Positions 1-64,000 of a stretch of DNA of 64,000 nt are shown here, in pieces. The notes under the pieces were generated by a model. It was not told the origin of the DNA. It was given only the letters and a program-made list of their open reading frames with translations, and searched no databases. The position numbers and the translations under genes are program-made. Positions within the stretch are counted from its first letter, which is position 1; the number at the start of each line of letters is the position of its first letter. The stretch comes from Symbiodinium sp. CCMP2592 (lineage: Eukaryota > Sar > Dinophyceae > Suessiales > Symbiodiniaceae), in NCBI GenBank assembly GCA_905221615.1, contig CAJNDT010006008.1, forward strand, positions 224,001-288,000. Direction: 5' to 3'.

Positions 1-580
1 GCACACCCTCAGTCCACCCGTCCGTAAAATAGACCTTGTAGCTTGCCTTTGTTTCGTAGGGAGGAATGGGGTACAATTAGTTATATATAACTACTATTAC
101 TACCATTCTTTTATTCTCTACTAACCAAAGGTCAGGTAGCAGCCGTTTTGGGGATCCTTTGTAGAAAGCCTTGAAAGAGCCTTTGTAGGAGTCGTCAAAG
201 GAGCCCTTAGATGCAGCCTCAACTTCCGAACTGGTTTAACTGCGAGCTTCAGGGGTTTCATGTTGTGGGGCTTTGCTCGGAAGTTTGGGAGGGTTTAGGG
301 GTTTGGGGCCTCAACATAGGGCACCCTAGAGCAGCATATCTTGTGACGGCTATTGACTGCCATGTGGGGTCCACCAGGGGCAATTAATTGTCGGAGTCCT
401 GGCAGGGGAGTCTTCCGTTTTTTTTGCTTTGGCTGGGGCGGCTTTGGGGTCCTGCAAAGTGTCTAGATCTGCGTCAGGAGCTCAAGACGTTTGGAGTTGG
501 TTTTGGGTTATATAGGTTTCAGATGCTACTAATCTCAAGGCAACATGCACTCAACACCCGAAATCCCATGCTAAGCCCGA

Positions 581-740
581 CATTCTACGCCCCAAACCCT
601 AAACCCGAAATCCTGAACAAGACAGCCCAAACCCTTAACCCGAAACCCTAAGCCCTAAACCCGAAATCCTAAGCCACAATCCCGAACCCCGAAACCCCAT
701 GCCCTGAGTCCTTATAAATCCTAAACCCAATAGCCTGTTT
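581..740. repeat. Degenerate CCCTAAA block
   Basis: About 160 bp consist of imperfect copies of CCCTAAA, mutated mainly to CCCGAAA, CCTAAGC and CCCTTAA forms. This is the C-rich strand of the plant/dinoflagellate-type telomere repeat. Decay of the copies indicates an old interstitial insertion rather than a functional telomere. Confidence 0.7.
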
Positions 741-1469
741 GAGGCTCGCCTGTTTGAGGCTCTGTATACCATACGTACGATGTACAAAGAAACACTCATC
801 AAAAGCAACACCTGGGAGTTGTGGGTTGCCGGCGTAGTGTCTAGGATGCAGGGGTAGGGATTTTTTCGCGGCACTGCCTTCAGGTCACCAAGATTGAGAC
901 CGTGGGCGAAGAGTGCGCAATCGTGATGGGTTTAGGGTTCTCCGCCATGTGCTGTAGCAAAGGCCTGCAACTTGTACGCAATTTCATTCTACATACACTG
1001 CCATGAACACTCCTTTGTTCTGGATTGTCCGCTTGGGCGGGATCGCAGAAACGCTTGTGCCCGTGGTGCATAGACTTCATGGTTGAGGAACCGCTTCACC
1101 GATACCAGGAGGTCCCAGTTTGCGGATGTCCTTGAAGAAAGGATCCTACATAAACTCCCTCGACCCTAAACCGGCTTTCACTCGCAGGTACGTTTCAGCA
1201 GTGGGCGTGATACCACGAGACATAGAGGCAAGCATTGCCTCTGCCTTCATCCTAGGCCACATACGTCCCAACGTTCAATCCCTAAAGCCTGAGGCCGTAA
1301 ATCCCAAAGCGCGATGGCCTATCTGAACCTTGTTAAACCTTAACCTGGACCCCAAAAGTATGTAGAATAATAGCCTTGTATAGGTTTTGGGCCATGATTT
1401 TGCTTACTTTTGCGGGTCTAGGAAGTCCTCAAGCCCGAAGCTCGAAAACCTGGAGAAGCTGATGCAACC

Positions 1470-1552
1470 TTTAGGGTTTAGGGTTTAGGGTTTAGGGTTT
1501 AGCGGTTTAGGGGTTTAGGGTTTAGCGGTTTAGGGGTTTAGGGGTTTAGGGG
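1470..1552. repeat. Interstitial TTTAGGG array
   Basis: Four perfect TTTAGGG units are followed by variant units (TTTAGCGG, TTTAGGGG) over about 80 bp. It is the G-rich orientation, opposite to the block at 581-740. Confidence 0.85.
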
Positions 1553-1957
1553 TACACTTGCCTGAACCTGAAATCCTTCACATAGGTTTCGGAGGTGTGC
1601 GCAGTAGCTGCATCGACCCCGAACAGGAGGGAAAGCCCTCGTCTACCAAAAATAGCCGCAAAATGAAACCGCAAGCCCCAAGCTCTAAACTTGGAACCCT
1701 CAACCTTGAACTAGAGTCTCCTTGGGAATTATTTTTTGTTTTGTTCAGAGAAAGCCCAAGAGAATGTTAAAAGTATCATTTGTATTACGGTTCTAAGGGG
1801 AGTATAGCAAACCTTGGTAAACTTTAAACCCAGTTACCCTGAATCTTGAACCGAACCCCACACCCTAAACCCTATAAGCCCGAAACCCCCCATGCTTTTG
1901 GGCCCGGTCCCTGCATGAGCCTGAAAAGCAGATACTCAGGGGCGTAGACAACACCTT

Positions 1958-2055
1958 TCTGAAAATTAGGGGTACCTTTTTTCGGGGGCCTTATAATGAG
2001 AATCCTACTATTTTGGGTGCTACATTAGGGCCCCCCCTTTTTTCCAAAAGCTACC
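1958..2055. mobile_element. MITE-like inverted repeat, family with GAAAATTAGGGG ends (degenerate copy)
   Basis: The left arm contains CTGAAAATTAGGGGTACC and the right arm runs through CCCCCCCTTTTTTCCAAAAG, a decayed reverse complement. It resembles the better copies at 7475-7559 and 25470-25570. Non-coding. Confidence 0.45.
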
Positions 2056-2850
2056 CCAATCCCCATGCCGGCCTATCAAAGTAGGCATCTATTTTGTTGT
2101 TCGGAACCCTGCAGATGTGGACGCCGTGGACGCGTGTCTTACGCCCCAGACCTTAACTCCCAAGCCCTAAATCCCTAAACCCTCAAGGAAAACGCCCCAG
2201 GCAGACAAGGCGATGGGGCACGCGGTGATCCTGGGACGCTTGATCAAGGCCACTGTGACGTCGGCGGCTTGGGGTTTCAAGCTATTTTTTGGTTGTGTTG
2301 AATAGAAAAATTTGACGGACTCCTGCGCTGCATTGAAAGGTTTGATAGGGTTTGTAGGGCTCTTGGGTTTTAGGGTTTTAGGGTTTCCTACCTTTTTGGG
2401 ATTTGTAGTTTTATAAGATAAAGTTTTTTTTGAGTGTACATCTTGGAATTTAGGGTTTCAGGTCTATAGCCAGAGTGAAACAGTTTTCTCATTCACCAGC
2501 TCTTGCCCACAACTCAATCCCCCTTGAATCGAAGCCCGAACCCTACACCCTCAAATGCTAAGCCGCCGCACCCACATCCCCAAGTCCTACGCCCAAGCCC
2601 TAAAAACAGTTGAAGCCAAGGGGCCCCTTGGAGGTTGGGATGAGGGTAGGGTGGGACAGAGGATACAGTACCACATATAAGGTGACTTGGTATGTCTGTT
2701 CGGGAGATGTTCTAGTATAGAGAGTATAGCTATATAGGCACGACAAGGGGATGATATTCCAAAATATGCCGATCCCTGTATTCTTTGAGCTTCCCCCTAC
2801 CTACCACGTGCGGAGCTTCTTGATAGGACCCTAAACCTGAAACCATATAT

Positions 2851-2952
2851 GGTAGAAGCCATAAAGTTGGGACATTGTAATCCCTCCTGTGCCCTTAATG
2901 GGATCCTAGATCATCCTAAACAGATATCCCAACTTTCCGGGGTTCGCTGCAG
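2851..2952. mobile_element. MITE-like inverted repeat, family with GTAGAAGCC..AAAGTTGG ends
   Basis: The left end is GTAGAAGCCATAAAGTTGGG. The right end is CCCAACTTTCCGGGGTTCGC followed by TGCAG, an imperfect reverse complement. About 100 bp, AT-rich centre, no coding capacity. Same family as 7818-7925 and 26663-26776. Confidence 0.6.
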
Positions 2953-4399
2953 ATCCCTACGGAACTGACAGGCGGCCAAGGAGATTCTGATGGTCCAGCG
3001 AGACACACAAGGATCGGATGAGGCACGTGGGCCTTTAAGAAGTGTTTGAGGCTTTCATAGGTTTGCATCACGGGTTTATGAGGTTCTATAGGGTTTGATT
3101 TGAGTCATAGGATTTAAGGTCTCAGTTTGCTACTTTCTTGGTCGAAGGGCTTAGGGCTTGAGGTTTTTTTGGGCTACCTGGTGATTAATTAGGTTTGGGT
3201 TTCGTATGGAATTGAGAGCACGCAGCTGAGAAGTCTTGGTTTCGGGACCGTGACCTGTTTCGTTAGGAAACGGAGTCAAGGCCCATTAAGCCCCAAGCTT
3301 TCAACCCCTCCTCCTCGACTCCTAAATTCTAAACCCTCAGAGATTGGATCGAAGTTGTAACCGTAACCCCCAAGCCCTGAACCCTGAACCCTTCAGCTAG
3401 AACTGCGCCCGAAGCCAGAACCTAATCGCCGACAACCCGAAATAATAGAGTTTAGTGTTTAGGATTCAGGGTTTAGGGCTAGGGTTTAGGGTTTAGTGCT
3501 TAGGGTTCAGGGATCATTTGGAGGGCTTCGGGCTTAAGATTTGAATTTTGGGTTTGGGGGGGTTAAGGTTTAGGGCTTTAAATCCGCAAGCCTGAGCAGG
3601 AGGTGAAGCTGAAGATGGGCATTCACACAGGGCCGGTTGCCCACGGCTCAGATGGCCGGTTTTCAGCAGGTTACCCTAAACCCTGTACGCTAAATCCTAG
3701 GGTTCGGAGATTTAGAACCATGTTCGGTAGTGTAGGGTTTTCAGCTGAGGGTTCGAGAAGCGCTAGTGCTTGTCTGATAACATCAACCCGAACCCATCAA
3801 CCACAACTAAATTGGATAGACAGCCAACGGGAGAGCTTTAAACTTCTCGACCGTACGTACGTAGTCTTTCTTCGCAAGTTTGATATGTTTTATTGGCTGG
3901 GTTCTTCTATTTTATATTCTCCTTAGGATTTAGTTTTGTTCATATAAAACCCAAGAAAATGTTAGACATACTATGTTTATCATGGCTCTAAGGGAGGTAT
4001 AGTCTTGAAGAAGAGAGACTACTCAAACCAGCGACCTGAATCCCAATTGGCGAATTTTTGAAGTGCTTTACGGAAGGGTTGGCCAGAAGGTAAGGTCAAT
4101 TAGCAATACTAGGCGCTTAGGTCCGTAGTAGACATTATGCACTTGATCCGTAAAGCTAAGACCGGAACCATTGCAGTCTTTGCTACTCTTAGTCCTACCC
4201 TACGGCTCTAAGGACTCGTGTGGTAAGGCTTTTGGGGCCCAAAGACCATACTATGTGAGGCTTTTGGGCTATTTTGAGCCTTCGGGTTAGATAGTACAAT
4301 ATACTTGAGCCCCACGCCCTATTCTCTCCTTCCAGGGCCAGGGTGGAGCAACCCATGAGCTCAGACTGAGGAACCCCAAAGCACGTAGGTTTCAAACCC

Positions 4400-4492
4400 T
4401 ACCTTAACCCCACATAACCGACCTTTTTAGGGACTTATGTAAAGAAATCATATTAGGGGGCCCTAAAGAGGTAGGTTCCTTGGGGTCCAGGC
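4400..4492. mobile_element. MITE-like inverted repeat, family with CCGACCTTTTTAGGG ends
   Basis: Left arm: CCTTAACCCCACATAACCGACC. Right arm: GGTAGGTTCCTTGGGG. The interior is in the opposite orientation to the copies at 19280-19373 and 35630-35720. The arms contain telomere-like words (TTTAGGG). Confidence 0.55.
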
Positions 4493-7088
4493 AAACCCTA
4501 AACCCTAAAACGTTCCGGGAAGCTCGGAACCTTGTCACCAGAAACTGCACCAAAGCCCCAGCCCCCCCAAGACCCTTAGCCTGACGGCGTTAACCCCGAA
4601 GGCAGGGTCGCCCGCACTGGACAAGGCCCACTGCATCATCAAAAATAACCGAACGCTACCCCCCTAAGCGCTGAACCCACCAAAGCCCGACAGGCCCCGA
4701 AACAATGCTGAGGTCGCTGGTGTCATTGGCCAGAAGCTGCCCAGGCCTTGTGCTTTTTTTGGGGAAAGATGCTCGGTTAGGGCCAGGGTCTGTTGTTGAA
4801 ATCAGAGTTTACAATGTCGAAAGTAGTTTGTCGTTCTAGTTCGAGGCCCAGGACAGCCGACAGTCTCGCAATATTTGTTGATCCAACATGCTTTGGAGAA
4901 GAATCCCTATTGACTGCAGGTGAGAGGTAGCTCATGCAAGCAGCCAAGCAGCTCAAGTTTAACCATTTCTGAAGGATGTCATCGATTCGGCTGCCGGCTC
5001 GGACTTGAAATTTGTGGAGCCAGAGAACTCTCAGCCCTCTTCTTCCGTGTAGCTTCCATACCTTGCAGTTTGATCGCGGTTCGTTTTCGAACATCGGGCA
5101 AACGGGGTGTGAGGTTCCCTTGGAGCGGGGTGATCCTTGAGGAGTCTGGAGTCCGGTGTCGTGGGATCCTCGTGGAGTCCACCCCGAAACACCAGTCAGA
5201 CCAGCCCAAAAAAGGGCCGTAATGTATCTAAATATCTACCTATACTTTTTTTGTTTTTTGTTTTTTTTTAGGGGGGTCCTTGTCATAGTTATAGTCGGGT
5301 GTCCCAACGAAACCCTATTCTAACTGCTAAGATCACACACTTGGGGTTTACCGGCCGCACCTCAACATGCCTTACAGCTTTTTTTGCTGGGCACGAATAT
5401 ACAAGCATGACCTCACGCAGACAAAAGGGTTCAGGTGGGCTAAGGCGGCTAAGGTAGCCTGAAGCTTCTGATCTTGTTGGAGGTTCCGACTCTTTGGCGA
5501 CACCATCAACACGGCTGCCCGTCTCATGCAGAAGGCAGGACTCTCTACCCTTCTTCTGTTGTCTAGAGTTCCTTCGCCACTCCATGCCGGTAGATTCTTC
5601 ACCGGTTTACCCCGAACACCGATCGAAATGCTAAGGGCAAAACCCTACCAGGACTGTAAAAGCTTGAGTCATACACCTGTTTCCCTTTCCATACTTTCTG
5701 TCTTAAGCAGGAAAGCCTGCCTCGGATTTGTCGGCCCTTCATATTCATTATCTCCCTAAACCCTAAACCCTAAACCTCGAGCCCAGCATCCTGGCTAAAC
5801 GGTACCTACGCAGATGTGCGCAAGCATCATAAAAGCATAGGCGCATTTTCTGTAAAGGCAAGCACAGCAGTCAAAGACCCAAGCCTAAACCCTTAACCCC
5901 TAAACCCTAAACCCCGGCCTTAACACACCCTATAGATCTGATACCCTAATGCAAGCCTTACATTGGCCCTTTAGGCTTCTAAACCTTGAGCATTAAACCT
6001 TATTGCAAGTCCTGTACTCTAAACCCCAGATTCTCCTGCTATTCCGAAGTTTGTGTACTGAAGCTTACGTACACCCTCAAACCCGCGGAGCCGTTGGCCC
6101 TTGACCAACAAAAGCCACCTAAAATCCGTCGCGCCAGTAAGCCGCATGTCGGGCAATCACTCATAACTCTACAACTTTACACGCTGCGGAACATGACTAC
6201 TTACTACCGTAAGTCCCCCAATCTCTCCAAGTGCCAGGGCCTGCCAGGCGAGCTGCAGTTTGGGGAGGCAGGATCAGGGTCGTTGAATGCGCCTCCGGAA
6301 ACACGAGGTTTTGGTATCTGTGGTGTAAGACCTACTTTCTTTGGGGGTACGGATTTAGGGACAAGGGTGAAGGTCGTGGAGTATAGGACTTTGGCATTAG
6401 GATCTTGCGTTTAGGCGGCTCGGGTTTGAGGGAATTGTAGTGATCCGTAAACCCTAAACCCTACACATTCTTAACCCTGTAAACAGTAAACCATGAACCC
6501 TTTAGGCCTCGGTTCAGGCTTTAGGGTTGTTTTTCATATAAGGAATGCCTACTACAGGGCTTCTAAGACTCATAGGGTTCGGAGTGTGTCAACTCCCTTT
6601 CTTAGGGCCTCGAAGTTCGTTTGGCAATTGCAACCCGGATTGAGGTTGGACCGGGGGGGGATCTGCATCAATACAGGGGCCTGGGTACATTGGGAACACC
6701 ACTCCTTCGCGTTACTTTTCGTATACCAAACCCTCAACCCTAAAACCTAAACCCTAAGCCTTAGTCTAACTATTCAGACACCTTCTTGCAAGGAGAGAGT
6801 CGCTTTATTCACAGCCATATGCCACATCGACGTGGCCGCGAAAGCTTCGTATCGCACTACTTGCTCATGTGGGCCAGGTTTGGGCAAAACAACCACCAGA
6901 TCCTTACAGCGTCAGGTTCACTCTCTCGCTCTTCCTCTCCCCCCGAATACCAGCAGTAGTCCTATGATGTTCTATAGTCTGACGATTGTGATCCGACATC
7001 TTTGTCGCCACCAAGGTCATGATAGCCCAGAAGGAGTTGACCATGTCATTTTACGACAGTGAGATGCAACCGACATGAAAACCATACT

Positions 7089-7192
7089 AATATAGGGGCC
7101 TCAATAGTTACCTACACTATTTTGGGGGCTGCCTATTATAACTAGTGTATCATGTACCCCCAAACTCTATTCGAATTCAGGCCCCTATACTA
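7089..7192. mobile_element. MITE-like inverted repeat, family with TATAGGGGCCT ends
   Basis: Starts TATAGGGGCCTCAATAGTTA and ends TTCAGGCCCCTATA. The centre carries the family-typical CTATTTTGGGGGCTGCCTAT. Similar ~105-bp copies lie at 31800-31906, 34195-34297 and 38934-39037. Confidence 0.65.
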
Positions 7193-7474
7193 GGTGCCCC
7201 GAACTCGAACTTCCGCTTCGAGGCCACGAAATCGTGCTTGCCCAGGGGTGTGGCGACCTCAGGGGGGTTCCTACATCTCAGAGTTTAGGGTTTATGGTTT
7301 AGGGTTAGGCTTCAGGCTTAGGGTTTAGAGTCTGGGTTTGGGGTTTAGGGCCTGGGGTCGAGGGTTTCGGATTGAATCAGGGCCTTAGGGTCTGTCCTGG
7401 AGGTCGGATTGAAACCTGCCCCATAATCCCTGGGCAACGAGCCAGGAGCCCTGCAAAACAGCAAACTCTATATC

Positions 7475-7559
7475 GGGAGTTTCCGAAAATTAGGGCTAAC
7501 TTTATAAGGATCATATTATTTAGGGTACTATATATGGTCCCCTATTTACGGAAGCTCCC
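7475..7559. mobile_element. MITE-like inverted repeat, GGGAGTTTCCGAAAATTAGGG ends
   Basis: The left end reads GGGAGTTTCCGAAAATTAGG and the right end CCTATTTACGGAAGCTCCC, near reverse complements. 85 bp. Same family as 25470-25570. Confidence 0.65.
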
Positions 7560-7817
7560 TTCTCATTGTGAGGCCCCAGGAGGGTACTGTATGTCGTTGA
7601 TGTTATAACGGCCTTGCAATGGGACTCTGCTAGAAGAGATCGGAGCCATGATTCATACGCACCTCCTTTTGCTGTTCCAAAGCAAGGCCAAAATATACCC
7701 CAAACCTTCTGCAGGCTCTTGCATAGAGTCCGAGGTACGTGTGTTTTTGGTACACATCTATGTTACCGGCAACAGAGTTTCAGATTTCGGACTGAGGATG
7801 GTAGGGTTCGGGGTTCT

Positions 7818-7925
7818 ATAGTAAAAGCCAGAAAGTTGGAATATTATTATCCTAAACCCTTTATGGTAAATTATAGGGTATCCTACCCTGAAACCATATT
7901 CCAACTTTCTGGACTTCCCTGTAGG
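7818..7925. mobile_element. MITE-like inverted repeat, AGCCAGAAAGTTGGAAT ends
   Basis: The left arm AGCCAGAAAGTTGGAATAT is matched by the right arm ATATTCCAACTTTCTGGACT, followed by TCCCTGTAG. About 108 bp, AT-rich loop with TATCCTAAACCC inside. Confidence 0.7.
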
Positions 7926-8474
7926 ATGTATGTTTTCGGGTCTGGAGGTTGCAGTTTAGGGTATAGAATACCTCACAAATCATGCGTACGGCAAGTCCTG
8001 CACCCTGAACCGTCAACATACAAAATTCAACAAATACTCATCCGTTTCCTTAGGGTTCTTTTTTGTGCATGTATATTGTAACAACCTACTCTGATCGAAA
8101 GGGACCTTAGCATGTTTGTCCGAAAATCCAGTGCCTTGACTGTCTGACTATGACACTGAAGCCCCAAACCTCTAAACCCCCAAAGCCGCAAACCCCTAAG
8201 CCTAAACTGGCTCTAAAATGGCTCGACCCTTAAAGCCCATAAAGCCCCTAAAGGGGGCTGGAGATTTTTTTTTTGTGTTTTTTTTGCGTTTTTTTTTGGG
8301 GAGGGGGGGGGGCCCTGGCTTCTGTTCTTTCCTAGGAACGGGGGGCACGGATACGGACCCAGGGACCGGGACTGGGTTTGCAACCCAGTTACGCTTCTCA
8401 ATATCATGCGGAGGCCTTCCTGCCCAGAATACAGGTCAGAGTAAGAAACCTGGTTCTGGAGACCGACTCACTGT

Positions 8475-8494
8475 CATATACATATACATATGTA

Positions 8495-8538
<44 letters not shown>

Positions 8539-8749
8539 CACCTGTGTGTATATATAAATATATGTACACACACATGTGTATATATATATATGTACATATA
8601 CACATATCTATACATATATATATATATATATGTGTGTATGTATGTTTGTGTATGTATGTGTATATATATATACACATATACATATACATACCTACATATA
8701 AACAAATAAATAGATAAATTTATAGATATATACGTAAACATGTATTCAC

Positions 8750-8789
<40 letters not shown>

Positions 8790-8959
8790 GGATATATACA
8801 TATATACATATGTACAAATGTACATATATACAATTATATATATATATAGAAATACATATCTATGCATATATATTTGAGAATATATAGATACATATTTACT
8901 TATATTTACGCAAGCATATATACATAGAAATATGTGCACATATACACATATATATACAA

Positions 8960-8992
<33 letters not shown>

Positions 8993-9009
8993 CCTGTGTA
9001 TATATACAT

Positions 9010-9040
<31 letters not shown>

Positions 9041-9500
9041 CACATACATATATATATATACATATATACACATCTGCTTCTCGACACATACACATGTAAA
9101 CATACATATACACATATGTACATTTGTACACATGTACACATAAGTACATATATATATATGTACATATACACATAAATACATATACATATATACATATATA
9201 CATATATACATATATACATATATACATATATACATATTTACATACATACATATATACATATATACATATATACATATATACATATATACATATATACATA
9301 TATACATATATACATATATACATATATACATATATACATATATACATATATACATATATACATATATACACATATACTTATATACATATATACATATATA
9401 CATATATACATATACACATATATACATATATACATATATACACATATACACATATACATATATACATATATACATAGATACATAGATACATATATACATA
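8475..9500. repeat. TA-rich microsatellite / CATATATA satellite
   Basis: About 1 kb of alternating purine-pyrimidine DNA: (TA)n near 8499-8534, mixed CATA/TGTA tracts, then an almost perfect 8-bp CATATATA tandem array at roughly 9180-9480. Long open frames on both strands here encode only Tyr/Ile/Cys/Met periodic peptides and are by-products of the repeat. No gene. Confidence 0.95.
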
Positions 9501-9749
9501 CACGATTTGGGTTTTGTTTGGGGCCTGGGGTTTGGGATTTAGTAAAGCCTAAAACCCGATCCAAGGCTTTGGGTTTATGGTTTAGGGCGCGGTCGGCCCT
9601 ACTTTACTCACTCTCACTCTATCTCACTCTCATCCTCACTCTCACTCTCATTCTGGCCCACAACGCACTTCTCCCATCTTGCATAGCCGAACAATCCAGG
9701 TTTTGCCTGTGCGTTTTCCCAGATCCTCAAAGCGCACATGCTTGCATGA

Positions 9750-9762
9750 AGCCATTTTGGCT
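9750..9762 (+). other. 13-nt match to the core of the dinoflagellate spliced leader
   Basis: The sequence AGCCATTTTGGCT matches the central 13 nt of the dinoflagellate trans-spliced leader exon. The flanks (GCATGA before, GGTGTG after) do not match the rest of the leader, so this is not a spliced-leader gene. It could be a relic from a reintegrated transcript or a coincidence; the word is nearly self-complementary. Confidence 0.25.
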
Positions 9763-9876
9763 GGTGTGAATAGCTCGATGTAGCAGGACGCATCATGCAG
9801 GGAAACTTAGAGAAGACACGGACACAGGCACAGACACACGACAAAGCAGTGATCGAAGCAAGGCCCACCCCACACA

Positions 9877-10010
9877 GCAAGGATCCTGCAAAGTGCATTT
9901 TCCCAGCCTGCGTTAACGCACTGCGGCTCTGTGGAGGGAAATGACTTGGTCGAAGAAGGCTGACCCAATACCGAAAGGATCCTGCAAAGTGCGTTTTCCC
10001 GGCCTGCAGC
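9877..10010. repeat. Direct duplication of ~97-bp period
   Basis: AAGGATCCTGCAAAGTGC followed by TTTTCCC[A/G]GCCTGC occurs at about 9880 and again at about 9977. A weaker third relative lies near 9708-9735 (GTGCGTTTTCCCAGATCCT). Confidence 0.6.
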
Positions 10011-11389
10011 GCAGTGCAACTCTCTCATGGGCCTATAACCCATCCCGCCTCACCCGGCCCACGCACACCGCGCAAACGTCCACGCAGGCACCGGCCAGGC
10101 ATGTGGATTGACACTTAGGATCTCACTTGTTTGTGTCGCTATTGTCTTAAGTTTGTGTGTCACCTGTCTTCTTCGATTAATCGAAAGCCTCCGGACCCAA
10201 ATTTGACCAGTTTTGAGGCTTGCATCTGAAAGCCGCGATCTCGTCGATCATCTTAAGCACTGAAACCTAGACGCATCCTGCTTGTGTGCATCCAAGCAGA
10301 GCTGAGTCTTGTTGCAGGATAGCAACGAGAAGTATCTCCGCAGATTCCCTAAGAGCAAGCGTGGAGCTCAGCTAGCTAGCTTCTTCCCTCATCAGATCTC
10401 ATCAGTGTTGCCACACAGCAGAAGTCTTATGTCTGGACATTCCAGATTTAAAGAGAGGGCCACACTTGTCTAGCCAGGCTACTTTTCTGGACCAGACAGT
10501 TGAAGATCCAGAATAAGATTGAGGGAAACACCAAGAACGATATCATTGCCTCGCTGGCACGTTTGCAGGGTTTCCCGGAATGCAGAAAATCTGAGGGCCT
10601 GCGTAGCCCGGCACATTGATTGCAAACCTTTCCCTCGCGAGTTTGTTTTTGTGACCACTTGCATCTGCCAGGACCTGTTAAAGACAGTGAAGAACATGTG
10701 GCCGGCAACCGAGGCTGGAAGGGAAGTGACTACAACAGCCGCTTGTTCGGAGGCAGCATATGTGGTTTATTGGCGACATAGCGCAAGATGTGGTTGATGC
10801 CGAAAGTATGTTGGTGTTGTCCTTCTTCACGAGCTTGCAACGTCATGGGGTTGAACAAGAAGCCGGCGTGCACGTTGGACACTTGAAAGTTTTAGTTCGG
10901 CATTGTAATGGAGGGGTTTAACTACAGACCTCTGGGCTTCTTGGCTTGCTACGGTCTTCATTTCGGTGTGGTCTATAACGAGTTTCAGTATTACTACATG
11001 TAGAAAACAGTTGAGTTCCCGGTATGGTCAACATCTCTCAACATAATGCCCGTGACGGGAAGCTGAAATGACACGCCATATATCGCCAGAGACCTGAACT
11101 AGAGAGTGGGCCTGCAGGAAGACTGGCTGGCATATCTGGCGTGTTGGCCCTCGCGGCAGAAGGTGACCGAGGTCAGAGCCGGGAGCATTGCAGAATTTCA
11201 TTGTGGGTTGGGAGAAGCTATCACAGGCGGTTTCAGTGCATCACATCGGACAAATCCCAGATGTCTGACGTCTTTGTGTTGCAATGTGGCATGAGATCTA
11301 TTTAGTGTCAAGTTGTGATTATGAACAAACATCATCATCTCAGCACTGGGCGCTTTAAAGCAGTCTCGGATCTTGTTGCTGGGGCATCA

Positions 11390-11872
11390 GCAGAGTTTAC
11401 ATTTCAAGTGAGAAAGGCCGCACCTCAAGATCATGAAGCGAACGGAACGGCTGAGAGAGCGGTGAGAAAGTTGCGAGAGGGACTTCAGACTTTGAGATCA
11501 GATCTTAACCAAGAAAACCTAGATTTGAATTTTTCCATTGATGCTTTTGCTTCTGCTTTGAACTTTTTGTGTGCAAGCTTTAACCGCTTTGCGAAAGCCC
11601 ACGGGAGCGATTTGGCTCCAATCGATATCGCGATCGGGCGTCCGGCACACACAGGCCTTTTCACCATGTATGGAGCAACCGTCCTTGCTGAACTACCCCA
11701 GTCCATGCGTGAGTTGGCTCCCAACATGTCGAGATTTGTTGAAGCCGCTTTCCTGCATCCTGTGCTTTGTTCGCAGGCGGTGAGGGTGTGTGGCTTGGTT
11801 CGGATTGATTCGAGTATGGAGCTGAAGTTTTTCAATGCCACTTCCGTCAAGATCTGCGTTCCACTGTCGTAG
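11390..11872 (+). pseudogene. Retrotransposon integrase C-terminal fragment
   Basis: The reading frame encodes about 160 aa resembling the end of the integrase core and the following region of LTR retrotransposon polyproteins abundant in dinoflagellate genomes. Visible signs are the catalytic-glutamate neighbourhood (HEANGTAERAVRKLREGL near 11435-11490), the helix leading to FNRFAKAHGSDLAPIDIAIGR, and VLAELPQSMRELAPN. The frame ends in a stop at 11870-11872. No upstream catalytic Asp residues, reverse transcriptase or RNase H are recognisable in the preceding 1.5 kb, so this is a truncated copy. The assignment rests on family memory of NG-x-AER integrase motifs. Being a retroelement fragment is fairly sure; which superfamily (copia or gypsy) is not. 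Confidence 0.65.
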
Positions 11873-12199
11873 CGTTTGGAGCTTGTTGAAGGCTTGCTGA
11901 AGCCGTTGGGTTCGGGGCCAAGGCAAGAGCTGCCCTCAGAGCCAAGGGAGTCCTTGGCACCACCCATTTTCTGTATAAGCACTTTTATATCGTTACGCGG
12001 CATTGAGTTAAGGCCATTTTTGCTATATCTAGTTACAGCCACATATATGTATATGTATATATCTATGTGTGTATCTGTATATATATATATATATTTTTTT
12101 GTACATATTTCCAACGGTTGCATCCTGCCTGTCGCCCGGCTGCGCCAGACTCCCAGACAGGCCACAGCAGACCACGAGCAACAAAAATAAAAATAACCC

Positions 12200-13134
12200 C
12201 CCCCCTCTAAAGCCCTAAACTCCTAAATCCCAAAAGCCCCAAAGCCCCTGAAACCCGAAACCCCTGGAGCTGGCTCGGACCGAGGTTGCCTATCGTTGGC
12301 GCGACAACATTGAGATGAAGGGAAAGGGGAAGGCCTGGGCCTAACGGTTGTTTAAAAGGGATTAGGGTTTGGGGGTTAGTTGTTAAGGGGTGTTCAAGGG
12401 TTCCTTTTAGGATTCGTGTAGGTTTCTTTTGGGAGCGCGTTCTTTACCTCAGGGGAGGTCCTGGCTTTATGGGCGTTAGGTTCTTTTGGGGAGGGGTTCA
12501 AGCTTGAAGCCTTCGGTTCGAACCTATTCTTAGGCATTTCATGTAGTTCAGTGTTTTGGTTCATTTGGCCGTAAACCCTAAACTCCTAAACCCTGCAACC
12601 CCTAAACCCTGAACCCTATAGACCCTAAACTCCTAAACGCTAAACCTCGAAACTCTAACCATAAACCTCGATAAAAACCCCTAGACCTTTAACCCTTAAC
12701 CAGAAAGCTGACTGTCCTTCGCAAAGACCCTACAATCCAGGGTCTGGTCCGGGTTTCAGGTGTAGCTATGGGTTACAGTTAGTAAAGCTTAGCAGAACTG
12801 TGGGTTTAGGGTTTGGGGTCGAGGGTATAGGATTGAGGCTTTAAGGGTTTAGGGTTTGTTGAGGGTTGGAGTAGGAGTAGGATTGAGCGCACCAGCTGTT
12901 ACAGTGCCGTTTTGAGAAACGAGGGGATGGAATACTAAGCGCTGGGCTTCGAACCCCACATTTACATTGCCGTTCATGTCCCCATCTTCTGGCCAATGAT
13001 CTCATGCTTTAGAGTTCTGTTCCCCAATCGGGAAACTGTCCACGTTTAGTATTGGTGAACCTAAGCCCCAAAACCGCTAGATTAAATATCCCTAACTACC
13101 CCTACATCCACAAACCCCTAAACTCCTGATCCCA
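12200..13134. other. Non-coding, telomere-like words only
   Basis: Scattered CCCTAAA variants (12570-12700, 13030-13134) and unique text. No open frame of interest and no hairpin element noticed. Confidence 0.6.
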
Positions 13135-14050
13135 AACATCCTAAAGCTCTAACAACTTCTAAACCCTCAGTCCCAGACCTATAAGCCCCCTAAGCCCTCT
13201 AAACCCTCTAGACTCTAAACCCTAACTAAACCCTAGACTCTTTAAACCCTAAACCTTCTAAACCCTAAGCGCTCTAAACCCTAAACCCCCTAAACCCCCT
13301 AAACCCTAAACACCCTAAACTCTAAACCCTAACTAAACCCTAGACTCTTTAAACCCTAAACCTTCTAAACCCTAAGCGCTCTAAACCCTAAACACCCTAA
13401 ACTCCGTAAACTCCCTAAACACCCTAAACTCTAAACCCTAACTAAACCCTAGACTCTTTAAACCCTAAACCTTCTAAACCCTAAGCGCTCTAAACCCTAA
13501 ACCCCCTAAACCCCCTAAACCCTAAACACCCTAAACTCTAAACCCTAACTAAACCCTAGACTCTTTAAACCCTAAACCTTCTAAACCCTAAGCGCTCTAA
13601 ACCCTAAACTCCGTAAACTCCCTAAACACCCTAAACTCTAAACCCTAACTAAACCCTAGACTCTTTAAACCCTAAACCTTCTAAACCCTAAGCGCTCTAA
13701 ACCCTAAACCCCCTAAACCCTCCAAACCCTAAACACCCTAAACTCTAAACCCTAACTAAACCCTAGACTCTTTAAACCCTAAACCTTCTAAACCCTAAGC
13801 GCTCTAAACCCTAAACCCCCTAAACCCTCCAAACCCTAAACACCCTAAACTCTAAACCCTAACTAAACCCTAGACTCTTTAAACCCTAAACCTTCTAAAC
13901 CCTAAGCGCTCTAAACCCTAAACCCCCTAAACCCTCCAAACCCTAAACACCCTAAACTCCCTAAACCCCTTAAACCCCCTAAACACCCTAAACACCCTAA
14001 ACTCCCTAAACACCCTAAACACCCTAAACTCTAAACCCTAACTAAACCAG
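13135..14050. repeat. Higher-order telomere-derived array, ~107-bp unit
   Basis: CCCTAAA-type words are organised into a longer unit containing the markers AACTAAACCCTAGACTCTTT, then AACCTTCT, then AAGCGCTCT. The marker AAACCCTAACTAAACC starts at about 13217, 13324, 13433, 13540, 13640, 13747, 13854 and 14033, giving spacings of 107, 109, 107, 100, 107, 107 and a longer last interval. The unit amplified as a block after the basic 7-mer had diverged. Confidence 0.9.
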
Positions 14051-14105
14051 GTACCCACCTGGCTGCTCGGATCTTCGGAGGACGCCTTGCGCATGGGGGA
14101 GGGTC

Positions 14106-14168
14106 TTCGGGGTTTAGGGTTTAGGGTTTAGGGGGTTTAGGGTTTAGGGTTTAGGGTTTAGGGTTAGG
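14106..14168. repeat. TTTAGGG array in the opposite orientation
   Basis: About eight TTTAGGG units, mostly perfect, begin some 55 bp after the C-rich higher-order array ends. The intervening GC-rich unique segment is at 14050-14105. The order is C-rich then G-rich. Confidence 0.9.
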
Positions 14169-14704
14169 GTGGGCTTTTCGCAGTTCCCTTTCGGATTTTG
14201 AGGCTTGTTTAAGAGGTTTTAGGGTTAAGGCTTTTCGGATTTTTTTGGGGGGGAGGTTAGGATTTCTTACGGGTGAGGGTTCTGTGTTTTTTGTAAGGGT
14301 TCCATTTCCATTCGTTGAAGGATTTAGGGTTTACGGTTGTTTGGTTTTGTGTGGGTTCCTTGTTTGAGGGTTCCGGGCTTGGTGGCGCCTCGAGGAGTGC
14401 CGTTGTTTTAGAGTTTTGGGGGTATAGGGTAGTAGCTTACGTTTCCGTTAGGGTTGAATTTCAATTCCTGAGTTCTCCCCCCTGGTGCATGAGAAGTGTC
14501 CTCAGTTCCTGCATTGCACAGCTTTTCACACAAATCCGGAACTGTCTGAGAAACGAACACCACTGCAGTCTGTAAGCCTTTAATCAAACTTTAATCACTT
14601 CCAGCTGGTCGTATCGAGAAAACCCTAAATTAGTAACATGTTTCGAACAGTCAGACTGAAAGCATCACCACCGTTTAATGCCTATTTCCGGTTAGGGTTC
14701 AGGG

Positions 14705-14875
14705 GCAAGAACAAGAGCAGGAGCAAGAGCAACAGCCACAGAAGGGGCAAGCTCACGAACTTGAGCAAGAGCATCAGCAAGGGCCAAGAGCAGGAGCAAC
14801 AGCAGAAGCAAGATCAGGGGCAACAGCAAGAGCAAGAGCAAAATCTGGGAGCTAAGAAACAGGACAGCAAGAGCA
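14705..14875 (+). repeat. Low-complexity AGCAAG/CAAGAG tract
   Basis: Purine-rich imperfect hexamer repeats (GCAAGAGCAAGAGCA, GGAGCAACAGCAGAAGC). One frame is open for 100 codons and would give a Lys/Ser/Gln/Asn-rich low-complexity peptide. Without flanking conserved sequence I treat this as a simple repeat and not a gene. Confidence 0.7.
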
Positions 14876-16792
14876 AGAACACGCTTCTATGCCGTTTGAT
14901 ACTCAGGGATGCGACTATATGCAATCCTGAAGCCAGCTAGCCTAAACCCTTGAAGCTCCAAAATCCTTAAAAACCCACAACCCCAAAAGACCCTGATATA
15001 GGGGCCTGAAGACTTACCAGTGGTATTCCTCAAAGTTCCTAGTGTGTGTGTGTATATATATATATATGTATATGTATTCCGACACACCCCATGGCCCGAC
15101 ACTAATTCTTACAGACGCTTATCATACAGTCGATCAGCCCTGTACAGAACTTTTCGACATGAATCTTTTCGCAAAACCCATAGAAAAAGAAACTAACCGC
15201 CCGTAGAACTTGAAAGGCACATTTTACAAAGTCCAGTAAAAACAACAAAAACCTATTCTGACCATAAAGGCCAAGCCTTGAGACTCGTCTCATCGCAGGG
15301 TTAAGGGTTTGGGGTTTAGGGGTTAAGGGCTTTAGGGTTTAGCGGTTTAGGGGTTTAGGGGTTTGGGGGTTTAGAAGTTTAGGGGCAGGCCTCGCCAGCA
15401 TCAGGGCCTCAGCCCTCTCCGCAGGGGGCCCAGTAGGACCAAGGATTTCTCAGTGGCCCTGCAGGCGTTTAGCCTCCTTTCGGTGCTTGTTTAGGCTTTT
15501 GTGTTCGGAGTTTAGAGGGGATTTGGGGTTCAGGTTCTTCAGGGGGGGTTATAGTAGGGGTTTGGGGGTGCTGGGGGTTAGTAGGGCGGGTTGGGAGTGG
15601 GTGGAGGTGCAGCGCTTGGGTTTATAGGGTTCTGGGCGCTGGCTTTCAGATGACGAATCTATGTGTCCGATCTTTCTTGGAGGGTGGAGGAGGGTGGGTT
15701 GAATTTTCATCGGCGCGTGCCACGCAGCTGCCGGGATCTCGAGGGCATGCTCGTGGGGCTGGACACATGTTTAGAAGTTGTTAGGTACGGCCGTGGGTCT
15801 AGCGGTGCCGTTGACAATCTGAGTCGGATCGTGGATGATCGTGGCCACGCGAATGCCAGCACGAAATGACCCATAACTGCCCAAATCCCGAAGAGCTGTA
15901 AATCCCTGAACGAGGAGAAGCGCTCTGCAAAACGGTATGGAACTTTTGAACCTTCGTATCGCATTATGAAGAAGCTTTTGCGGAAAAGGCCCGAATCAAT
16001 CGGGAGATCGTGGAAGAAAGATCCGGACGGTAAGATGAAGGATCCCACGGATTCCTGAGTTCCTTTTTCTTCGGCACTTGTCGTGCGATAAAAGGTTTAG
16101 ATCAGATAGCCGATGGCAGAGCTTTAAACCTGTTGGCTATGTAAATCCAGTCTTTCTTCTAAGAAAGTTTGAACTTTCTTGGGCCCGGTTATTGAGGAAG
16201 AGCGAGACCGAAGCTACAGCATAATATAATGGCTTGAATCAGTACCAATACTGTTTTGAATATACCACGATTCCCATAGTTTAGGGTCCTTAAGGTCATG
16301 CAGGATTTATGTCATAAGCCGTAGTTATAGTATTATATTCTCATTATTAAGGCCCCTATATTTCTGAAATCGAGAGGGAAGTTGAGCCTTTACGGTTTCC
16401 TTTGTCAGACTCGAAGCCCAGCTATCTCCCGGCGCTGTATAACCGTAATAGCTATAATAACCCGATAACGCTAAAGCCCGTGACTCTATAAACCCTACAC
16501 CCCTAAACCGTAAATCCTTAAATGCCTAAATCCCTCAACCCTAAACCCAGCTCTAGTTCAGGGCACCGCCTTCCCCGCCGCCTCCGAAGCCCAAAAAAGC
16601 TGCTGAGGCGTGGCTTTCGTGGTCTGAAACCCCTGAAAGGTTTAGAACTAAGGGCCTATAGAGGTTAGGGCTTATAGGGTTCAGGGTGTCTGCAACTCCT
16701 GAATCCTGAACCCTGAACCCTACCATCCCAACAAGAGCATTTCCTGCAACTCTCCGTGAATTCTAGCTTAGAACCTCCAAAGGAATCCACAA

Positions 16793-16935
16793 TATAGAAC
16801 CCTATGGAACCCTTAAAGGGGGCCCGATTATGGAATCCTAGCGTACCCGTAAAGCGGCACCCTATTACAGAACCCTTTAGTATAAAGGGGACCCGATTAT
16901 AGAGCCCTGTAGTACCCTTAAGGGGTCCATCTTCT
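16793..16935. repeat. ~35-bp tandem repeat, four diverged copies
   Basis: Units beginning TATAGAACCC, TATGGAATCC, TTACAGAACCC and TATAGAGCCC start at about 16793, 16829, 16864 and 16898. Each contains a TTAAAGGGG-type block followed by CCCGAT or a variant. Confidence 0.6.
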
Positions 16936-17246
16936 GGTCGGACTTCGTGTTCAGCGGTTTGGGGTTTAGGGTTTAGGGTAGGGTTTAGGGTCGTTCCGGG
17001 GGTACAACACGTAGGTAACATAGGTAGTATGGGGGTCTGAGTGACTGATGCTGCAGTATTCCTTACGGGGTTCTGTTGTATCTATGGCAGAACATACCCC
17101 ACAGCCCAGTTCTAAGTCTTGAGCCCGCATCTTAAAACCTGTATATGCATGTTTCTTAAAGTTAGCACAAAGCTCATGCATAGAATCGCGCACAGAACTC
17201 CGGAAGAGACCCTATCCAATGCGTCAGGACTCTGCATGTAGTACTG

Positions 17247-17331
17247 TTGATGATATAAATCCTGCATTACCCATAATAGGGAATTACCACTATTCCCATA
17301 GATTAGGTCCCTAAATTTATACCATCAACCG
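17247..17331. mobile_element. Short inverted-repeat element
   Basis: Left arm GTTGATGATATAAAT and right arm ATTTATACCATCAAC enclose about 55 bp containing CCCATAATAGGGAATTACCA. MITE-like, non-coding. Confidence 0.5.
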
Positions 17332-18432
17332 TATCCTGCACAGACTCGACGCCGCGTGAGCTTTGCGGAGGACTGCAGGCTACCCTGAGTTTAAATCTCG
17401 GATTTCTTATTGCATTAGGGTTCAGGGTTGTTCGATGCTTTTCAGTAGGGTTTAATTGTTCAGTAGGGTTTAGAGCTTAGGGTGTAGAGTTTAGGGTTTA
17501 GGGTTTTCAGTAGGGTTCATGGCAGTGGGTTTAAGGTCTTGCTTCGTTTTGAGGTGCAAGATGGAGAGAGGAGTAAGTTTGGAGTTTCGGTTTTGTAGTA
17601 AAGAAGTTTGGGACCTTTTGAGGTTTGGGCGTAGAGTTTCGGGTACAGCACTTCGAGAATTTGAATTGAAGCGCAGGGAGCAAACTCCCATGCAGCATCT
17701 TTCTTGCTAGCTGCCCAGGTAACCGGGTAACCTTGATTTGGGGCTTACATGATTTCCCAGACACAGAAAGTTAGCTGATGTTTGGACCAGGGAGTTCAAC
17801 AACAAATTGCTTCACGACTCTCAACGAAGAGTGGCGTCTTCGGGCTCGAAATCAAGGCCCTGAATCATGAGGAACACTGGTGTTCATTACAGGATAACTG
17901 TTTGAGAGAATCGCCGCCCCAAGCCACTCTAGTGACTCTAGTGGTGTGTTATATGCACAGCTACAGCTGAATCCTTGAGGTTTCAGTTTTGCTGATGTCG
18001 GGAACACACTCGACTTTGGACCCAGTGCCCTAAATGCTCGGTTTTAGAATTTTCGGGCTGGGAGTCTGGAGCTGAAAGTGCTACAAGGAGTTGGTAGGTT
18101 CTGCTCCATGCCCTTGACTGTTGGCTTACAGGCGCACTGAATGCCGGACACCTTGCGACCAGGCTAAAGGTTTGAGGTGTAAGGTTGACTTCAAACTCTA
18201 GACTGTACCTTTGACCCCAAACCCTACAAAAGAGTGGGTTATCACCCCTTAATTAGGGGGTCGAACCCTTAAAAAGGTAGGTGTTTGGATCCCCAGGTAC
18301 AGTATGTATGCAATAAACCCAGTGTTTGCACAGTATCCCTGATCCCTTGCACCGAAACGCGCTGAATGTGTACCCTGTGTCACAGCATGATCCCAAAGAA
18401 ATGTCCCCTAAGCCCTATAAGCCCGACCCTAA

Positions 18433-18494
18433 ATAAGAGGTGCCGTACTATAATAGGGACCCAAAAAAGGGACCATAATTTTGACAACCACCCA
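18433..18494. mobile_element. Truncated MITE-like element with TGACAACCACCCA end
   Basis: Only one arm is present (GGGACCATAATTTTGACAAC then CACCCA). It matches the right ends of the full copies at 22627-22728 and 24454-24557. The other arm is missing, so this is a solo or truncated copy. Confidence 0.55.
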
Positions 18495-19279
18495 TATTAG
18501 GGACCCTATTATGATTTAAGGAAGATACCTTTATGAAGGGACATTGGAGTCTGGGCAGGTCCTCTGTCTCTTCGTCCGAGCGGCCCTCGCTGACAAAGCT
18601 TTGCAGCGACACGGCCGAGGTGGGACGACGGGTTTACTCCAAAAGGCCCCTGAACGTTTGCGGGGCCTATTAAGGTCGCGAATATTCCTTGAGGGTTAAT
18701 CATTATTCCCAACCTGTAAAAATCCTAGGTCTTACGGCCCGAAGGCCCTGTACGCCTCCAAAAGCCCTGAAAGGTGACGAAGACTACGGAGAACAGCGAC
18801 TCGGATTCGGCCTCTGCGCACTTGGCCAAGAAGCTTTCCCTGAGGCGATCGCCACGGGTTTAGGCTTTGGAGTTACTATGGTTTAGGGTTTGGGGTTTAT
18901 ATTTACTAGCATTGTGGGTGTGTGTTGGGATTAGATTTAGGGGTGCAGGCGGGGTTTTCGACGGCCTTCGCCCCGCATATTCGTCCGATGAAGCTCTGAA
19001 GAAGGATTGAAATGTCACTAAACCCAAGGACTCCCAGTTTAGGGTTCAGGGCCCGTGTGAAATTGCAGGTTTTTGGTAACTTTGACTCAGCAGCGGTGTT
19101 TGCTCTGTATCCCGGCGTCAAAACCAGTGCTTTGCAAGGACGCTTCAGTGCTTTGGAGAAGGTAGGGCCAATCGCACCTGCGACCCTGTATTGAGGTCAA
19201 GCCCCGAAGCCTCAAAAGCCACGAAAATCTAGACTGATATACTACTGCAGAGTTTTCTCAGCGCAAAGTTTCCAAGCTC

Positions 19280-19373
19280 TACCTTAACCCTGAAGAACCT
19301 ACCCTTTTAGGGTTCTTTACTATGATTTCTTTATACAAGTCCTTAGACAGGTAGGTTCTTCGGGGTTAGGGTA
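19280..19373. mobile_element. MITE-like inverted repeat, GAAGAACCTACC ends
   Basis: Left: TAACCCTGAAGAACCTACCC. Right: GGTAGGTTCTTCGGGGTTA. Long, nearly perfect arms around CTTTACTATGATTTCTTTATAC. Same family as 4400-4492, 35630-35720 and a decayed copy near 31911-31994. Confidence 0.7.
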
Positions 19374-20458
19374 ACTAAACCCTAATCTAACCTCCTCAAC
19401 CCGAAGATTCGATCCTGCGAACTCTGAATCGCACCACTGAACCCTGGTGTTTAGGTATTAAGGACAAGAACCCCCTTAAACGAAGAACAAGCCTAGACCC
19501 GGAAATCCAACCCTGAAATCTTAAACCCCAAACCCAACACCCTAAATCCCGAAATTTCTAACTAATATACCCTGAACCTTGGTTGAAGGAGCCGAGAGAA
19601 CGGCGACTCGCGACGGAAGCGGCACACGTCCAGGCCAGTCTGGTACAAAAGCATACAGTTATTTCTATGGTCTTCTTAGGAATGTTTTTGTCATTATTTA
19701 CGATCATATAAAACCCAAGAGAATATTAACAAATATCATGTTTATTATGGTTCTAAGGGGGGTATAGATTTGGTAGTTATTTGTTTTAGGGTTTAGGGCA
19801 GCCTAAGTTACAAGTAGGCTATAATAAGTATTAGCCCACTTACGGGAATGGTAACCCCGATACTAACCTACTTGCTAAGTCTCATGATCGATTCAGGAAG
19901 GTCACGGATCTCGCTGTTTTTGGTCCAGCATCTTCGAGTAAGAGTTTGGAAAGTAGCCGCCTATCGGAAAAGGCATAGGCCCCTATCGCATAGGGGTCTA
20001 TCGGAAAAGGCATAGACCCCTATTCCCAGCGGCCTACCCACTAGGCCAGAGACCCCTATCGATGGGGGTCTATGGGGAGTCGGATAGGTATCTATGGCCA
20101 GGGGTGTGTCACAGGTGGGATAGGGGTCTATACATACGGGTCTATGGCTGGGGGTAGACCCCTATAAGGCGCATAGACTAGACCCCTATCGTTTTGCGAT
20201 AGGGGTCTATACACCAGCTCCTCCCTTTATAAGGGAGCGAGTGCAGGAAGCAATGAATCAAATGCATACGCACAAACAATTGCACAGCGAAACTCACAGG
20301 AACGGCTCGTTCTGCAGTCGGTCCGTCAGTCACTACACGAGCATGCCGGTCTGTCACTCAGTCGGTCGGTCGGTTGAGCCATGCACCGAGCACCATGCAG
20401 ACAGTCGATCGGGCAGTCGGTCAGTCGGTCTGCCATTTTTTGTGATAAAGGAAGAGCC

Positions 20459-20690
20459 GGCATCGCCAAATGAGGGGTGCTTAAGATATATGGTAAACCG
20501 GGGCGTGCTTCAGGTATGTGGTGGACCGTTGTCGCCAAATGTGGGGTCATGTTTAAGAAAGATGATGAACCGGCATCCAGTGAGGGGGCGTGTTTTAAAT
20601 ATACGACGACCTGTTATCGCCAAACGAGGGGGCATGTTTAAGACAAATGATGAGCCGTTATCGCCAAATGAAGGGGCATGGTCAAGAGAT
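20459..20690 (+). repeat. ~43-bp tandem repeat inside the 1.5-kb element
   Basis: Imperfect copies of CCGTTATCGCCAAATGAGGG followed by GCATGTTTAAGA-type text occur with markers near 20464, 20533, 20575, 20618 and 20662. Spacing is close to 43 bp or about twice that. Confidence 0.65.
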
Positions 20691-20807
20691 ATGAAATTGG
20701 AATCACCAACTAAGGAGGCGGCGTGTGTAAGAGCAAAACATGCGAATGTAGCGAGCGATAGTGTCCATGCGCACTCACAGACAGCTGCGCAACAGGGTCT
20801 ATGTATA

Positions 20808-20971
20808 ATCATTCGAAGGTTTTGTTCCGCGCTTGGACAGGGCAAAGAAGTAGGGTTTGTGGAAGAACCGTTCAGGGGTCATATGTCAAATCATTCGAAG
20901 GTCTTGTTCCGCGCTTGGACAGGGCAAAGAAGTAGGGTTTGTGGCAGAACCGTTCAAGGGTTTGGGTATCA
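20808..20971 (+). repeat. 82-bp tandem duplication inside the 1.5-kb element
   Basis: ATCATTCGAAGGTTTTGTTC begins at 20808 and ATCATTCGAAGGTCTTGTTC at 20890. The two 82-bp copies differ at only a few positions, so the duplication is recent. Confidence 0.9.
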
Positions 20972-22626
20972 GGGTTCTGAACCTTGCTTCGGCAAACCCT
21001 ACTTCCTTCACATTCCCGCATGCTCTGCTACTCCAGTGGCTGCATGAGATGGAGGCTCCTAGCTGCGAGAAAGCCGTGCGCGAAAGCTAGTAGGTCGTGG
21101 CTACTGCACAAGTCAAAAGTGCTTCAAAAAGGACAAGGAAAGGCATAGGGGCCTATTGCTTGAGAGATAGGCCCTATCGCGATCGGGATAGGGGGCTATG
21201 GAAAATCGATAGGGGCCTATGCTGCATAGGGGGCTAGCCTAAGTAGAGGTAGGGCCTATCTATAGGTCTGTACGAGTTCCCGTAGGGGTCTATCACTGGG
21301 GGCCTATCGGAAAATGCATAGGGTCTATCTGTCGGGGTTTGTGGCCGCGGGAGGGGTCGGGCACATAGGGGTCAAAAGGAAAAGCATAGGGGTTTGTATA
21401 GGGGTCTATGGACGCCTATGGTAGGGGGCTACTTTCCACACTCATCTTCGCGGTGCGGATAGGGCGGGGCGGGGTGCGGGGAACGTCGGGTAGGGTTTAG
21501 GGTTTAGAGTGCGGAACACACTTGGGCAAATGGCCTTTGGAGGCCTTCATTAACTTCAACCCTAAATCCTAGGATCTAAAGCACGTCAGGGATATCTCTT
21601 GATCAAGAATCCCTGATAACGGACCTGGAGCCCTCGTTGCACCGTATGTGTGGTGGTTGCACTATGACTGAGGGAGCCTAAGGCAAGCCGAAAGAGTTGA
21701 GGTAAGCACCTTATTAATTAGAGTAGGGTTTTGGGGGCTCCGTATTCTAATTATAGTCTAGTATACTCCCAGACCCGTTTCTAATCATTAAGGCCCCTAC
21801 ACTAGCTCAACCCGCATTCGGTCCCTTTTCCTTCGCCCCCTTCAACCCTCCCTTGCAAAAGGTCTCCGTCAGACCAGGCGGGGCTTTGGACGGATCTCCT
21901 TCGTTAGGGAAGTTCAGGGTGTAGGGCTCCTGTAGAGAATTGTACCATAATGAAGAGTGTGGTGATGATGAGACTTGGAGTCCCTTCACACTCTTCTACC
22001 AGTAGCTTTCATGACTCGTTGTCGAACCCCTACTTTTGTCCATGTTGCTTGTGGCTGATCTTAGTTGTTCTTGCTTCAGTTGAGGTGTTTTAACCAGTAC
22101 CTGCATTAAACCTTTGGGTGTAAGCTTTTCGGGTTCAAATTTAGGTTTCGGGCTTAAGGTTTGTATAACAGTGATCGTGAAAGCTTTGTTGTGGGGCCTG
22201 AGCATTTCCGTTTCTATTCCTGAGGGTTCGTTGGTATCCTGATACACGCCCCAAACACTGTTCTAACTTTCAAGGCCCCTTTTCTTCAGGGCTGAGTAGG
22301 GTTCTGTTGTTCCGTCGGGGCACAACCCATCCGACTGGTACGAACTAACCAGGCCCTCTCTCAAGCTAGCATGACCCTCAACCCTAAACCCTACCCTCTT
22401 TCGACGAATTCTGACGGTCGTACGGATTTTATCTGAGTGAAAAGTTTTTTTCCGACCAGTAGGCTGTGGGGTAGGTGCAAGATGCAGTGTAGTATCTTCA
22501 GTACTGAAGCCTTGATGCTGAGGAAATGTTTTGTATCCCTTACAGCGTAACTGCTAGGCCAGACTGGTAGCAACCGGGGTTTAGGGTTTAAAGACAAGAG
22601 CCCATCAGTCCACAGCTCCAGATAGC

Positions 22627-22728
22627 TGGGTGGTTGTCAATTTTCGGGTCCCTTTTTGGGTCCTTAGTATAATACGGCACCTAGTATTTAGGGTACCCCA
22701 AAGGGACCATAATTGTGACAAGCACCCA
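22627..22728. mobile_element. MITE-like element, TGGGTGGTTGTCA ends
   Basis: Left TGGGTGGTTGTCAATTTTCG; right GGGACCATAATTGTGACAAG then CACCCA. The interior contains AATACGGCACCTAGTATTTA, shared with the copy at 24454-24557. 102 bp. Confidence 0.8.
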
Positions 22729-22814
22729 GCTGAGGGTTAAGGGCTTAGGGTTGAGATGGCTATTGCAGGCCGCTGGTTGACACACTCTCTCTTTCTTTAA
22801 AGGCTTCAACATCA

Positions 22815-22902
22815 GGATCCAAACTATCATGCTTTAAAGTAAGGGATAGAGACCCCTGACTTAATACATCTCTTACCTTAAGAGGCGTGATAATTGGGAT
22901 CC
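22815..22902. mobile_element. Short inverted-repeat element with GGATCC ends
   Basis: The left arm GGATCCAAACTATCATGC continues to AGTAAGGGAT. The right arm ATCTCTTACCTTAAGAGGCG continues to GATAATTGGGATCC. The two arms of about 33 bp are imperfect reverse complements. Confidence 0.6.
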
Positions 22903-23210
22903 GACTATACAGCCCTGGAAGGACGGGGTGTTGATTAACAGGAATCCGAGTCCTGTCCTGAGTCATCTTCTGGGCACTGTGACACCAAATAATCCAAAAG
23001 GGTAATCGATTCCATCAGAAACTGGGCAAGTAAGCTTTTAAACCACAGCGAGCTAAGCCTGCATACTGTCACTATGCGCTCGTGATGACAAGTTCAGCCT
23101 GTCCAAGACCCGAAAGCCCAAAGGCGAAAGCATTCTCATCCCGCCCTTAACCCTAAACCTTAAGCCCTAAACCCTTATAAACCCCAAACCATCTCAAACT
23201 CAAACCCCTA

Positions 23211-23330
23211 CTTGGAGGATCATGGGACTGAGTAAGAATGGTTATAAGTACCTTAATTGGGGTTATAAGCAATTATAAGTATAGTTACCTTAATTATAAC
23301 CCTAGTTACTAAGTCCCATGATCCTCTAAG
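23211..23330. mobile_element. MITE-like element, CTTGGAGGATCATGGGACT ends, TA-flanked
   Basis: Starts CTTGGAGGATCATGGGACTG and ends AGTCCCATGATCCTCTAAG, with TA on both sides as in Tc1/mariner-type insertions. The interior has repeated GGTTATAAGTA text. 120 bp. Confidence 0.8.
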
Positions 23331-24453
23331 TAAACCCTACACCCCAAGAGGAGGCCATTGAACTCGCTGCGGTTGGTGGCTCGCCCTCCGGAACCAGCCG
23401 ACCTAGTATCCTCAGGCAAGGCATTGAGGTTTAGGGTTATGTAATAACAATAATGAAAATGGTATTAACAATAATCACAAAAAGAATCATATATTATGAA
23501 CTTCTGATATTCTATTCCACTGTGTAGTGTTTTATCCTACATTGTGTAGCATCTTCAGTCAAAGCCCTAAACCCTAGGCTTTAGGGTTATGGGTTTAGAG
23601 TTTTGGAGCTGAGGGGTCTAGGGCTCACGGTTTCGGGGTCCCGGGGCTTCGGCTTCAGGGCAAAATCTGCGGATTTTGGAGTCTGGCAGCACCCCGACTC
23701 CACGAAATTTGGAGCTAGGCTGGTTTAGGGTTTAGAGCTAGGTTTCTGACTAACGCCTTCTTACTTACTTGTGGAGGGGTTCTACTAGGAGTCCATTGAT
23801 TGGGTATTGGTTTGCGAGGCCCAAAGTTTATGATGGATGCTAACACGAAGGATCAACATGGCCCCAAAGCCTTACATAGTATTGTCTTGGGGCCTAAAAG
23901 CCTTACCATATGAGTCCTTAGAGCCTTAGGGTAAGAGACTCTCAGGATGCTGGGAAGCAAGATAACGGGATGTCAGATGCTCTTTACATGGCTGCAAGCG
24001 AACTGCGAGGCCCATTTAGTGTTTTGACCCCAGACACGGGCCCGACCATAATCCTAGGCCTTAAGTCCCAAACCCGAAGCCCAAACCTCAGCACACCGAC
24101 ATAAACCCCAACACCCTATACTCAACTATCCAACAGCCCGAAACCCATGAGCCTCAAAACCTAAACCCTAAACCTAAACCAAACCCTTAGCCCAAACTCC
24201 GTTTACAACGCGTCGGAGGCGTTCTTCTCGGAGCTCGACCGCTGACGACGCCACCTGGTGAACACGGTGCTGTATCTAGGGTTTAGAGTAGTAGGGGTCC
24301 GGCTAAATATCAGAATCTAGATTAGGCCCCGCGGTCTCGAGGTTAAGAGTTGCGGGGTTAAAGAAGCAAGGTACACAGTGGGGGAACGGGGTTCAGGTTC
24401 AAGGTAGAAGTTCTTTTGGGGAATAGTCTTCAGTTCTGGGCGGGGAGTGCCTT

Positions 24454-24557
24454 TGGGTGGTTGTCAAAATCATGGTCCCTTTTCGGGTCCCTAATAAAGT
24501 ACGGCACCCAATATTTAGGGTACCCCAAAAAGGTACCCTAGTTTTGACAACCACCCA
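24454..24557. mobile_element. MITE-like element, TGGGTGGTTGTCA ends
   Basis: Left TGGGTGGTTGTCAAAATCAT; right CTAGTTTTGACAACCACCCA. 104 bp with the same interior as 22627-22728, differing by scattered substitutions. Confidence 0.85.
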
Positions 24558-24665
24558 TATGTCCGAAAGTTCCATGCTACAGGTTGTGAGTGTTGACAAA
24601 GGTTTTGGAGATGCGGAGCCTCGCGAACCATGAAGAAATCCTGTACTTTTTTGGGAGCCGCCCTG

Positions 24666-24764
24666 CTTGGAGGATCATGGGACTTAGTAACTAGGGTTAC
24701 AATTAAGGTAACTATACTTGCAGTTACTTGTAACCATACTTACTGAGTCCCATGATCCTCCAAG
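24666..24764. mobile_element. MITE-like element, CTTGGAGGATCATGGGACT ends
   Basis: The left CTTGGAGGATCATGGGACTT is the near-perfect reverse complement of the right AGTCCCATGATCCTCCAAG. 99 bp. Third relative at 30889-31008. Confidence 0.85.
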
Positions 24765-25469
24765 TGGACAACGATGTGCTGTTCTTTAGTTCTTTCTCTT
24801 GGTTACATCATTGCTTCACTAGTTGTAGAATCATTATTCCGTAGGTTATGCCATAGGTACTACGCAAAATCCAGGTCAAAGTAGTTGGAACGGAACGTGC
24901 AATCCGTCATTTCAGGCCTTCTTGTGCCAGCTTCGAATCCTTACTACAGACTACAGGGGTATTGTTTTTGCCCAGACTTACTACTCTACACGAAAATCCG
25001 CTTGATTGAAGGAGGTTGGGCTGGCAAGGGCTCGCATACAGGCTTAGGACTTATGTCCACTCCTGCTGTAGGTTGCCTTTTGTTGGTAGTATCATCCATG
25101 TAGTTTAAAGGGACTGTATGGACTGAAATCCTACAGCGAAGCTAGTAAAGCCCGAAAACCGGAAAGCCCAAGCCCGAAATCACATTCCAGAATTCTAGGG
25201 GCCTTGCTAACTCGAATAGAGTTCCTTATTATATGTATAGTACAACTTTCCCCCAATCCCTATTCTAATTAAGTCCCCGGTACATTACATCGCCCACTCC
25301 ATGCTCCGAAGCACCTGACTCAACCCTAAACCCTAAACCCCAAACCCTAAACCCTAAACCCTAAACCGTGTCACCTGACGCTGAAGGCGAGCGCCTCGTC
25401 GCACTCTCTCCTCGGATCCCAGGTCGGGCCTTGATTCTAGGGACCCTTAATGTGGACCCCTAGGTATTT

Positions 25470-25570
25470 GGGAGTCTCCAAAAATTAGGGGTGCCTTATT
25501 TAGGGGTCCATATGATAAGGATCCTTTTTTGGGGTTACTATATTAGGGTCCCCTATTTTCGGACACTCCC
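25470..25570. mobile_element. MITE-like element, GGGAGTCTCC ends
   Basis: Left GGGAGTCTCCAAAAATTAGG; right CCCCTATTTTCGGACACTCC. 101 bp. The interior carries GGGGTTACTATATTAGGGTC. Confidence 0.75.
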
Positions 25571-26662
25571 TTTTGGACCTCGAGGTATATACCCTTAATA
25601 TAGCTTTTATGTACCCATTATATAGCCCGTTATAGGGTAGGGGTCCCAATTAAGATGCTGCGGTACTCTACGGTGCATTCGGGTTGAGGCTGCAGCCTAC
25701 AATCCGCAAATCCTTCACAGCACCTATACATACAATATACACATATATAAATAAATAAATGTACGCAGATATAAACAAATATAAACAAATATAAAAAAAT
25801 AAATATAAATATACATATATATATATATATTCATTTATTTGTTTATGGATTTATAAGCTCTTACGACGACCCCACAAAACCCAGCAAACCCAACAGCAAC
25901 ACCCTTGTAAAGCGCTACACAAGCCCTTCACAACACCCTTATAGCACGGTCTAAGATCCTGATAAAGCCTTCGTAAAGTTCACAGAGATGTCGCTGATAA
26001 GGGCAGCTAAATCAGTAGTTTCTGAAAATAAGGGACCCTAAGTAATCCCTTGAACCATAGGATCCAAGGCCCTTTGACTGCCGAGACCGAGCCACCACGC
26101 TAAACCCTTACAGACTCTTTAAGCGCATCCTTCCAACCACATTTAAAGGAGCCACTGGTACAGCTTTGAGAGGGGTTTGGGGTTTAGGGTTCTTGCTAAA
26201 GCTTGGAGAGGGGTTGACCTCTCACAGGCGAGCAACGCTCGAGGATTGTATCGATGCAGACACAGGCTTTGAGGCACTCAGTCCTGTGGAACCCTATCAC
26301 ACCCACTAAATTTCACTAAATCTATGAACTATAAACCCATCTGATAATCAATACAGAGAAACTAAAACTCCTTTCGTAGTTCTGATATCCAAGTTGCCTC
26401 AAACATACCAGCGCCATTTGCGACGCGATGAGTTCTGATACTGTCAAGCCGTCTCAGAGACCTTAAACTACTGTCCCGAAACCCTAAACTACCCCAAAAC
26501 CCATTATGACTATTATGTATCCTATGCCTTATTAATATACCTCAAAGCCGTAGTGTAATGAAAGGCCCTGAGGGGGTGAGATTCTCTGTTTCGACTCTCT
26601 TCGCCCTTCTAAAGCCACCCTTGCGGGCACTTGGAAGGGCCTCAGATGGTAAAAGGTGTTGC

Positions 26663-26776
26663 GGTAGAAGCCCAAAAGTTGGAAACCCAATGGCCTCAAT
26701 CCTTAAGAGTAATGTAAAGGGAATCCCAGCACTATTTGGCCTCAATCCGACTTCCAACTTTTGGGGCTGACTGTAG
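26663..26776. mobile_element. MITE-like element, GTAGAAGCCCAAAAGTTGGAA ends
   Basis: The left GTAGAAGCCCAAAAGTTGGA is mirrored by the right TCCAACTTTTGGGGCTGACT followed by GTAG. Inside, TGGCCTCAATCCTTAAGAGT and TTTGGCCTCAATCCGACTT give an internal direct repeat. Confidence 0.75.
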
Positions 26777-29285
26777 AGTTGAGGGATCAGGGGCTTTCAG
26801 CCTCAGCCCTTTGCCCTGAAGGGAAGCTGCACCGGGCGTTCACCATGTTCCGGTAGTTGCTCATTTTGGTCCGTGATTCCTAAAACCCTACAGTCCCTAG
26901 TCCGGCGCTTCGAAATTCATGTTGCCGTCCTCAAGGCTCGAAGCCCGAGAGATGGACAGCGCATCCGTGCCTTATGCAGAGGTTTCGAAGATGGGCATTC
27001 ACGACAATCCTACCCTTCAATTCTGGAGAAGCTATCGTTTCCGAATGCCCCGGATGGTTGCTCCTACTTCCCACGTAGGACCTGCATAACACAGTGTTCG
27101 AGTAAAGACATACATCCACAGCTGTAGAAGCCTGCTGCGCGCAAGTCTGCAGAAGATCCTTCTTTTGCATCTGCTGTCCGGGCTTCTTCAGAGCAGGCCG
27201 AATACGCAGGGACTTGTTCTTGGGCTATTCCTTTAAGCATCGTGTTTCAGGGGTGTTCCAACAAACTCATGTTCCAACGGGTATGTCAATCGGAAAGCGA
27301 AGTTCAAGCCCCGGCTGGGGGTAGAAAGATTGGGGGTAGAAAGGCTTCGGCATTTCTCAAGCACTGCAGCCCAACGTCGTGGCTTTTGGGATATCTCGTT
27401 TCAAGCCATGGCTGTAGAGACTTGACAGTTCGACGGGTGTCTTTGCTGATTCAGCTGAGCCTTTTTCCTCAGCGCCAGAACTAAAACTCTAAACCTTAAA
27501 GCATGTGAGGGTGAACTTCGGCACATTCTTTAGGCCGTGCGGCCTTTGATCGTATACTTGGTGTTCAGTTCATTCAGCTAAGTAGGGACTGTACGGGGGC
27601 ATTGCACTACTCATGTAGGCCCCTCTATTGGTCGGAATTTTGCTAGTCCAGGGCTTGTGTATGGTTTATTGTTGAGGGAAGTCGGAGTGTGGATGTTCGT
27701 AACATGACACGAGGATTCCTGATTCTGAGGCCTAGTCTTATGGATGTTCGCTAACAGATGAGGATGCCAACACGGGCACCAATATGCCGACAGAAGCATA
27801 TCATCTTCGGGTGAGGGCCTAGGGTTGAGATGGCCCATGCATGCCTGGTGCTTGAGATTGGATCGAATGTTTCCAAGTAGAAGCATCCTGATGATCATCA
27901 TTCTACGGCTTTGCCAGCACAGCGCATTCCACGAGTTTTCTATCAAGCTGTTTTGCATATTATCTGCTTGTAATGTACGGAAGCAGGAGTATGTCAGTGT
28001 ACCCATAGCACAGCACGTGTAATCGTAATGTACGAGCAGCGAATCACTGCTCGCAAAATGTTCCGCAGCAGACATACGAAGACCTTTTCTGGAGTAGTCG
28101 TCTTTGCGAGAACATGTTCGGGAGTAAGCATTAAGGATTGATTGTGTTCAAGCAATGTTACTGGGGTAATCTCATGTCAGTTAACGAGTCACGGCGACAT
28201 CTATCGGGCCATCCATCCCCATGACTCCGAATATACCCTAAACCCTAAACCCTAACTCCAAAAAATGAGTACCTTGAGGCCTGCCATGGGCCATGTCAAG
28301 TTTGGGGTTTCATGTTCAGCCCTTTTCCCGGCACATGGTAAGAGGAAGATGTAGCCAAGCTCGCAGGTCAGCTTGCCATCGATACGGAACACATCCGCCA
28401 CATAGACCCAACCTGTTGACTGGAACCAACCCCCTTGTGGGGCGATGACCTTCAGTAGTTCACATGTGTGTCCAGCTTTCCTGGACCCTAAACGCAACGC
28501 GAATCCTTAGCCCCAAGACTCTTCCTGGACCTCAGAGGCCTCAGCATGCATATGATATATTTTGGATTCGAGGTCTTTGGATTCTCTCGGTTTTGGACTA
28601 TCAGGAAGCAGTGTGGGTTGACGTGTCAGTGGGGTCAAACACAAACGAAGATGCACCAAAACGCTGAATTCCAAAGCCCTCGACCCTGCAGCCTAAAAAT
28701 CCGATCCCCGTAACATCGCATAGAAAAAGGACCTCATGAAGACTCAATTCGTTGCAAATCCTTGCTAAGGAACTCTAAAATCCCTACTAAGCCCTAAGCC
28801 CCATAATCCTATCCCTATAGACCCCTAAACCCTTATAGCCCCACTTATCCATGAGCAAAAGATCTCTTTGCGAGCTAGGGATCGTCTCATGTCCGGCCGA
28901 AGCCGATCGCCAAACGCCCGGGGCCCTTCTCTGCGCCAGGGTTTTGGGTCCCTGGTTTAGGGTTTGGGGTTTAGGGTTTAGGCTTTGAGGTAGTTATTAT
29001 CTTAAACTCCTAAACCCTAAACTCCCCTTCTAGCATCCTTAGAGAAATCCTTATAGGAATTTGAGATTTTGGGTCCCTGGTCTTATCCCCAAAGGGTCCT
29101 AGGTATTGTTATGGGGAATACTTCCCTAAATCATAATACGTAGTAATTCCTTATAATATATAAACCCTACATTCTACTAGGCAGGTACTTTGGACCCTTT
29201 GGGATCCTAAACTCCTAAACCCTAAACCCAGGCTCCTCCTAGTATAGGAGTTCTAACTGTACCTGAAGGCCGGAAAACAGCCCCC

Positions 29286-29560
29286 CCCAACCCTAAACCC
29301 TAAACCGCAAATCCCTAAACCCCAAATCCCTAAACCCCAAATCCCTAAACCCCAAATCCCTAAACCCCAAATCCCTAAACCCCAAATCCCTAAACCCCAA
29401 ATCCCTAAACCCCAAATCCCTAAACCCCAAAGCCCTACACCCCAAAATCCCAACCCTTGAAACCCTAAACCCCAAAGCCCTACACCCAGAATCCCAACCC
29501 TTGAAACCCTAAACCCCAAATCCCTACACCCAGAATCCCAACCCTTGAAACCCTAACCGC
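29286..29560. repeat. 15-bp minisatellite merging into a 45-bp unit
   Basis: Eight perfect tandem copies of ATCCCTAAACCCCAA occupy 29311-29430. They are followed by copies of a 45-bp unit (AACCCTAAACCCCAAAGCCC, then TACACCCAGAATCCCAACCC) starting at about 29461 and 29505. The 45-bp unit looks like three diverged 15-mers amplified together. Open frames on the minus strand (Gly-Leu-Gly-Ile-Trp periodicity) are by-products. Confidence 0.95.
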
Positions 29561-30103
29561 AGGAGCCTGAGCCGAAAATAACAACCCAAAGCTACCGACC
29601 AGAGGGCTGCCTCGAGGGGTCTTCTCCGCCCCCGTCTGGTCCCCGAATCCTGTCACTGTGGAATTGACTAACATATATATATATATGTATGTATATATGT
29701 GTATATATATACATATATATATATATATATGTATTATACATCTCATAAATGGCCACCTTTCTTTTCAAGTGTACATTTTAAAGTTTTTTGCATGTATATA
29801 TCCATTTAGTTGTGTAGATTTTTTTATTTCGTAAAGCATGGTATTTAACTAACAATATCACTTAATGCAATGTATGCGGCTGACAATTCGATTGCCTCTT
29901 GGGTCCACGTAGCATACAGTGTAGTCTTCCACCCAAATATGGGACTGCCTGAAAGCCAAAGTATATGCTTTATCAGAACTTGGACCCTTAGGGTTGTCCG
30001 TTGCCAGGGGTGATCAATCTCCGTCGGTTGCCGCAGAGCTGAGTGTGGTCGTATCACTCCGGACAGCAGTCTAAAGCCCAGAAGCTGTCTCAACAACCCC
30101 TCT

Positions 30104-30214
30104 ACCTGTAGTCTCCATTGTAGTTCCTTTTATTGGTTAACCAGTTTTATGGTTAGGACCCTATAAGAGAGATTTTGGTTAACAAAAAAAGGAACTACAA
30201 TGGAGACTATAGGT
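30104..30214. mobile_element. Strong inverted-repeat element, ACCTGTAGTCTCCATTGTAG ends
   Basis: The left arm of about 39 bp (ACCTGTAGTCTCCATTGTAG, then TTCCTTTTATTGGTTAACC) is the near-perfect reverse complement of the right arm ending in ACAATGGAGACTATAGGT. The loop is about 35 bp. This is the best hairpin in the left part. Confidence 0.8.
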
Positions 30215-30888
30215 GCATGCCCAGGCGAGGGCATGGGGTACCTCCATACATGTGGAGATTGAGGCCGATAGAGAGTTTGGGGGAAGAGCGGGGGTCGGGT
30301 TTAATGAATAGAGGCCGCTTTGGGGTTGGTTTTAAAGGGTTCCACAATGCAAGGCCTAGGATGTACAAGTCTTAGGATACACGGTGCTGCACGAAGCGGT
30401 TTCAGCGAATTTTTGATTGTGCAGCGCATGCATCTGTGTATGTCAATCTTTCTCTTGGTTTATTTGTCTGCTAAGTCTGCGACGGCAAGAAAGAATATGC
30501 AGACGTCCAGCACGGCACGGCTTGTTGACACATCTTGCCTGGATGCAATATAACTAATATAACATATAGCATACTATAGTAAAATGCGATACGGCACCGG
30601 GAGCGGCGAATGCATCGCAAGCTCTCGCGGCCGAAAAGCATGCGTTGCTCGGTGAACTTTTGCGTGCAATCGTAGTCAGGTTTCGGGTTTCGGGAAGATG
30701 TTCAGGGTTCAGGGTTCAGGCTTTAGGGTTTAGGATTTAGGGTTTAGGGTTTAAGGTTTACGGTTTCGGGAATAGTCTCGGGGTCCTTCAAGTCTGGGTG
30801 TCAAGTGATCGGGCAGGAAATTCAGCAGGCTTCGTACACAACACTTCATGATTCGGAACCCCCAAGCTTCCTTGACTGATAGTAGATA

Positions 30889-31008
30889 CTTAGAGGCCCA
30901 GGGGACTTAGTAAGTAGGTTATAAGTGGGGTTATAAGTACCCTAAATGGAGTTACCCCAATTATAACCCTACTTATAACCTACTTACTAAGTCCCCTGGG
31001 CCTCCAAG
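30889..31008. mobile_element. MITE-like element, CTTAGAGGCCCAGGGGACT ends, TA-flanked
   Basis: Left CTTAGAGGCCCAGGGGACTT; right AGTCCCCTGGGCCTCCAAG; TA on both sides. The interior is made of GGTTATAAGT blocks and their complements, giving nearly full-length self-complementarity over 120 bp. Confidence 0.85.
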
Positions 31009-31799
31009 TAACCCAATGCCGCAACATATTGTGAATACTGCTCTGGAGCTTCCATTGAATTTTAATAGCTTGTCATATAGTTTAACTGTAGTATAACATT
31101 CCCTGCAGTCCCATTCGATGATTCGGGCCTTTACTATATGGCTGCATGGTCCCCCTTGATGTTAGGTTTCTTATCATGGTCTTGTTATAGTCTACCCGAC
31201 ATTCCAGTTCATCCCAAAATCCTGTTCTGATGATTGAAGCCCCTATATTGGACCTGTTGGGCTCATGCAAGGAACTGCGACTAGAAATCTTGCCACACTA
31301 GATGTACACCTTGCCACACTAGATGTACACCTCCTACGGCCCACCCACACACAAACACATCTTATGCCGAATACTGTGATGCCCCTCTGTTCAGCTAGTA
31401 TAACATTCTGACGGATGAACTTTCAGTTTCTTGGGTAATTTTTTGGGTCGACACTCTGAACCCTTAACCACCAAACCTTTAAACCCTGAGCCCCACGCCC
31501 CTATACCCTAAAGCCGTAGGCCACACACCCGAAGACAAATGAGTAAGCCACGAACCCCAAACCCGAACTTGGCAAGCCCTACCCCCCAAACCCGGGAAAA
31601 CCATCAACAGCAACATGAATAAGCCCTCAACCCCTAATATGGCTTAAAAGTATAGTTACCCTACTTATAACCCTACTTATAATGAACCTCCTACCCACAC
31701 CCAAAGAATCGGAGTCAGCTCTGAACCCCTTAACCTGGGACCGACCAGGAGTCGTCTCTTCAGGAGCAGGCTCCCTTGCTGCTTGTGGGTTTAGGGTGT

Positions 31800-31906
31800 A
31801 CTATAGAGACCGTAATAATTACCTGTGCTCTTTTGGGGGATTCCTTTTTAAAGTTATAGTATCATGGGCCCCAGAACCCTATTCTAATTTTTAAGGCCCC
31901 TATACT
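31800..31906. mobile_element. MITE-like element, TATAGGGGCCT family
   Basis: CTATAGAGACCGTAATAATT at the left; TTTAAGGCCCCTATACTA at the right. The centre CTTTTGGGGGATTCC and ACCCTATTCTAAT matches the copies at 34195-34297 and 38934-39037. Confidence 0.65.
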
Positions 31907-34194
31907 ACCCTAACCCCAAGTAACCTACCTTTTTATGGACCTTTTATACAGATATCATATTCGGGAACCCTAAAACGGTTGTTTTGGGGGGATCCAGATA
32001 CGCCCCAATACTCTGCTTAAGGGTCGGTATTCCGTGAAGTAGAATTCCACAGATGCGTCAAAATTCGGTACCCGAACCTTCTTCCTACAGCGCCTATGTA
32101 GATTTCAACATACGTTTCAAACTCGGTGCCTGGAGTTCCGGTATCTCATGGTTCTTAGCTGGATAGCGCGTTTGGCAGCCCGTCTGGTTGTGTAGAGATA
32201 CCATCATCCTAAGGGCCCAAAATACCTATCTAGGGACTACTTTCAGGCCAAAGTATACTCTTACCGCCCAGTGCAACAATACTATTGGGGTACATGGGTC
32301 AACTCGCTTGAGGTTCACGGTCAATCATGGCGTGTTCTCGGCCATGCTCCTGAGGTGGAAGATCGGCAACGTCTTACATAGCAATATAACTAAAATTGCT
32401 AACAAGAATACGTACTACGAATACTAACCGCAGTACTATTAATCAGAATACTAATAGCAACGATAGCAGCGATGTGTATATATTTGTATATGTCTGTGTC
32501 ACCGACATAAGCATAGTGTAAGTATAGCTCTTAAAATGGTGTGAAGTGAGGGGGGGGGGCTGTTTCAAAACATAGAAATCATAAGGGTACCATCGCCCAC
32601 TTCATGTAATTTCCTGGATCTGCGGGCCCCCTTATTATACCTCCAGCTCTTCTCTGCGGCTTTTCTGGTCCACAAGAAGCCGCGGCCGCATCCCTCCGAA
32701 GCCCCCAAAACTGGATTCAGGTTTAGGGTTTAGGGCCGGGGTTTAGGGAAAGTTTCGGTTAGGGTTTAGGGTTCGGCTGTCTTTAGTTACGGTTACAGTG
32801 TCGTTTATTCTTAGCTGAAAGCACCTCAAATAAGCAGGCACAACGTGTGCAGGCTCTTCTTCCAGCCGCGCACTTACGGTTTATGTAGCGTTGTATGGTG
32901 TTTGGGAGGTTCAGTGACTTGAGTCCAAGGAAGAAAAAGTCGGGCTTCTACATCTTGGTTTGCTGAAGATCCCAAGCTCTCCAAGCTCAGATTGCCGGCT
33001 TTGCTAAATGGCATCATTGACATTTCAACTCAGAAGACCAATTTGTGGGATTTTCGTTTTGATCGAGACTCCTGTACCCGAACAGGTCATCATCTCTGAA
33101 GTCAGTAAGGAACGATCATTCACGGAAGAGACAAGACTTTCAAAGCCGATGCACCCGAGACTGCAAAGTACAGGAAACCGTCGATCCACATCTTTACATC
33201 TAAACTGGGCTCAAGCACTGTCAAGCACCGCCTGCACTTGAAGCCTTGCAGCTTGGGACATTGACCCTCGAATTTGACAGATGCCCATTAAATAACTTAG
33301 TCGCATAGTTGAGTAACAGGTTGTCACACTGTTACGGGCACATGAACCAAGGAATAGAAGTCTGGTTTTCTCAATGCGATCCCAACCATGGACTAGTGAA
33401 ACTGGGTACTTCAGACCCAATAAGGAATCAAGGTTTGGTTTCTTTATGCTATCCCAACCATGAGCTAGTTAATCTCCGACATCCGAGGAAGATGTCCAGA
33501 ACAGGCTGCGTGGTCTGGTTCAGGAGGCCTTCACAGTTTCGGAGGGCTCGAAAGATTGCGATAGGGTTTCAGGGGTTAGGGTTTAGTTTAGGGGTTCTTA
33601 GTAGCTGAGTGGATACACTTTACACTTTTTGGGATAGTATTACCCACTATAAAACTGAAAGTGTACACTTTTTGGGGCTTATGAACTCAGCAACTAGGGG
33701 TTTAGGGTCTAGTTTAGGAGGTTTAGGGATTAGGGTTGACGAAATCGCCAATAGAGCTGTCTAACCTGGAACTCGGCTTCTGGATAGTTCTTTTGGGCTT
33801 GACCGGCTCTTGCAGCCGGCTCAAGTTAAACGCAGCCTCAAAGAACTGTTTATAGGATCAGGGCCGGACACTTGGGGACAAGACCCTCGCGGTCTAGAGT
33901 GCAACATGAAACCCAAAAGAGAGCTAGCTTCCAGCTGGAGAGGACCGCTTAAGTTTGTGTCGTCTTCAGGCTCATTTCAGTGCATATGCCATATGCCCCG
34001 AAAGAGTGCGAACTTAGAGACAAAGCGCCCTCAACCTGTCGGAAACTCAAGCAACCCTGCAGCTAACATCCCTGAGCCGGGTTGAGGATTTTTGTGGCCC
34101 ATGGATTCCGAGCTTTGCTGACAATTCCGGGAGTTTCCAGGGTCTTGGGGGAGAGCTCGGTTAGGGTTTAGGGGTTTACGGGTTTATGGGCTAC

Positions 34195-34297
34195 TATAGG
34201 GGCCTAAATAATTACCTATACTATTTTGGTGGTTCCTTCTTATAAATATAGTATACTGGGCCGCAAAACCCTATTCTAATGATTAAGGCTCCTATAT
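34195..34297. mobile_element. MITE-like element, TATAGGGGCCT family
   Basis: TATAGGGGCCTAAATAATTA at the left; TGATTAAGGCTCCTATATTA at the right. About 103 bp with the family centre. Confidence 0.75.
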
Positions 34298-35629
34298 TAT
34301 AGGGGTTGGGGCTTAGGGGTAAAATGGGGGGTTTGGGTTTATAGGGATTGGGGTTGGAGGTTACAGGGTTTCAGGGTTTAGGGCTTTCGAGTTTCAGGTG
34401 CCGGGTTGATGGCTCAGGGTTGCCGTGAGAGCTCCCAAGAGTGGGGCTGGGTTTTTTCGTCGGACTTTAGTTCATTAAGTAATTACGGTTCATGCAGCGG
34501 TTAGGTGTAAATGTCGGAGACTGGTCCCACCTTTGCAACACCCCCGGCCGCGAATCTTACATCCTAATCGAAAGCCCGATCCCAATGCCAGTCACACTTG
34601 AGTCTCGTCAAGTTTCACTCGCAATCCTTTTCCCTCGCCCGACATTTGACGTAAACCTTACGTCGTAGATGGCCGTAGATATGACATGCGAGTGTGGCGC
34701 AATACTTGTCTAAATAGGTGGCATGCTGCCCCCTTCTCGTCGGCTCGCTCTATAGCTATATTCTGAAGGCACCCCGCGAAGCCTTGTTCTATTCTCGCCT
34801 TGAAAGCCTAAAGCACTTCAGGCCCGAAAGCCCGAGAACTCCTTGAAGCCCCAAAAAATCCGAAAGCCCGACACCCTCGGCCCATACCCTAAACCCCAAC
34901 CCTAAGCCCGGATCTTCCAATCCCTGCAGCGTCAGGGCTTGGTCAAAGAAGGCGACCTTGACATTCAGGCTGCTGGCAGTGACATGCTGGGGGTGAGGGT
35001 ACGGGCTAGGCCGTCAGGGGAGTGCTTGCTTGAATCAGTCATCATCGTCATCATCATCATTATCAGCCACAGCATCAGCAGCATCACCATCAAGCTCCTA
35101 TTTTTCTTCTTTGTCATCACCGCGACCTCATCGTGACTGTCACTGTCTTGTCTATATCCCTCCTCATCAGAAATCAAGTGGCTAAACAGTGAACCGGTAG
35201 TTGCGAGTGGTTCCGGCACAGAGAACTCAATATACCAGGGAAGGAACATGCAGTGGATTTGAATGTTACAGTACTCTGGCCACTGCCTCTTCAGTCTTCT
35301 TGCGTCATAAGACTTGCATAAGCATCTGGTGCAGTGCGACTTGCATTCGGGTTCCGAGCATCATGCACAGTATTCGGAAATCAGAGTCCCACAGTAGCGA
35401 CCAAGTATATAAGCACTAGTTTCAAAAACAACTCCAATACAGCAACCCAGATCCAAGAATCACCGCCTTCAAACAGAAGCCTTCTAAGGCTCTAGGCCAA
35501 GTGCATAAGCTTCGTTTATGATTTTATCGGTTTGTAAGATCTGAGGGTGCGAACAGAGTTCAACGGCTAGAGACGGCCTCCCGTATCTTGCGCAAGCAGT
35601 GCTCGTGGTTTAGCTAGTCATATAGGCTT

Positions 35630-35720
35630 TACCTTAAAGCTGAACAACCTACTTTTTTAGGGTTCCCTATTATGATTTCCGTATATAAGTCCTTGAAACG
35701 GTAGGTTCTTCAAGAGGGTT
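35630..35720. mobile_element. MITE-like element, GAACAACCTAC ends
   Basis: TACCTTAAAGCTGAACAACC at the left; GGTAGGTTCTTCAAGAGGGT at the right. The centre GGGTTCCCTATTATGATTTC is shared with 19280-19373. Confidence 0.65.
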
Positions 35721-37183
35721 TGAGTTTCTGACTGGGCCTTGCTGCATGCACCGCCGTCTCTGCCGCAGCCCTGCGCCCCGCAAAGGCATGCCGTGGGCCC
35801 TAAGCCTTAAGCTAGAAACACGACCATCTCTGAGCCCTCAACCCTAAACCCTCAACCCTAAACCCTAAACCCGAACTCTAAACCCTACACCCTGAACCCT
35901 ACACTCTAATTCCTGAACCCTACAACCTTGAGCCTTAAACCCCGAGCCCCAAGCCTTGAACCTTGTCTCCAAACCCAGAGCTCGACATCTGAAGCCCAAG
36001 TGTTATATGTGCGGTTATAAGTCCCCTAGTAAGGGTATAATAAGTAAAGTTACCGTACTTATAAGCCCACTTCTAACTACCCATGAAGTATATAAGATAT
36101 ATATATATATATATATATACATATGTGTCCATGTCTATGTAGATATGCATATTTAACAACAACTTATACATACGTATATATATATATATATATACATATA
36201 CGCATGTATACAGATATGCATACATGTATACATATACATAGATAGATATACGCACACACGTCAAACATGCACAGATCTGTACGGATGCTTAGCTCGAACC
36301 CCCAAACTCTGGAACCCCAATCGCTGCGAAGCCGCGGTAGATCTCGATCTAAAAAAAAAGCGTAGTAGAAGCCGCTGAACCGCCCAGCCATGCTTGTCCC
36401 AAGCCGCGTTCCCGGCGTGCCAGTGGCTGCCGCCACCGGCCGCACCCGAATGCGTCCGAAGTGCCCTGAGGCTTTTGGTTTCGGGTCGAGAGCTTGTAAG
36501 TGAGGCCTCTGGTTTGGATTTAGGGCAGAAAAGCTTAGGATTCAAGAGTCTAGGGATTTTGAATCTCTGAGCTTCATTAGCAGCCTCTGGGTTTTTTGGC
36601 AGGGCGAGATCCATCTTGGGGATGTCTCTTGAAGGGAAGTTTTAGTCAGCCCCCCTGCACTTTAAACTTACCGCGACCTGCGAGCTTTTTCGGGGTCCTA
36701 ACAGACACTGAAAAATGTACGGGGACTCCACCAGGCGCAAGCAGGTGCTAGTTACTCGGTCAAGGTGGCAGCAATCGTAACAGCAACTCTAAGGACGGAA
36801 CTTCACGAAACGTGCCAAGACATTGACGACCCTAAACCCGAGAGCCTTAACCCTCAGGCCTTAACCCTTCAACATCAGCCCTATTGCTTTTTTGCTTGCT
36901 CAGCGCTGGGCACCTTGAAGCCGTCAAGTACTAACCCGAGAGTTCCTAAACAGATGTAGAAGGATCTAGGAGGCTCAGGGTTTCGGGGTTGGGTTTAGGT
37001 AGGAGTTTAGGGTACAGGCCCTTGACCCAATCCCTATAGACTCTACTCTACAGCACCCCGAGCCTATCTCCTGAGCCTTATCAGGCCGTGAACACGAAAT
37101 CAGCACCGTTTGAAAAGATACATCCCTTTCTCACAGACTGTAGGGCTTGGATGCCAATCTGCCTCCTGAGTTGTTGATAAGAG

Positions 37184-37274
37184 TGTTAAGGCACTTTAAG
37201 TTACCTTCACAAGCGCAACATGGCTGTTGGTCTTGATTTGTGTCCACTTCTGGTAACTTAAGCACTGCCTCAAC
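37184..37274. mobile_element. Short inverted-repeat element
   Basis: GTTAAGGCACTTTAAGTTAC at the left and GGTAACTTAAGCACTGCCTC at the right are imperfect reverse complements around a ~45-bp loop. Confidence 0.5.
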
Positions 37275-37449
37275 TCCAACAAATTCGTATAAGCACCTCT
37301 CAAGACCCTTTTAGCTCCCTAAACCCTCAATCCTAAACATCCCCTAAAACCCTACACCCTAAGCCTGTTTCAGGTGCCCCTGGCCACCAGCCTGCCCGAT
37401 CGCCGCCTGAGTCTCGCTTTCGTGGCCTGTGCCGCCGCGAGCAGAGAGC

Positions 37450-37660
37450 GAGGAGCTGAATCAGGTTGTTTAAGTTTAGTTTAGGGAGTTTAGGGTTGAG
37501 GGTTGGGGGAGTTTAAGGTTTAGGGAGTTTAGGGTTTAGGGAGTTGAGGGTTGAGGGAGTTTAGGTTTTAGGGAGTTTAGGGTTTAGGGCTGAAGGAGCT
37601 CAGGGTTTAGGGAGATGAGGGTTTGGTGAGTTAGGGTTTAGGGTTGAGCGCGTTTAGGGT
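37450..37660. repeat. Degenerate TTTAGGGAG array
   Basis: Repeated GGGAGTTTAGGGTTTAGGGA and GGGTTGAGGG words over ~200 bp: a 9-16-bp derivative of the TTTAGGG motif. Confidence 0.75.
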
Positions 37661-38356
37661 GTTGGGGAGACTTGAGAAAGGGTTGTAGGGGTTTTAACAG
37701 CTTTAAAGGGGTTTTCTGTGGGGGTTGGGGCTTTGCAGGCTTCGGATTTCGGGCTTTTGGGGGGCAAGGGGCTTGGGGCGCAGGGGTGTCTTTTGGTGAA
37801 CTGCAGCTGTGTGGGTTTTGGAGGGGCTTGTTTAAGTTGTGCTTAGTACGTGAAGTGGGCGTTTGGGGGATTTCATATGGGTGTCGGAAAATTCAACAAT
37901 GGGGTCCCCTCCCAGTCCTCCATCTGGAAATCATTGGAAAACATACCCCGCAACCCTATTGCGATGAAAAAGGCCTCTATGAGATCAAGGCTTTGGTTTT
38001 GCGGGATTTGTGCATGAAGGATTTCGGGTGAGTTCCCTATACAATGACAGCCGCCCCCAATATCCAAACTACACTGCGGTTACTGCTGCAGTGTCTAAGC
38101 GGAATTCACCACAGAACCGTCATAAAAAGGTTTTGCCCCAACCCTCCAGACTTTCAAAGCGCTCATTACTGCATTTTGAGGCCCTACCAACCCGAAATCC
38201 TAAACCCGAAAGCCCTAAACCCCTGAGCCGTGACTTAACCCCCTACTGTACAGGGCTCGGATGACTGAGTCCAGCCACATGAGGAGGTGTCGACAGCCGA
38301 CAGGCTGCTGCAGACTTTGGGCGGAAGTGGCTGGGCTTTCAATGGATGGGTATCTT

Positions 38357-38444
38357 TCCAAAAAGTAGATCCCTGTAATGGGGGGGTTCCTAAAAAGTAT
38401 CCTTAGTAGTTTTGGGCCCCAAATTAAGGGATCTACTTTCTGGA
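38357..38444. mobile_element. Short inverted-repeat element
   Basis: TCCAAAAAGTAGATCCCT at the left and AGGGATCTACTTTCTGGA at the right, separated by about 50 bp. Confidence 0.6.
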
Positions 38445-38933
38445 TCCTCCCGGGGGTCTGGGTAAAAGGGTTTGAGAATTTTGGGCTGCAGGAGTTTAAC
38501 TTGGAGTTTGGTGCTTGGGAGTGTCGGGCTTTTGAGTTCAGGGTTTGCAGAGATCGCCGTGGGATGCCCTGTGCTGTACACACGTTCACGGGGGAACGTT
38601 ATATAGATTTTGGGTATGTGCTACAGAACTCAGATACTATAGCTGTATAGCTTAGAGTCTGGGGGCAAGGTTGAAACTTCAGCTAGGTAGGCCTTTGGGA
38701 TATTTTATATTGTCCCTTATTGCGCCTACTAGGACCCTATTTACGAATATTTTTCAGAGGCTTCAAAGGGCCAACCTAGCCAGCATCCCTTCAATTGCAA
38801 GGATGGCTCTGGAGGAGCTAGAAGCTCTGGCGTTGGAGCTGCAGGCTCTGCGAAAGCAGCACCTGGGCTTAGGTGGAAGCCGAGGGAAAGCCTGTGGCTC
38901 GCCATGTTTCTTTTGTTTCCCGTGAAGTTTTAC

Positions 38934-39037
38934 TATTGGGGCCTAAACAATTACCAATACTCTTTGGCGGGTTCCTTATTATAACTATAGTATAACTGGC
39001 CCCCCAAGCCCTATTCTAATTATTAAGGTTCCTAAAT
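38934..39037. mobile_element. MITE-like element, TATAGGGGCCT family
   Basis: TATTGGGGCCTAAACAATTA at the left; TTATTAAGGTTCCTAAATTA at the right. The centre GGGTTCCTTATTATAACTAT and CCCTATTCTAAT is shared with the family. Confidence 0.75.
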
Positions 39038-39732
39038 TAAACAATAAGTTGTTCAACTGAGTCTGGGGGTTTTGGTTGGGTTTTCTCCCAAGGTTCGAGG
39101 ATGGGCTCCCGCAAGCAAACGCCACGTCCGAGACGGAGGAGAGAGCTCAGTTGAGGGTTCAGAGGGATAAGCGCGCTACGGGTTTGGGGCTTCAGGTTTC
39201 AGGGCTGAGGGATTATGGCTACGTCAGTGTGGGGGGTCCGATACCGATTTTTGTTCTTGGATTGTGTGCCTTGCCCATGAATCATTGGGAACCCTACCCA
39301 AAAGCAATGGTTTCGTTTGCTTCCTCAAGAAGTGCTTTGCAGCCCCAAACCCCAAGCCCTGAAACCCTACAGCCTAAGCTTCATATCCTTAAAGGTACCC
39401 TCAACCCCAAATCCTTAAAGAACCCCTCAGGAAGCCATTGAAGGCCTCCAGCCCCCCAAAACAGACACTCTTTTCAAGAAACCAACTCATTAGTTAAAGG
39501 ACCCCTTAATTCCCAAACCATTACTTAGGTATCGATGTGGGATAGTTTTTCTTTCCCTTGTCGTTGAATATGGGGTCCTACTTGTATATTAATTTTCCAC
39601 AGGCGTTGTAGCCCCAATGCGTGAACTCAATTGGGTTCTCTTTTTGATGCTCGCAACGGCTCTTTCCCAGTATATTAATTTTGGAGACTGTTGATAACGA
39701 CACCTACTTACAGAACCTCTAGCGGTCACCCT

Positions 39733-39972
39733 CCCATTCTCTCAAGCTCTTCACACACTTTGCCGGAATCGTTTTTTCCGTCCGTCGGTGAAGAGAACGA
39801 TAATTTTGAAGAGTGTGAATGTTTGAAGAGATTGGGGACCGGCAACAAACCTCTTTATGTTCGGCAGTTGTCCATTCTCTTCATGCTTTCACATACTTGC
39901 ACGGTATCGTTCTTTCTGCTTGTGGGCGAAGAGAGCGACATTTTTGAAGAGTGTGAATGTGTGAAGAGAATG
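39733..39972. repeat. Two tandem copies of a ~100-bp hairpin element
   Basis: Each copy starts CATTCTCTTCA (or a variant), runs through a TATCGTT/AATCGTT block, and closes with GAAGAGTGTGAATG then TGAAGAGA. Each copy is therefore an inverted repeat; the pair lies in direct order at about 39733-39835 and 39871-39972. Both fall in one 102-codon open frame (39691-39999), so the encoded peptide is internally duplicated (SVGEENDNFEECECLKR / LVGEESDIFEECECVKR). Gene status is doubtful. Confidence 0.65.
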
Positions 39973-39994
39973 GAAACCCAGGACATAGAGAACC

Positions 39995-40040
39995 CCTAAA
40001 CCCTAAACCCTAAAACAAAGAAGCCCCAAACCCCTAAACC
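39995..40040. repeat. CCCTAAA words at the contig edge
   Basis: AACCCCTAAACCCTAAACCC followed by degenerate copies run directly into the N run, a likely reason for the assembly break. Confidence 0.8.
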
Positions 40041-40140
40041 NNNNNNNNNNNNNNNNNNNNNNNNNNNNNNNNNNNNNNNNNNNNNNNNNNNNNNNNNNNN
40101 NNNNNNNNNNNNNNNNNNNNNNNNNNNNNNNNNNNNNNNN
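40041..40140. other. Assembly gap (100 N)
   Basis: Exactly 100 undetermined bases, the usual placeholder for a scaffold join of unknown length. Sequence character changes completely across it. Confidence 0.99.
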
Positions 40141-40141
40141 C

Positions 40142-40270
40142 CTTGCCTTTGTTCGAGAAGATGTGGAGCAAGACCTGAGGCGGGGCCTGCGAGTGTTGGC
40201 CTGTGCCAGTGGTCATGTCATTCAGCACTTTCAGTGTCATTTTGCTCAGTCAATCAATGAAGGCCGTTAG
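40142..40270 (+). CDS. Possible C-terminal exon cut by the gap
   Basis: Directly after the gap the + strand is open for 42 codons (LAFVREDVEQDLRRGLRVLA and onward to INEGR) and ends in TAG at 40268-40270. The composition is protein-like, with an amphipathic charged stretch. The upstream part would lie in the gap. I do not recognise the product, and the open length is short enough to be chance. Confidence 0.3.
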   Translation, partial: LAFVREDVEQDLRRGLRVLACASGHVIQHFQCHFAQSINEGR

Positions 40271-40512
40271 CAGAGTCAGCAAAACCTGCTCGCAGAACGA
40301 CGACAACACAGGAAGTTGCTCAGAACAACCACATCGGGTCAACTGTTAAATCTCATTGTATTGCTACTGTGTTCATAGTGCAATGACAGCCAGACAATCA
40401 AAGTTAAGTTCAATGACTAGTCACCAGTCAGTACCTTAGTCGTCGTATTACAGTAGTGTCAGTTTCGAGAAGTTCAGATAATAAGAAATCATTGCTTTAC
40501 AGAGCCAGAGTC

Positions 40513-41158
40513 ATGGCTGGGTTTGCCTGCCGTTTGTGCGGTGCCAGAACGTTTCGGCGCAAGCCGAATAACTACTGTGAAGGCTGCCGCAGTAGTCATC
40601 GCGGGCGACACAAGAAGAAGCCATGCCGTAGACTGCGTCTCAAAGTGTCAGTTGACCAGGAGGGTCATGCCAAGCCTGAGGGCAGTGTCAAATATCAATG
40701 GTCTGGTCCGTCTGCTACAGCAATGACAGAGTCAGCAAAGACACCTTGTGGGAGAACCACATCCCGGGTGCAGAGTGAACCTCGATGTGGGACAGCGTCA
40801 GAGCCTTTGCCAGCACACTCTTCTGAAAGTCAGTGTCATGATGGCGCCTCCTCTGCAGTGTCAGAACACCCAGTAGCGACGACTGGGATTTACCAGACAA
40901 TGCGGTTGAGGCTCGAGAGTCAGATTGCTGAGCTGAAAAGCTTATTCGGTGATGCTGTTGCCTATAGTGTCATCGCTTCAGCAATGTCAATCGTGGAACG
41001 ATTTGAGCGTCATGGACAGCAGCTGCCAGGATGTGTCAGAAGCCTCGTCTCATTCTCGTTTGCCTGTTCCAGTGTCAAAGACGAAGACGAGTGCCGCAAG
41101 AAATATTTGGCAGTGTCAGTCGAAAAAAAGCTCACGACCGTGAAGAACATGAGAGCAG
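40513..41158 (+). CDS. Zinc-ribbon-like hypothetical protein, first exon
   Basis: The ATG at 40513 opens a 215-codon frame. Near the N-terminus are two Cys pairs, CRLC (residues ~6-9) and CEGC (~23-26), in a basic context: a plausible four-Cys zinc ribbon. A strongly basic segment follows (RGRHKKKPCRRLRLK), then a Ser/Thr-rich low-complexity middle and a more structured C-terminal part (IYQTMRLRLESQIAELKSLF). The frame continues to a stop at 41217, but AG|GTGAGTG at 41158/41159 is an excellent splice donor, so I end the exon there. The acceptor was not located. The four-Cys cluster suggests nucleic-acid binding; function unknown. It could be the N-terminal exon of the transposase-like gene that follows. 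Confidence 0.5.
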
Positions 41159-42851
41159 GTGAGTGTCACTGGGCTATGGGGTGCCCTTTTAGTAGACAAG
41201 ATGGACTGCCAGAGTAAGCGTCAAAACAGTCAGTGCTCTGAATGCTGCCATCGTCACGACAGTCATATCAATTTAAGATCAGCCAGCATTTCATTGCCAA
41301 ACATGACCCACTGCTGTGACAGGCCTGTGGTGATCTGCCTGTGGATGAGTGATGAGTCAGCCAGAGCCCCGTCTGACTGCACTAAATTAAATAAGATATA
41401 TAATAATTCAGGAGCCGTTGCTGGTTTCAGGAAATTCAGAGTCTTATCTTGCCCCATTTGGCTGGGTGCCTGCAAGCTTTTGCCAGGTAGCGAGCTGGAG
41501 CACCTGGTGTGGATAGCCCTGTGCTGTTTTTCCCTGTGTAAAACCGAATTGAGAGCCACAGTCCTTTCCTGTTCGCGGCATGTCCCATTCGCCGCTAGTA
41601 GTTAATCTTCCAATAATTCCACTAAGTAGCACTTTGTGCGGCAAGTCCCATTCGCTGCCAGAGCTCACAACTACTAGTTGTCTTTGTTGTCTTCAGCCTC
41701 AAGCCTTAGATTCCAGCAGCAATAACAAATAGAGTCAAACTCAGTGGCATATGTTGGCTTACTTGAGCCCCATGGCAGCATGCATGTACCAATCGAAGCC
41801 TAGCAGGGCATCTATCGCAGGCAAGTGGCAGGTCATGTTCATGTCCCATCCCCTCGGTTCCTCAGATCTTCGAAACAGTCAGTATAAGTATTACCCATGG
41901 TCAAGTGTCAGATCACTGTGTTGTTTTTTGCAAAAACCCAACTCGCACCCAAGTCGCACACTAATATTTTAGTCACAGGTTGTCAGCCTGACCGCACAGT
42001 GCCACTTGCTCAGTCTGTGTGTGGGTGTGCACTGCGAGCGTTGGTGTGCTGCCGCTTGTTTCTATCTACACCCAGTGTCATTGGGCCAGGAGATTTTCGA
42101 CAGCTGAGGGGTTTCTGGTCTTTGAGACTTGACAAGTAGGATTTCAGTGTCAAGCAATTCTGATTCAAATTGTCATTCTTGAGTCCCTTAATAATAATAG
42201 CATGGAGCAGCCAACTGCTTCAGGTGTTGAAGCCCTTTCGCCGGCGGATGCCCAGCGGGTCAGCAGGCCTTCTTGGCACGGTTGCACTGTTGTGATTTAT
42301 AGTCCTCTGCCAGGTTTGCTCCAATTGAATACAAGCGGGGCAGCAGAGACGCCTTAGCAATTTGCTGCTGCGGAGATGTCATAATGAGTAAGTCCTGTCT
42401 CGCGATCCAAAATTCTGCCTTGAACACATTAATGGGAGCCACTTGGCCAAAATACGACAATGAGCCGTCCGCAACAGTAGGTAATTTTGGATCCGTTGAA
42501 GTTATTTGGATTCTCAGTGATTCAGGTCAGTCAAAGTCAACATTCAAAGGATTCTTCAGATAGCACACGGTGTGGGTTGGAAACAGTGTGTCTCCAAGAA
42601 GTGTCAGCAACTGAGCATTTCAGAACAAACAGCAGAGTCAGAGTCATCGCTGCCATGCTGAGACGTGCGCATTGTGCACCCTCCAAACTGCAGAAGTGTT
42701 ACGACAACAAGGTGTTCCCTTCGTCTGGCAAAGTGTCAACTTCCATGGTCAGAACTCGTTCTGCTGCAGCTGCAGAGTCAGCACTTCAAGTTTCCTGCTC
42801 GGACAGACCAAGAGTCAGAAGCTGGCATCTGCACATGGCACCAAGAGAAAG
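41159..42851 (+). other. Probable intron / intergenic stretch, GTCA-rich
   Basis: After the donor at 41159 no convincing coding frame appears for about 1.3 kb. GTCA words are still frequent (for example near 41170, 41260, 41900-42000 and 42140-42170). A frame at 42487-42855 (122 codons, ending MAPRER) may be coding but is unrecognised. Confidence 0.4.
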
Positions 42852-45800
42852 ATGACAGCTTTCAACAACACCAGTGTCAGCGTCCAGACAGAAAGCAATG
42901 GCAAGTGTCATGACGAGTTCGATCAGTCCTGTCCAAGATGTTGGTTCCAGAGATTCAGAGTCAAATGGTGTCAGAGTCACGGCTCTTTTCTGCAGACACG
43001 TGCTGGCAAGAGGGTCAGAGTCACATGGCTCCAAGAAAGACCCAAGAAAATGGGAGGGCCATGGGGTCTCGGATGTGCTGCCTGCGCAGCCCTTCGAGCA
43101 CGCTCTCTCAGTGTCAAGGTCACAGGCAGCAGGAAGAGTCATCGCTGGGATTCCAAATGGGCCAGATATGAGATCCGAGCACTGAGTCAGATGCAAGCGT
43201 CAGCGTTGTACCAGCACTCGCAGTGTCAGATGCACCGACGAGCAGTGCATATGATGCAGTGTCCGGATGAGCCTCTCAGTTGCAGCGTCATGATGCCTCG
43301 AGAGGACGAGGATCGACTGAAGGGTCATGTTCCTGAGTTGGCAGACTGGCTTCGTGCGTGGAGGATGGTGCAGAGCCCAGTGTCATTCTTGAAAGCAGAG
43401 TGTCAGTCCCGGACCGAGTCGTTCATCGGACTTCGCCAGGGTCAGTGCTCGCGAAAAATGTACAAGCAGATGGTTCAGATCATGACAGAAGTCACTCGCA
43501 GGCGAAAGCGAAGTGTCATTCGGTCAGCAAAGTTTATTTCAGTGTAGTTGGATGACAAGGCCCCCTTCAGGGTCATTCGCTTCAGAGCAGTTGCTGGCGA
43601 GAGGAAGTCCTCTGAAGACGAATCCGAAGAGTCACACTGCCCTGTCTTCACCGGCGTCCTTGCAGTTCTCACACACCATGGAAAAGCGTCAGAGACGGAT
43701 TTGCAAGATCTGGAAGAAGACTACAGTGTGAAGGTTTCTGACAGTGTCAAGGTTGGCATTGAGAAGCTTTCCGTGGTGCTTGATGAAGAGTCAGTCGACC
43801 TTGACTTGGTGACACACTTCCTCTCGAGTGTCAGATCCTGCTCGACAGACGGAGCGAAATGTATGAAGAAAAGCATGAGTGTCATGCGAGCAACTTGCCT
43901 GCCGAACCTCCAGATCAGCGTCATAGACCGGGCACATCAGTTCAGACGTGCTGGCTTGCCACTGACAATGGAGAGTCAGTTTGCAGAGTTTTTGCAGCAC
44001 TTCTGCAGAGTCATTCCGAGTTTGCAAAACTCGGAACAGTGGAAGCTCAAGTTCCGAGCGATCCAGGCTGAGTGTCAGCCTAACTCTTCGCACAGTGAGA
44101 GTGTCAAGCGTGCAATCAGCACCCTGAGCTTTGCCACACAGCGTTTCGACAGCTGTGCTAAGCCACAGAGTCAATATGTTCGGCTCCTGGAGCCGATTGC
44201 TCTGCTTCTCGCCTACCAAGCGTCAGATGTCAGGCTTACACCAAATATGCGATGGAGTTGTCAGCAACTCCTTGAGCAAATGACAGCGAAGCACGTCTTG
44301 ACAGCAGGAGTGTCTGCCGACTTCCACTGTGAACTCCTCAGGGTCATTCTGTGACGTTGCCGACCACGACATCAGCAAGTGTCAAGCGGAGAAAGACGAC
44401 TTTGTCCACAGGGTCACAAAGCTTTTCATAGAAGGCCACGTGCTCGCAGATCTTCCAGCTTCAGCAACAGGGTCAGATGAAACCACATGGTCTTTGTTGG
44501 CTGTGCAGAATGCCATGAAAGCGTCAGCTGTAAGCTATTCTGGAAAGCTGCACCATTTGTGGGGACCTTTGTCCAAGAAACAGTGTCAAGATGTCATGCA
44601 GTCGGTTTCCGCTGCTGCTGATGCCTGCATTGCCATAGTCAATGCCGACCACCACACTGGTGACCTGCACATGGTGTTTACAGTCTTCGACTTAGTGTCA
44701 TGGGACAAAGCCAAGCGAGCTTTGGATCGTGGAGAGTCAGATACGTGGCAGCAACTTCTGCAGATGGCTCGCATTCGCTTGAAAAAGCTGTACCTTGGAT
44801 CGGCTTAGTCCGTTTTTTGTGTCATCCAAAACTTTGATTATTAAAGCTTACAGTCATGAGTTATTCTTGATGCGCTGGATTCCAGATTCAGGTCAAGAGC
44901 TGTCAATGTCAGCAGTTCAGATGCTTTTCAGCAGTTCGAAGGAGTCATGTCAGAGTTGGTGTCAGATCCTAGCACAGTGTCAAAAGCAGCGAAACAGCAC
45001 GACAACAGACCTGCCTGGGCCAGGGTCCTTGGGATTGGCACTGCACTGCAAGGCAGTCGTCATTTGACATTGTCAGATGCACTCCCTCAGATAGTGTCAT
45101 TTTACCTGTCCATCTTGGACGGGGAATGTTGTGTGGAGAGAGATTTGAGTCTGCTGCGCAATTTCCTGCAAGTGTCAAAGGGTCCACTTGACTTGGATGG
45201 CATTACTGTGTCAGACCTGCTTGAACTTCGATTGGATGGGCCCAAGGAAGAGTCAGAGGTGGCCACCCCCATTCATGTCCCTGGGTACAGTGTGAACGAA
45301 GCCGATGTGTCAGAGTCAAAGACCTTGTCGTTCACACAGTTTACACGCGATTGTGCTGACCTGTGGCTTCAGCGTCATGGCAGGCGCGTTCGAAGCTACA
45401 AGCAGAGAGCTGACAAGGGCACTGTCAGAGTCAAGAAGAAAGGGACCTTCGCTGCACTGCAGCAGAGTCAGAGAGCAGGAATCCGAACTTTAGTGTCGGG
45501 CAAGGCCCCTGAACAAACATTTTTCGGGTTCAGTGTCAAGGAAGTGCACCGGAAGGAGTGTCACAAGATGGAAAAAACCCCAAGTGGAACAAGGCATTGC
45601 AGGACTTCCACAGAGTCACTGTCCTCCGAGAGCAGAACAGCCAGGTGGAGCGTCAGAGAAATATGCTCAGAATCAAGCCAAGTCTTCCACCGCTACGGAG
45701 AGGCAGTGTCATGAAGCAATATTCTGGACAGTTTCATGTTACAGTGCCACAGTTTGGAGACAACGATTTGGTTCTGGACTTGACCAAAGACGGTGTCAGT

Positions 45801-45947
45801 GACATTCCCTCCATCGTCACATACAAGCGTCCTCGAGAATTGGCCAAGGTCGACTTTTCAGAGGTCAGGAAGGCAAATCTTCTTGTGGTCGATGACAGTG
45901 TCAAAATGGAACAGCTCCGTTCATCGAATCTCGATTGTGAGGCTTAA
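42852..45947 (+). pseudogene. Decayed hAT-like transposase-type gene (dinoflagellate multi-copy family)
   Basis: Collinear fragments make up one protein family that I recall as highly multi-copy in dinoflagellates. The N-terminal zinc finger has CAAC (Cys-x2-Cys) followed by HSQCQMH (His-x5-His) with WARYEIRALSQMQASALYQH between, like TTF/BED fingers of hAT transposases. Next come LDDKAPFRVIRFR, the STDGAK and DRAHQFRRA blocks, and near the C-terminus GECCVERDLSLLRNFL, similar to the hAT C-terminal ER motif. Breaks: TAG at 43545-43547 inside the conserved block just before LDDKAP; a frame change near 44335-44350 between ELLRVI and CDVADHD; a probable 102-bp GT-AG intron (44790-44891); and a frame change at the A6 run 45572-45577, after which KNPKWNKALQDFHR restores the family text. 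The last frame ends at 45947. Domain identity is moderately sure; transposase activity is unlikely. Confidence 0.55.
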
Positions 45948-46207
45948 TGACCAGTATCGGATTTGTTTGTTGAGATGGGTTATTTAATTAATAATAATTG
46001 CTACAGTTTACAGAGTGTCAGAGAATACTAAGTTTAATTTAATGTGTGTCACTTTAATATTATTCAATACACAGTCAATATTTAAGTGTGTTGGCCCGGG
46101 CTTGATCATTTTCCCAAAACGATTGATTCATGTAGTCAGGTCTGAGACTAAGACCAACACTTGATAAGTGCAACAACCTTCCAAATACCTCAAGGCTTGG
46201 CAGTGTC
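45948..46207 (+). other. AT-rich spacer
   Basis: AT-rich (TTAATTAATAATAATT and similar), few GTCA words, no open frame. Probably the 3' flank of the preceding gene and the 5' flank of the next. Confidence 0.5.
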
Positions 46208-46604
46208 ATGGCCTATCTGACTCTGGTGGCATATGGTGGTGGCTTGATCGGGAAGAAAGACTGGCAGAGTCAGTCCAGGATGGAAAGTATCAGACACTAC
46301 AAGCCCGCAGCATTCACTGGAGAGTCAATAATATTTTGTCTAACCCCAGTGTTTCAGCACAACTACCCGAGTGTCAGCAGAGTCATGAAACACATTTGCC
46401 AAAATCGTGAATCTGTTTGGACACTCAGTTGTCAGGCTTCAGAAGCCCGCTTTGAGATAAGTGACTTAAAGTCACTACACACTGCAATGGCAGCAGTCAG
46501 GCGTTTGTGCCCAAGGCGACAGGTGCCTGGAAAGAAAGGCAATGCTTGGCACTTTGGAGTGTCAGCTCCAGTAGCCAAGAAGCCAAAAACAAGGGTCAAG
46601 AAGG
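46208..46604 (+). CDS. Hypothetical exon, basic C-terminus
   Basis: The ATG at 46208 starts a 133-codon frame (MAYLTLVAYGGGLIGKKDWQ ...) ending in a Lys/Arg-rich tail (VAKKPKTRVKKG). AAGG|GTTAGTGTC at 46604/46605 is a possible splice donor just before the stop at 46607-46609, so this may be an internal or first exon of the larger gene downstream. No recognised domain. Confidence 0.45.
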
Positions 46605-46704
46605 GTTAGTGTCAGTGTCAATCCTACCTAGAAGAGACGAATAGTACGAGCCTTCTCTACTAGTGTTTGTTAGACACTAACCTTTCTGAGTTTCCTTCAC
46701 TCAG

Positions 46705-46971
46705 TTGTCAGACCCACAGCTGTGGTCGTATCGAGAGCAATGGGGAGCATGGGGGAAAATGGAGTGTCAACAGTCATTATTGGCGTTTGCTGTCTGGAGA
46801 GTTCAGATTGCATGTCCTTCCGGAGAGTCAGCACAGTTCAAAGATGCAGATGTCTTGCCAGGTCGGGCCCCAGCAGCTTGTGCAGGCAGGGTGTTGTGCA
46901 GCAGTGTCATTAGTCCAGTGAAATTTTGTTGCAGAGATGCCTCTTCAAATTGCTTCGTCACCTCATTTTAA
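46705..46971 (+). CDS. Hypothetical exon (REQWGAWGKMECQ), first copy
   Basis: After an acceptor-like TTCCTTCACTCAG the frame is open for 88 codons: LSDPQLWSYREQWGAWGKME, then SLLAFAVWRVQIACPSGESA, with several Cys near the end (CCRDASSNCF). The aromatic-rich N-terminal part is protein-like. A shortened second copy lies at about 47147-47335. Function unknown. It probably belongs to the multi-exon gene that ends at 50977, as all parts share strand and order. Confidence 0.4.
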   Translation: MSDPQLWSYREQWGAWGKMECQQSLLAFAVWRVQIACPSGESAQFKDADVLPGRAPAACAGRVLCSSVISPVKFCCRDASSNCFVTSF

Positions 46972-47146
46972 TTAGTTAGATTGGAATTGTATAAAAAGCA
47001 ACTCAACATTTCTGTATTATTCTATACTAATAAGTCGTCAATCTTGTGACTTCGCAGTCAGGAAAGCCTTCCCAGGGGCCAAGCATCCATCACATGAAGA
47101 CTAATAGGGTTTGTTATACACTAATATCTTTCTGAGTTTCATTGAG

Positions 47147-47335
47147 TTGTCAGACCCACAGCTGTGGTCGTTTCGAGAGCAATGGGGACCTTGGGGGAAA
47201 ATGGAGTGTCAGGCCCCAGCAGCTTGTGCATGCCGGGTTTGCACAGTTGTGCCCGCTTCAGGTAACGCCCATCCAGAGTCACATCGTCGAGAGAACCAAG
47301 GCCCGCTGCACGTCAGAGGTCAGACTTCGCTGTAA
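47147..47335 (+). pseudogene. Partial duplicate of the REQWG exon
   Basis: GTTGTCAGACCCACAGCTGT and the following ~65 bp repeat the exon at 46705 with few changes (YREQWGAWGK becomes FREQWGPWGK). A ~105-bp deletion then joins ATGGAGTGTCA directly to the GGCCCCAGCAGCTTGTGCA text that lies near 46865 in the first copy. The upstream flank (TTTGTTATACACTAAT.. against TTTGTTAGACACTAAC..) is duplicated too, so the duplication includes the presumed intron end. The deletion makes this copy unlikely to be used. Confidence 0.6.
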
Positions 47336-47337
47336 AA

Positions 47338-47530
47338 GGTATTGGCATATGCATACTGGGTATGCCAATATACCTCGATCGTTGGCGCCAACGGCCGAGG
47401 TATTGGCATACCCAGTATGCATATGCCAATAGCGTCAACACTTGTCTGAGCTCTTTGAGGTATTGGCTCATGCGTTCTGCACATGTCAATAGGTCGGCCG
47501 TTGGCGCCAACGATCGAGGTATTGGCGTAC
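47338..47530. repeat. 60-bp-period array of nested palindromes
   Basis: AGGTATTGGC starts at 47338, 47398, 47458 and 47517. The 31-bp text at 47340-47370 (TATTGGCATATGCATACTGG ...) is exactly the reverse complement of 47401-47431. The 26-bp text within 47373-47400 (CCTCGATCGTTGGCGCCAAC ...) is the reverse complement of 47494-47519. The GTTGGCGCCAAC core is itself a perfect palindrome. Very strong cruciform or hairpin potential just upstream of a coding exon. Confidence 0.9.
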
Positions 47531-47605
47531 CCCAGAACGTAAAGAGTCGCAGATCTTGCCATCTAGGATCATTCGAGCCACTAGCACAGAGTCAGTGTCA
47601 TCCGC

Positions 47606-48060
47606 CATGGTCAACCCTGCCCCGAAAGTGGTGCAGCCAAGACGGGCCCCGAAAAAGCCTGACACAGGGTCAGTGCCAGAGCAGAAAGAGCCTTCAGGGT
47701 CAGTGCTGCAACTGAAAGAGCCTTCAGGGTCAGTGCCACAACAGAAAGAGCCTTTGGTGCAGCCTTCCGAATCGCCCAAGAGTCAGCTGCCTCCAAGGCC
47801 TCAGGCGACTCCCCAGCAGGGGTCACAGAAGCCAGCTTCACCTCCAGCGTCACCGACAGTGAAAATGGCTGAGCAAGAGCCAGAAGTGTCACCTCCAGTT
47901 GACGATTTGGTTATTCCTGTGGAAAAGTTGAAGGCAAAGGAGAGCACACCAGTGTCAACTCGCATGCACATGCCTGCACTTCCGGACGAGGAAGAGTCAA
48001 AGACGACTGGAGCGTACATTTTCATGAAGAGTGTCATTCGCTTTGTGCTTGGCTCTGAAA
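47606..48060 (+). CDS. Hypothetical Pro/Lys/Ser-rich exon
   Basis: From ATG 47606 the frame encodes a low-complexity, disordered region rich in Pro, Lys, Gln and Ser. It has an internal 13-aa repeat (KEPSGSVLQL / KEPSGSVPQQ / KEPLVQP), an acidic segment (PDEEESKTT), then the more ordered GAYIFMKSVIRFVLG. The frame itself runs to a stop at 48153-48155, so the exact 3' end is uncertain. The exon at 48186 starts 30 bp after that stop in the same frame class. Likely a linker exon of the large gene below. Confidence 0.45.
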
Positions 48061-48185
48061 TTAGCAACAGATTTAGTATGCCAGTGTTTCTTAGGGGATT
48101 TTATACGCAGACGTCTGACAAATCTAGACAGTGTCAGTTTTATGTTGTAGTTTGATTTGACCATTGATGTCAGTGTCAGTGTCAG

Positions 48186-49604
48186 GTGCACCAACAACTT
48201 CCAGAGCGACTCCAGAGTCATGGCCAGAAGCTGCATGACATCCCGCCCTTGGAGATCACATGTGACAAGGCCAGAGTCACGAACTACAAGGAGGTGTGGA
48301 ACCCTGACAATTGCAGTGTCAGTGTCACAAGAACCTCGATGTATGAAGCTGGTGGATCCATCTACTGGCTGGACCCGTTTCCCTTGTTTCTCCAGGGTCA
48401 GGGTCATCCGGGCCACAACCGTCTTCTTCTTGAAGAACCTTCGGTGTCAGAGGTCATGGAGGTTCAGACTGCCTTGATGCACAGTGTCAGCAACAACTCC
48501 AAGAAAGTGTCAGGAGTCAGGCTGCATTTCTCAGACCCGTTCCTGGCAGAGTCAAAAGATCTCGGTCGACTTCCTGTGTGGCCTAAAGGGTTGCAGCTCA
48601 TTGCAGGGTCAGCCAGGCTTTTCGCTTGGTACTTGAGCATGGGCCAGGCTGTGGATGAAGAGTCAAAGGCCACTGTGCTACCGCCCCTGGAAGAGTCAAG
48701 AGTCTGGGAGCTCCACACAATGGCCTTGAGTGTCACGATTCGGGAATTCAATCTTGATGAGAAAGAGTTAATCATAGAGGCCTTGAAGCACTCAGAGAGA
48801 GTCAGGGTCGGTGCTTTGGCGGATAGCTTCCACACCTTCGCAAAGAGGGTCAATGCGATCGCGTCTGAGGGCAGCCAAGCATCTGTGTTGAAGCGCTTTG
48901 AAGAGTCAGGTGTGAAGTTCAATGGTCAGAGAGTCAACACGACCATGTTGCAGGGTGCGATCAAAGTGGCCTCCCTAATGACAGAGTCACCTGGCATAGA
49001 GCAGACCCTGATCCAGATTCAGCGTCAATTCGGCCGTGATGTTTGGAGCAGCTCCTACACCAAGTTGTCACGACTTGTACAGCTATGCTCGAAGCAGTTG
49101 TCATTGTTTGGTTGGCAACCACAAGAGTTAGGGTCACTGGTGCAGTTCTGTCTGGATAGCTGCTTAGTGTCACTCCTGAGGGAGCACTGCGACACCAGCT
49201 TCTACACCCTAGGAGTCATCGACAAGGCTGGTGGTGGGGGCTGGGCACAGACCACATGTGTCAAGGCCTTCCTTCTCAAAGTTGTCATGGACATGGTGAA
49301 GGTTGCTTCGTCCCAGGGTCACAGCAGCGCACCCAATCCTGAGAGTGTCAAGCTCATGAAGGCCTTGCAGAAGATCAGCAGTCCTTTGCGGTTTCATGAG
49401 TCACTACCCTTGGAAACAGGGTCAATGGTCGATGCCTCCATGTCAGATGAAACTCTGACTCTCGGTGAAGTGTCAGAGAAGAACGAGAACAAGGCCGACA
49501 TGCCTGCCATGGAGAGAGTCAGTGGCGATCTTTGCAAAGCCGGCAAGTTGTCATGCGAGCTCTTCCGTGCCCTCCTGGAGTGTGATTTCGAGAATGACCT
49601 CAAG
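48186..49604 (+). CDS. Large dinoflagellate-family protein, exon A
   Basis: The frame is open for about 473 codons after an acceptor-like GTGTCAG|GTGCACC at 48185/48186. The predicted protein is globular and mostly helical. Recognisable family landmarks are GGSIYWLDPFPLFLQGQGH (near residue 60), HSVSNNSKKVSGVRLHFSDP, and LQLIAGSARLFAWYLSMG. I recall this arrangement from multi-copy uncharacterised dinoflagellate proteins whose C-terminus has a methyltransferase-like motif (see exon B). The frame hits TGA at 49617. A GC-type donor, AAG|GCACGT at 49604/49605, paired with the acceptor TTCAG|GC at 49708/49709 joins exactly in phase to exon B. GC-AG introns are common in dinoflagellates (established). 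The alternative is a one-step frameshift near 49616. Confidence 0.6.
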
Positions 49605-49708
49605 GCACGTCCTCAGTGACAGTGTCACTTTTTGTGCATGAGAGACATGTAGTAGTGTCACACACATGTGGTTCCTTTGTGAAAGCATGCCTGCATCCGC
49701 TGATTCAG

Positions 49709-50977
49709 GCAGCTGTCAACTTCAAAGATCCGCTGGAGTGTCTGCTGGAGGACTCCAAGTCCAAGAAAAGCTGCACCGAGCTCGCAGCGTCAGTGTCAGC
49801 CACAGTGACAGCTCTGACGAACCTCACCTCTTCGAGTGTCACTGCCTCCACTTCACCTCCAGTGTCATTCCGTGAACTTGTTCGGCGAACTTCGAACCCA
49901 AATGACGATGAAGTTGAAGAGTCAGATCGTAAGAAGGAACGCCAACATGTCTGGTCACAGGGTCAGAAGCTCCGAAGAGAGCATTGTCAACTTGGGATTT
50001 GTGCAGGCAAGTCGAAAGAGTCACTGAAGACACTGTTCGACAAAACAAGTGTCAAGTCGTGGAGCGGTAAGCTCAACGAGAGTCACCGGCTTTTGGTCTT
50101 CTCGATGGACCTCTTTGTCGATGGCAAGAATGCCTGGAACCGCCTCCCGAGTGTCAACAGTGACGACGTCACCCCTTTTTTCGACTACCTCAACAAGTGC
50201 CACGTCCAGAAAGAGTCAGACTTTATTCTGCTGCTGGATGGATGCTCTCGAGAGTCACGAAAGCTCATCGAGGCTCACTTCCCCAAGAGTCACGAGTTTG
50301 GCATCTTCTACTCAAACCGCAAGAGGGTCAGCACCCGGGCAAGGAAAATCTTTGCTGGGTCAGAGTCATTTGAGCGAGGCTATTTGATCCCTCCTGTCCC
50401 CCGTGTCAAGATCAGTGTCAAGGACCGGACAGACGAGTTCCAAGCACCCTGGAAAACCACCGACAAGAAGTCAGGCAAGCGTCAGAAGACTACCACCCAC
50501 GACCTCAATTTCTTCGGTGTCCCCCAAGTGTCATGCCGGCCCAAGATCAGCCTCGAGAAGAAGCAGCAGATCTTCGCAGGGTCAGACTGCCCTCCCAAGC
50601 ATGCGAGTGCCAGCTGCCCTCTCTTCTACCAAGAGACCAAGAGTCAGGAGTTGTGGAGAGCCCTCCTTGGGGCCCTGGACGTGTCATGTGTTGTGGACCT
50701 CACACCAGGGTCAGGCTGCCTGGGTTGTGGTTGTCTGGAAGACGGGCTCAGTTACGTGAGCGTCACTCGACATGAAGTTCACAACTCATGGTTGTCAAAT
50801 GTTCTCGACCTGAAGGCTCTCCAGCTCATAGCGTCAAAGGACAGCGACTACTTCGACCAAGACTTGGGCCCACTGGTCGAAAATCACTTCGCAGATGTCA
50901 TCCTCGAGCAGCTGAACGAGGGTGATGCTGACTCAGAGTCAGAATCAAGTGCGGCCGAAGATGGTGATGACAGGTGA
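49709..50977 (+). CDS. Large dinoflagellate-family protein, exon B with methyltransferase-like TPGSG motif
   Basis: Continues exon A (AAVNFKDPLECLLE ...) for 422 codons to the TGA at 50975-50977, giving about 895 aa in two exons. A basic linker (RKKERQHVWSQGQKLRREHC) precedes a conserved-looking domain (HRLLVFSMDLFVDG, DFILLLDGCSRESRK). The C-terminal domain has CPLFYQETKSQELWRALLGA, then VVDLTPGSGCLG, similar to the AdoMet-binding motif I (D-x-F-x-GSG type) of DNA methylases, and ends in a very acidic tail (DADSESESSAAEDGDD). No DPPY/SPPW catalytic motif is visible, so enzymatic function is not shown. A cytosine methyltransferase gene follows 950 bp downstream on the same strand. Coding status is strong; function unknown. 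Confidence 0.65.
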   Translation, partial: AAVNFKDPLECLLEDSKSKKSCTELAASVSATVTALTNLTSSSVTASTSPPVSFRELVRRTSNPNDDEVEESDRKKERQHVWSQGQKLRREHCQLGICAGKSKESLKTLFDKTSVKSWSGKLNESHRLLVFSMDLFVDGKNAWNRLPSVNSDDVTPFFDYLNKCHVQKESDFILLLDGCSRESRKLIEAHFPKSHEFGIFYSNRKRVSTRARKIFAGSESFERGYLIPPVPRVKISVKDRTDEFQAPWKTTDKKSGKRQKTTTHDLNFFGVPQVSCRPKISLEKKQQIFAGSDCPPKHASASCPLFYQETKSQELWRALLGALDVSCVVDLTPGSGCLGCGCLEDGLSYVSVTRHEVHNSWLSNVLDLKALQLIASKDSDYFDQDLGPLVENHFADVILEQLNEGDADSESESSAAEDGDDR

Positions 50978-51928
50978 CGAGCAATTTTGTGTTTCAAGCA
51001 GTGTCAGCAATGTCCCTCCTTTTCAGACCATCACGTGGAACATATGTCGAAAATAATAGTCGTCGTATTATATTACGACTGTCATTCATCATTGGGTCAC
51101 TAAGAAAGAGGGTTTGGCTTTCACTGCAGAGTCGCAGTGTCATTCCTGCTGAGTTTTGGAAGCAAAAGCAGCCGGTGGTCAGTTTCAGAGTCAGAGTCAT
51201 CGCTGCAGTTGACTACATTGTCAAGTCACGATGCACCGTCACGCAAATTTGTGGTGCATCATAATGACACAGTTTTGATGCTTGCTTGCGCGAAAAAGAC
51301 GAATCATTGCTGAGTGTCAAGTGCCAGCAGCCAGTGCCAGGTTGTCATGCTGAATTCCCTCTTTAGGTTCGCACTTGGCAGTTTGTTCAACTCTGTTTGT
51401 CAGCTGTCAATATCAGCCTTCGGCCGGCCAGGTGTCTTTGCAGATCCGTGTGCACGGTGTTTTGCGGGGGACTCAATGTGTATGCAAGATCAGGCCAGTG
51501 ATTGATTGAATCATGTCAGCTGACGCAGACTTTTTTCCACATGCATGCAGCCTGTGAGCTTCTGCTGCTCGTCCGAAGAGCAGAGTCAAGTTGGATTTAA
51601 TGGTCAGTCAGTACTATATGAACAGATTATAATAATTGTGTTGAGAAGCTGCAGTTGGTATTCTGAAGTAGCACAAATTAAATGGATATTGATTTCAGAT
51701 TCATTAATGCCAGTTGCATCATGAACACTTAATCCTGAACTAGTTGTTTTGGGTGACTTAAAGAATAATAATTTAATAAGAATTTAGTTAATTTGAAATT
51801 TAAGACATATTAAATAATCTAATGTAATCTTCATCGTTGACTGCAAGCCAGCTAGAGAAACCGCTCATTGCATTCAGAGTGTCAAAACTAGCAACGGTGT
51901 CAGACAGCGAAAATTAGAGTCGGACAGA
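50978..51928 (+). other. Intergenic stretch, GTCA-rich then AT-rich
   Basis: The first 500 bp keep the GTCA bias without a convincing frame. 51600-51860 is AT-rich (AATAATAATTTAATAAG and similar). Presumably the 3' flank of one gene and the promoter side of the next; no promoter motif recognised. Confidence 0.5.
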
Positions 51929-52390
51929 ATGGTTTTCTTTCGTGACCATGGAAAGCCGCAGTCGCAACCATTGCAGTGTCTCAACAGCTGGGTTCGCCCA
52001 ATGCTCTGCCAGTGTCAGTCCTCGAGGACTTCCTGGCTCCAGGAACATGGTCTGAGAGATGCGAGTGTCAGCTCCGTCCATCTTGATGTGGGCACGGATT
52101 GCAGTGGGGCTGATGCCCCGATCTTTGCACTGCACGCCCTCGGACTCAGTGTCACTCACAAGTTCGCTTCAGACAAGATGAAACATTGTCGAGACTGGAT
52201 TGTGCAGACGTCAAAGCAGCGGGGCCAGAGTCAGCCACAAGTTTTCGAAGACATGGTCAGTCGCCACCCTAGTGAACTGCCCAGTGTCAACAGCTATGAC
52301 TGTGGTTTCCCTTGCAAGCCGTGGTCAAGACTCAACAACAGGAGTCTCTTTTTCGAGAGTCAGGACTTTGCTCCCTTCAAGGCCGGGCGG
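51929..52390 (+). CDS. DNA (cytosine-5) methyltransferase, exon 1
   Basis: The ATG at 51929 opens the N-terminal half of a C5-MTase catalytic domain. AdoMet motif I is LDVGTDCSGADAP (residues ~52-64), followed by the motif II-like acidic position ASDKMKHC and motif IV YDCGFPCKPWS with the catalytic Cys at about residue 129. PCK replaces the commoner PCQ. The family transfers methyl from AdoMet to C5 of cytosine in DNA, presumably in the nucleus. The exon ends KAGR at 52390, before GTAATG. Translation into the intron would stop after two codons. The spliced protein is about 518 aa, a typical size for a stand-alone catalytic domain with no regulatory N-terminus. Neighbouring genes are from multi-copy families, which fits the known capture of such enzymes by dinoflagellate retroelements, but no reverse transcriptase is visible here. 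Confidence 0.85.
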
Positions 52391-52628
52391 GTAATGTAAC
52401 ACCAGTGGCAGGGTCATTCGGTAAGCTGTTCCCTGTAGTGTAGCATCCTGCAATGGGCTGACACATTGATATGACACATTAATAGTCACTACTTAGCAGA
52501 GTATCTCATTTTGGTTTCAATATTATAGATATTTAATTGGCTTAAATTGAATTATTGTTTTTGTTGCCTATAAATAAGTAGCAGATATAATATATAATAA
52601 TTTTATGAATTACAATACATCAATGCAG
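52391..52628 (+). other. Intron of the cytosine methyltransferase gene (238 bp, GT-AG, phase 0)
   Basis: Starts GTAATGTAAC and ends ATACATCAATGCAG|GC. AT-rich, especially in its 3' half, against the GC-balanced exons. Joining 52390 to 52629 keeps the frame and places ALTPALAIFENVVGI immediately after FAPFKAGR, the spacing expected between motifs IV and VI. Confidence 0.8.
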
Positions 52629-53723
52629 GCTATGCTGGAAGTGACTCTGGCCTTGACACCAGCGTTAGCCATTTTCGAGAACGTTGTCGGGATCCTGCGG
52701 TTCATCTCCGACATAGCGTCAAGGATGCAGTGCCTGAGGCCATATCGCCTGTTCCACTTTGTCGTTTGCCCGACGATGCTGGGACATAGTGTCAGGCGTC
52801 CAAGAGTTTATATTTTGGCACTGAGGAAGGACCTTTTGATCACAGACAATGTAGAGTCGCTTCAATCATTGGGTTGCAAAGTTTTCAACTCTATGAAGCG
52901 CCCTTTGAGTGTCAGCCTACATGATCGTCTTTTGGGGAAGGATCATGAGCTACAGAGTCTTTATCCAGAGAAAGAGAAGTGTCAGAGACTCCAAAAACCC
53001 AAGCCCACAACATGCAAGACTAGAGTCAGAGGGAAAAGGCCACCTGTCCAAGAGTGGGAGCGTGAGCATGCTGTGTTTCGAAAAACGCACCGACTGGACA
53101 CTTGCAGAGTCATAGCTGGTGGTGACTCTGGACTCACACCGCGGATGAAAGACGCACTGCAGCTGACATACCAGTGTCACAGCAAGGATGACTTGGTTGT
53201 GGATGTGTCACAGTCTCTTGGCCGCGGTGCCTGGGCTTGTGATGGCTACTGCCCTTGCATCACTCCAGGGTCAGTGCTGTACAGTGTCAAAAGCCAGAGT
53301 GTCATTACCCCTATGGAGAAGATGATTCTACATGGTTTCCCAATGGACCAGCTGGAACCGGTGTCGATAACAAGCAGTCAGCTGTCAAGCCTTGCAGGCA
53401 ACACCATGTGCCTCGGCAAATGTCGTTTCGAAACCTATATCAGTAGTGCCATAAAAACCACCCCACCTCACACAGCGACAGCCCAGGCACATCGAGGTCG
53501 TCGCAGCGGTCACACTGGTGGGTCTGAGCCTTCTCAGAGTCAAGGACATGCGAAACAATGGACGGCCAGTGTTACCAGACAACTTCGACAAGGCTTTGCT
53601 TCTACCACTCTTTGCAGAGTCACAGTCACTACCGAATCAGAAGGGTTCAAGAAAGAGAGTCAGGAGGGTGCTTGCGAAGAAGACCAAGAAGAAGCTCGGC
53701 AAGAAGTCAAGAAAGTCTGCTAG
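52629..53723 (+). CDS. DNA (cytosine-5) methyltransferase, exon 2
   Basis: Begins AMLEVTLALTPALAIFENVV, containing motif VI with ENV (catalytic-site Glu, about residue 171 of the spliced protein). Motif VIII follows as GHSVRRPRVYILALRK, with the Arg-x-Arg pattern. A Lys/Arg-rich target-recognition region (EKCQRLQKPKPTTCKTR) comes next. Motif IX/X text is VITPMEKMILHGFP and LSSLAGNTMCL. All core C5-MTase blocks are therefore present in canonical order, suggesting a functional fold. The frame runs on to a stop at 53721-53723, but after about 53455 the text becomes low-complexity, and an overlapping frame gives a better Lys-rich tail (next feature). The true 3' end is uncertain. Confidence 0.85.
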   Translation, partial: AMLEVTLALTPALAIFENVVGILRFISDIASRMQCLRPYRLFHFVVCPTMLGHSVRRPRVYILALRKDLLITDNVESLQSLGCKVFNSMKRPLSVSLHDRLLGKDHELQSLYPEKEKCQRLQKPKPTTCKTRVRGKRPPVQEWEREHAVFRKTHRLDTCRVIAGGDSGLTPRMKDALQLTYQCHSKDDLVVDVSQSLGRGAWACDGYCPCITPGSVLYSVKSQSVITPMEKMILHGFPMDQLEPVSITSSQLSSLAGNTMCLGKCRFETYISSAIKTTPPHTATAQAHRGRRSGHTGGSEPSQSQGHAKQWTASVTRQLRQGFASTTLCRVTVTTESEGFKKESQEGACEEDQEEARQEVKKVC

Positions 53724-53817
53724 GCATGAAGCGTCACGGTCTCGGACGAAGCTTCGGCGATCAACGTCTGGTTGGGGCAAGCGTTATGCACTGCACCGTG
53801 CTTTTGATGTCGATTAG
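53455..53817 (+). CDS. Probable alternative C-terminal exon of the methyltransferase, Lys/Arg-rich
   Basis: In the frame shifted relative to exon 2, the sequence from 53455 to TAA/TAG at 53815-53817 reads HIEVVAAVTLVGLSLLRVKD, then NNGRPVLPDNFDKALLLPLF, and closes with the strongly basic KTKKKLGKKSRKSARHEAS. This is more protein-like than the competing frame. It implies a second intron or a frameshift between the GNTMCL motif and about 53500. A basic tail would suit DNA binding or nuclear import (inference). Confidence 0.45.
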   Translation, partial: KPPHLTQRQPRHIEVVAAVTLVGLSLLRVKDMRNNGRPVLPDNFDKALLLPLFAESQSLPNQKGSRKRVRRVLAKKTKKKLGKKSRKSARHEASRSRTKLRRSTSGWGKRYALHRAFDVD

Positions 53818-55467
53818 CGATGTCAGGGTCAGTGGTCACACTGCTGACTTGAAGGCTTAGTGTCACAGCTCGACTGCAGTGAGTCATTGCCGACTTTGCC
53901 AGTGTGGGTGTGTCACGTGAAGACGTCACGTTGTGGTCTTCCCACATGAGATGGCAGGTGTCATTGTGGAAAAAAGGACACCTGCTTATTTTGAGTGTGC
54001 AGGGGCATTGTTAAACCGTGGTTGTCGTGCGTGCTTCGGGAGAGATTTTGCCCAGTAGTGTCACCTTGCACACTCAGATCACAGCACTGCCTCCTGACCA
54101 TGTATCTCCGAGGTGTCAGTGTCATACTGCGGCTCCGAAGTGCTGCTACTTTTGCTGGGCAAAGCAGCAGTCTCAGAGTCCTGGGCCTTCGTATTGGCAT
54201 GCCACTATTTTCTGAGGCTGCACACTGTGTCATTGAGGCACTGACTGTCTTTTGCTGCATATGTTGATGGCTCTTATGTGAAAGGAGACTGGTCTTTGAC
54301 ACATGGGAGGGTTATGGACACTTATTAATAGTTTCAGCCAAGATTCCTCAATGTGGAGTCGTTCCATGTCTCTCTAAGCCTCTAAGCTGTCAGACCAAGG
54401 AGCAGCTGGAACACCGACCTACCTTGGGCGAGGCCATGCCGGTTGAATGGTTGTGGCACGTGTGAAGTGTCAGACAATAATAGTATAATTTATTGCTATG
54501 ACACTGTTGGTCGTAATCATTGTCTCACACATACACCAACTGTGTCCGATCCAGGTCAGTGTCATGGTCCAATTGCTCGGCCTTGCAGAAGGCTCAGCTT
54601 CCAGAGGGTGAGTGTGACCTCAAACAGCTTGGAAGTGCTTGCCATGTTTCCTGGGGCTGAGTGTCATGTCGCAACTGCAGAAGGGAGCTGAGATCTGAAT
54701 ATTTAATTCACTAGTCACAGTTAAACAGTATTTAACGAACAATGACACTGACTTTGTCGCTGAGTCAGTCCTGTGTGCTGGGACATTCGGAGTGGTATCT
54801 CAGAGCATCAGTCACTGCAGGCGATGAAGCTGCAAAGCAGCCAAGCCGGCAAGCAATAGCATGTGTCAGCCTCAGACGTTCGAACAGTTGCTCCTTTGCT
54901 CTTGTGGGTATGTCACATGATGGGTCCATCGTGGTCGAGCAACATTGCCTGTATGCTTGGAGCATCCAATGCAAGAGTACAGTGTTACTGGCACACTCTG
55001 TTTAACAGTTTTCTCAGTCAGTCATGTTGTGAGACGGCATTCTGATGCAGATTCAGTGTCTGATGCACGGCTTTGGGAACACAGCCTGAATATGCTGAAG
55101 GTGTTAACTTTTCGACGACATGATTCAGGGTGAAAGTGTCACAACGCAGCACCAATTATATCTCCTTTCTCTGTGAGGTCAGTGTCAGACGATGGGGAAG
55201 TTGCGAGGCCTGTTCTGTCTTTCCCCATGTGGCAGGCAACAGGTGTCATGTTAGATTCAGCAGGAATCCCTGGGGTTTTGTCCTTGGTTTGAACTGCTGC
55301 TTCATGACACAGTGCACCTGTGATTCATTGTCAGAGTCATTCATTTGCAGCAACAGGCACAGAGCATGTAACAAACCCTGCCGAACCCCGCACGAACGCT
55401 AACCGTGCCAGGGTCAAAGCTCCATTGCTTCGTGGCTTACCTGGCATGATTTGGACAGTGTCAGGCA
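53818..55467 (+). other. GTCA-rich stretch without a recognised gene
   Basis: Several 60-90-codon frames exist in all three forward phases, but none has recognisable motifs and they overlap one another. GTCA remains frequent. Possibly introns and small exons of an unrecognised gene. Confidence 0.4.
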
Positions 55468-55740
55468 GTGTCAGAATCCTTGGTTGAATTGCGTCATTTA
55501 CGACAGCAGTGTCGCAGTGTGCACAACAATAATGTTGCTGTTTCGGCCTCTCAGAGTTACAGTGTCACCGCCCGTTTAGAGTCCAAGATGGTCTGCAGGA
55601 TGTCAGAGCCAGCCCAGAGTCATAAGAAGCGTCAAGGATGGAGAGTCATCACGAACTGGGTGGACGAAGGGCGATACTCGGTGGAAAGGCTGAGGCGAAG
55701 ACGTGACGAGTTGCGAGTGTCAGCTCCTTGCACTGGATAG
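55468..55740 (+). CDS. Hypothetical basic exon
   Basis: A 90-codon frame. The second half is the more convincing: KMVCRMSEPAQSHKKRQGWR, then NWVDEGRYSVERLRRRRDEL. It ends in TAG at 55738-55740. Lys/Arg-rich, unrecognised. It may be a terminal exon whose upstream part lies in 53818-55467. Confidence 0.35.
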   Translation: MSESLVELRHLRQQCRSVHNNNVAVSASQSYSVTARLESKMVCRMSEPAQSHKKRQGWRVITNWVDEGRYSVERLRRRRDELRVSAPCTG

Positions 55741-56066
55741 TAACGTTTAACAGTAGTCATATTTATTGAGTTTAGACTTAGACCTAATCTGCTTGTCACT
55801 GTGGATGTGATTTGTGCCCGGCTTTATTGATTGTGATGGGAAGATAGTAGAGTCTGTCTGTACTTACGATGTGAAACAGCAGGTGTCATTCACTGTCTAT
55901 CAATGACGAATGAGTATGATTTCTCGAATATGTTGTTCTGATTATTTTATTATTAGTCTGACAGTTCTTGTCGTCGTTATAACTGCAGCAGCAGCTACAG
56001 CTGATGGTCGGAATGACTGACTGTTGTGATATTACTCTGCAACAGTTAATAAACAACACTAGCTAG
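55741..56066 (+). other. AT-richer intergenic stretch
   Basis: No open frame of interest. Contains TTATTATTAG-type AT text and a few GTCA words. Confidence 0.5.
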
Positions 56067-56414
56067 TTGACATCATCCGAGGTGTGGGCGAATGCCAAGC
56101 CGTTGGAAGACCGCCTCACCAGGGTCATCGAATGTGCCGACAGGTATGATGCGAGAATGGCTGCAGAGTCAAAGAAGCAGGCCCAGTGTTCTGGTGAAGG
56201 TGCAGTGTCGGAGGCGAAGGCCGAGGGTCACGATGATATTATTATGACGACACCTCGCCCACAGTCTGGCGATGTGCAGATGTCATGCTCGGACTCGCAG
56301 ACTCAGAGTCAGACTCAGAGTGATGTCGAGGTGTCCTGCTCTGTTTCACAGATTCAGAGTCAGAAGGTCGCAGGGTTCCTTGAACGAAAGAACGCCTTCA
56401 TCATCCAGTGTTAG
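56067..56414 (+). CDS. Hypothetical exon, Ser/Gln-rich
   Basis: A 115-codon frame. The N-terminal part (VWANAKPLEDRLTRVIECAD) is helical and plausible. The rest is Ser/Gln-rich, caused by runs of CAGAGTCAG (SDSQTQSQTQSDVEVSCSVS). Unrecognised. The repetitive Gln-Ser tract is a direct product of the GTCA word in the third phase. Confidence 0.35.
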   Translation: MTSSEVWANAKPLEDRLTRVIECADRYDARMAAESKKQAQCSGEGAVSEAKAEGHDDIIMTTPRPQSGDVQMSCSDSQTQSQTQSDVEVSCSVSQIQSQKVAGFLERKNAFIIQC

Positions 56415-56821
56415 TCGTGTCACTTGGAGCCCGAGCTGCTTTTGGGATCCACCGGGGATGTGGAACCTGTGTGGCAGTGGCAGTGTCAATCCAACTTTAA
56501 TTAATAAGAATGCCCGTGCGTTCAGTGTCACTAGACACGGATGCATGCTGCTGAGCGTCAAGAGCTGCAGCGCCATTCAAAAAAGATGAGTCAGAACACT
56601 GCCAAGCACTGACTGTGCAGCTGTCAGTTGCCAGGTTTCCATGGTCCGATCATTGCCATTGCTGTCCGAGGCTCAGCAGTTGAGGTGGTTGCTAAAGCAG
56701 TTGTCATTGGTTGGTCTGTCAAGATGAAATGCCAGTGGTCACTGCGGCTTCTTGGCTCCAGTCTGTCAGTGTCATTGCCGTCCGTGTCCCTTTCTGATCC
56801 CTTGTTGTCAGTTGCAGAGTC

Positions 56822-57012
56822 ATGGCGACCTTCTACGCCTGTCTTTCCAAGAGAGACTTTGTCCCCACTGCGGCGGACTTCAGTGTCAAGAAAGGGACGG
56901 TTTTCCACCAGAGTGAGCTGGCTGCTTTCTACGTGCCCTGTCAGAGTTTACAGGGTTTGCTATCAGCAGGGTTAAATGTCTTGAGCATCCTGCAGCAACG
57001 ACAGACACACAG
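56822..57012 (+). CDS. Hypothetical two-exon gene, exon 1
   Basis: ATG at 56822 in the context AGAGTCATGG. The frame encodes MATFYACLSKRDFVPTAADF, then a helical stretch (SELAAFYVPCQSLQGLLSAG). It ends at CACAG|GTAAGTAC (57012/57013), a canonical donor, phase 2. Unrecognised, but with a convincing start and donor. Confidence 0.5.
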
Positions 57013-57166
57013 GTAAGTACTTCAGGTTCAACTTAGGAGTTGTCAGAAGGCAACTCGCTGAAACTAAGACCAGTGTAATAATTCAAAATAATAGCTACCA
57101 TAGTAGCTAATTGTTGTTACTGTTGTTATTTGTGTATGCACAAAAAAGCAATACTATAAATCAGAG

Positions 57167-57605
57167 TCAACTTCACCAAACAGAAGGTAGTAACTTCCTC
57201 AACCTTCCGAAAATATCAAACCCGGAGGACAGCCTGTCAGTGTCAGCGAGACGCTTGGGATTCTCAACGTCGATGTGTCACGAGCCAACCTTAGAGTCAG
57301 TAACCCCCCGTGCTCTGCAGACATTTCGCGATTCCAGAGTCATGTTGTCCATCACACTGGGGGTGGAGGCCCAGAGGGCTTTCTGTGATGGCATCTTGAC
57401 TCCATCGGGGGGTGGCAGCGTCACTTGCAACCGTGCCCTGACCGTTCTTGCGGGGGGCCCGGAGCAGCAGACGAAGCTCAGTGTCATGAGCTGTCACTTG
57501 ACTCGGTTTGGGAGTGTTCCATTTGTGTTCAGTTCGATGTGCTGCTACTGCAGCAGTGTCATCCTCGAGAAGTTTCTAAACATGTCTCTTTTTGAAAGAC
57601 TGTAG
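57167..57605 (+). CDS. Hypothetical two-exon gene, exon 2
   Basis: In phase with exon 1 if the acceptor is AG at 57165-57166 (or TAG at 57188-57190). It encodes LHQTEGSNFLNLPKISNPED, a middle segment with FCDGILTPSGGGSVTCNRAL, and a Cys-rich end (SSMCCYCSSVILEKFLNMSL), stopping at 57603-57605. Intron length would be about 154-178 bp, AT-rich. The product is ~210 aa and unrecognised. Confidence 0.45.
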
Positions 57606-57850
57606 TTTATACTGGACCTGACTTACCAATCAACAACATTCCTGTACCATTCATCCTCAGTGTCATCTCTGAGTGACACCCTGAGGTATCTTCTCCAGCG
57701 TCAAGTTTGCAAGGAACGTCACAGGAGCATGTCAAGTGGTTTCGGAGCACTCCATCAGGCAAAGTGTCATGGACAAGAACGACGTTTCCTTCACCTACTA
57801 CTGTGTGATGATAAAGGAGTGTCAAAAATGGCCTCCACAGTCGTCAGACT

Positions 57851-58256
57851 TTGTTCACAATGTTCAACTTCATGAAGACAAACACCAAGAGTCACGAACA
57901 GACCTACTGTGTGGAGGGTCATGACAACATCGTCTTGTTCGAATCAGTGTCAGATGCTGGCATGGCCTGGCGACTCCAGACCAAAGGTGTTCTCGGTTGC
58001 AATTGTTGTATTGCAAAGTTGTCATGGCCATCCGAAGTCTTGCTCCACCACTCCAGTCGTCAGCTGAGCCTGGATGTGGTTCCGCAGACGTCATGCTTTG
58101 TGGGCTATTCTGTCCTCACGGGCCAGAGTCAAGCTGTGAATGCTCTCCTCGACCATGCCACGGAGGTCAAGTCACAGTTTGTGAGGGTCAGGCTCACGTC
58201 CGAGGAATTCTTGGATCTCCGCCCCATCCTGTCGAAGAGTCAGGAAAACAGGCCAG
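57851..58256 (+). CDS. Hypothetical exon (GVLGCNC...DVVPQTSCFVGY)
   Basis: The frame encodes a compact domain: HDNIVLFESVSDAGMAWRLQ, GVLGCNCCIAKLSWPSEVLL, LDVVPQTSCFVGYSVLTGQS, then RLTSEEFLDLRPILSKSQEN. GGCCAG|GTATCA at 58256/58257 is a possible donor; otherwise the frame stops at 58289-58291. The upstream start is unresolved: other frames are open over 57660-57925. A weak memory links it to uncharacterised dinoflagellate proteins. Function unknown. Confidence 0.45.
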
Positions 58257-58712
58257 GTATCATAATTACTATTAAGTCCACGAGTGTCTAGTTTAGTAAA
58301 GATGGTGAACAGTAATAGTCGTTTTTTGCTAGCAGCAAACAAGTCGGCTAAGAACAATAACTGGCCATAATAAATATTCTAGACATTGAATTGTCATATA
58401 TTATTACATATTTTTTAAAGTACTTTTGTCAAACAGAATATTGAGTACAATATAGTCTTATTTATTATGAATAAGCAACACTTATCAGGATTTAACATGC
58501 CAACTTTTAAGTTTTACAATAATTATCACAATGTTTACAATATTGTATATATATATATATATGTCAGTTCGTGGTTTTCAATGAGGTCGTTTACATTCAG
58601 TTGCATTCGGTTGTCTTTGTATAACATGATAGGTCAAATTGCACCTTGCAGTCGTGTTGATGTCTGTTTTATTTTGAACATCCTAACATCTTTCTGCCCT
58701 CATCCTGGGCAG
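58257..58712 (+). other. Probable intron / spacer, AT-rich
   Basis: AT-rich with a short (TA)n tract at 58545-58562 and almost no GTCA words, in contrast to its flanks. Ends in the acceptor-like CTGCCCTCATCCTGGGCAG. Confidence 0.5.
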
Positions 58713-58908
58713 GAAGCGAGCGCTGGTCATGGAGACCCAGTCAGTGGTCAAACGATCGCTCGCAAAGACGGACCCAGATCTTGCCAAGGAAATCAGTGTC
58801 ACTGTCAGCACCAAGGATAGGGTCGGAGAGTCAAAGACTCCCCCGGCCACGCTTTTTGCTTCTGACATGGAAGACACAGCTGTCATTGCGTCTGGTGAAG
58901 ACCAGTGA
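58713..58908 (+). CDS. Short terminal exon after a good splice acceptor
   Basis: After CATCCTGGGCAG|GAAG the frame reads KRALVMETQSVVKRSLAKTD, then LAKEISVTVSTKDRVGESKT, and ends DMEDTAVIASGEDQ with TGA at 58906-58908. A charged, Ser/Thr-rich C-terminal tail. Even if read from its own ATG at 58729 it is only 59 codons. Probably the last exon of the gene at 57851, although the simplest donor (58256) does not join in phase, so the intermediate structure is unresolved. Confidence 0.45.
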
Positions 58909-59189
58909 GTGTCAGTCAGTGTCATCGTGTCGATTTTAGAGTCACGTGCTGGAATTTTGTTTCAGGTACCAGCAGGGCAGGACCCAGTGTCACATCGTCA
59001 TTGACATTGTCGAATAGTATGATTCAGTGTCAAACGGGGTCCGCTATTCTTTGCAAAACGCCAGAGTCAATCAGCTTGCCGTCAAAGTCAGCGTCATTCG
59101 GCAATTGAAAAGAAACTGCAGGTGTCAGTGCCTGCTTCCGCCATGTGCTTTTGTTTTTAACTGTCTGTCATTGCCTGCCCTTCTCAGGC
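58909..59189 (+). other. GTCA-rich spacer before the satellite
   Basis: No convincing frame. GTCA occurs about every 25-30 bp up to the first satellite-like unit. Confidence 0.5.
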
Positions 59190-62100
59190 CCACCTTTTGG
59201 AGATCAGTGTCAACTTGAAGCAGGCTTGGACGGGGTTTGCATTGGGTGCGTTATGGTACTGGCCACACAGAATGAGTGTCAAACGCTTCCATTGTGTCAG
59301 GCCTACCAGCTGGAAATCAGTGTCAACTTGGAGCAGGCATGGAGGGGTGCGTCTTGGGTGCGTTATTGTACTGGCCACACAGAATGAGTGTCACATGCTT
59401 CCATTATGTCAGGCCTATCAGGTGGAAATCAGTGTCAACTTTGAGCAGGCATGGAGGGGTGCGTCTTGGGTGCGTTATTGTACTGGCCACACAGAATGAG
59501 TGTCAAATGTTTCCACTATGTCAGGCCTACCAGCTGGAAATCAGTGTCAACTTGGAGCAGGCATGGAGGGGTGCGAATTGGGTGCGTTATTGTACTGGCC
59601 ACACAGAATGAGTGTCACACGCTTCCATTAAATTATGTCAGGCCCACCAGCTGGAAATCAGTGTCAACTTTGAGCAGGCATGGAGGGGTGCGTCTTGGGT
59701 GCGTTATTGTACTGGCCACACAGAATGAGTGTCACATGCTTCCATTCTGTCAAGCCTACCAGCCGGAAATCAGTGTCAACTTGGAGCAGGCATGGAGGGG
59801 TGCGAATTGGGTGCGTTATTGTACTGGCCACACAGAATGAGTGTCACATGCTTCCATTATGTCAGGCCTACCAGCTGGAAATCAGTGTCAACTTGGAGCA
59901 GGCATGGAGGGGTGCGAATTGGGTGCGTTATTGTACTGGCCACACAGAATGAGTGTCACATGCTTCCATTATGTCAGGCCTACCAGCTGGAAATCAGTGT
60001 CAACTTGGAGCAGGCATGGAGGGATGCGAATTGGATGCGTTATTGTACTGGCCACACAGAATGAGTGTCACATGCTTCCACTATGTCGGGCCTACCAGCT
60101 GGAAATCAGTGTCAACTTGGAGCAGGCATGGAGGGGTGCGAATTGGGTGCGTTATTGTACTGGCCACACAGAATGAGTGTCACATGCTTCTATTATGTCA
60201 GGCCTATCAGGTGGAAATCAGTGTCAACTTGAAGCAGGCATGGAGGGGTGCGTCTTGGGTGCGTTATTGTACTGGCCACACAGAATGAGTGTCACATGCT
60301 TCCATTCTGTCAGGCCTACCAGCTGGAAATCAGTGTCAACTTGGAGCAGGCATGGAGGGGTGCGAATTGGGTGCGTTATTGTACTGGCCACACAGAATGA
60401 GTGTCACATGCTTCCATTATGTCAGGCCTACCAGCTGGAAATCAGTGTCAACTTGGAGCAGGCATGGAGGGGTGCGAATTGGGTGCGTTATTGTACTGGC
60501 CACACAGAATGATTGTCACATGCTTCCATTATGTCAGGCCTACCAGGTGGAAATCAGTGTCAACTTGGAGCAGGCATGGAGGGGTGCGAATTGGGTGCGT
60601 TATTGTACTGGCCACACAGAATGAGTGTCACATGCTTCCATTATGTCAGGCCTACCAGCTGGAAATCAGTGTCAACTTTGAGCAGGCATGGAGGGGTGCG
60701 TCTTGGGTGCGTTACTGTACTGGCCACACAGAATGAGTGTCACATGCTTCCATTATGTCAGGCCTATCAGGTGGAAATCAGTGTCAACTTGGAGCAGGCA
60801 TGGAGGGGTGCGAATCGGGTGCGTTATTGTACTGGCCACACAGAATGAGTGTCACATGCTTCCACTATGTCAGGCCTACCAGCTGGAAATCAGTGTCAAC
60901 TTGGAGCAGGCATGGAGGGGTGCAAATTGGGTGCGTTATTGTACTGGCCACACAGAATGAGTGTCACATGCTTCCATTATGTCAGGCCCACCAGCTGGAA
61001 ATCAGTGTCAACTTTGAGCAGGCATGGAGGGGTGCGTCTTGGGTGCGTTATTGTACTGGCCACACAGAATGAGTGTCACATGCTTCCATTCTGTCAGGCC
61101 TACCAGCCGGAAATCAGTGTCAACTTGGAGCAGGCATGGAGGGGTGCGAATTGGGTGCGTTATTGTACTGGCCACACAGAATGAGTGTCACATGCTTCCA
61201 TTATGTCAGGCCTACCAGCTGGAAATCAGTGTCAACTTGGAGCAGGCATGGAGGGGTGCGAATTGGGTGCGTTATTGTACTGGCCACACAGAATGAGTGT
61301 CACATGCTTCCATTCTGTCAGGCCTACCAGCTGGAGATCAGTGTCAACTTGGAGCAGGCATGGAGGGGTGCGAATTGGGTGCGTTATTGTACTGGCCACA
61401 CAGAATGAGTGTCACATGCGTCCACTATGTCAGGCCTACCAGCTGGAAATCGGTGTCAACTTGGAGCAGGCATGGAGGGGTGCGAATTGGGTGCGTTATT
61501 GTACTGGCCACACAGAATGAGTGTCACATGCTTCTATTATGTCAGGCCTATCAGGTGGAAATCAGTGTCAACTTGAAGCAGGCATGGAGGGGTGCGTCTT
61601 GGGTGCGTTATTGTACTGGCCACACAGAATGAGTGTCACATGCTTCCATTCTGTCAGGCCTACCAGCTGGAAATCAGTGTCAACTTGGAGCAGGCATGGA
61701 GGGGTGCGAATTGGGTGCGTTATTGTACTGGCCACACAGAATGAGTGTCACATGCTTCCATTATGTCAGGCCTACCAGCTGGAAATCAGTGTCAACTTGG
61801 AGCAGGCATGGAGGGGTGCGAATTGGGTGCGTTATTGTACTGGCCACACAGAATGAGTGTCACATGCTTCCATTATGTCAGGCCTACCAGCTGGAAATCA
61901 GTGTCAACTTGGAGCAGGCATGGAGGGGTGCGAATTGGGTGCGTTATTGTACTGGCCACACAGAATGACGAGTGTCACATGCTTCCATTATGTCAGGCCT
62001 ATCAGGTGGAAATCAGTGTCAACTTGGAGCAGGCATGGAGGGGTGCGAATTGGGTGCGTTATTGTACTGGCCACACAGAATGAGTGTCACATGTTTCCAT
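59190..62100 (+). repeat. 112-bp satellite array, about 26 units
   Basis: The unit runs GTGTCACATGCTTCCATTAT, GTCAGGCCTACCAGCTGG, AAATCAGTGTCAACTTGGAG, CAGGCATGGAGGGGTGCGAA, TTGGGTGCGTTATTGTACTG, GCCACACAGAATGA. The anchor ACACAGAATGAGTGTCA recurs at 112-bp steps from about 59268 to 62076. Only two length changes occur: +5 bp (AAATT) near 59630 and +3 bp (ACG) near 61968. Units differ by a few substitutions; GAATTGGG and GTCTTGGG variants are interspersed. Each unit has three GTCA words. 112 is not a multiple of 3, so three successive units give overlapping 111-codon frames bounded by the same AATGA; these are not genes. Confidence 0.97.
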
Positions 62101-62146
62101 TATGTCAGGCTTACCATTCGCTTTGTCATGGCTGAAGTGTCAGCTG

Positions 62147-62221
62147 GCTCGCTCAGACCTTGACAGCTCGAGCAGTTTGACAGACCGTTAAGCTGCTCGA
62201 GCTGTCAAGGTCTGAATGAGC
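62147..62221 (+). repeat. Hairpin H1
   Basis: CAGACCTTGACAGCTCGAGC at 62154 pairs perfectly with the reverse complement ending at 62214. The outer GGCTC..TCAGACC/GGTCTGA..GAGCC bases extend the stem, and inner TTGAC/GTTAA pairs with one G-T step. Confidence 0.9.
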
Positions 62222-62480
62222 CGCTCGCCGCTTGGCTGGTGCTATGACTCTGTTTTGGTTGATGATACCTTTAAGTTTGCCAAGTGTCACCATGTCGACG
62301 ACAGTTCACTAAAGTCAGGTCTTCCTCCTGGGCATCAGTGTCAACTTAGAGAAGGCACGGATGGAGGGGTGCGTGTTCGGTGCGTTAGTGTACTGGCCAC
62401 ACAGAACGAGTGTCAAGTGATTCCGTTATGTCAGGCTTACCGTCTGCTTTGTCATGGAATGAAGTGTCAGCTGGCTCTCT

Positions 62481-62539
62481 CAGACCTTGACTCCTCGAGC
62501 AGTTTGACAGACCGTCAAGCTGCTCGAGGTCAAGGTCTG
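62481..62539 (+). repeat. Hairpin H2
   Basis: CAGACCTTGACTCCTCGAGC against GCTCGAGGTCAAGGTCTG with a 2-nt bulge. The inner loop stem is TTGAC/GTCAA. Confidence 0.85.
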
Positions 62540-62784
62540 AATGAGCCGCTCGCCGCCTGGCTGGTGCTACTCTGTTTTGGTTGATGATTCCTCTGCCAAG
62601 TGTCACCATGTCGACAAGCAGTTACGGTGCAGTGGATGTCGATGAGTGTCAATCCATTAAAGTCAGGTCCTCCTCCTGGACATCAGTGTCAACTTGGAGA
62701 AGGCAGGCAGGTTTGCGTATTGGGTGCGTTATTGTCCTGGCCGGTCAATTGCTCCTTAATGTCAGGCTTACCAGCTGGACATCA

Positions 62785-62861
62785 GTGTCAACTTTGAGCA
62801 GGCATGGAGGGTGTGTGTTGGGACCCAATAGGCCCCCTCCATGCGTGCTCAAAGTTGACAC
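62785..62861. repeat. Inverted copy of the satellite unit (palindrome)
   Basis: GTGTCAACTTTGAGCAGGCA (then TGGAGGG) is followed after ~23 bp by its reverse complement CCCTCCATGCGTGCTCAAAG then TTGACAC, with one mismatch. This is an inversion within otherwise head-to-tail satellite. Confidence 0.9.
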
Positions 62862-62869
62862 ACCTACCA

Positions 62870-63415
62870 GCTGGAGATCAGTGTCAACTGTGACAAGGCA
62901 GGCAGGGGTGCGTATTGGGTGCGTTATTGTACTGGCCACACAGAATGAGTGTCAAATGCATCCACTATGGCAGGCCTTCGTCTTGGAGATCAGTGTCAAC
63001 TTGGAGCAGGCATGGAGGGGTGCGTCTTGGGTGCGTTATTGTACTGGCCACACAGAATGAGTGTCACGTGTTTCTATTATGTCAGGCCTACCAGCTGGAA
63101 ATCAGTGTCAACTTTGAGCAGGCATGGAGGGGTGCGCATTGGGTGTGTTATTGTACTGGCCACACAGAATGAGTGTCACATGCTTCCATTATGTCAGGCC
63201 TACCAGCTGGAAATCAGTGTCAACTTGGAGCAGGCATGGAGGGGTGCGAATTGGGTGCGTTATTGTACTGGCCACACAGAATGACGAGTGTCACATGCTT
63301 CCATTATGTCAGGCCTATCAGGTGGAAATCAGTGTCAACTTTGAGCAGGCATGGAGGGGTGCGAATTGGGTGCGTTATTGTACTGGCCACACAGAATGAT
63401 TGTCACATGTTTCCA
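62870..63415 (+). repeat. 112-bp satellite, second block (about 5 units)
   Basis: The same unit resumes, with anchors near 62940, 63052, 63164, 63276 and 63391. The unit at 63276 has the same +3 ACG insertion seen at 61968, so the end of the first block and this block share ancestry. Confidence 0.95.
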
Positions 63416-63470
63416 TTATGTCAGGCTTACCATTCGCTTTGTCATGGAATGAAGTGTCAGCTGGCTCGCT

Positions 63471-63531
63471 CAGACCTTGACTCGTCGAGCAGTTGGACAG
63501 ACCGTCCAGCTGCTCGAGTGGTCAAGGTCTG
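63471..63531 (+). repeat. Hairpin H3
   Basis: CAGACCTTGACTCGTCGAGC against GCTCGAGTGGTCAAGGTCTG. The inner loop stem has changed to TGGAC/GTCCA on both sides. Confidence 0.85.
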
Positions 63532-63783
63532 ACTGAGCCGCTCGCCGCATGGCTGGTGCTATGACTCTGCTTTGGTTGATGATTCCTCTGCCAAGTGTCA
63601 CCATGTCGACGACAATTCACTAAAGTCAGGTCTTCCTCCTGGGCATCAGTGTCAACTTAGAGAAGGCATGGATGGAGGGGTGCGTGTTCGGTGCGTTAGT
63701 GTACTGGCCACACAGAACGAGTGTCAAGTGATGTCAGGCTTACCGTCTGCTTTGTCATGGAATGAAGTGTCAGCTGGCTCGCT

Positions 63784-63842
63784 CAGACCTTGCCTGTTGG
63801 AACAGTTTTTCGGAGAAAAACTGTTCCAACATGCAAGGTCTG
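63784..63842 (+). repeat. Hairpin H4, stem replaced but still paired
   Basis: CAGACCTTGCCTGTTGGAAC then AGTTTTTC, loop GGA, GAAAAACTGTTCCAACATGC then AAGGTCTG: a 28-bp stem with one mismatch. Only the outer nine pairs match H1-H3; the inner stem has different sequence on both arms. Confidence 0.9.
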
Positions 63843-64000
63843 AATGAGCCGCTCGCCGCCTGGTTGGTGCTATGACTCTGTTTTGGTTGATGATTCCTCT
63901 GCCAAGTGTCACCATGTCGACAAGCAGTTACGGTGCAGTGGATGTCGATGAATGTCAATCCATTAAAGTCAGGTCTTCCTCCTGGACATCAGTGTGAACT

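Follow-up and report, generated by a model that had tools for sequence, protein, structure and literature searches.

The stretch of DNA analysed here (the window) comprises 64,000 nucleotides of Symbiodinium sp. CCMP2592 (contig CAJNDT010006008.1, positions 224,001 to 288,000). Its odd right part, which is filled with the word AGNGTCA, is a copy of a huge, apparently recently active jumping gene of a dinoflagellate alga. The following features were located, with the copy on contig C8 for comparison:

40041..40140, no strand: assembly gap of 100 N, replacing the 5′ 9.3 kb of the element (N run; window position 40141 aligns to C8:21423)
40141..64000, + strand: giant transposon with terminal inverted repeats, window copy (alignment to the C8 copy; sharp-edged word map)
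40417..41217, + strand: ORF of 266 aa, N-terminal part with Cys pairs (zinc-finger-like, a reading by eye) and Arg/Lys-rich
42615..44808, + strand: candidate transposase ORF, broken here, a single 777-aa ORF in the C8 copy
44860..45714, + strand: next ORF, which may be the C-terminal end of the candidate transposase gene
48168..50977, + strand: gene for a dinoflagellate protein of unknown function, two ORFs with a probable short intron between them
51968..53811, + strand: C5 cytosine DNA methyltransferase gene, three aligned blocks with probable introns (tblastn to P0003-P0009)
59184..63921, + strand: 3′ subterminal 112-bp repeats carrying the word (TRF)

The window copy extends from element position ~9.3 kb to near the 3′ end and runs ~740 bp beyond the window to C5146:288743. 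In the C8 copy, the 5′ 9.3 kb missing here include a 325-bp tandem array as well as the terminal repeat of that end, and a string search of the window did not find the 5′ terminal-repeat string. The product of the 266-aa ORF is, from its residues, a candidate DNA- or RNA-binding protein; the ORF had no Pfam match. The candidate transposase ORF is interrupted in the window by an in-frame stop ending at 43547 and by a frame break within 44302-44354. We infer that the 777-aa ORF encodes the transposase; neither it nor the 362-aa ORF received a Pfam or PHROGs assignment, and no transposase domain was recognised in them. By eye, a VERD-type segment of the ORF at 44860..45714 resembles hAT C-termini, and Pfam gave no match to a hAT C-terminal dimerisation domain or a BED finger. 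The second ORF of the gene at 48168..50977 showed 47% identity to P0001 and 27% to P0002, while the protein search with the first ORF (48168-49619) was empty at E 0.001. The product of this first ORF resembles the N-terminal half of P0002 by eye. The methyltransferase gene matched PF00145 with E=0.0011 and 19 bits, which is under the cut-off of 22. The 112-bp repeats were reported in three TRF rows (59184-62116, 62863-63432 and 63328-63921), with word steps of 44/68 bp at the end of the array.

Strand counts for 40141-64000 were 544 GTCA and 102 TGAC, the latter ranging from 1 to 12 per 2 kb with 6-8 expected, and the left part (1-40040) held 101 GTCA vs 91 TGAC. Exact recounting of the sample 48181-48780 gave 17 GTCA and 3 TGAC, the same numbers as in an earlier sequence-only reading of this DNA, and the intervals of 30-60 bp with doublets 6-7 bp apart described there were recovered by the spacing count. 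The fuller form of the word is AGNGTCA, frequently CAGTGTCAG. In 40141-64000 it occurs 319 times on the + strand and 9 times on the - strand (245 and 6 without the satellite from 59184 on), and on both strands of the whole window 338 times vs 36 ± 6 in shuffled sequences, with 0 of 100 shuffles reaching at least 338. The one-mismatch neighbours of AGNGTCA were pooled to 183 on the + strand vs 95 on the - strand. Conversion of one precursor word into AGNGTCA was rejected: only AGNGACA among the 18 one-mismatch neighbours was clearly scarcer on the + strand (6 vs 17), which is too few for ~240 words.

Within coding sequence AGNGTCA occupies every codon phase, as had been claimed for the word before. 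Six ORF stretches contained 96 copies vs 16 ± 3 after synonymous-codon shuffling, and residues touched by GTCA matched homologues in 139 of 362 cases, other residues in 1090 of 2610. Codon bias or protein constraint as the source of the word was rejected on these two grounds; protein sequence and codon use fail to explain the word, which therefore belongs to the DNA or RNA level, in agreement with the sequence-only reading. Insertion of the word into genes was likewise unsupported, since homologue alignments continue through the word sites. In four ORFs, 115 of the 168 synonymously possible positions were filled, and the spacing, with a mean of 52 bp and a coefficient of variation (CV) of 0.53, was quasi-regular. 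The comparison with a random model, which had been proposed earlier, gave a CV of 0.97 ± 0.09 (0 of 1000 draws as low); drawing from the synonymously possible positions gave 0.77 ± 0.06 (0 of 2000), a null that depends on protein sequences possibly shaped by the word themselves. In the wider unique part the overall CV was random-like (0.96 vs 1.01 ± 0.07) because of long gaps, with short spacings still depleted. A phasing signal of the sites with helix or codons was absent at 3, 10, 10.5 and 11 bp.

AGNGTCA characterises a single family of giant DNA transposons with nearly identical dispersed copies. The C8 copy, 34,307 bp long, is bounded by imperfect terminal inverted repeats (CTGGG...CCCAG); it has tandem arrays close to either end and contains the cytosine methyltransferase gene. 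The terminal inverted repeats are CTGGGCTGTGCTTTCGG and CTGGGATGGGCTTTGGC, and all 16 pairs read had the same ends; the 3′ ends of the C8 and C164 copies differ by one base near the tip. The target duplication was exactly 4 bp in 13 of the 16 copies with both flanks and ambiguous in two (longer, in simple repeats), so that 15 of 16 pairs were compatible with 4 bp; the C5073 copy had none. Common termini were found in 40 scored 3′ ends (93-100% identical) and also in 40 scored 5′ ends. Alignment of the window copy with C8 gave identities of 99.5% (16.4 kb) and 99% (7.2 kb), four additional copies showed 99.1-99.9% identity to C8 (aligned pieces >400 bp), and the C164 copy was the only diverged one. 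A short derivative of 13-14 kb has proliferated. In a 13.6-kb example the long ORFs of the element are missing, both word-rich ends are kept (190 vs 2 words), and the foreign core holds 1 vs 1 words in 2.6 kb; a 501-bp piece of this core was present in all four other short copies tested (5/5 in all). Inverted repeats at fixed ends, a target duplication and non-autonomous derivatives with the same ends, all three seen here, are features of DNA transposons of the cut-and-paste type; for the DDE transposase expected of this type, the 777-aa and 362-aa ORFs are candidates. A 5′-truncated non-LTR retrotransposon had been considered since the window and C164 copies had no 5′ part, and was dropped once the 5′ ends proved to be fixed and inverted repeats with 4-bp duplications came to light.

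In the C8 copy AGNGTCA occurs 528 times in forward and 10 times in reverse orientation, i.e. once per ~65 bases (~15 per kb), and its one-strand run begins 80 bp in from the 5′ terminus and stops ~160 bp short of the 3′ terminus. Most parts of the element carry one site per ~50-75 bp. With 14-20 words per kb, the four ORFs are similar in density to the tandem arrays on either side of the genes (16-25 per kb); the densest region is the 5′ array, upstream of the long ORFs, and the word continues through the 3′ array. Four other copies held 116-134 vs 1-2 words in 9 kb each. The sequence-only reading had taken the excess for a property of the contig, a view that does not hold: the word island has sharp edges at the transposon ends, its strand flips along with the orientation of the transposon in the C164 copy, and host DNA (149 kb) contains 19 vs 32 words, which makes the word ~100 times rarer there than in the element. 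A genome-wide or contig-wide bias was rejected on the island edges and the host counts. The same reading had named an excess confined to recent repeat copies as something that would refute it; in substance this is what was seen, as the saturated stretches that could be identified were copies of one recent repeat, with the exception of an unrelated satellite on C1186, where one strand is rich in the word too (82 vs 18 in 13 kb). This word-rich array is a nested satellite, and blastn aligned no part of it to C8. In two copies of the element, the DNA that has been inserted is nearly free of the word. A comparison of the C5146 copy with the C164 copy gave differences at 3.1% of word positions and at 3.7% outside them, so that strong conservation is not seen; word gains and losses could not be polarised, the four additional copies being near-identical to C8. 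Searches of viral contigs with peptide patterns of the 777-aa ORF found no relative. A three-word pattern matched at least 120 viral contigs; among the matches listed none was saturated, the highest having 5.6 words per kb in a 2-kb piece.

The hAT superfamily is characterised by an 8-bp target duplication, Starships are giant cargo-bearing transposons of tens of kb with several genes, and Helitrons have neither terminal inverted repeats nor a target duplication. A Helitron was excluded, as the element has both. It resembles Hermes (hAT) in combining terminal inverted repeats with many copies of a short word, which in Hermes is read by the BED fingers of the transposase, one end having 17 putative sites and the other 14 (PMC10368747). 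In contrast to Hermes, the word here spans nearly all 34 kb including the ORFs in a single orientation, the target duplication is 4 bp instead of 8 bp (PMC10368747), and Pfam showed no hAT domain. Teratorn, Terminons and enlarged En/Spm elements likewise measure tens of kb and carry several genes (PMC6431247), but their ends and genes differ, and an element-wide oriented word is not mentioned for giant transposons in the accessible part of that review. SymbioLINE-Dnmt and SymbioDIRS-Dnmt3 are Symbiodinium mobile elements with a cytosine methyltransferase (PMC5890265); they are retrotransposons, whereas terminal inverted repeats and 4-bp duplications are found here, and no reverse transcriptase was matched by Pfam in the scanned ORFs, all of them longer ones. 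HIP1 is also a short iterated word tied to methyltransferases, but it is palindromic, genome-wide and present at ~1 per kb (PMC4390886), whereas AGNGTCA is polar, element-bound and present at ~15 per kb.

With a probability of roughly 50%, AGNGTCA is bound by a protein that the element itself encodes, the sites forming an oriented array through which the giant transposon is marked or compacted. The binder might be the candidate transposase or the product of the Cys/Arg-rich ORF. A one-way array would let it recognise, coat or compact the entire element, whereby the ends of a 13-60 kb transposon could be paired and the element distinguished from surrounding host DNA. Selection would act on the lineage of active elements, in which a new site would pay only in a gap; on this proposal both the even spacing and the choice among synonymous codons would follow, and resident dead copies and newly inserted DNA would be neither kept at nor brought up to the pattern. 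The efficiency of DNA transposition falls as the distance between the terminal repeats grows (review, PMC6431247), and the Hermes transposase binds several short subterminal repeats via its BED fingers (PMC10368747). Several observations count against the binding array: the outermost 80 and 160 bp, where known subterminal repeats concentrate, are word-free; orientation on one strand is what an RNA signal leads one to expect and in duplex DNA needs an extra assumption (a polar complex); and there are the lack of strong conservation between copies, the random-like overall CV of the wider unique part, the dependence of the synonymous-position null on the protein sequences, the lack of a transposase domain recognised by Pfam or PHROGs, the C5073 copy without duplication and the C1186 satellite, whose word richness this explanation does not account for.

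The main rival, which we consider rather unlikely, is an array at the RNA level. Transcripts of the element, all made in the same direction, would present AGNGUCA sites to an RNA-binding protein; this protein would identify or protect the transcripts, with a role perhaps in export, in the control of splicing or in escape from silencing. Of the 538 word sites, 528 do share a strand with the longest ORFs and with those that have homologues, and the word spacing is similar to the length of Symbiodinium exons, which are very short (medians of 65 and 68 bp in two species; PMC5890265), and therefore long intronless ORFs might need marks. Against such an array speak its greatest density in the 5′ tandem array ahead of the long ORFs, its continuation through the 3′ array, and the derivative without long ORFs that keeps both arrays, a retention of the word-rich ends that favours protein binding to DNA. 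Two probable introns with inferred boundaries also hold the word (1 in 238 bp and 2 in 101 bp), though introns are part of the pre-mRNA too. It is improbable that the cytosine methyltransferase of the element marks the C of GTCA, either as a self-mark or in a HIP1-like repair ratchet. The element does encode a C5 methyltransferase relative, in the published ratchet model methylation and mismatch repair spread HIP words until further sites cease to matter, and matching methyltransferases occur in HIP genomes (PMC4390886). However, HIP-type words reach 1000-2000 per million bases, about ten times fewer than here (PMC4390886), AGNGTCA lacks the palindromic form of HIP1, and the methyltransferases of Symbiodinium retroelements are reported to be de novo enzymes for CG (PMC5890265).

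A mutation bias particular to the copying mechanism of the element would leave intermediates, as the + strand excess of one-mismatch neighbours (183 vs 95) could suggest, with AGNGACA lower (6 vs 17); it is nevertheless very improbable, given the regular spacing in the ORFs, residues touched by GTCA that match homologues nearly as often as others, and inserted DNA that stays unconverted in two copies. The quasi-regular ORF spacing argues equally against the simple form of the context-dependent mutation bias proposed earlier. A sequencing or assembly artefact, to which the start of the window copy at an assembly gap might point, or a host-wide chromatin motif has a negligible probability: copies lie on many contigs in both orientations with long open frames and proteins that have homologues, and the word is missing from the host DNA read. 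Thus a self-recognition mark and a binding site survive from the earlier suggestions, while host chromatin and host mutation do not.

The general view of DNA transposons is that they depend on sequence signals near their ends alone. Hermes requires only a few hundred bp of end sequence (PMC10368747), whereas the 34-kb element bears one oriented signal nearly throughout, which its genes accommodate largely via synonymous codons. Somewhat tentatively, we propose that a eukaryotic transposon has rewritten itself near end to end, genes included, as a polar, quasi-regular array for its own nucleoprotein, in a nucleus of a kind described as packaged primarily by non-histone proteins (PMC11071213). 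If this is true, a self-chromatin would identify the element and permit transposition at 13-60 kb, as a whole-element counterpart of subterminal repeats. A protein-binding array would offer a testable answer to the pairing of ends in very large DNA transposons and to the self-marking of elements, and the element provides directional, element-only DNA for studies of dinoflagellate chromatin.

The sequence-only reading had reported 17 GTCA against 3 TGAC in window positions 48181-48780, and this count proved exact. From the 100-N assembly gap rightwards (40141-64000), GTCA occurs 544 times and TGAC 102 times, whereas the left part of the window (1-40040) holds 101 and 91, respectively. The fuller form of the word is AGNGTCA: with the 3' satellite left out, A and G are each found at 67% of the GTCA sites, with a preference for T or A at N, for C in front and for G behind. 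AGNGTCA was counted 319 times on the + strand and 9 times on the - strand of 40141-64000, or 245 and 6 times without the satellite, and in the whole window 338 copies were observed vs 36 +- 6 in shuffles. Telomere-like words occur on both strands of the host DNA (window 1-40040: AAACCC 179, GGGTTT 132; element part of the window: AAACCC 5, GGGTTT 8) and also across the host loci L009, L010, L012-L014, L021, L025 and L026; they are a second puzzle of word saturation in the same genome. The host part of the window further contains a 1-kb tandem array of a ATATACAT-type unit (8476-9500).

The window spans C5146:224001-288000 of a 1.10 Gb assembly. In this assembly the 14-mer AGTGTCAGTGTCAG was counted 88 times on one strand and 94 on the other, with 61 and 54 for the reversed control, and 2 of 8 loci cut out around it were word-saturated, one per strand. 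Three word-saturated islands with sharp edges were delimited: on the window's own contig, C5146, one that begins at the gap and ends near 288.6 kb, on contig C8 at 12.2-46.3 kb, and on contig C164 at 165.5-187.2 kb on the opposite strand. TTTAGGG / CCCTAAA is absent inside the three islands and present in most stretches flanking them. The C5146 and C8 islands align along stretches of 16.4 kb and 7.2 kb, at 99.5% and 99% identity respectively, while C164 aligns to both at about 89-96% in the main alignments; judged by these alignments, the islands are copies of one sequence. The window copy starts 9.3 kb into the element because the 5' part falls at the gap. The diverged C164 copy (165-187 kb, L022-L024) is broken off at the 5' side inside the candidate transposase ORF and contains an additional 4 kb or so, in which there are 2 forward and 0 reverse words. 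Its 5' cut adjoins AATATT-rich repeats, and the insertion is GC-rich (0.60) and word-poor.

With the final 246 bp of the 3' end as query, 40 matches were scored among 53 candidates (93-100% identity), all terminating within 2 bp of one position. For a 301-bp query over the 5' end, all 40 scored of 60 candidates were long matches (98-100%). The own locus excepted, their starts fall between query bases 20 and 31, and 25 of the 40 begin at base 30 or 31. Flanks on both sides were read for 16 copies, all of which begin CTGGGCTGTGCTTTCGG and finish GCCAAAGCCCATCCCAG, so that the two ends form an inverted repeat, though an imperfect one. A duplication of exactly 4 bp flanks 13 of the 16; in 2 a longer match lies inside simple repeats, and none was seen in the copy on C5073. 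The C8 copy (12150-46456, 34,307 bp) is flanked on either side by ACAT, by eye, and has a single base difference near the 3' tip. Matching of ends by contig, by subtraction of listed end positions and thus possibly including nested cases and gaps, yielded 22 pairs, whose lengths are about 13-14 kb or 21-62 kb. From the structure of its ends, the word-bearing sequence is evidently a transposon. Near the 5' end of the C8 copy lies an imperfect palindrome (L015 2287-2349; C8:12287-12349), i.e. bases 168-230 of the 5'-end query match their own reverse complement; it is present in the 40 scored 5'-end copies and is possibly a structural or regulatory site. The anatomy of the C8 copy is as follows.

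Features of the C8 copy
Near the 5' end: tandem array of about 11 units of 325-330 bp
+ strand: the longest ORFs and the ORFs with homologues
Candidate transposase: 777-aa ORF, then a 362-aa ORF
Further on: methyltransferase
After the methyltransferase: 112-bp array, then the 3' end
Minus strand: open frames of up to 280 aa, without support

Neither the 777-aa nor the 362-aa ORF received a Pfam or PHROGs assignment, and in the window copy the counterpart of the 777-aa ORF is interrupted by a stop and also changes frame. At window 47345-47540, within the element, a TATTGGCATA-type unit forms inverted repeats that were seen by eye.

The word is a property of the element. In the C8 copy AGNGTCA occurs 528 times forward and 10 times reverse (about 15 per kb), by far the greatest strand asymmetry among words of the same shape. 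Its density is 14-20 per kb in four ORFs and 16-25 per kb across the arrays; the methyltransferase region and the following 6 kb have 10-11 per kb, and AT-rich parts have fewer. Outside the islands, 19 forward and 32 reverse words were found in 149 kb, a set that combines ten 10-kb loci from three contigs with window 1-40040 and the remainder of L011, and that omits the loci picked by the 14-mer and C1186:57-70 kb. A further 14 kb at the island edges gave 1 forward and 1 reverse word, and six non-element 14-mer loci of 3 kb each gave 0-4 and 2-6. Four more element copies, 9 kb each, hold 116-134 forward and 1-2 reverse words. The 13.6-kb copy on C4984 has retained both word-rich ends (190 and 2), whereas its 2.6-kb core, which has no match to the C8 copy, holds 1 and 1; a 501-bp piece of this core is present in four of four other short copies tested (93-99%). 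The exception is a nested satellite at C1186:57-70 kb (L027-L028; repeats of about 33 bp and 75-80 bp), with 82 forward and 18 reverse words in 13 kb, for which blastn gave no match to the element; the word may be shared by chance here, or the satellite may be another user of it.

Homologues were found for a gene of an unknown protein (P0001, 47% identity; P0002, 27%) and for a second gene, a C5 cytosine methyltransferase (P0003-P0009). Of the residues touched by GTCA, 139 of 362 (38%) agree with the homologue, vs 1090 of 2610 (42%) of the other residues, in 14 tblastn alignments to the nine proteins in which the same site may be counted repeatedly. Codon shuffling with protein and codon usage held gave 16.1 +- 3.4 AGNGTCA vs 96 observed in six ORF stretches. 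The word is thus placed largely where the protein permits, in what is, on this evidence, real DNA under protein constraint.

The 115 sites in four C8 ORFs fill 115 of the 168 positions permitted by the amino acids, with a mean step of 52 bp and a CV of 0.53, vs 0.97 +- 0.09 for random placement (0 of 1000 as low) and 0.77 +- 0.06 for draws from permitted positions (0 of 2000 as low). The latter draws contain 19 +- 3 steps of 8-25 bp, vs 6 observed. Over the wider unique region the CV of 0.96, raised by long gaps, is random-like (null 1.01 +- 0.07), yet steps of 7-24 bp are still scarce (11 vs 47 expected). It looks as if each site serves about 50 bp, with 6-bp doublets as the exception. Over 15.8 kb, C5146 and C164 have 180 words in common and 17 and 14 private ones, and specified word positions diverge by about 3.1%, other positions by 3.7%, so that resident copies decay almost like ordinary DNA.

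No paper on a GTCA motif in dinoflagellates or Symbiodinium was found in the full text of the open-access literature, prior publication being possible, and among the listed open-access matches on giant cargo-bearing or Symbiodiniaceae transposons no title or abstract opening mentions such an element. We favour, at a probability of about 0.5, a one-way array of DNA sites for a candidate binding protein encoded by the element. This fits the word density on both sides of the genes as well as the derivative that lacks long ORFs, and it fits the reported loss of DNA transposition with larger size (PMC6431247). The nearest precedent is Hermes, whose subterminal repeats are bound by BED fingers (PMC10368747). 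Action of the word in RNA would account more simply for its placement on a single strand and is a tentative alternative. Less probable still, and rather unlikely, is a role in methylation, for which the element has its own methyltransferase and HIP1 offers a precedent (PMC4390886). De Mendoza et al. describe methyltransferases in LINE and DIRS retrotransposons of Symbiodinium (PMC5890265).

If the word is a DNA binding site, the element-encoded protein would occupy the one-way array, coating or compacting the element and helping to pair distant ends, and the pattern would have to be maintained in the active lineage. The short derivatives with arrays show that the long ORFs can go missing while the arrays remain.
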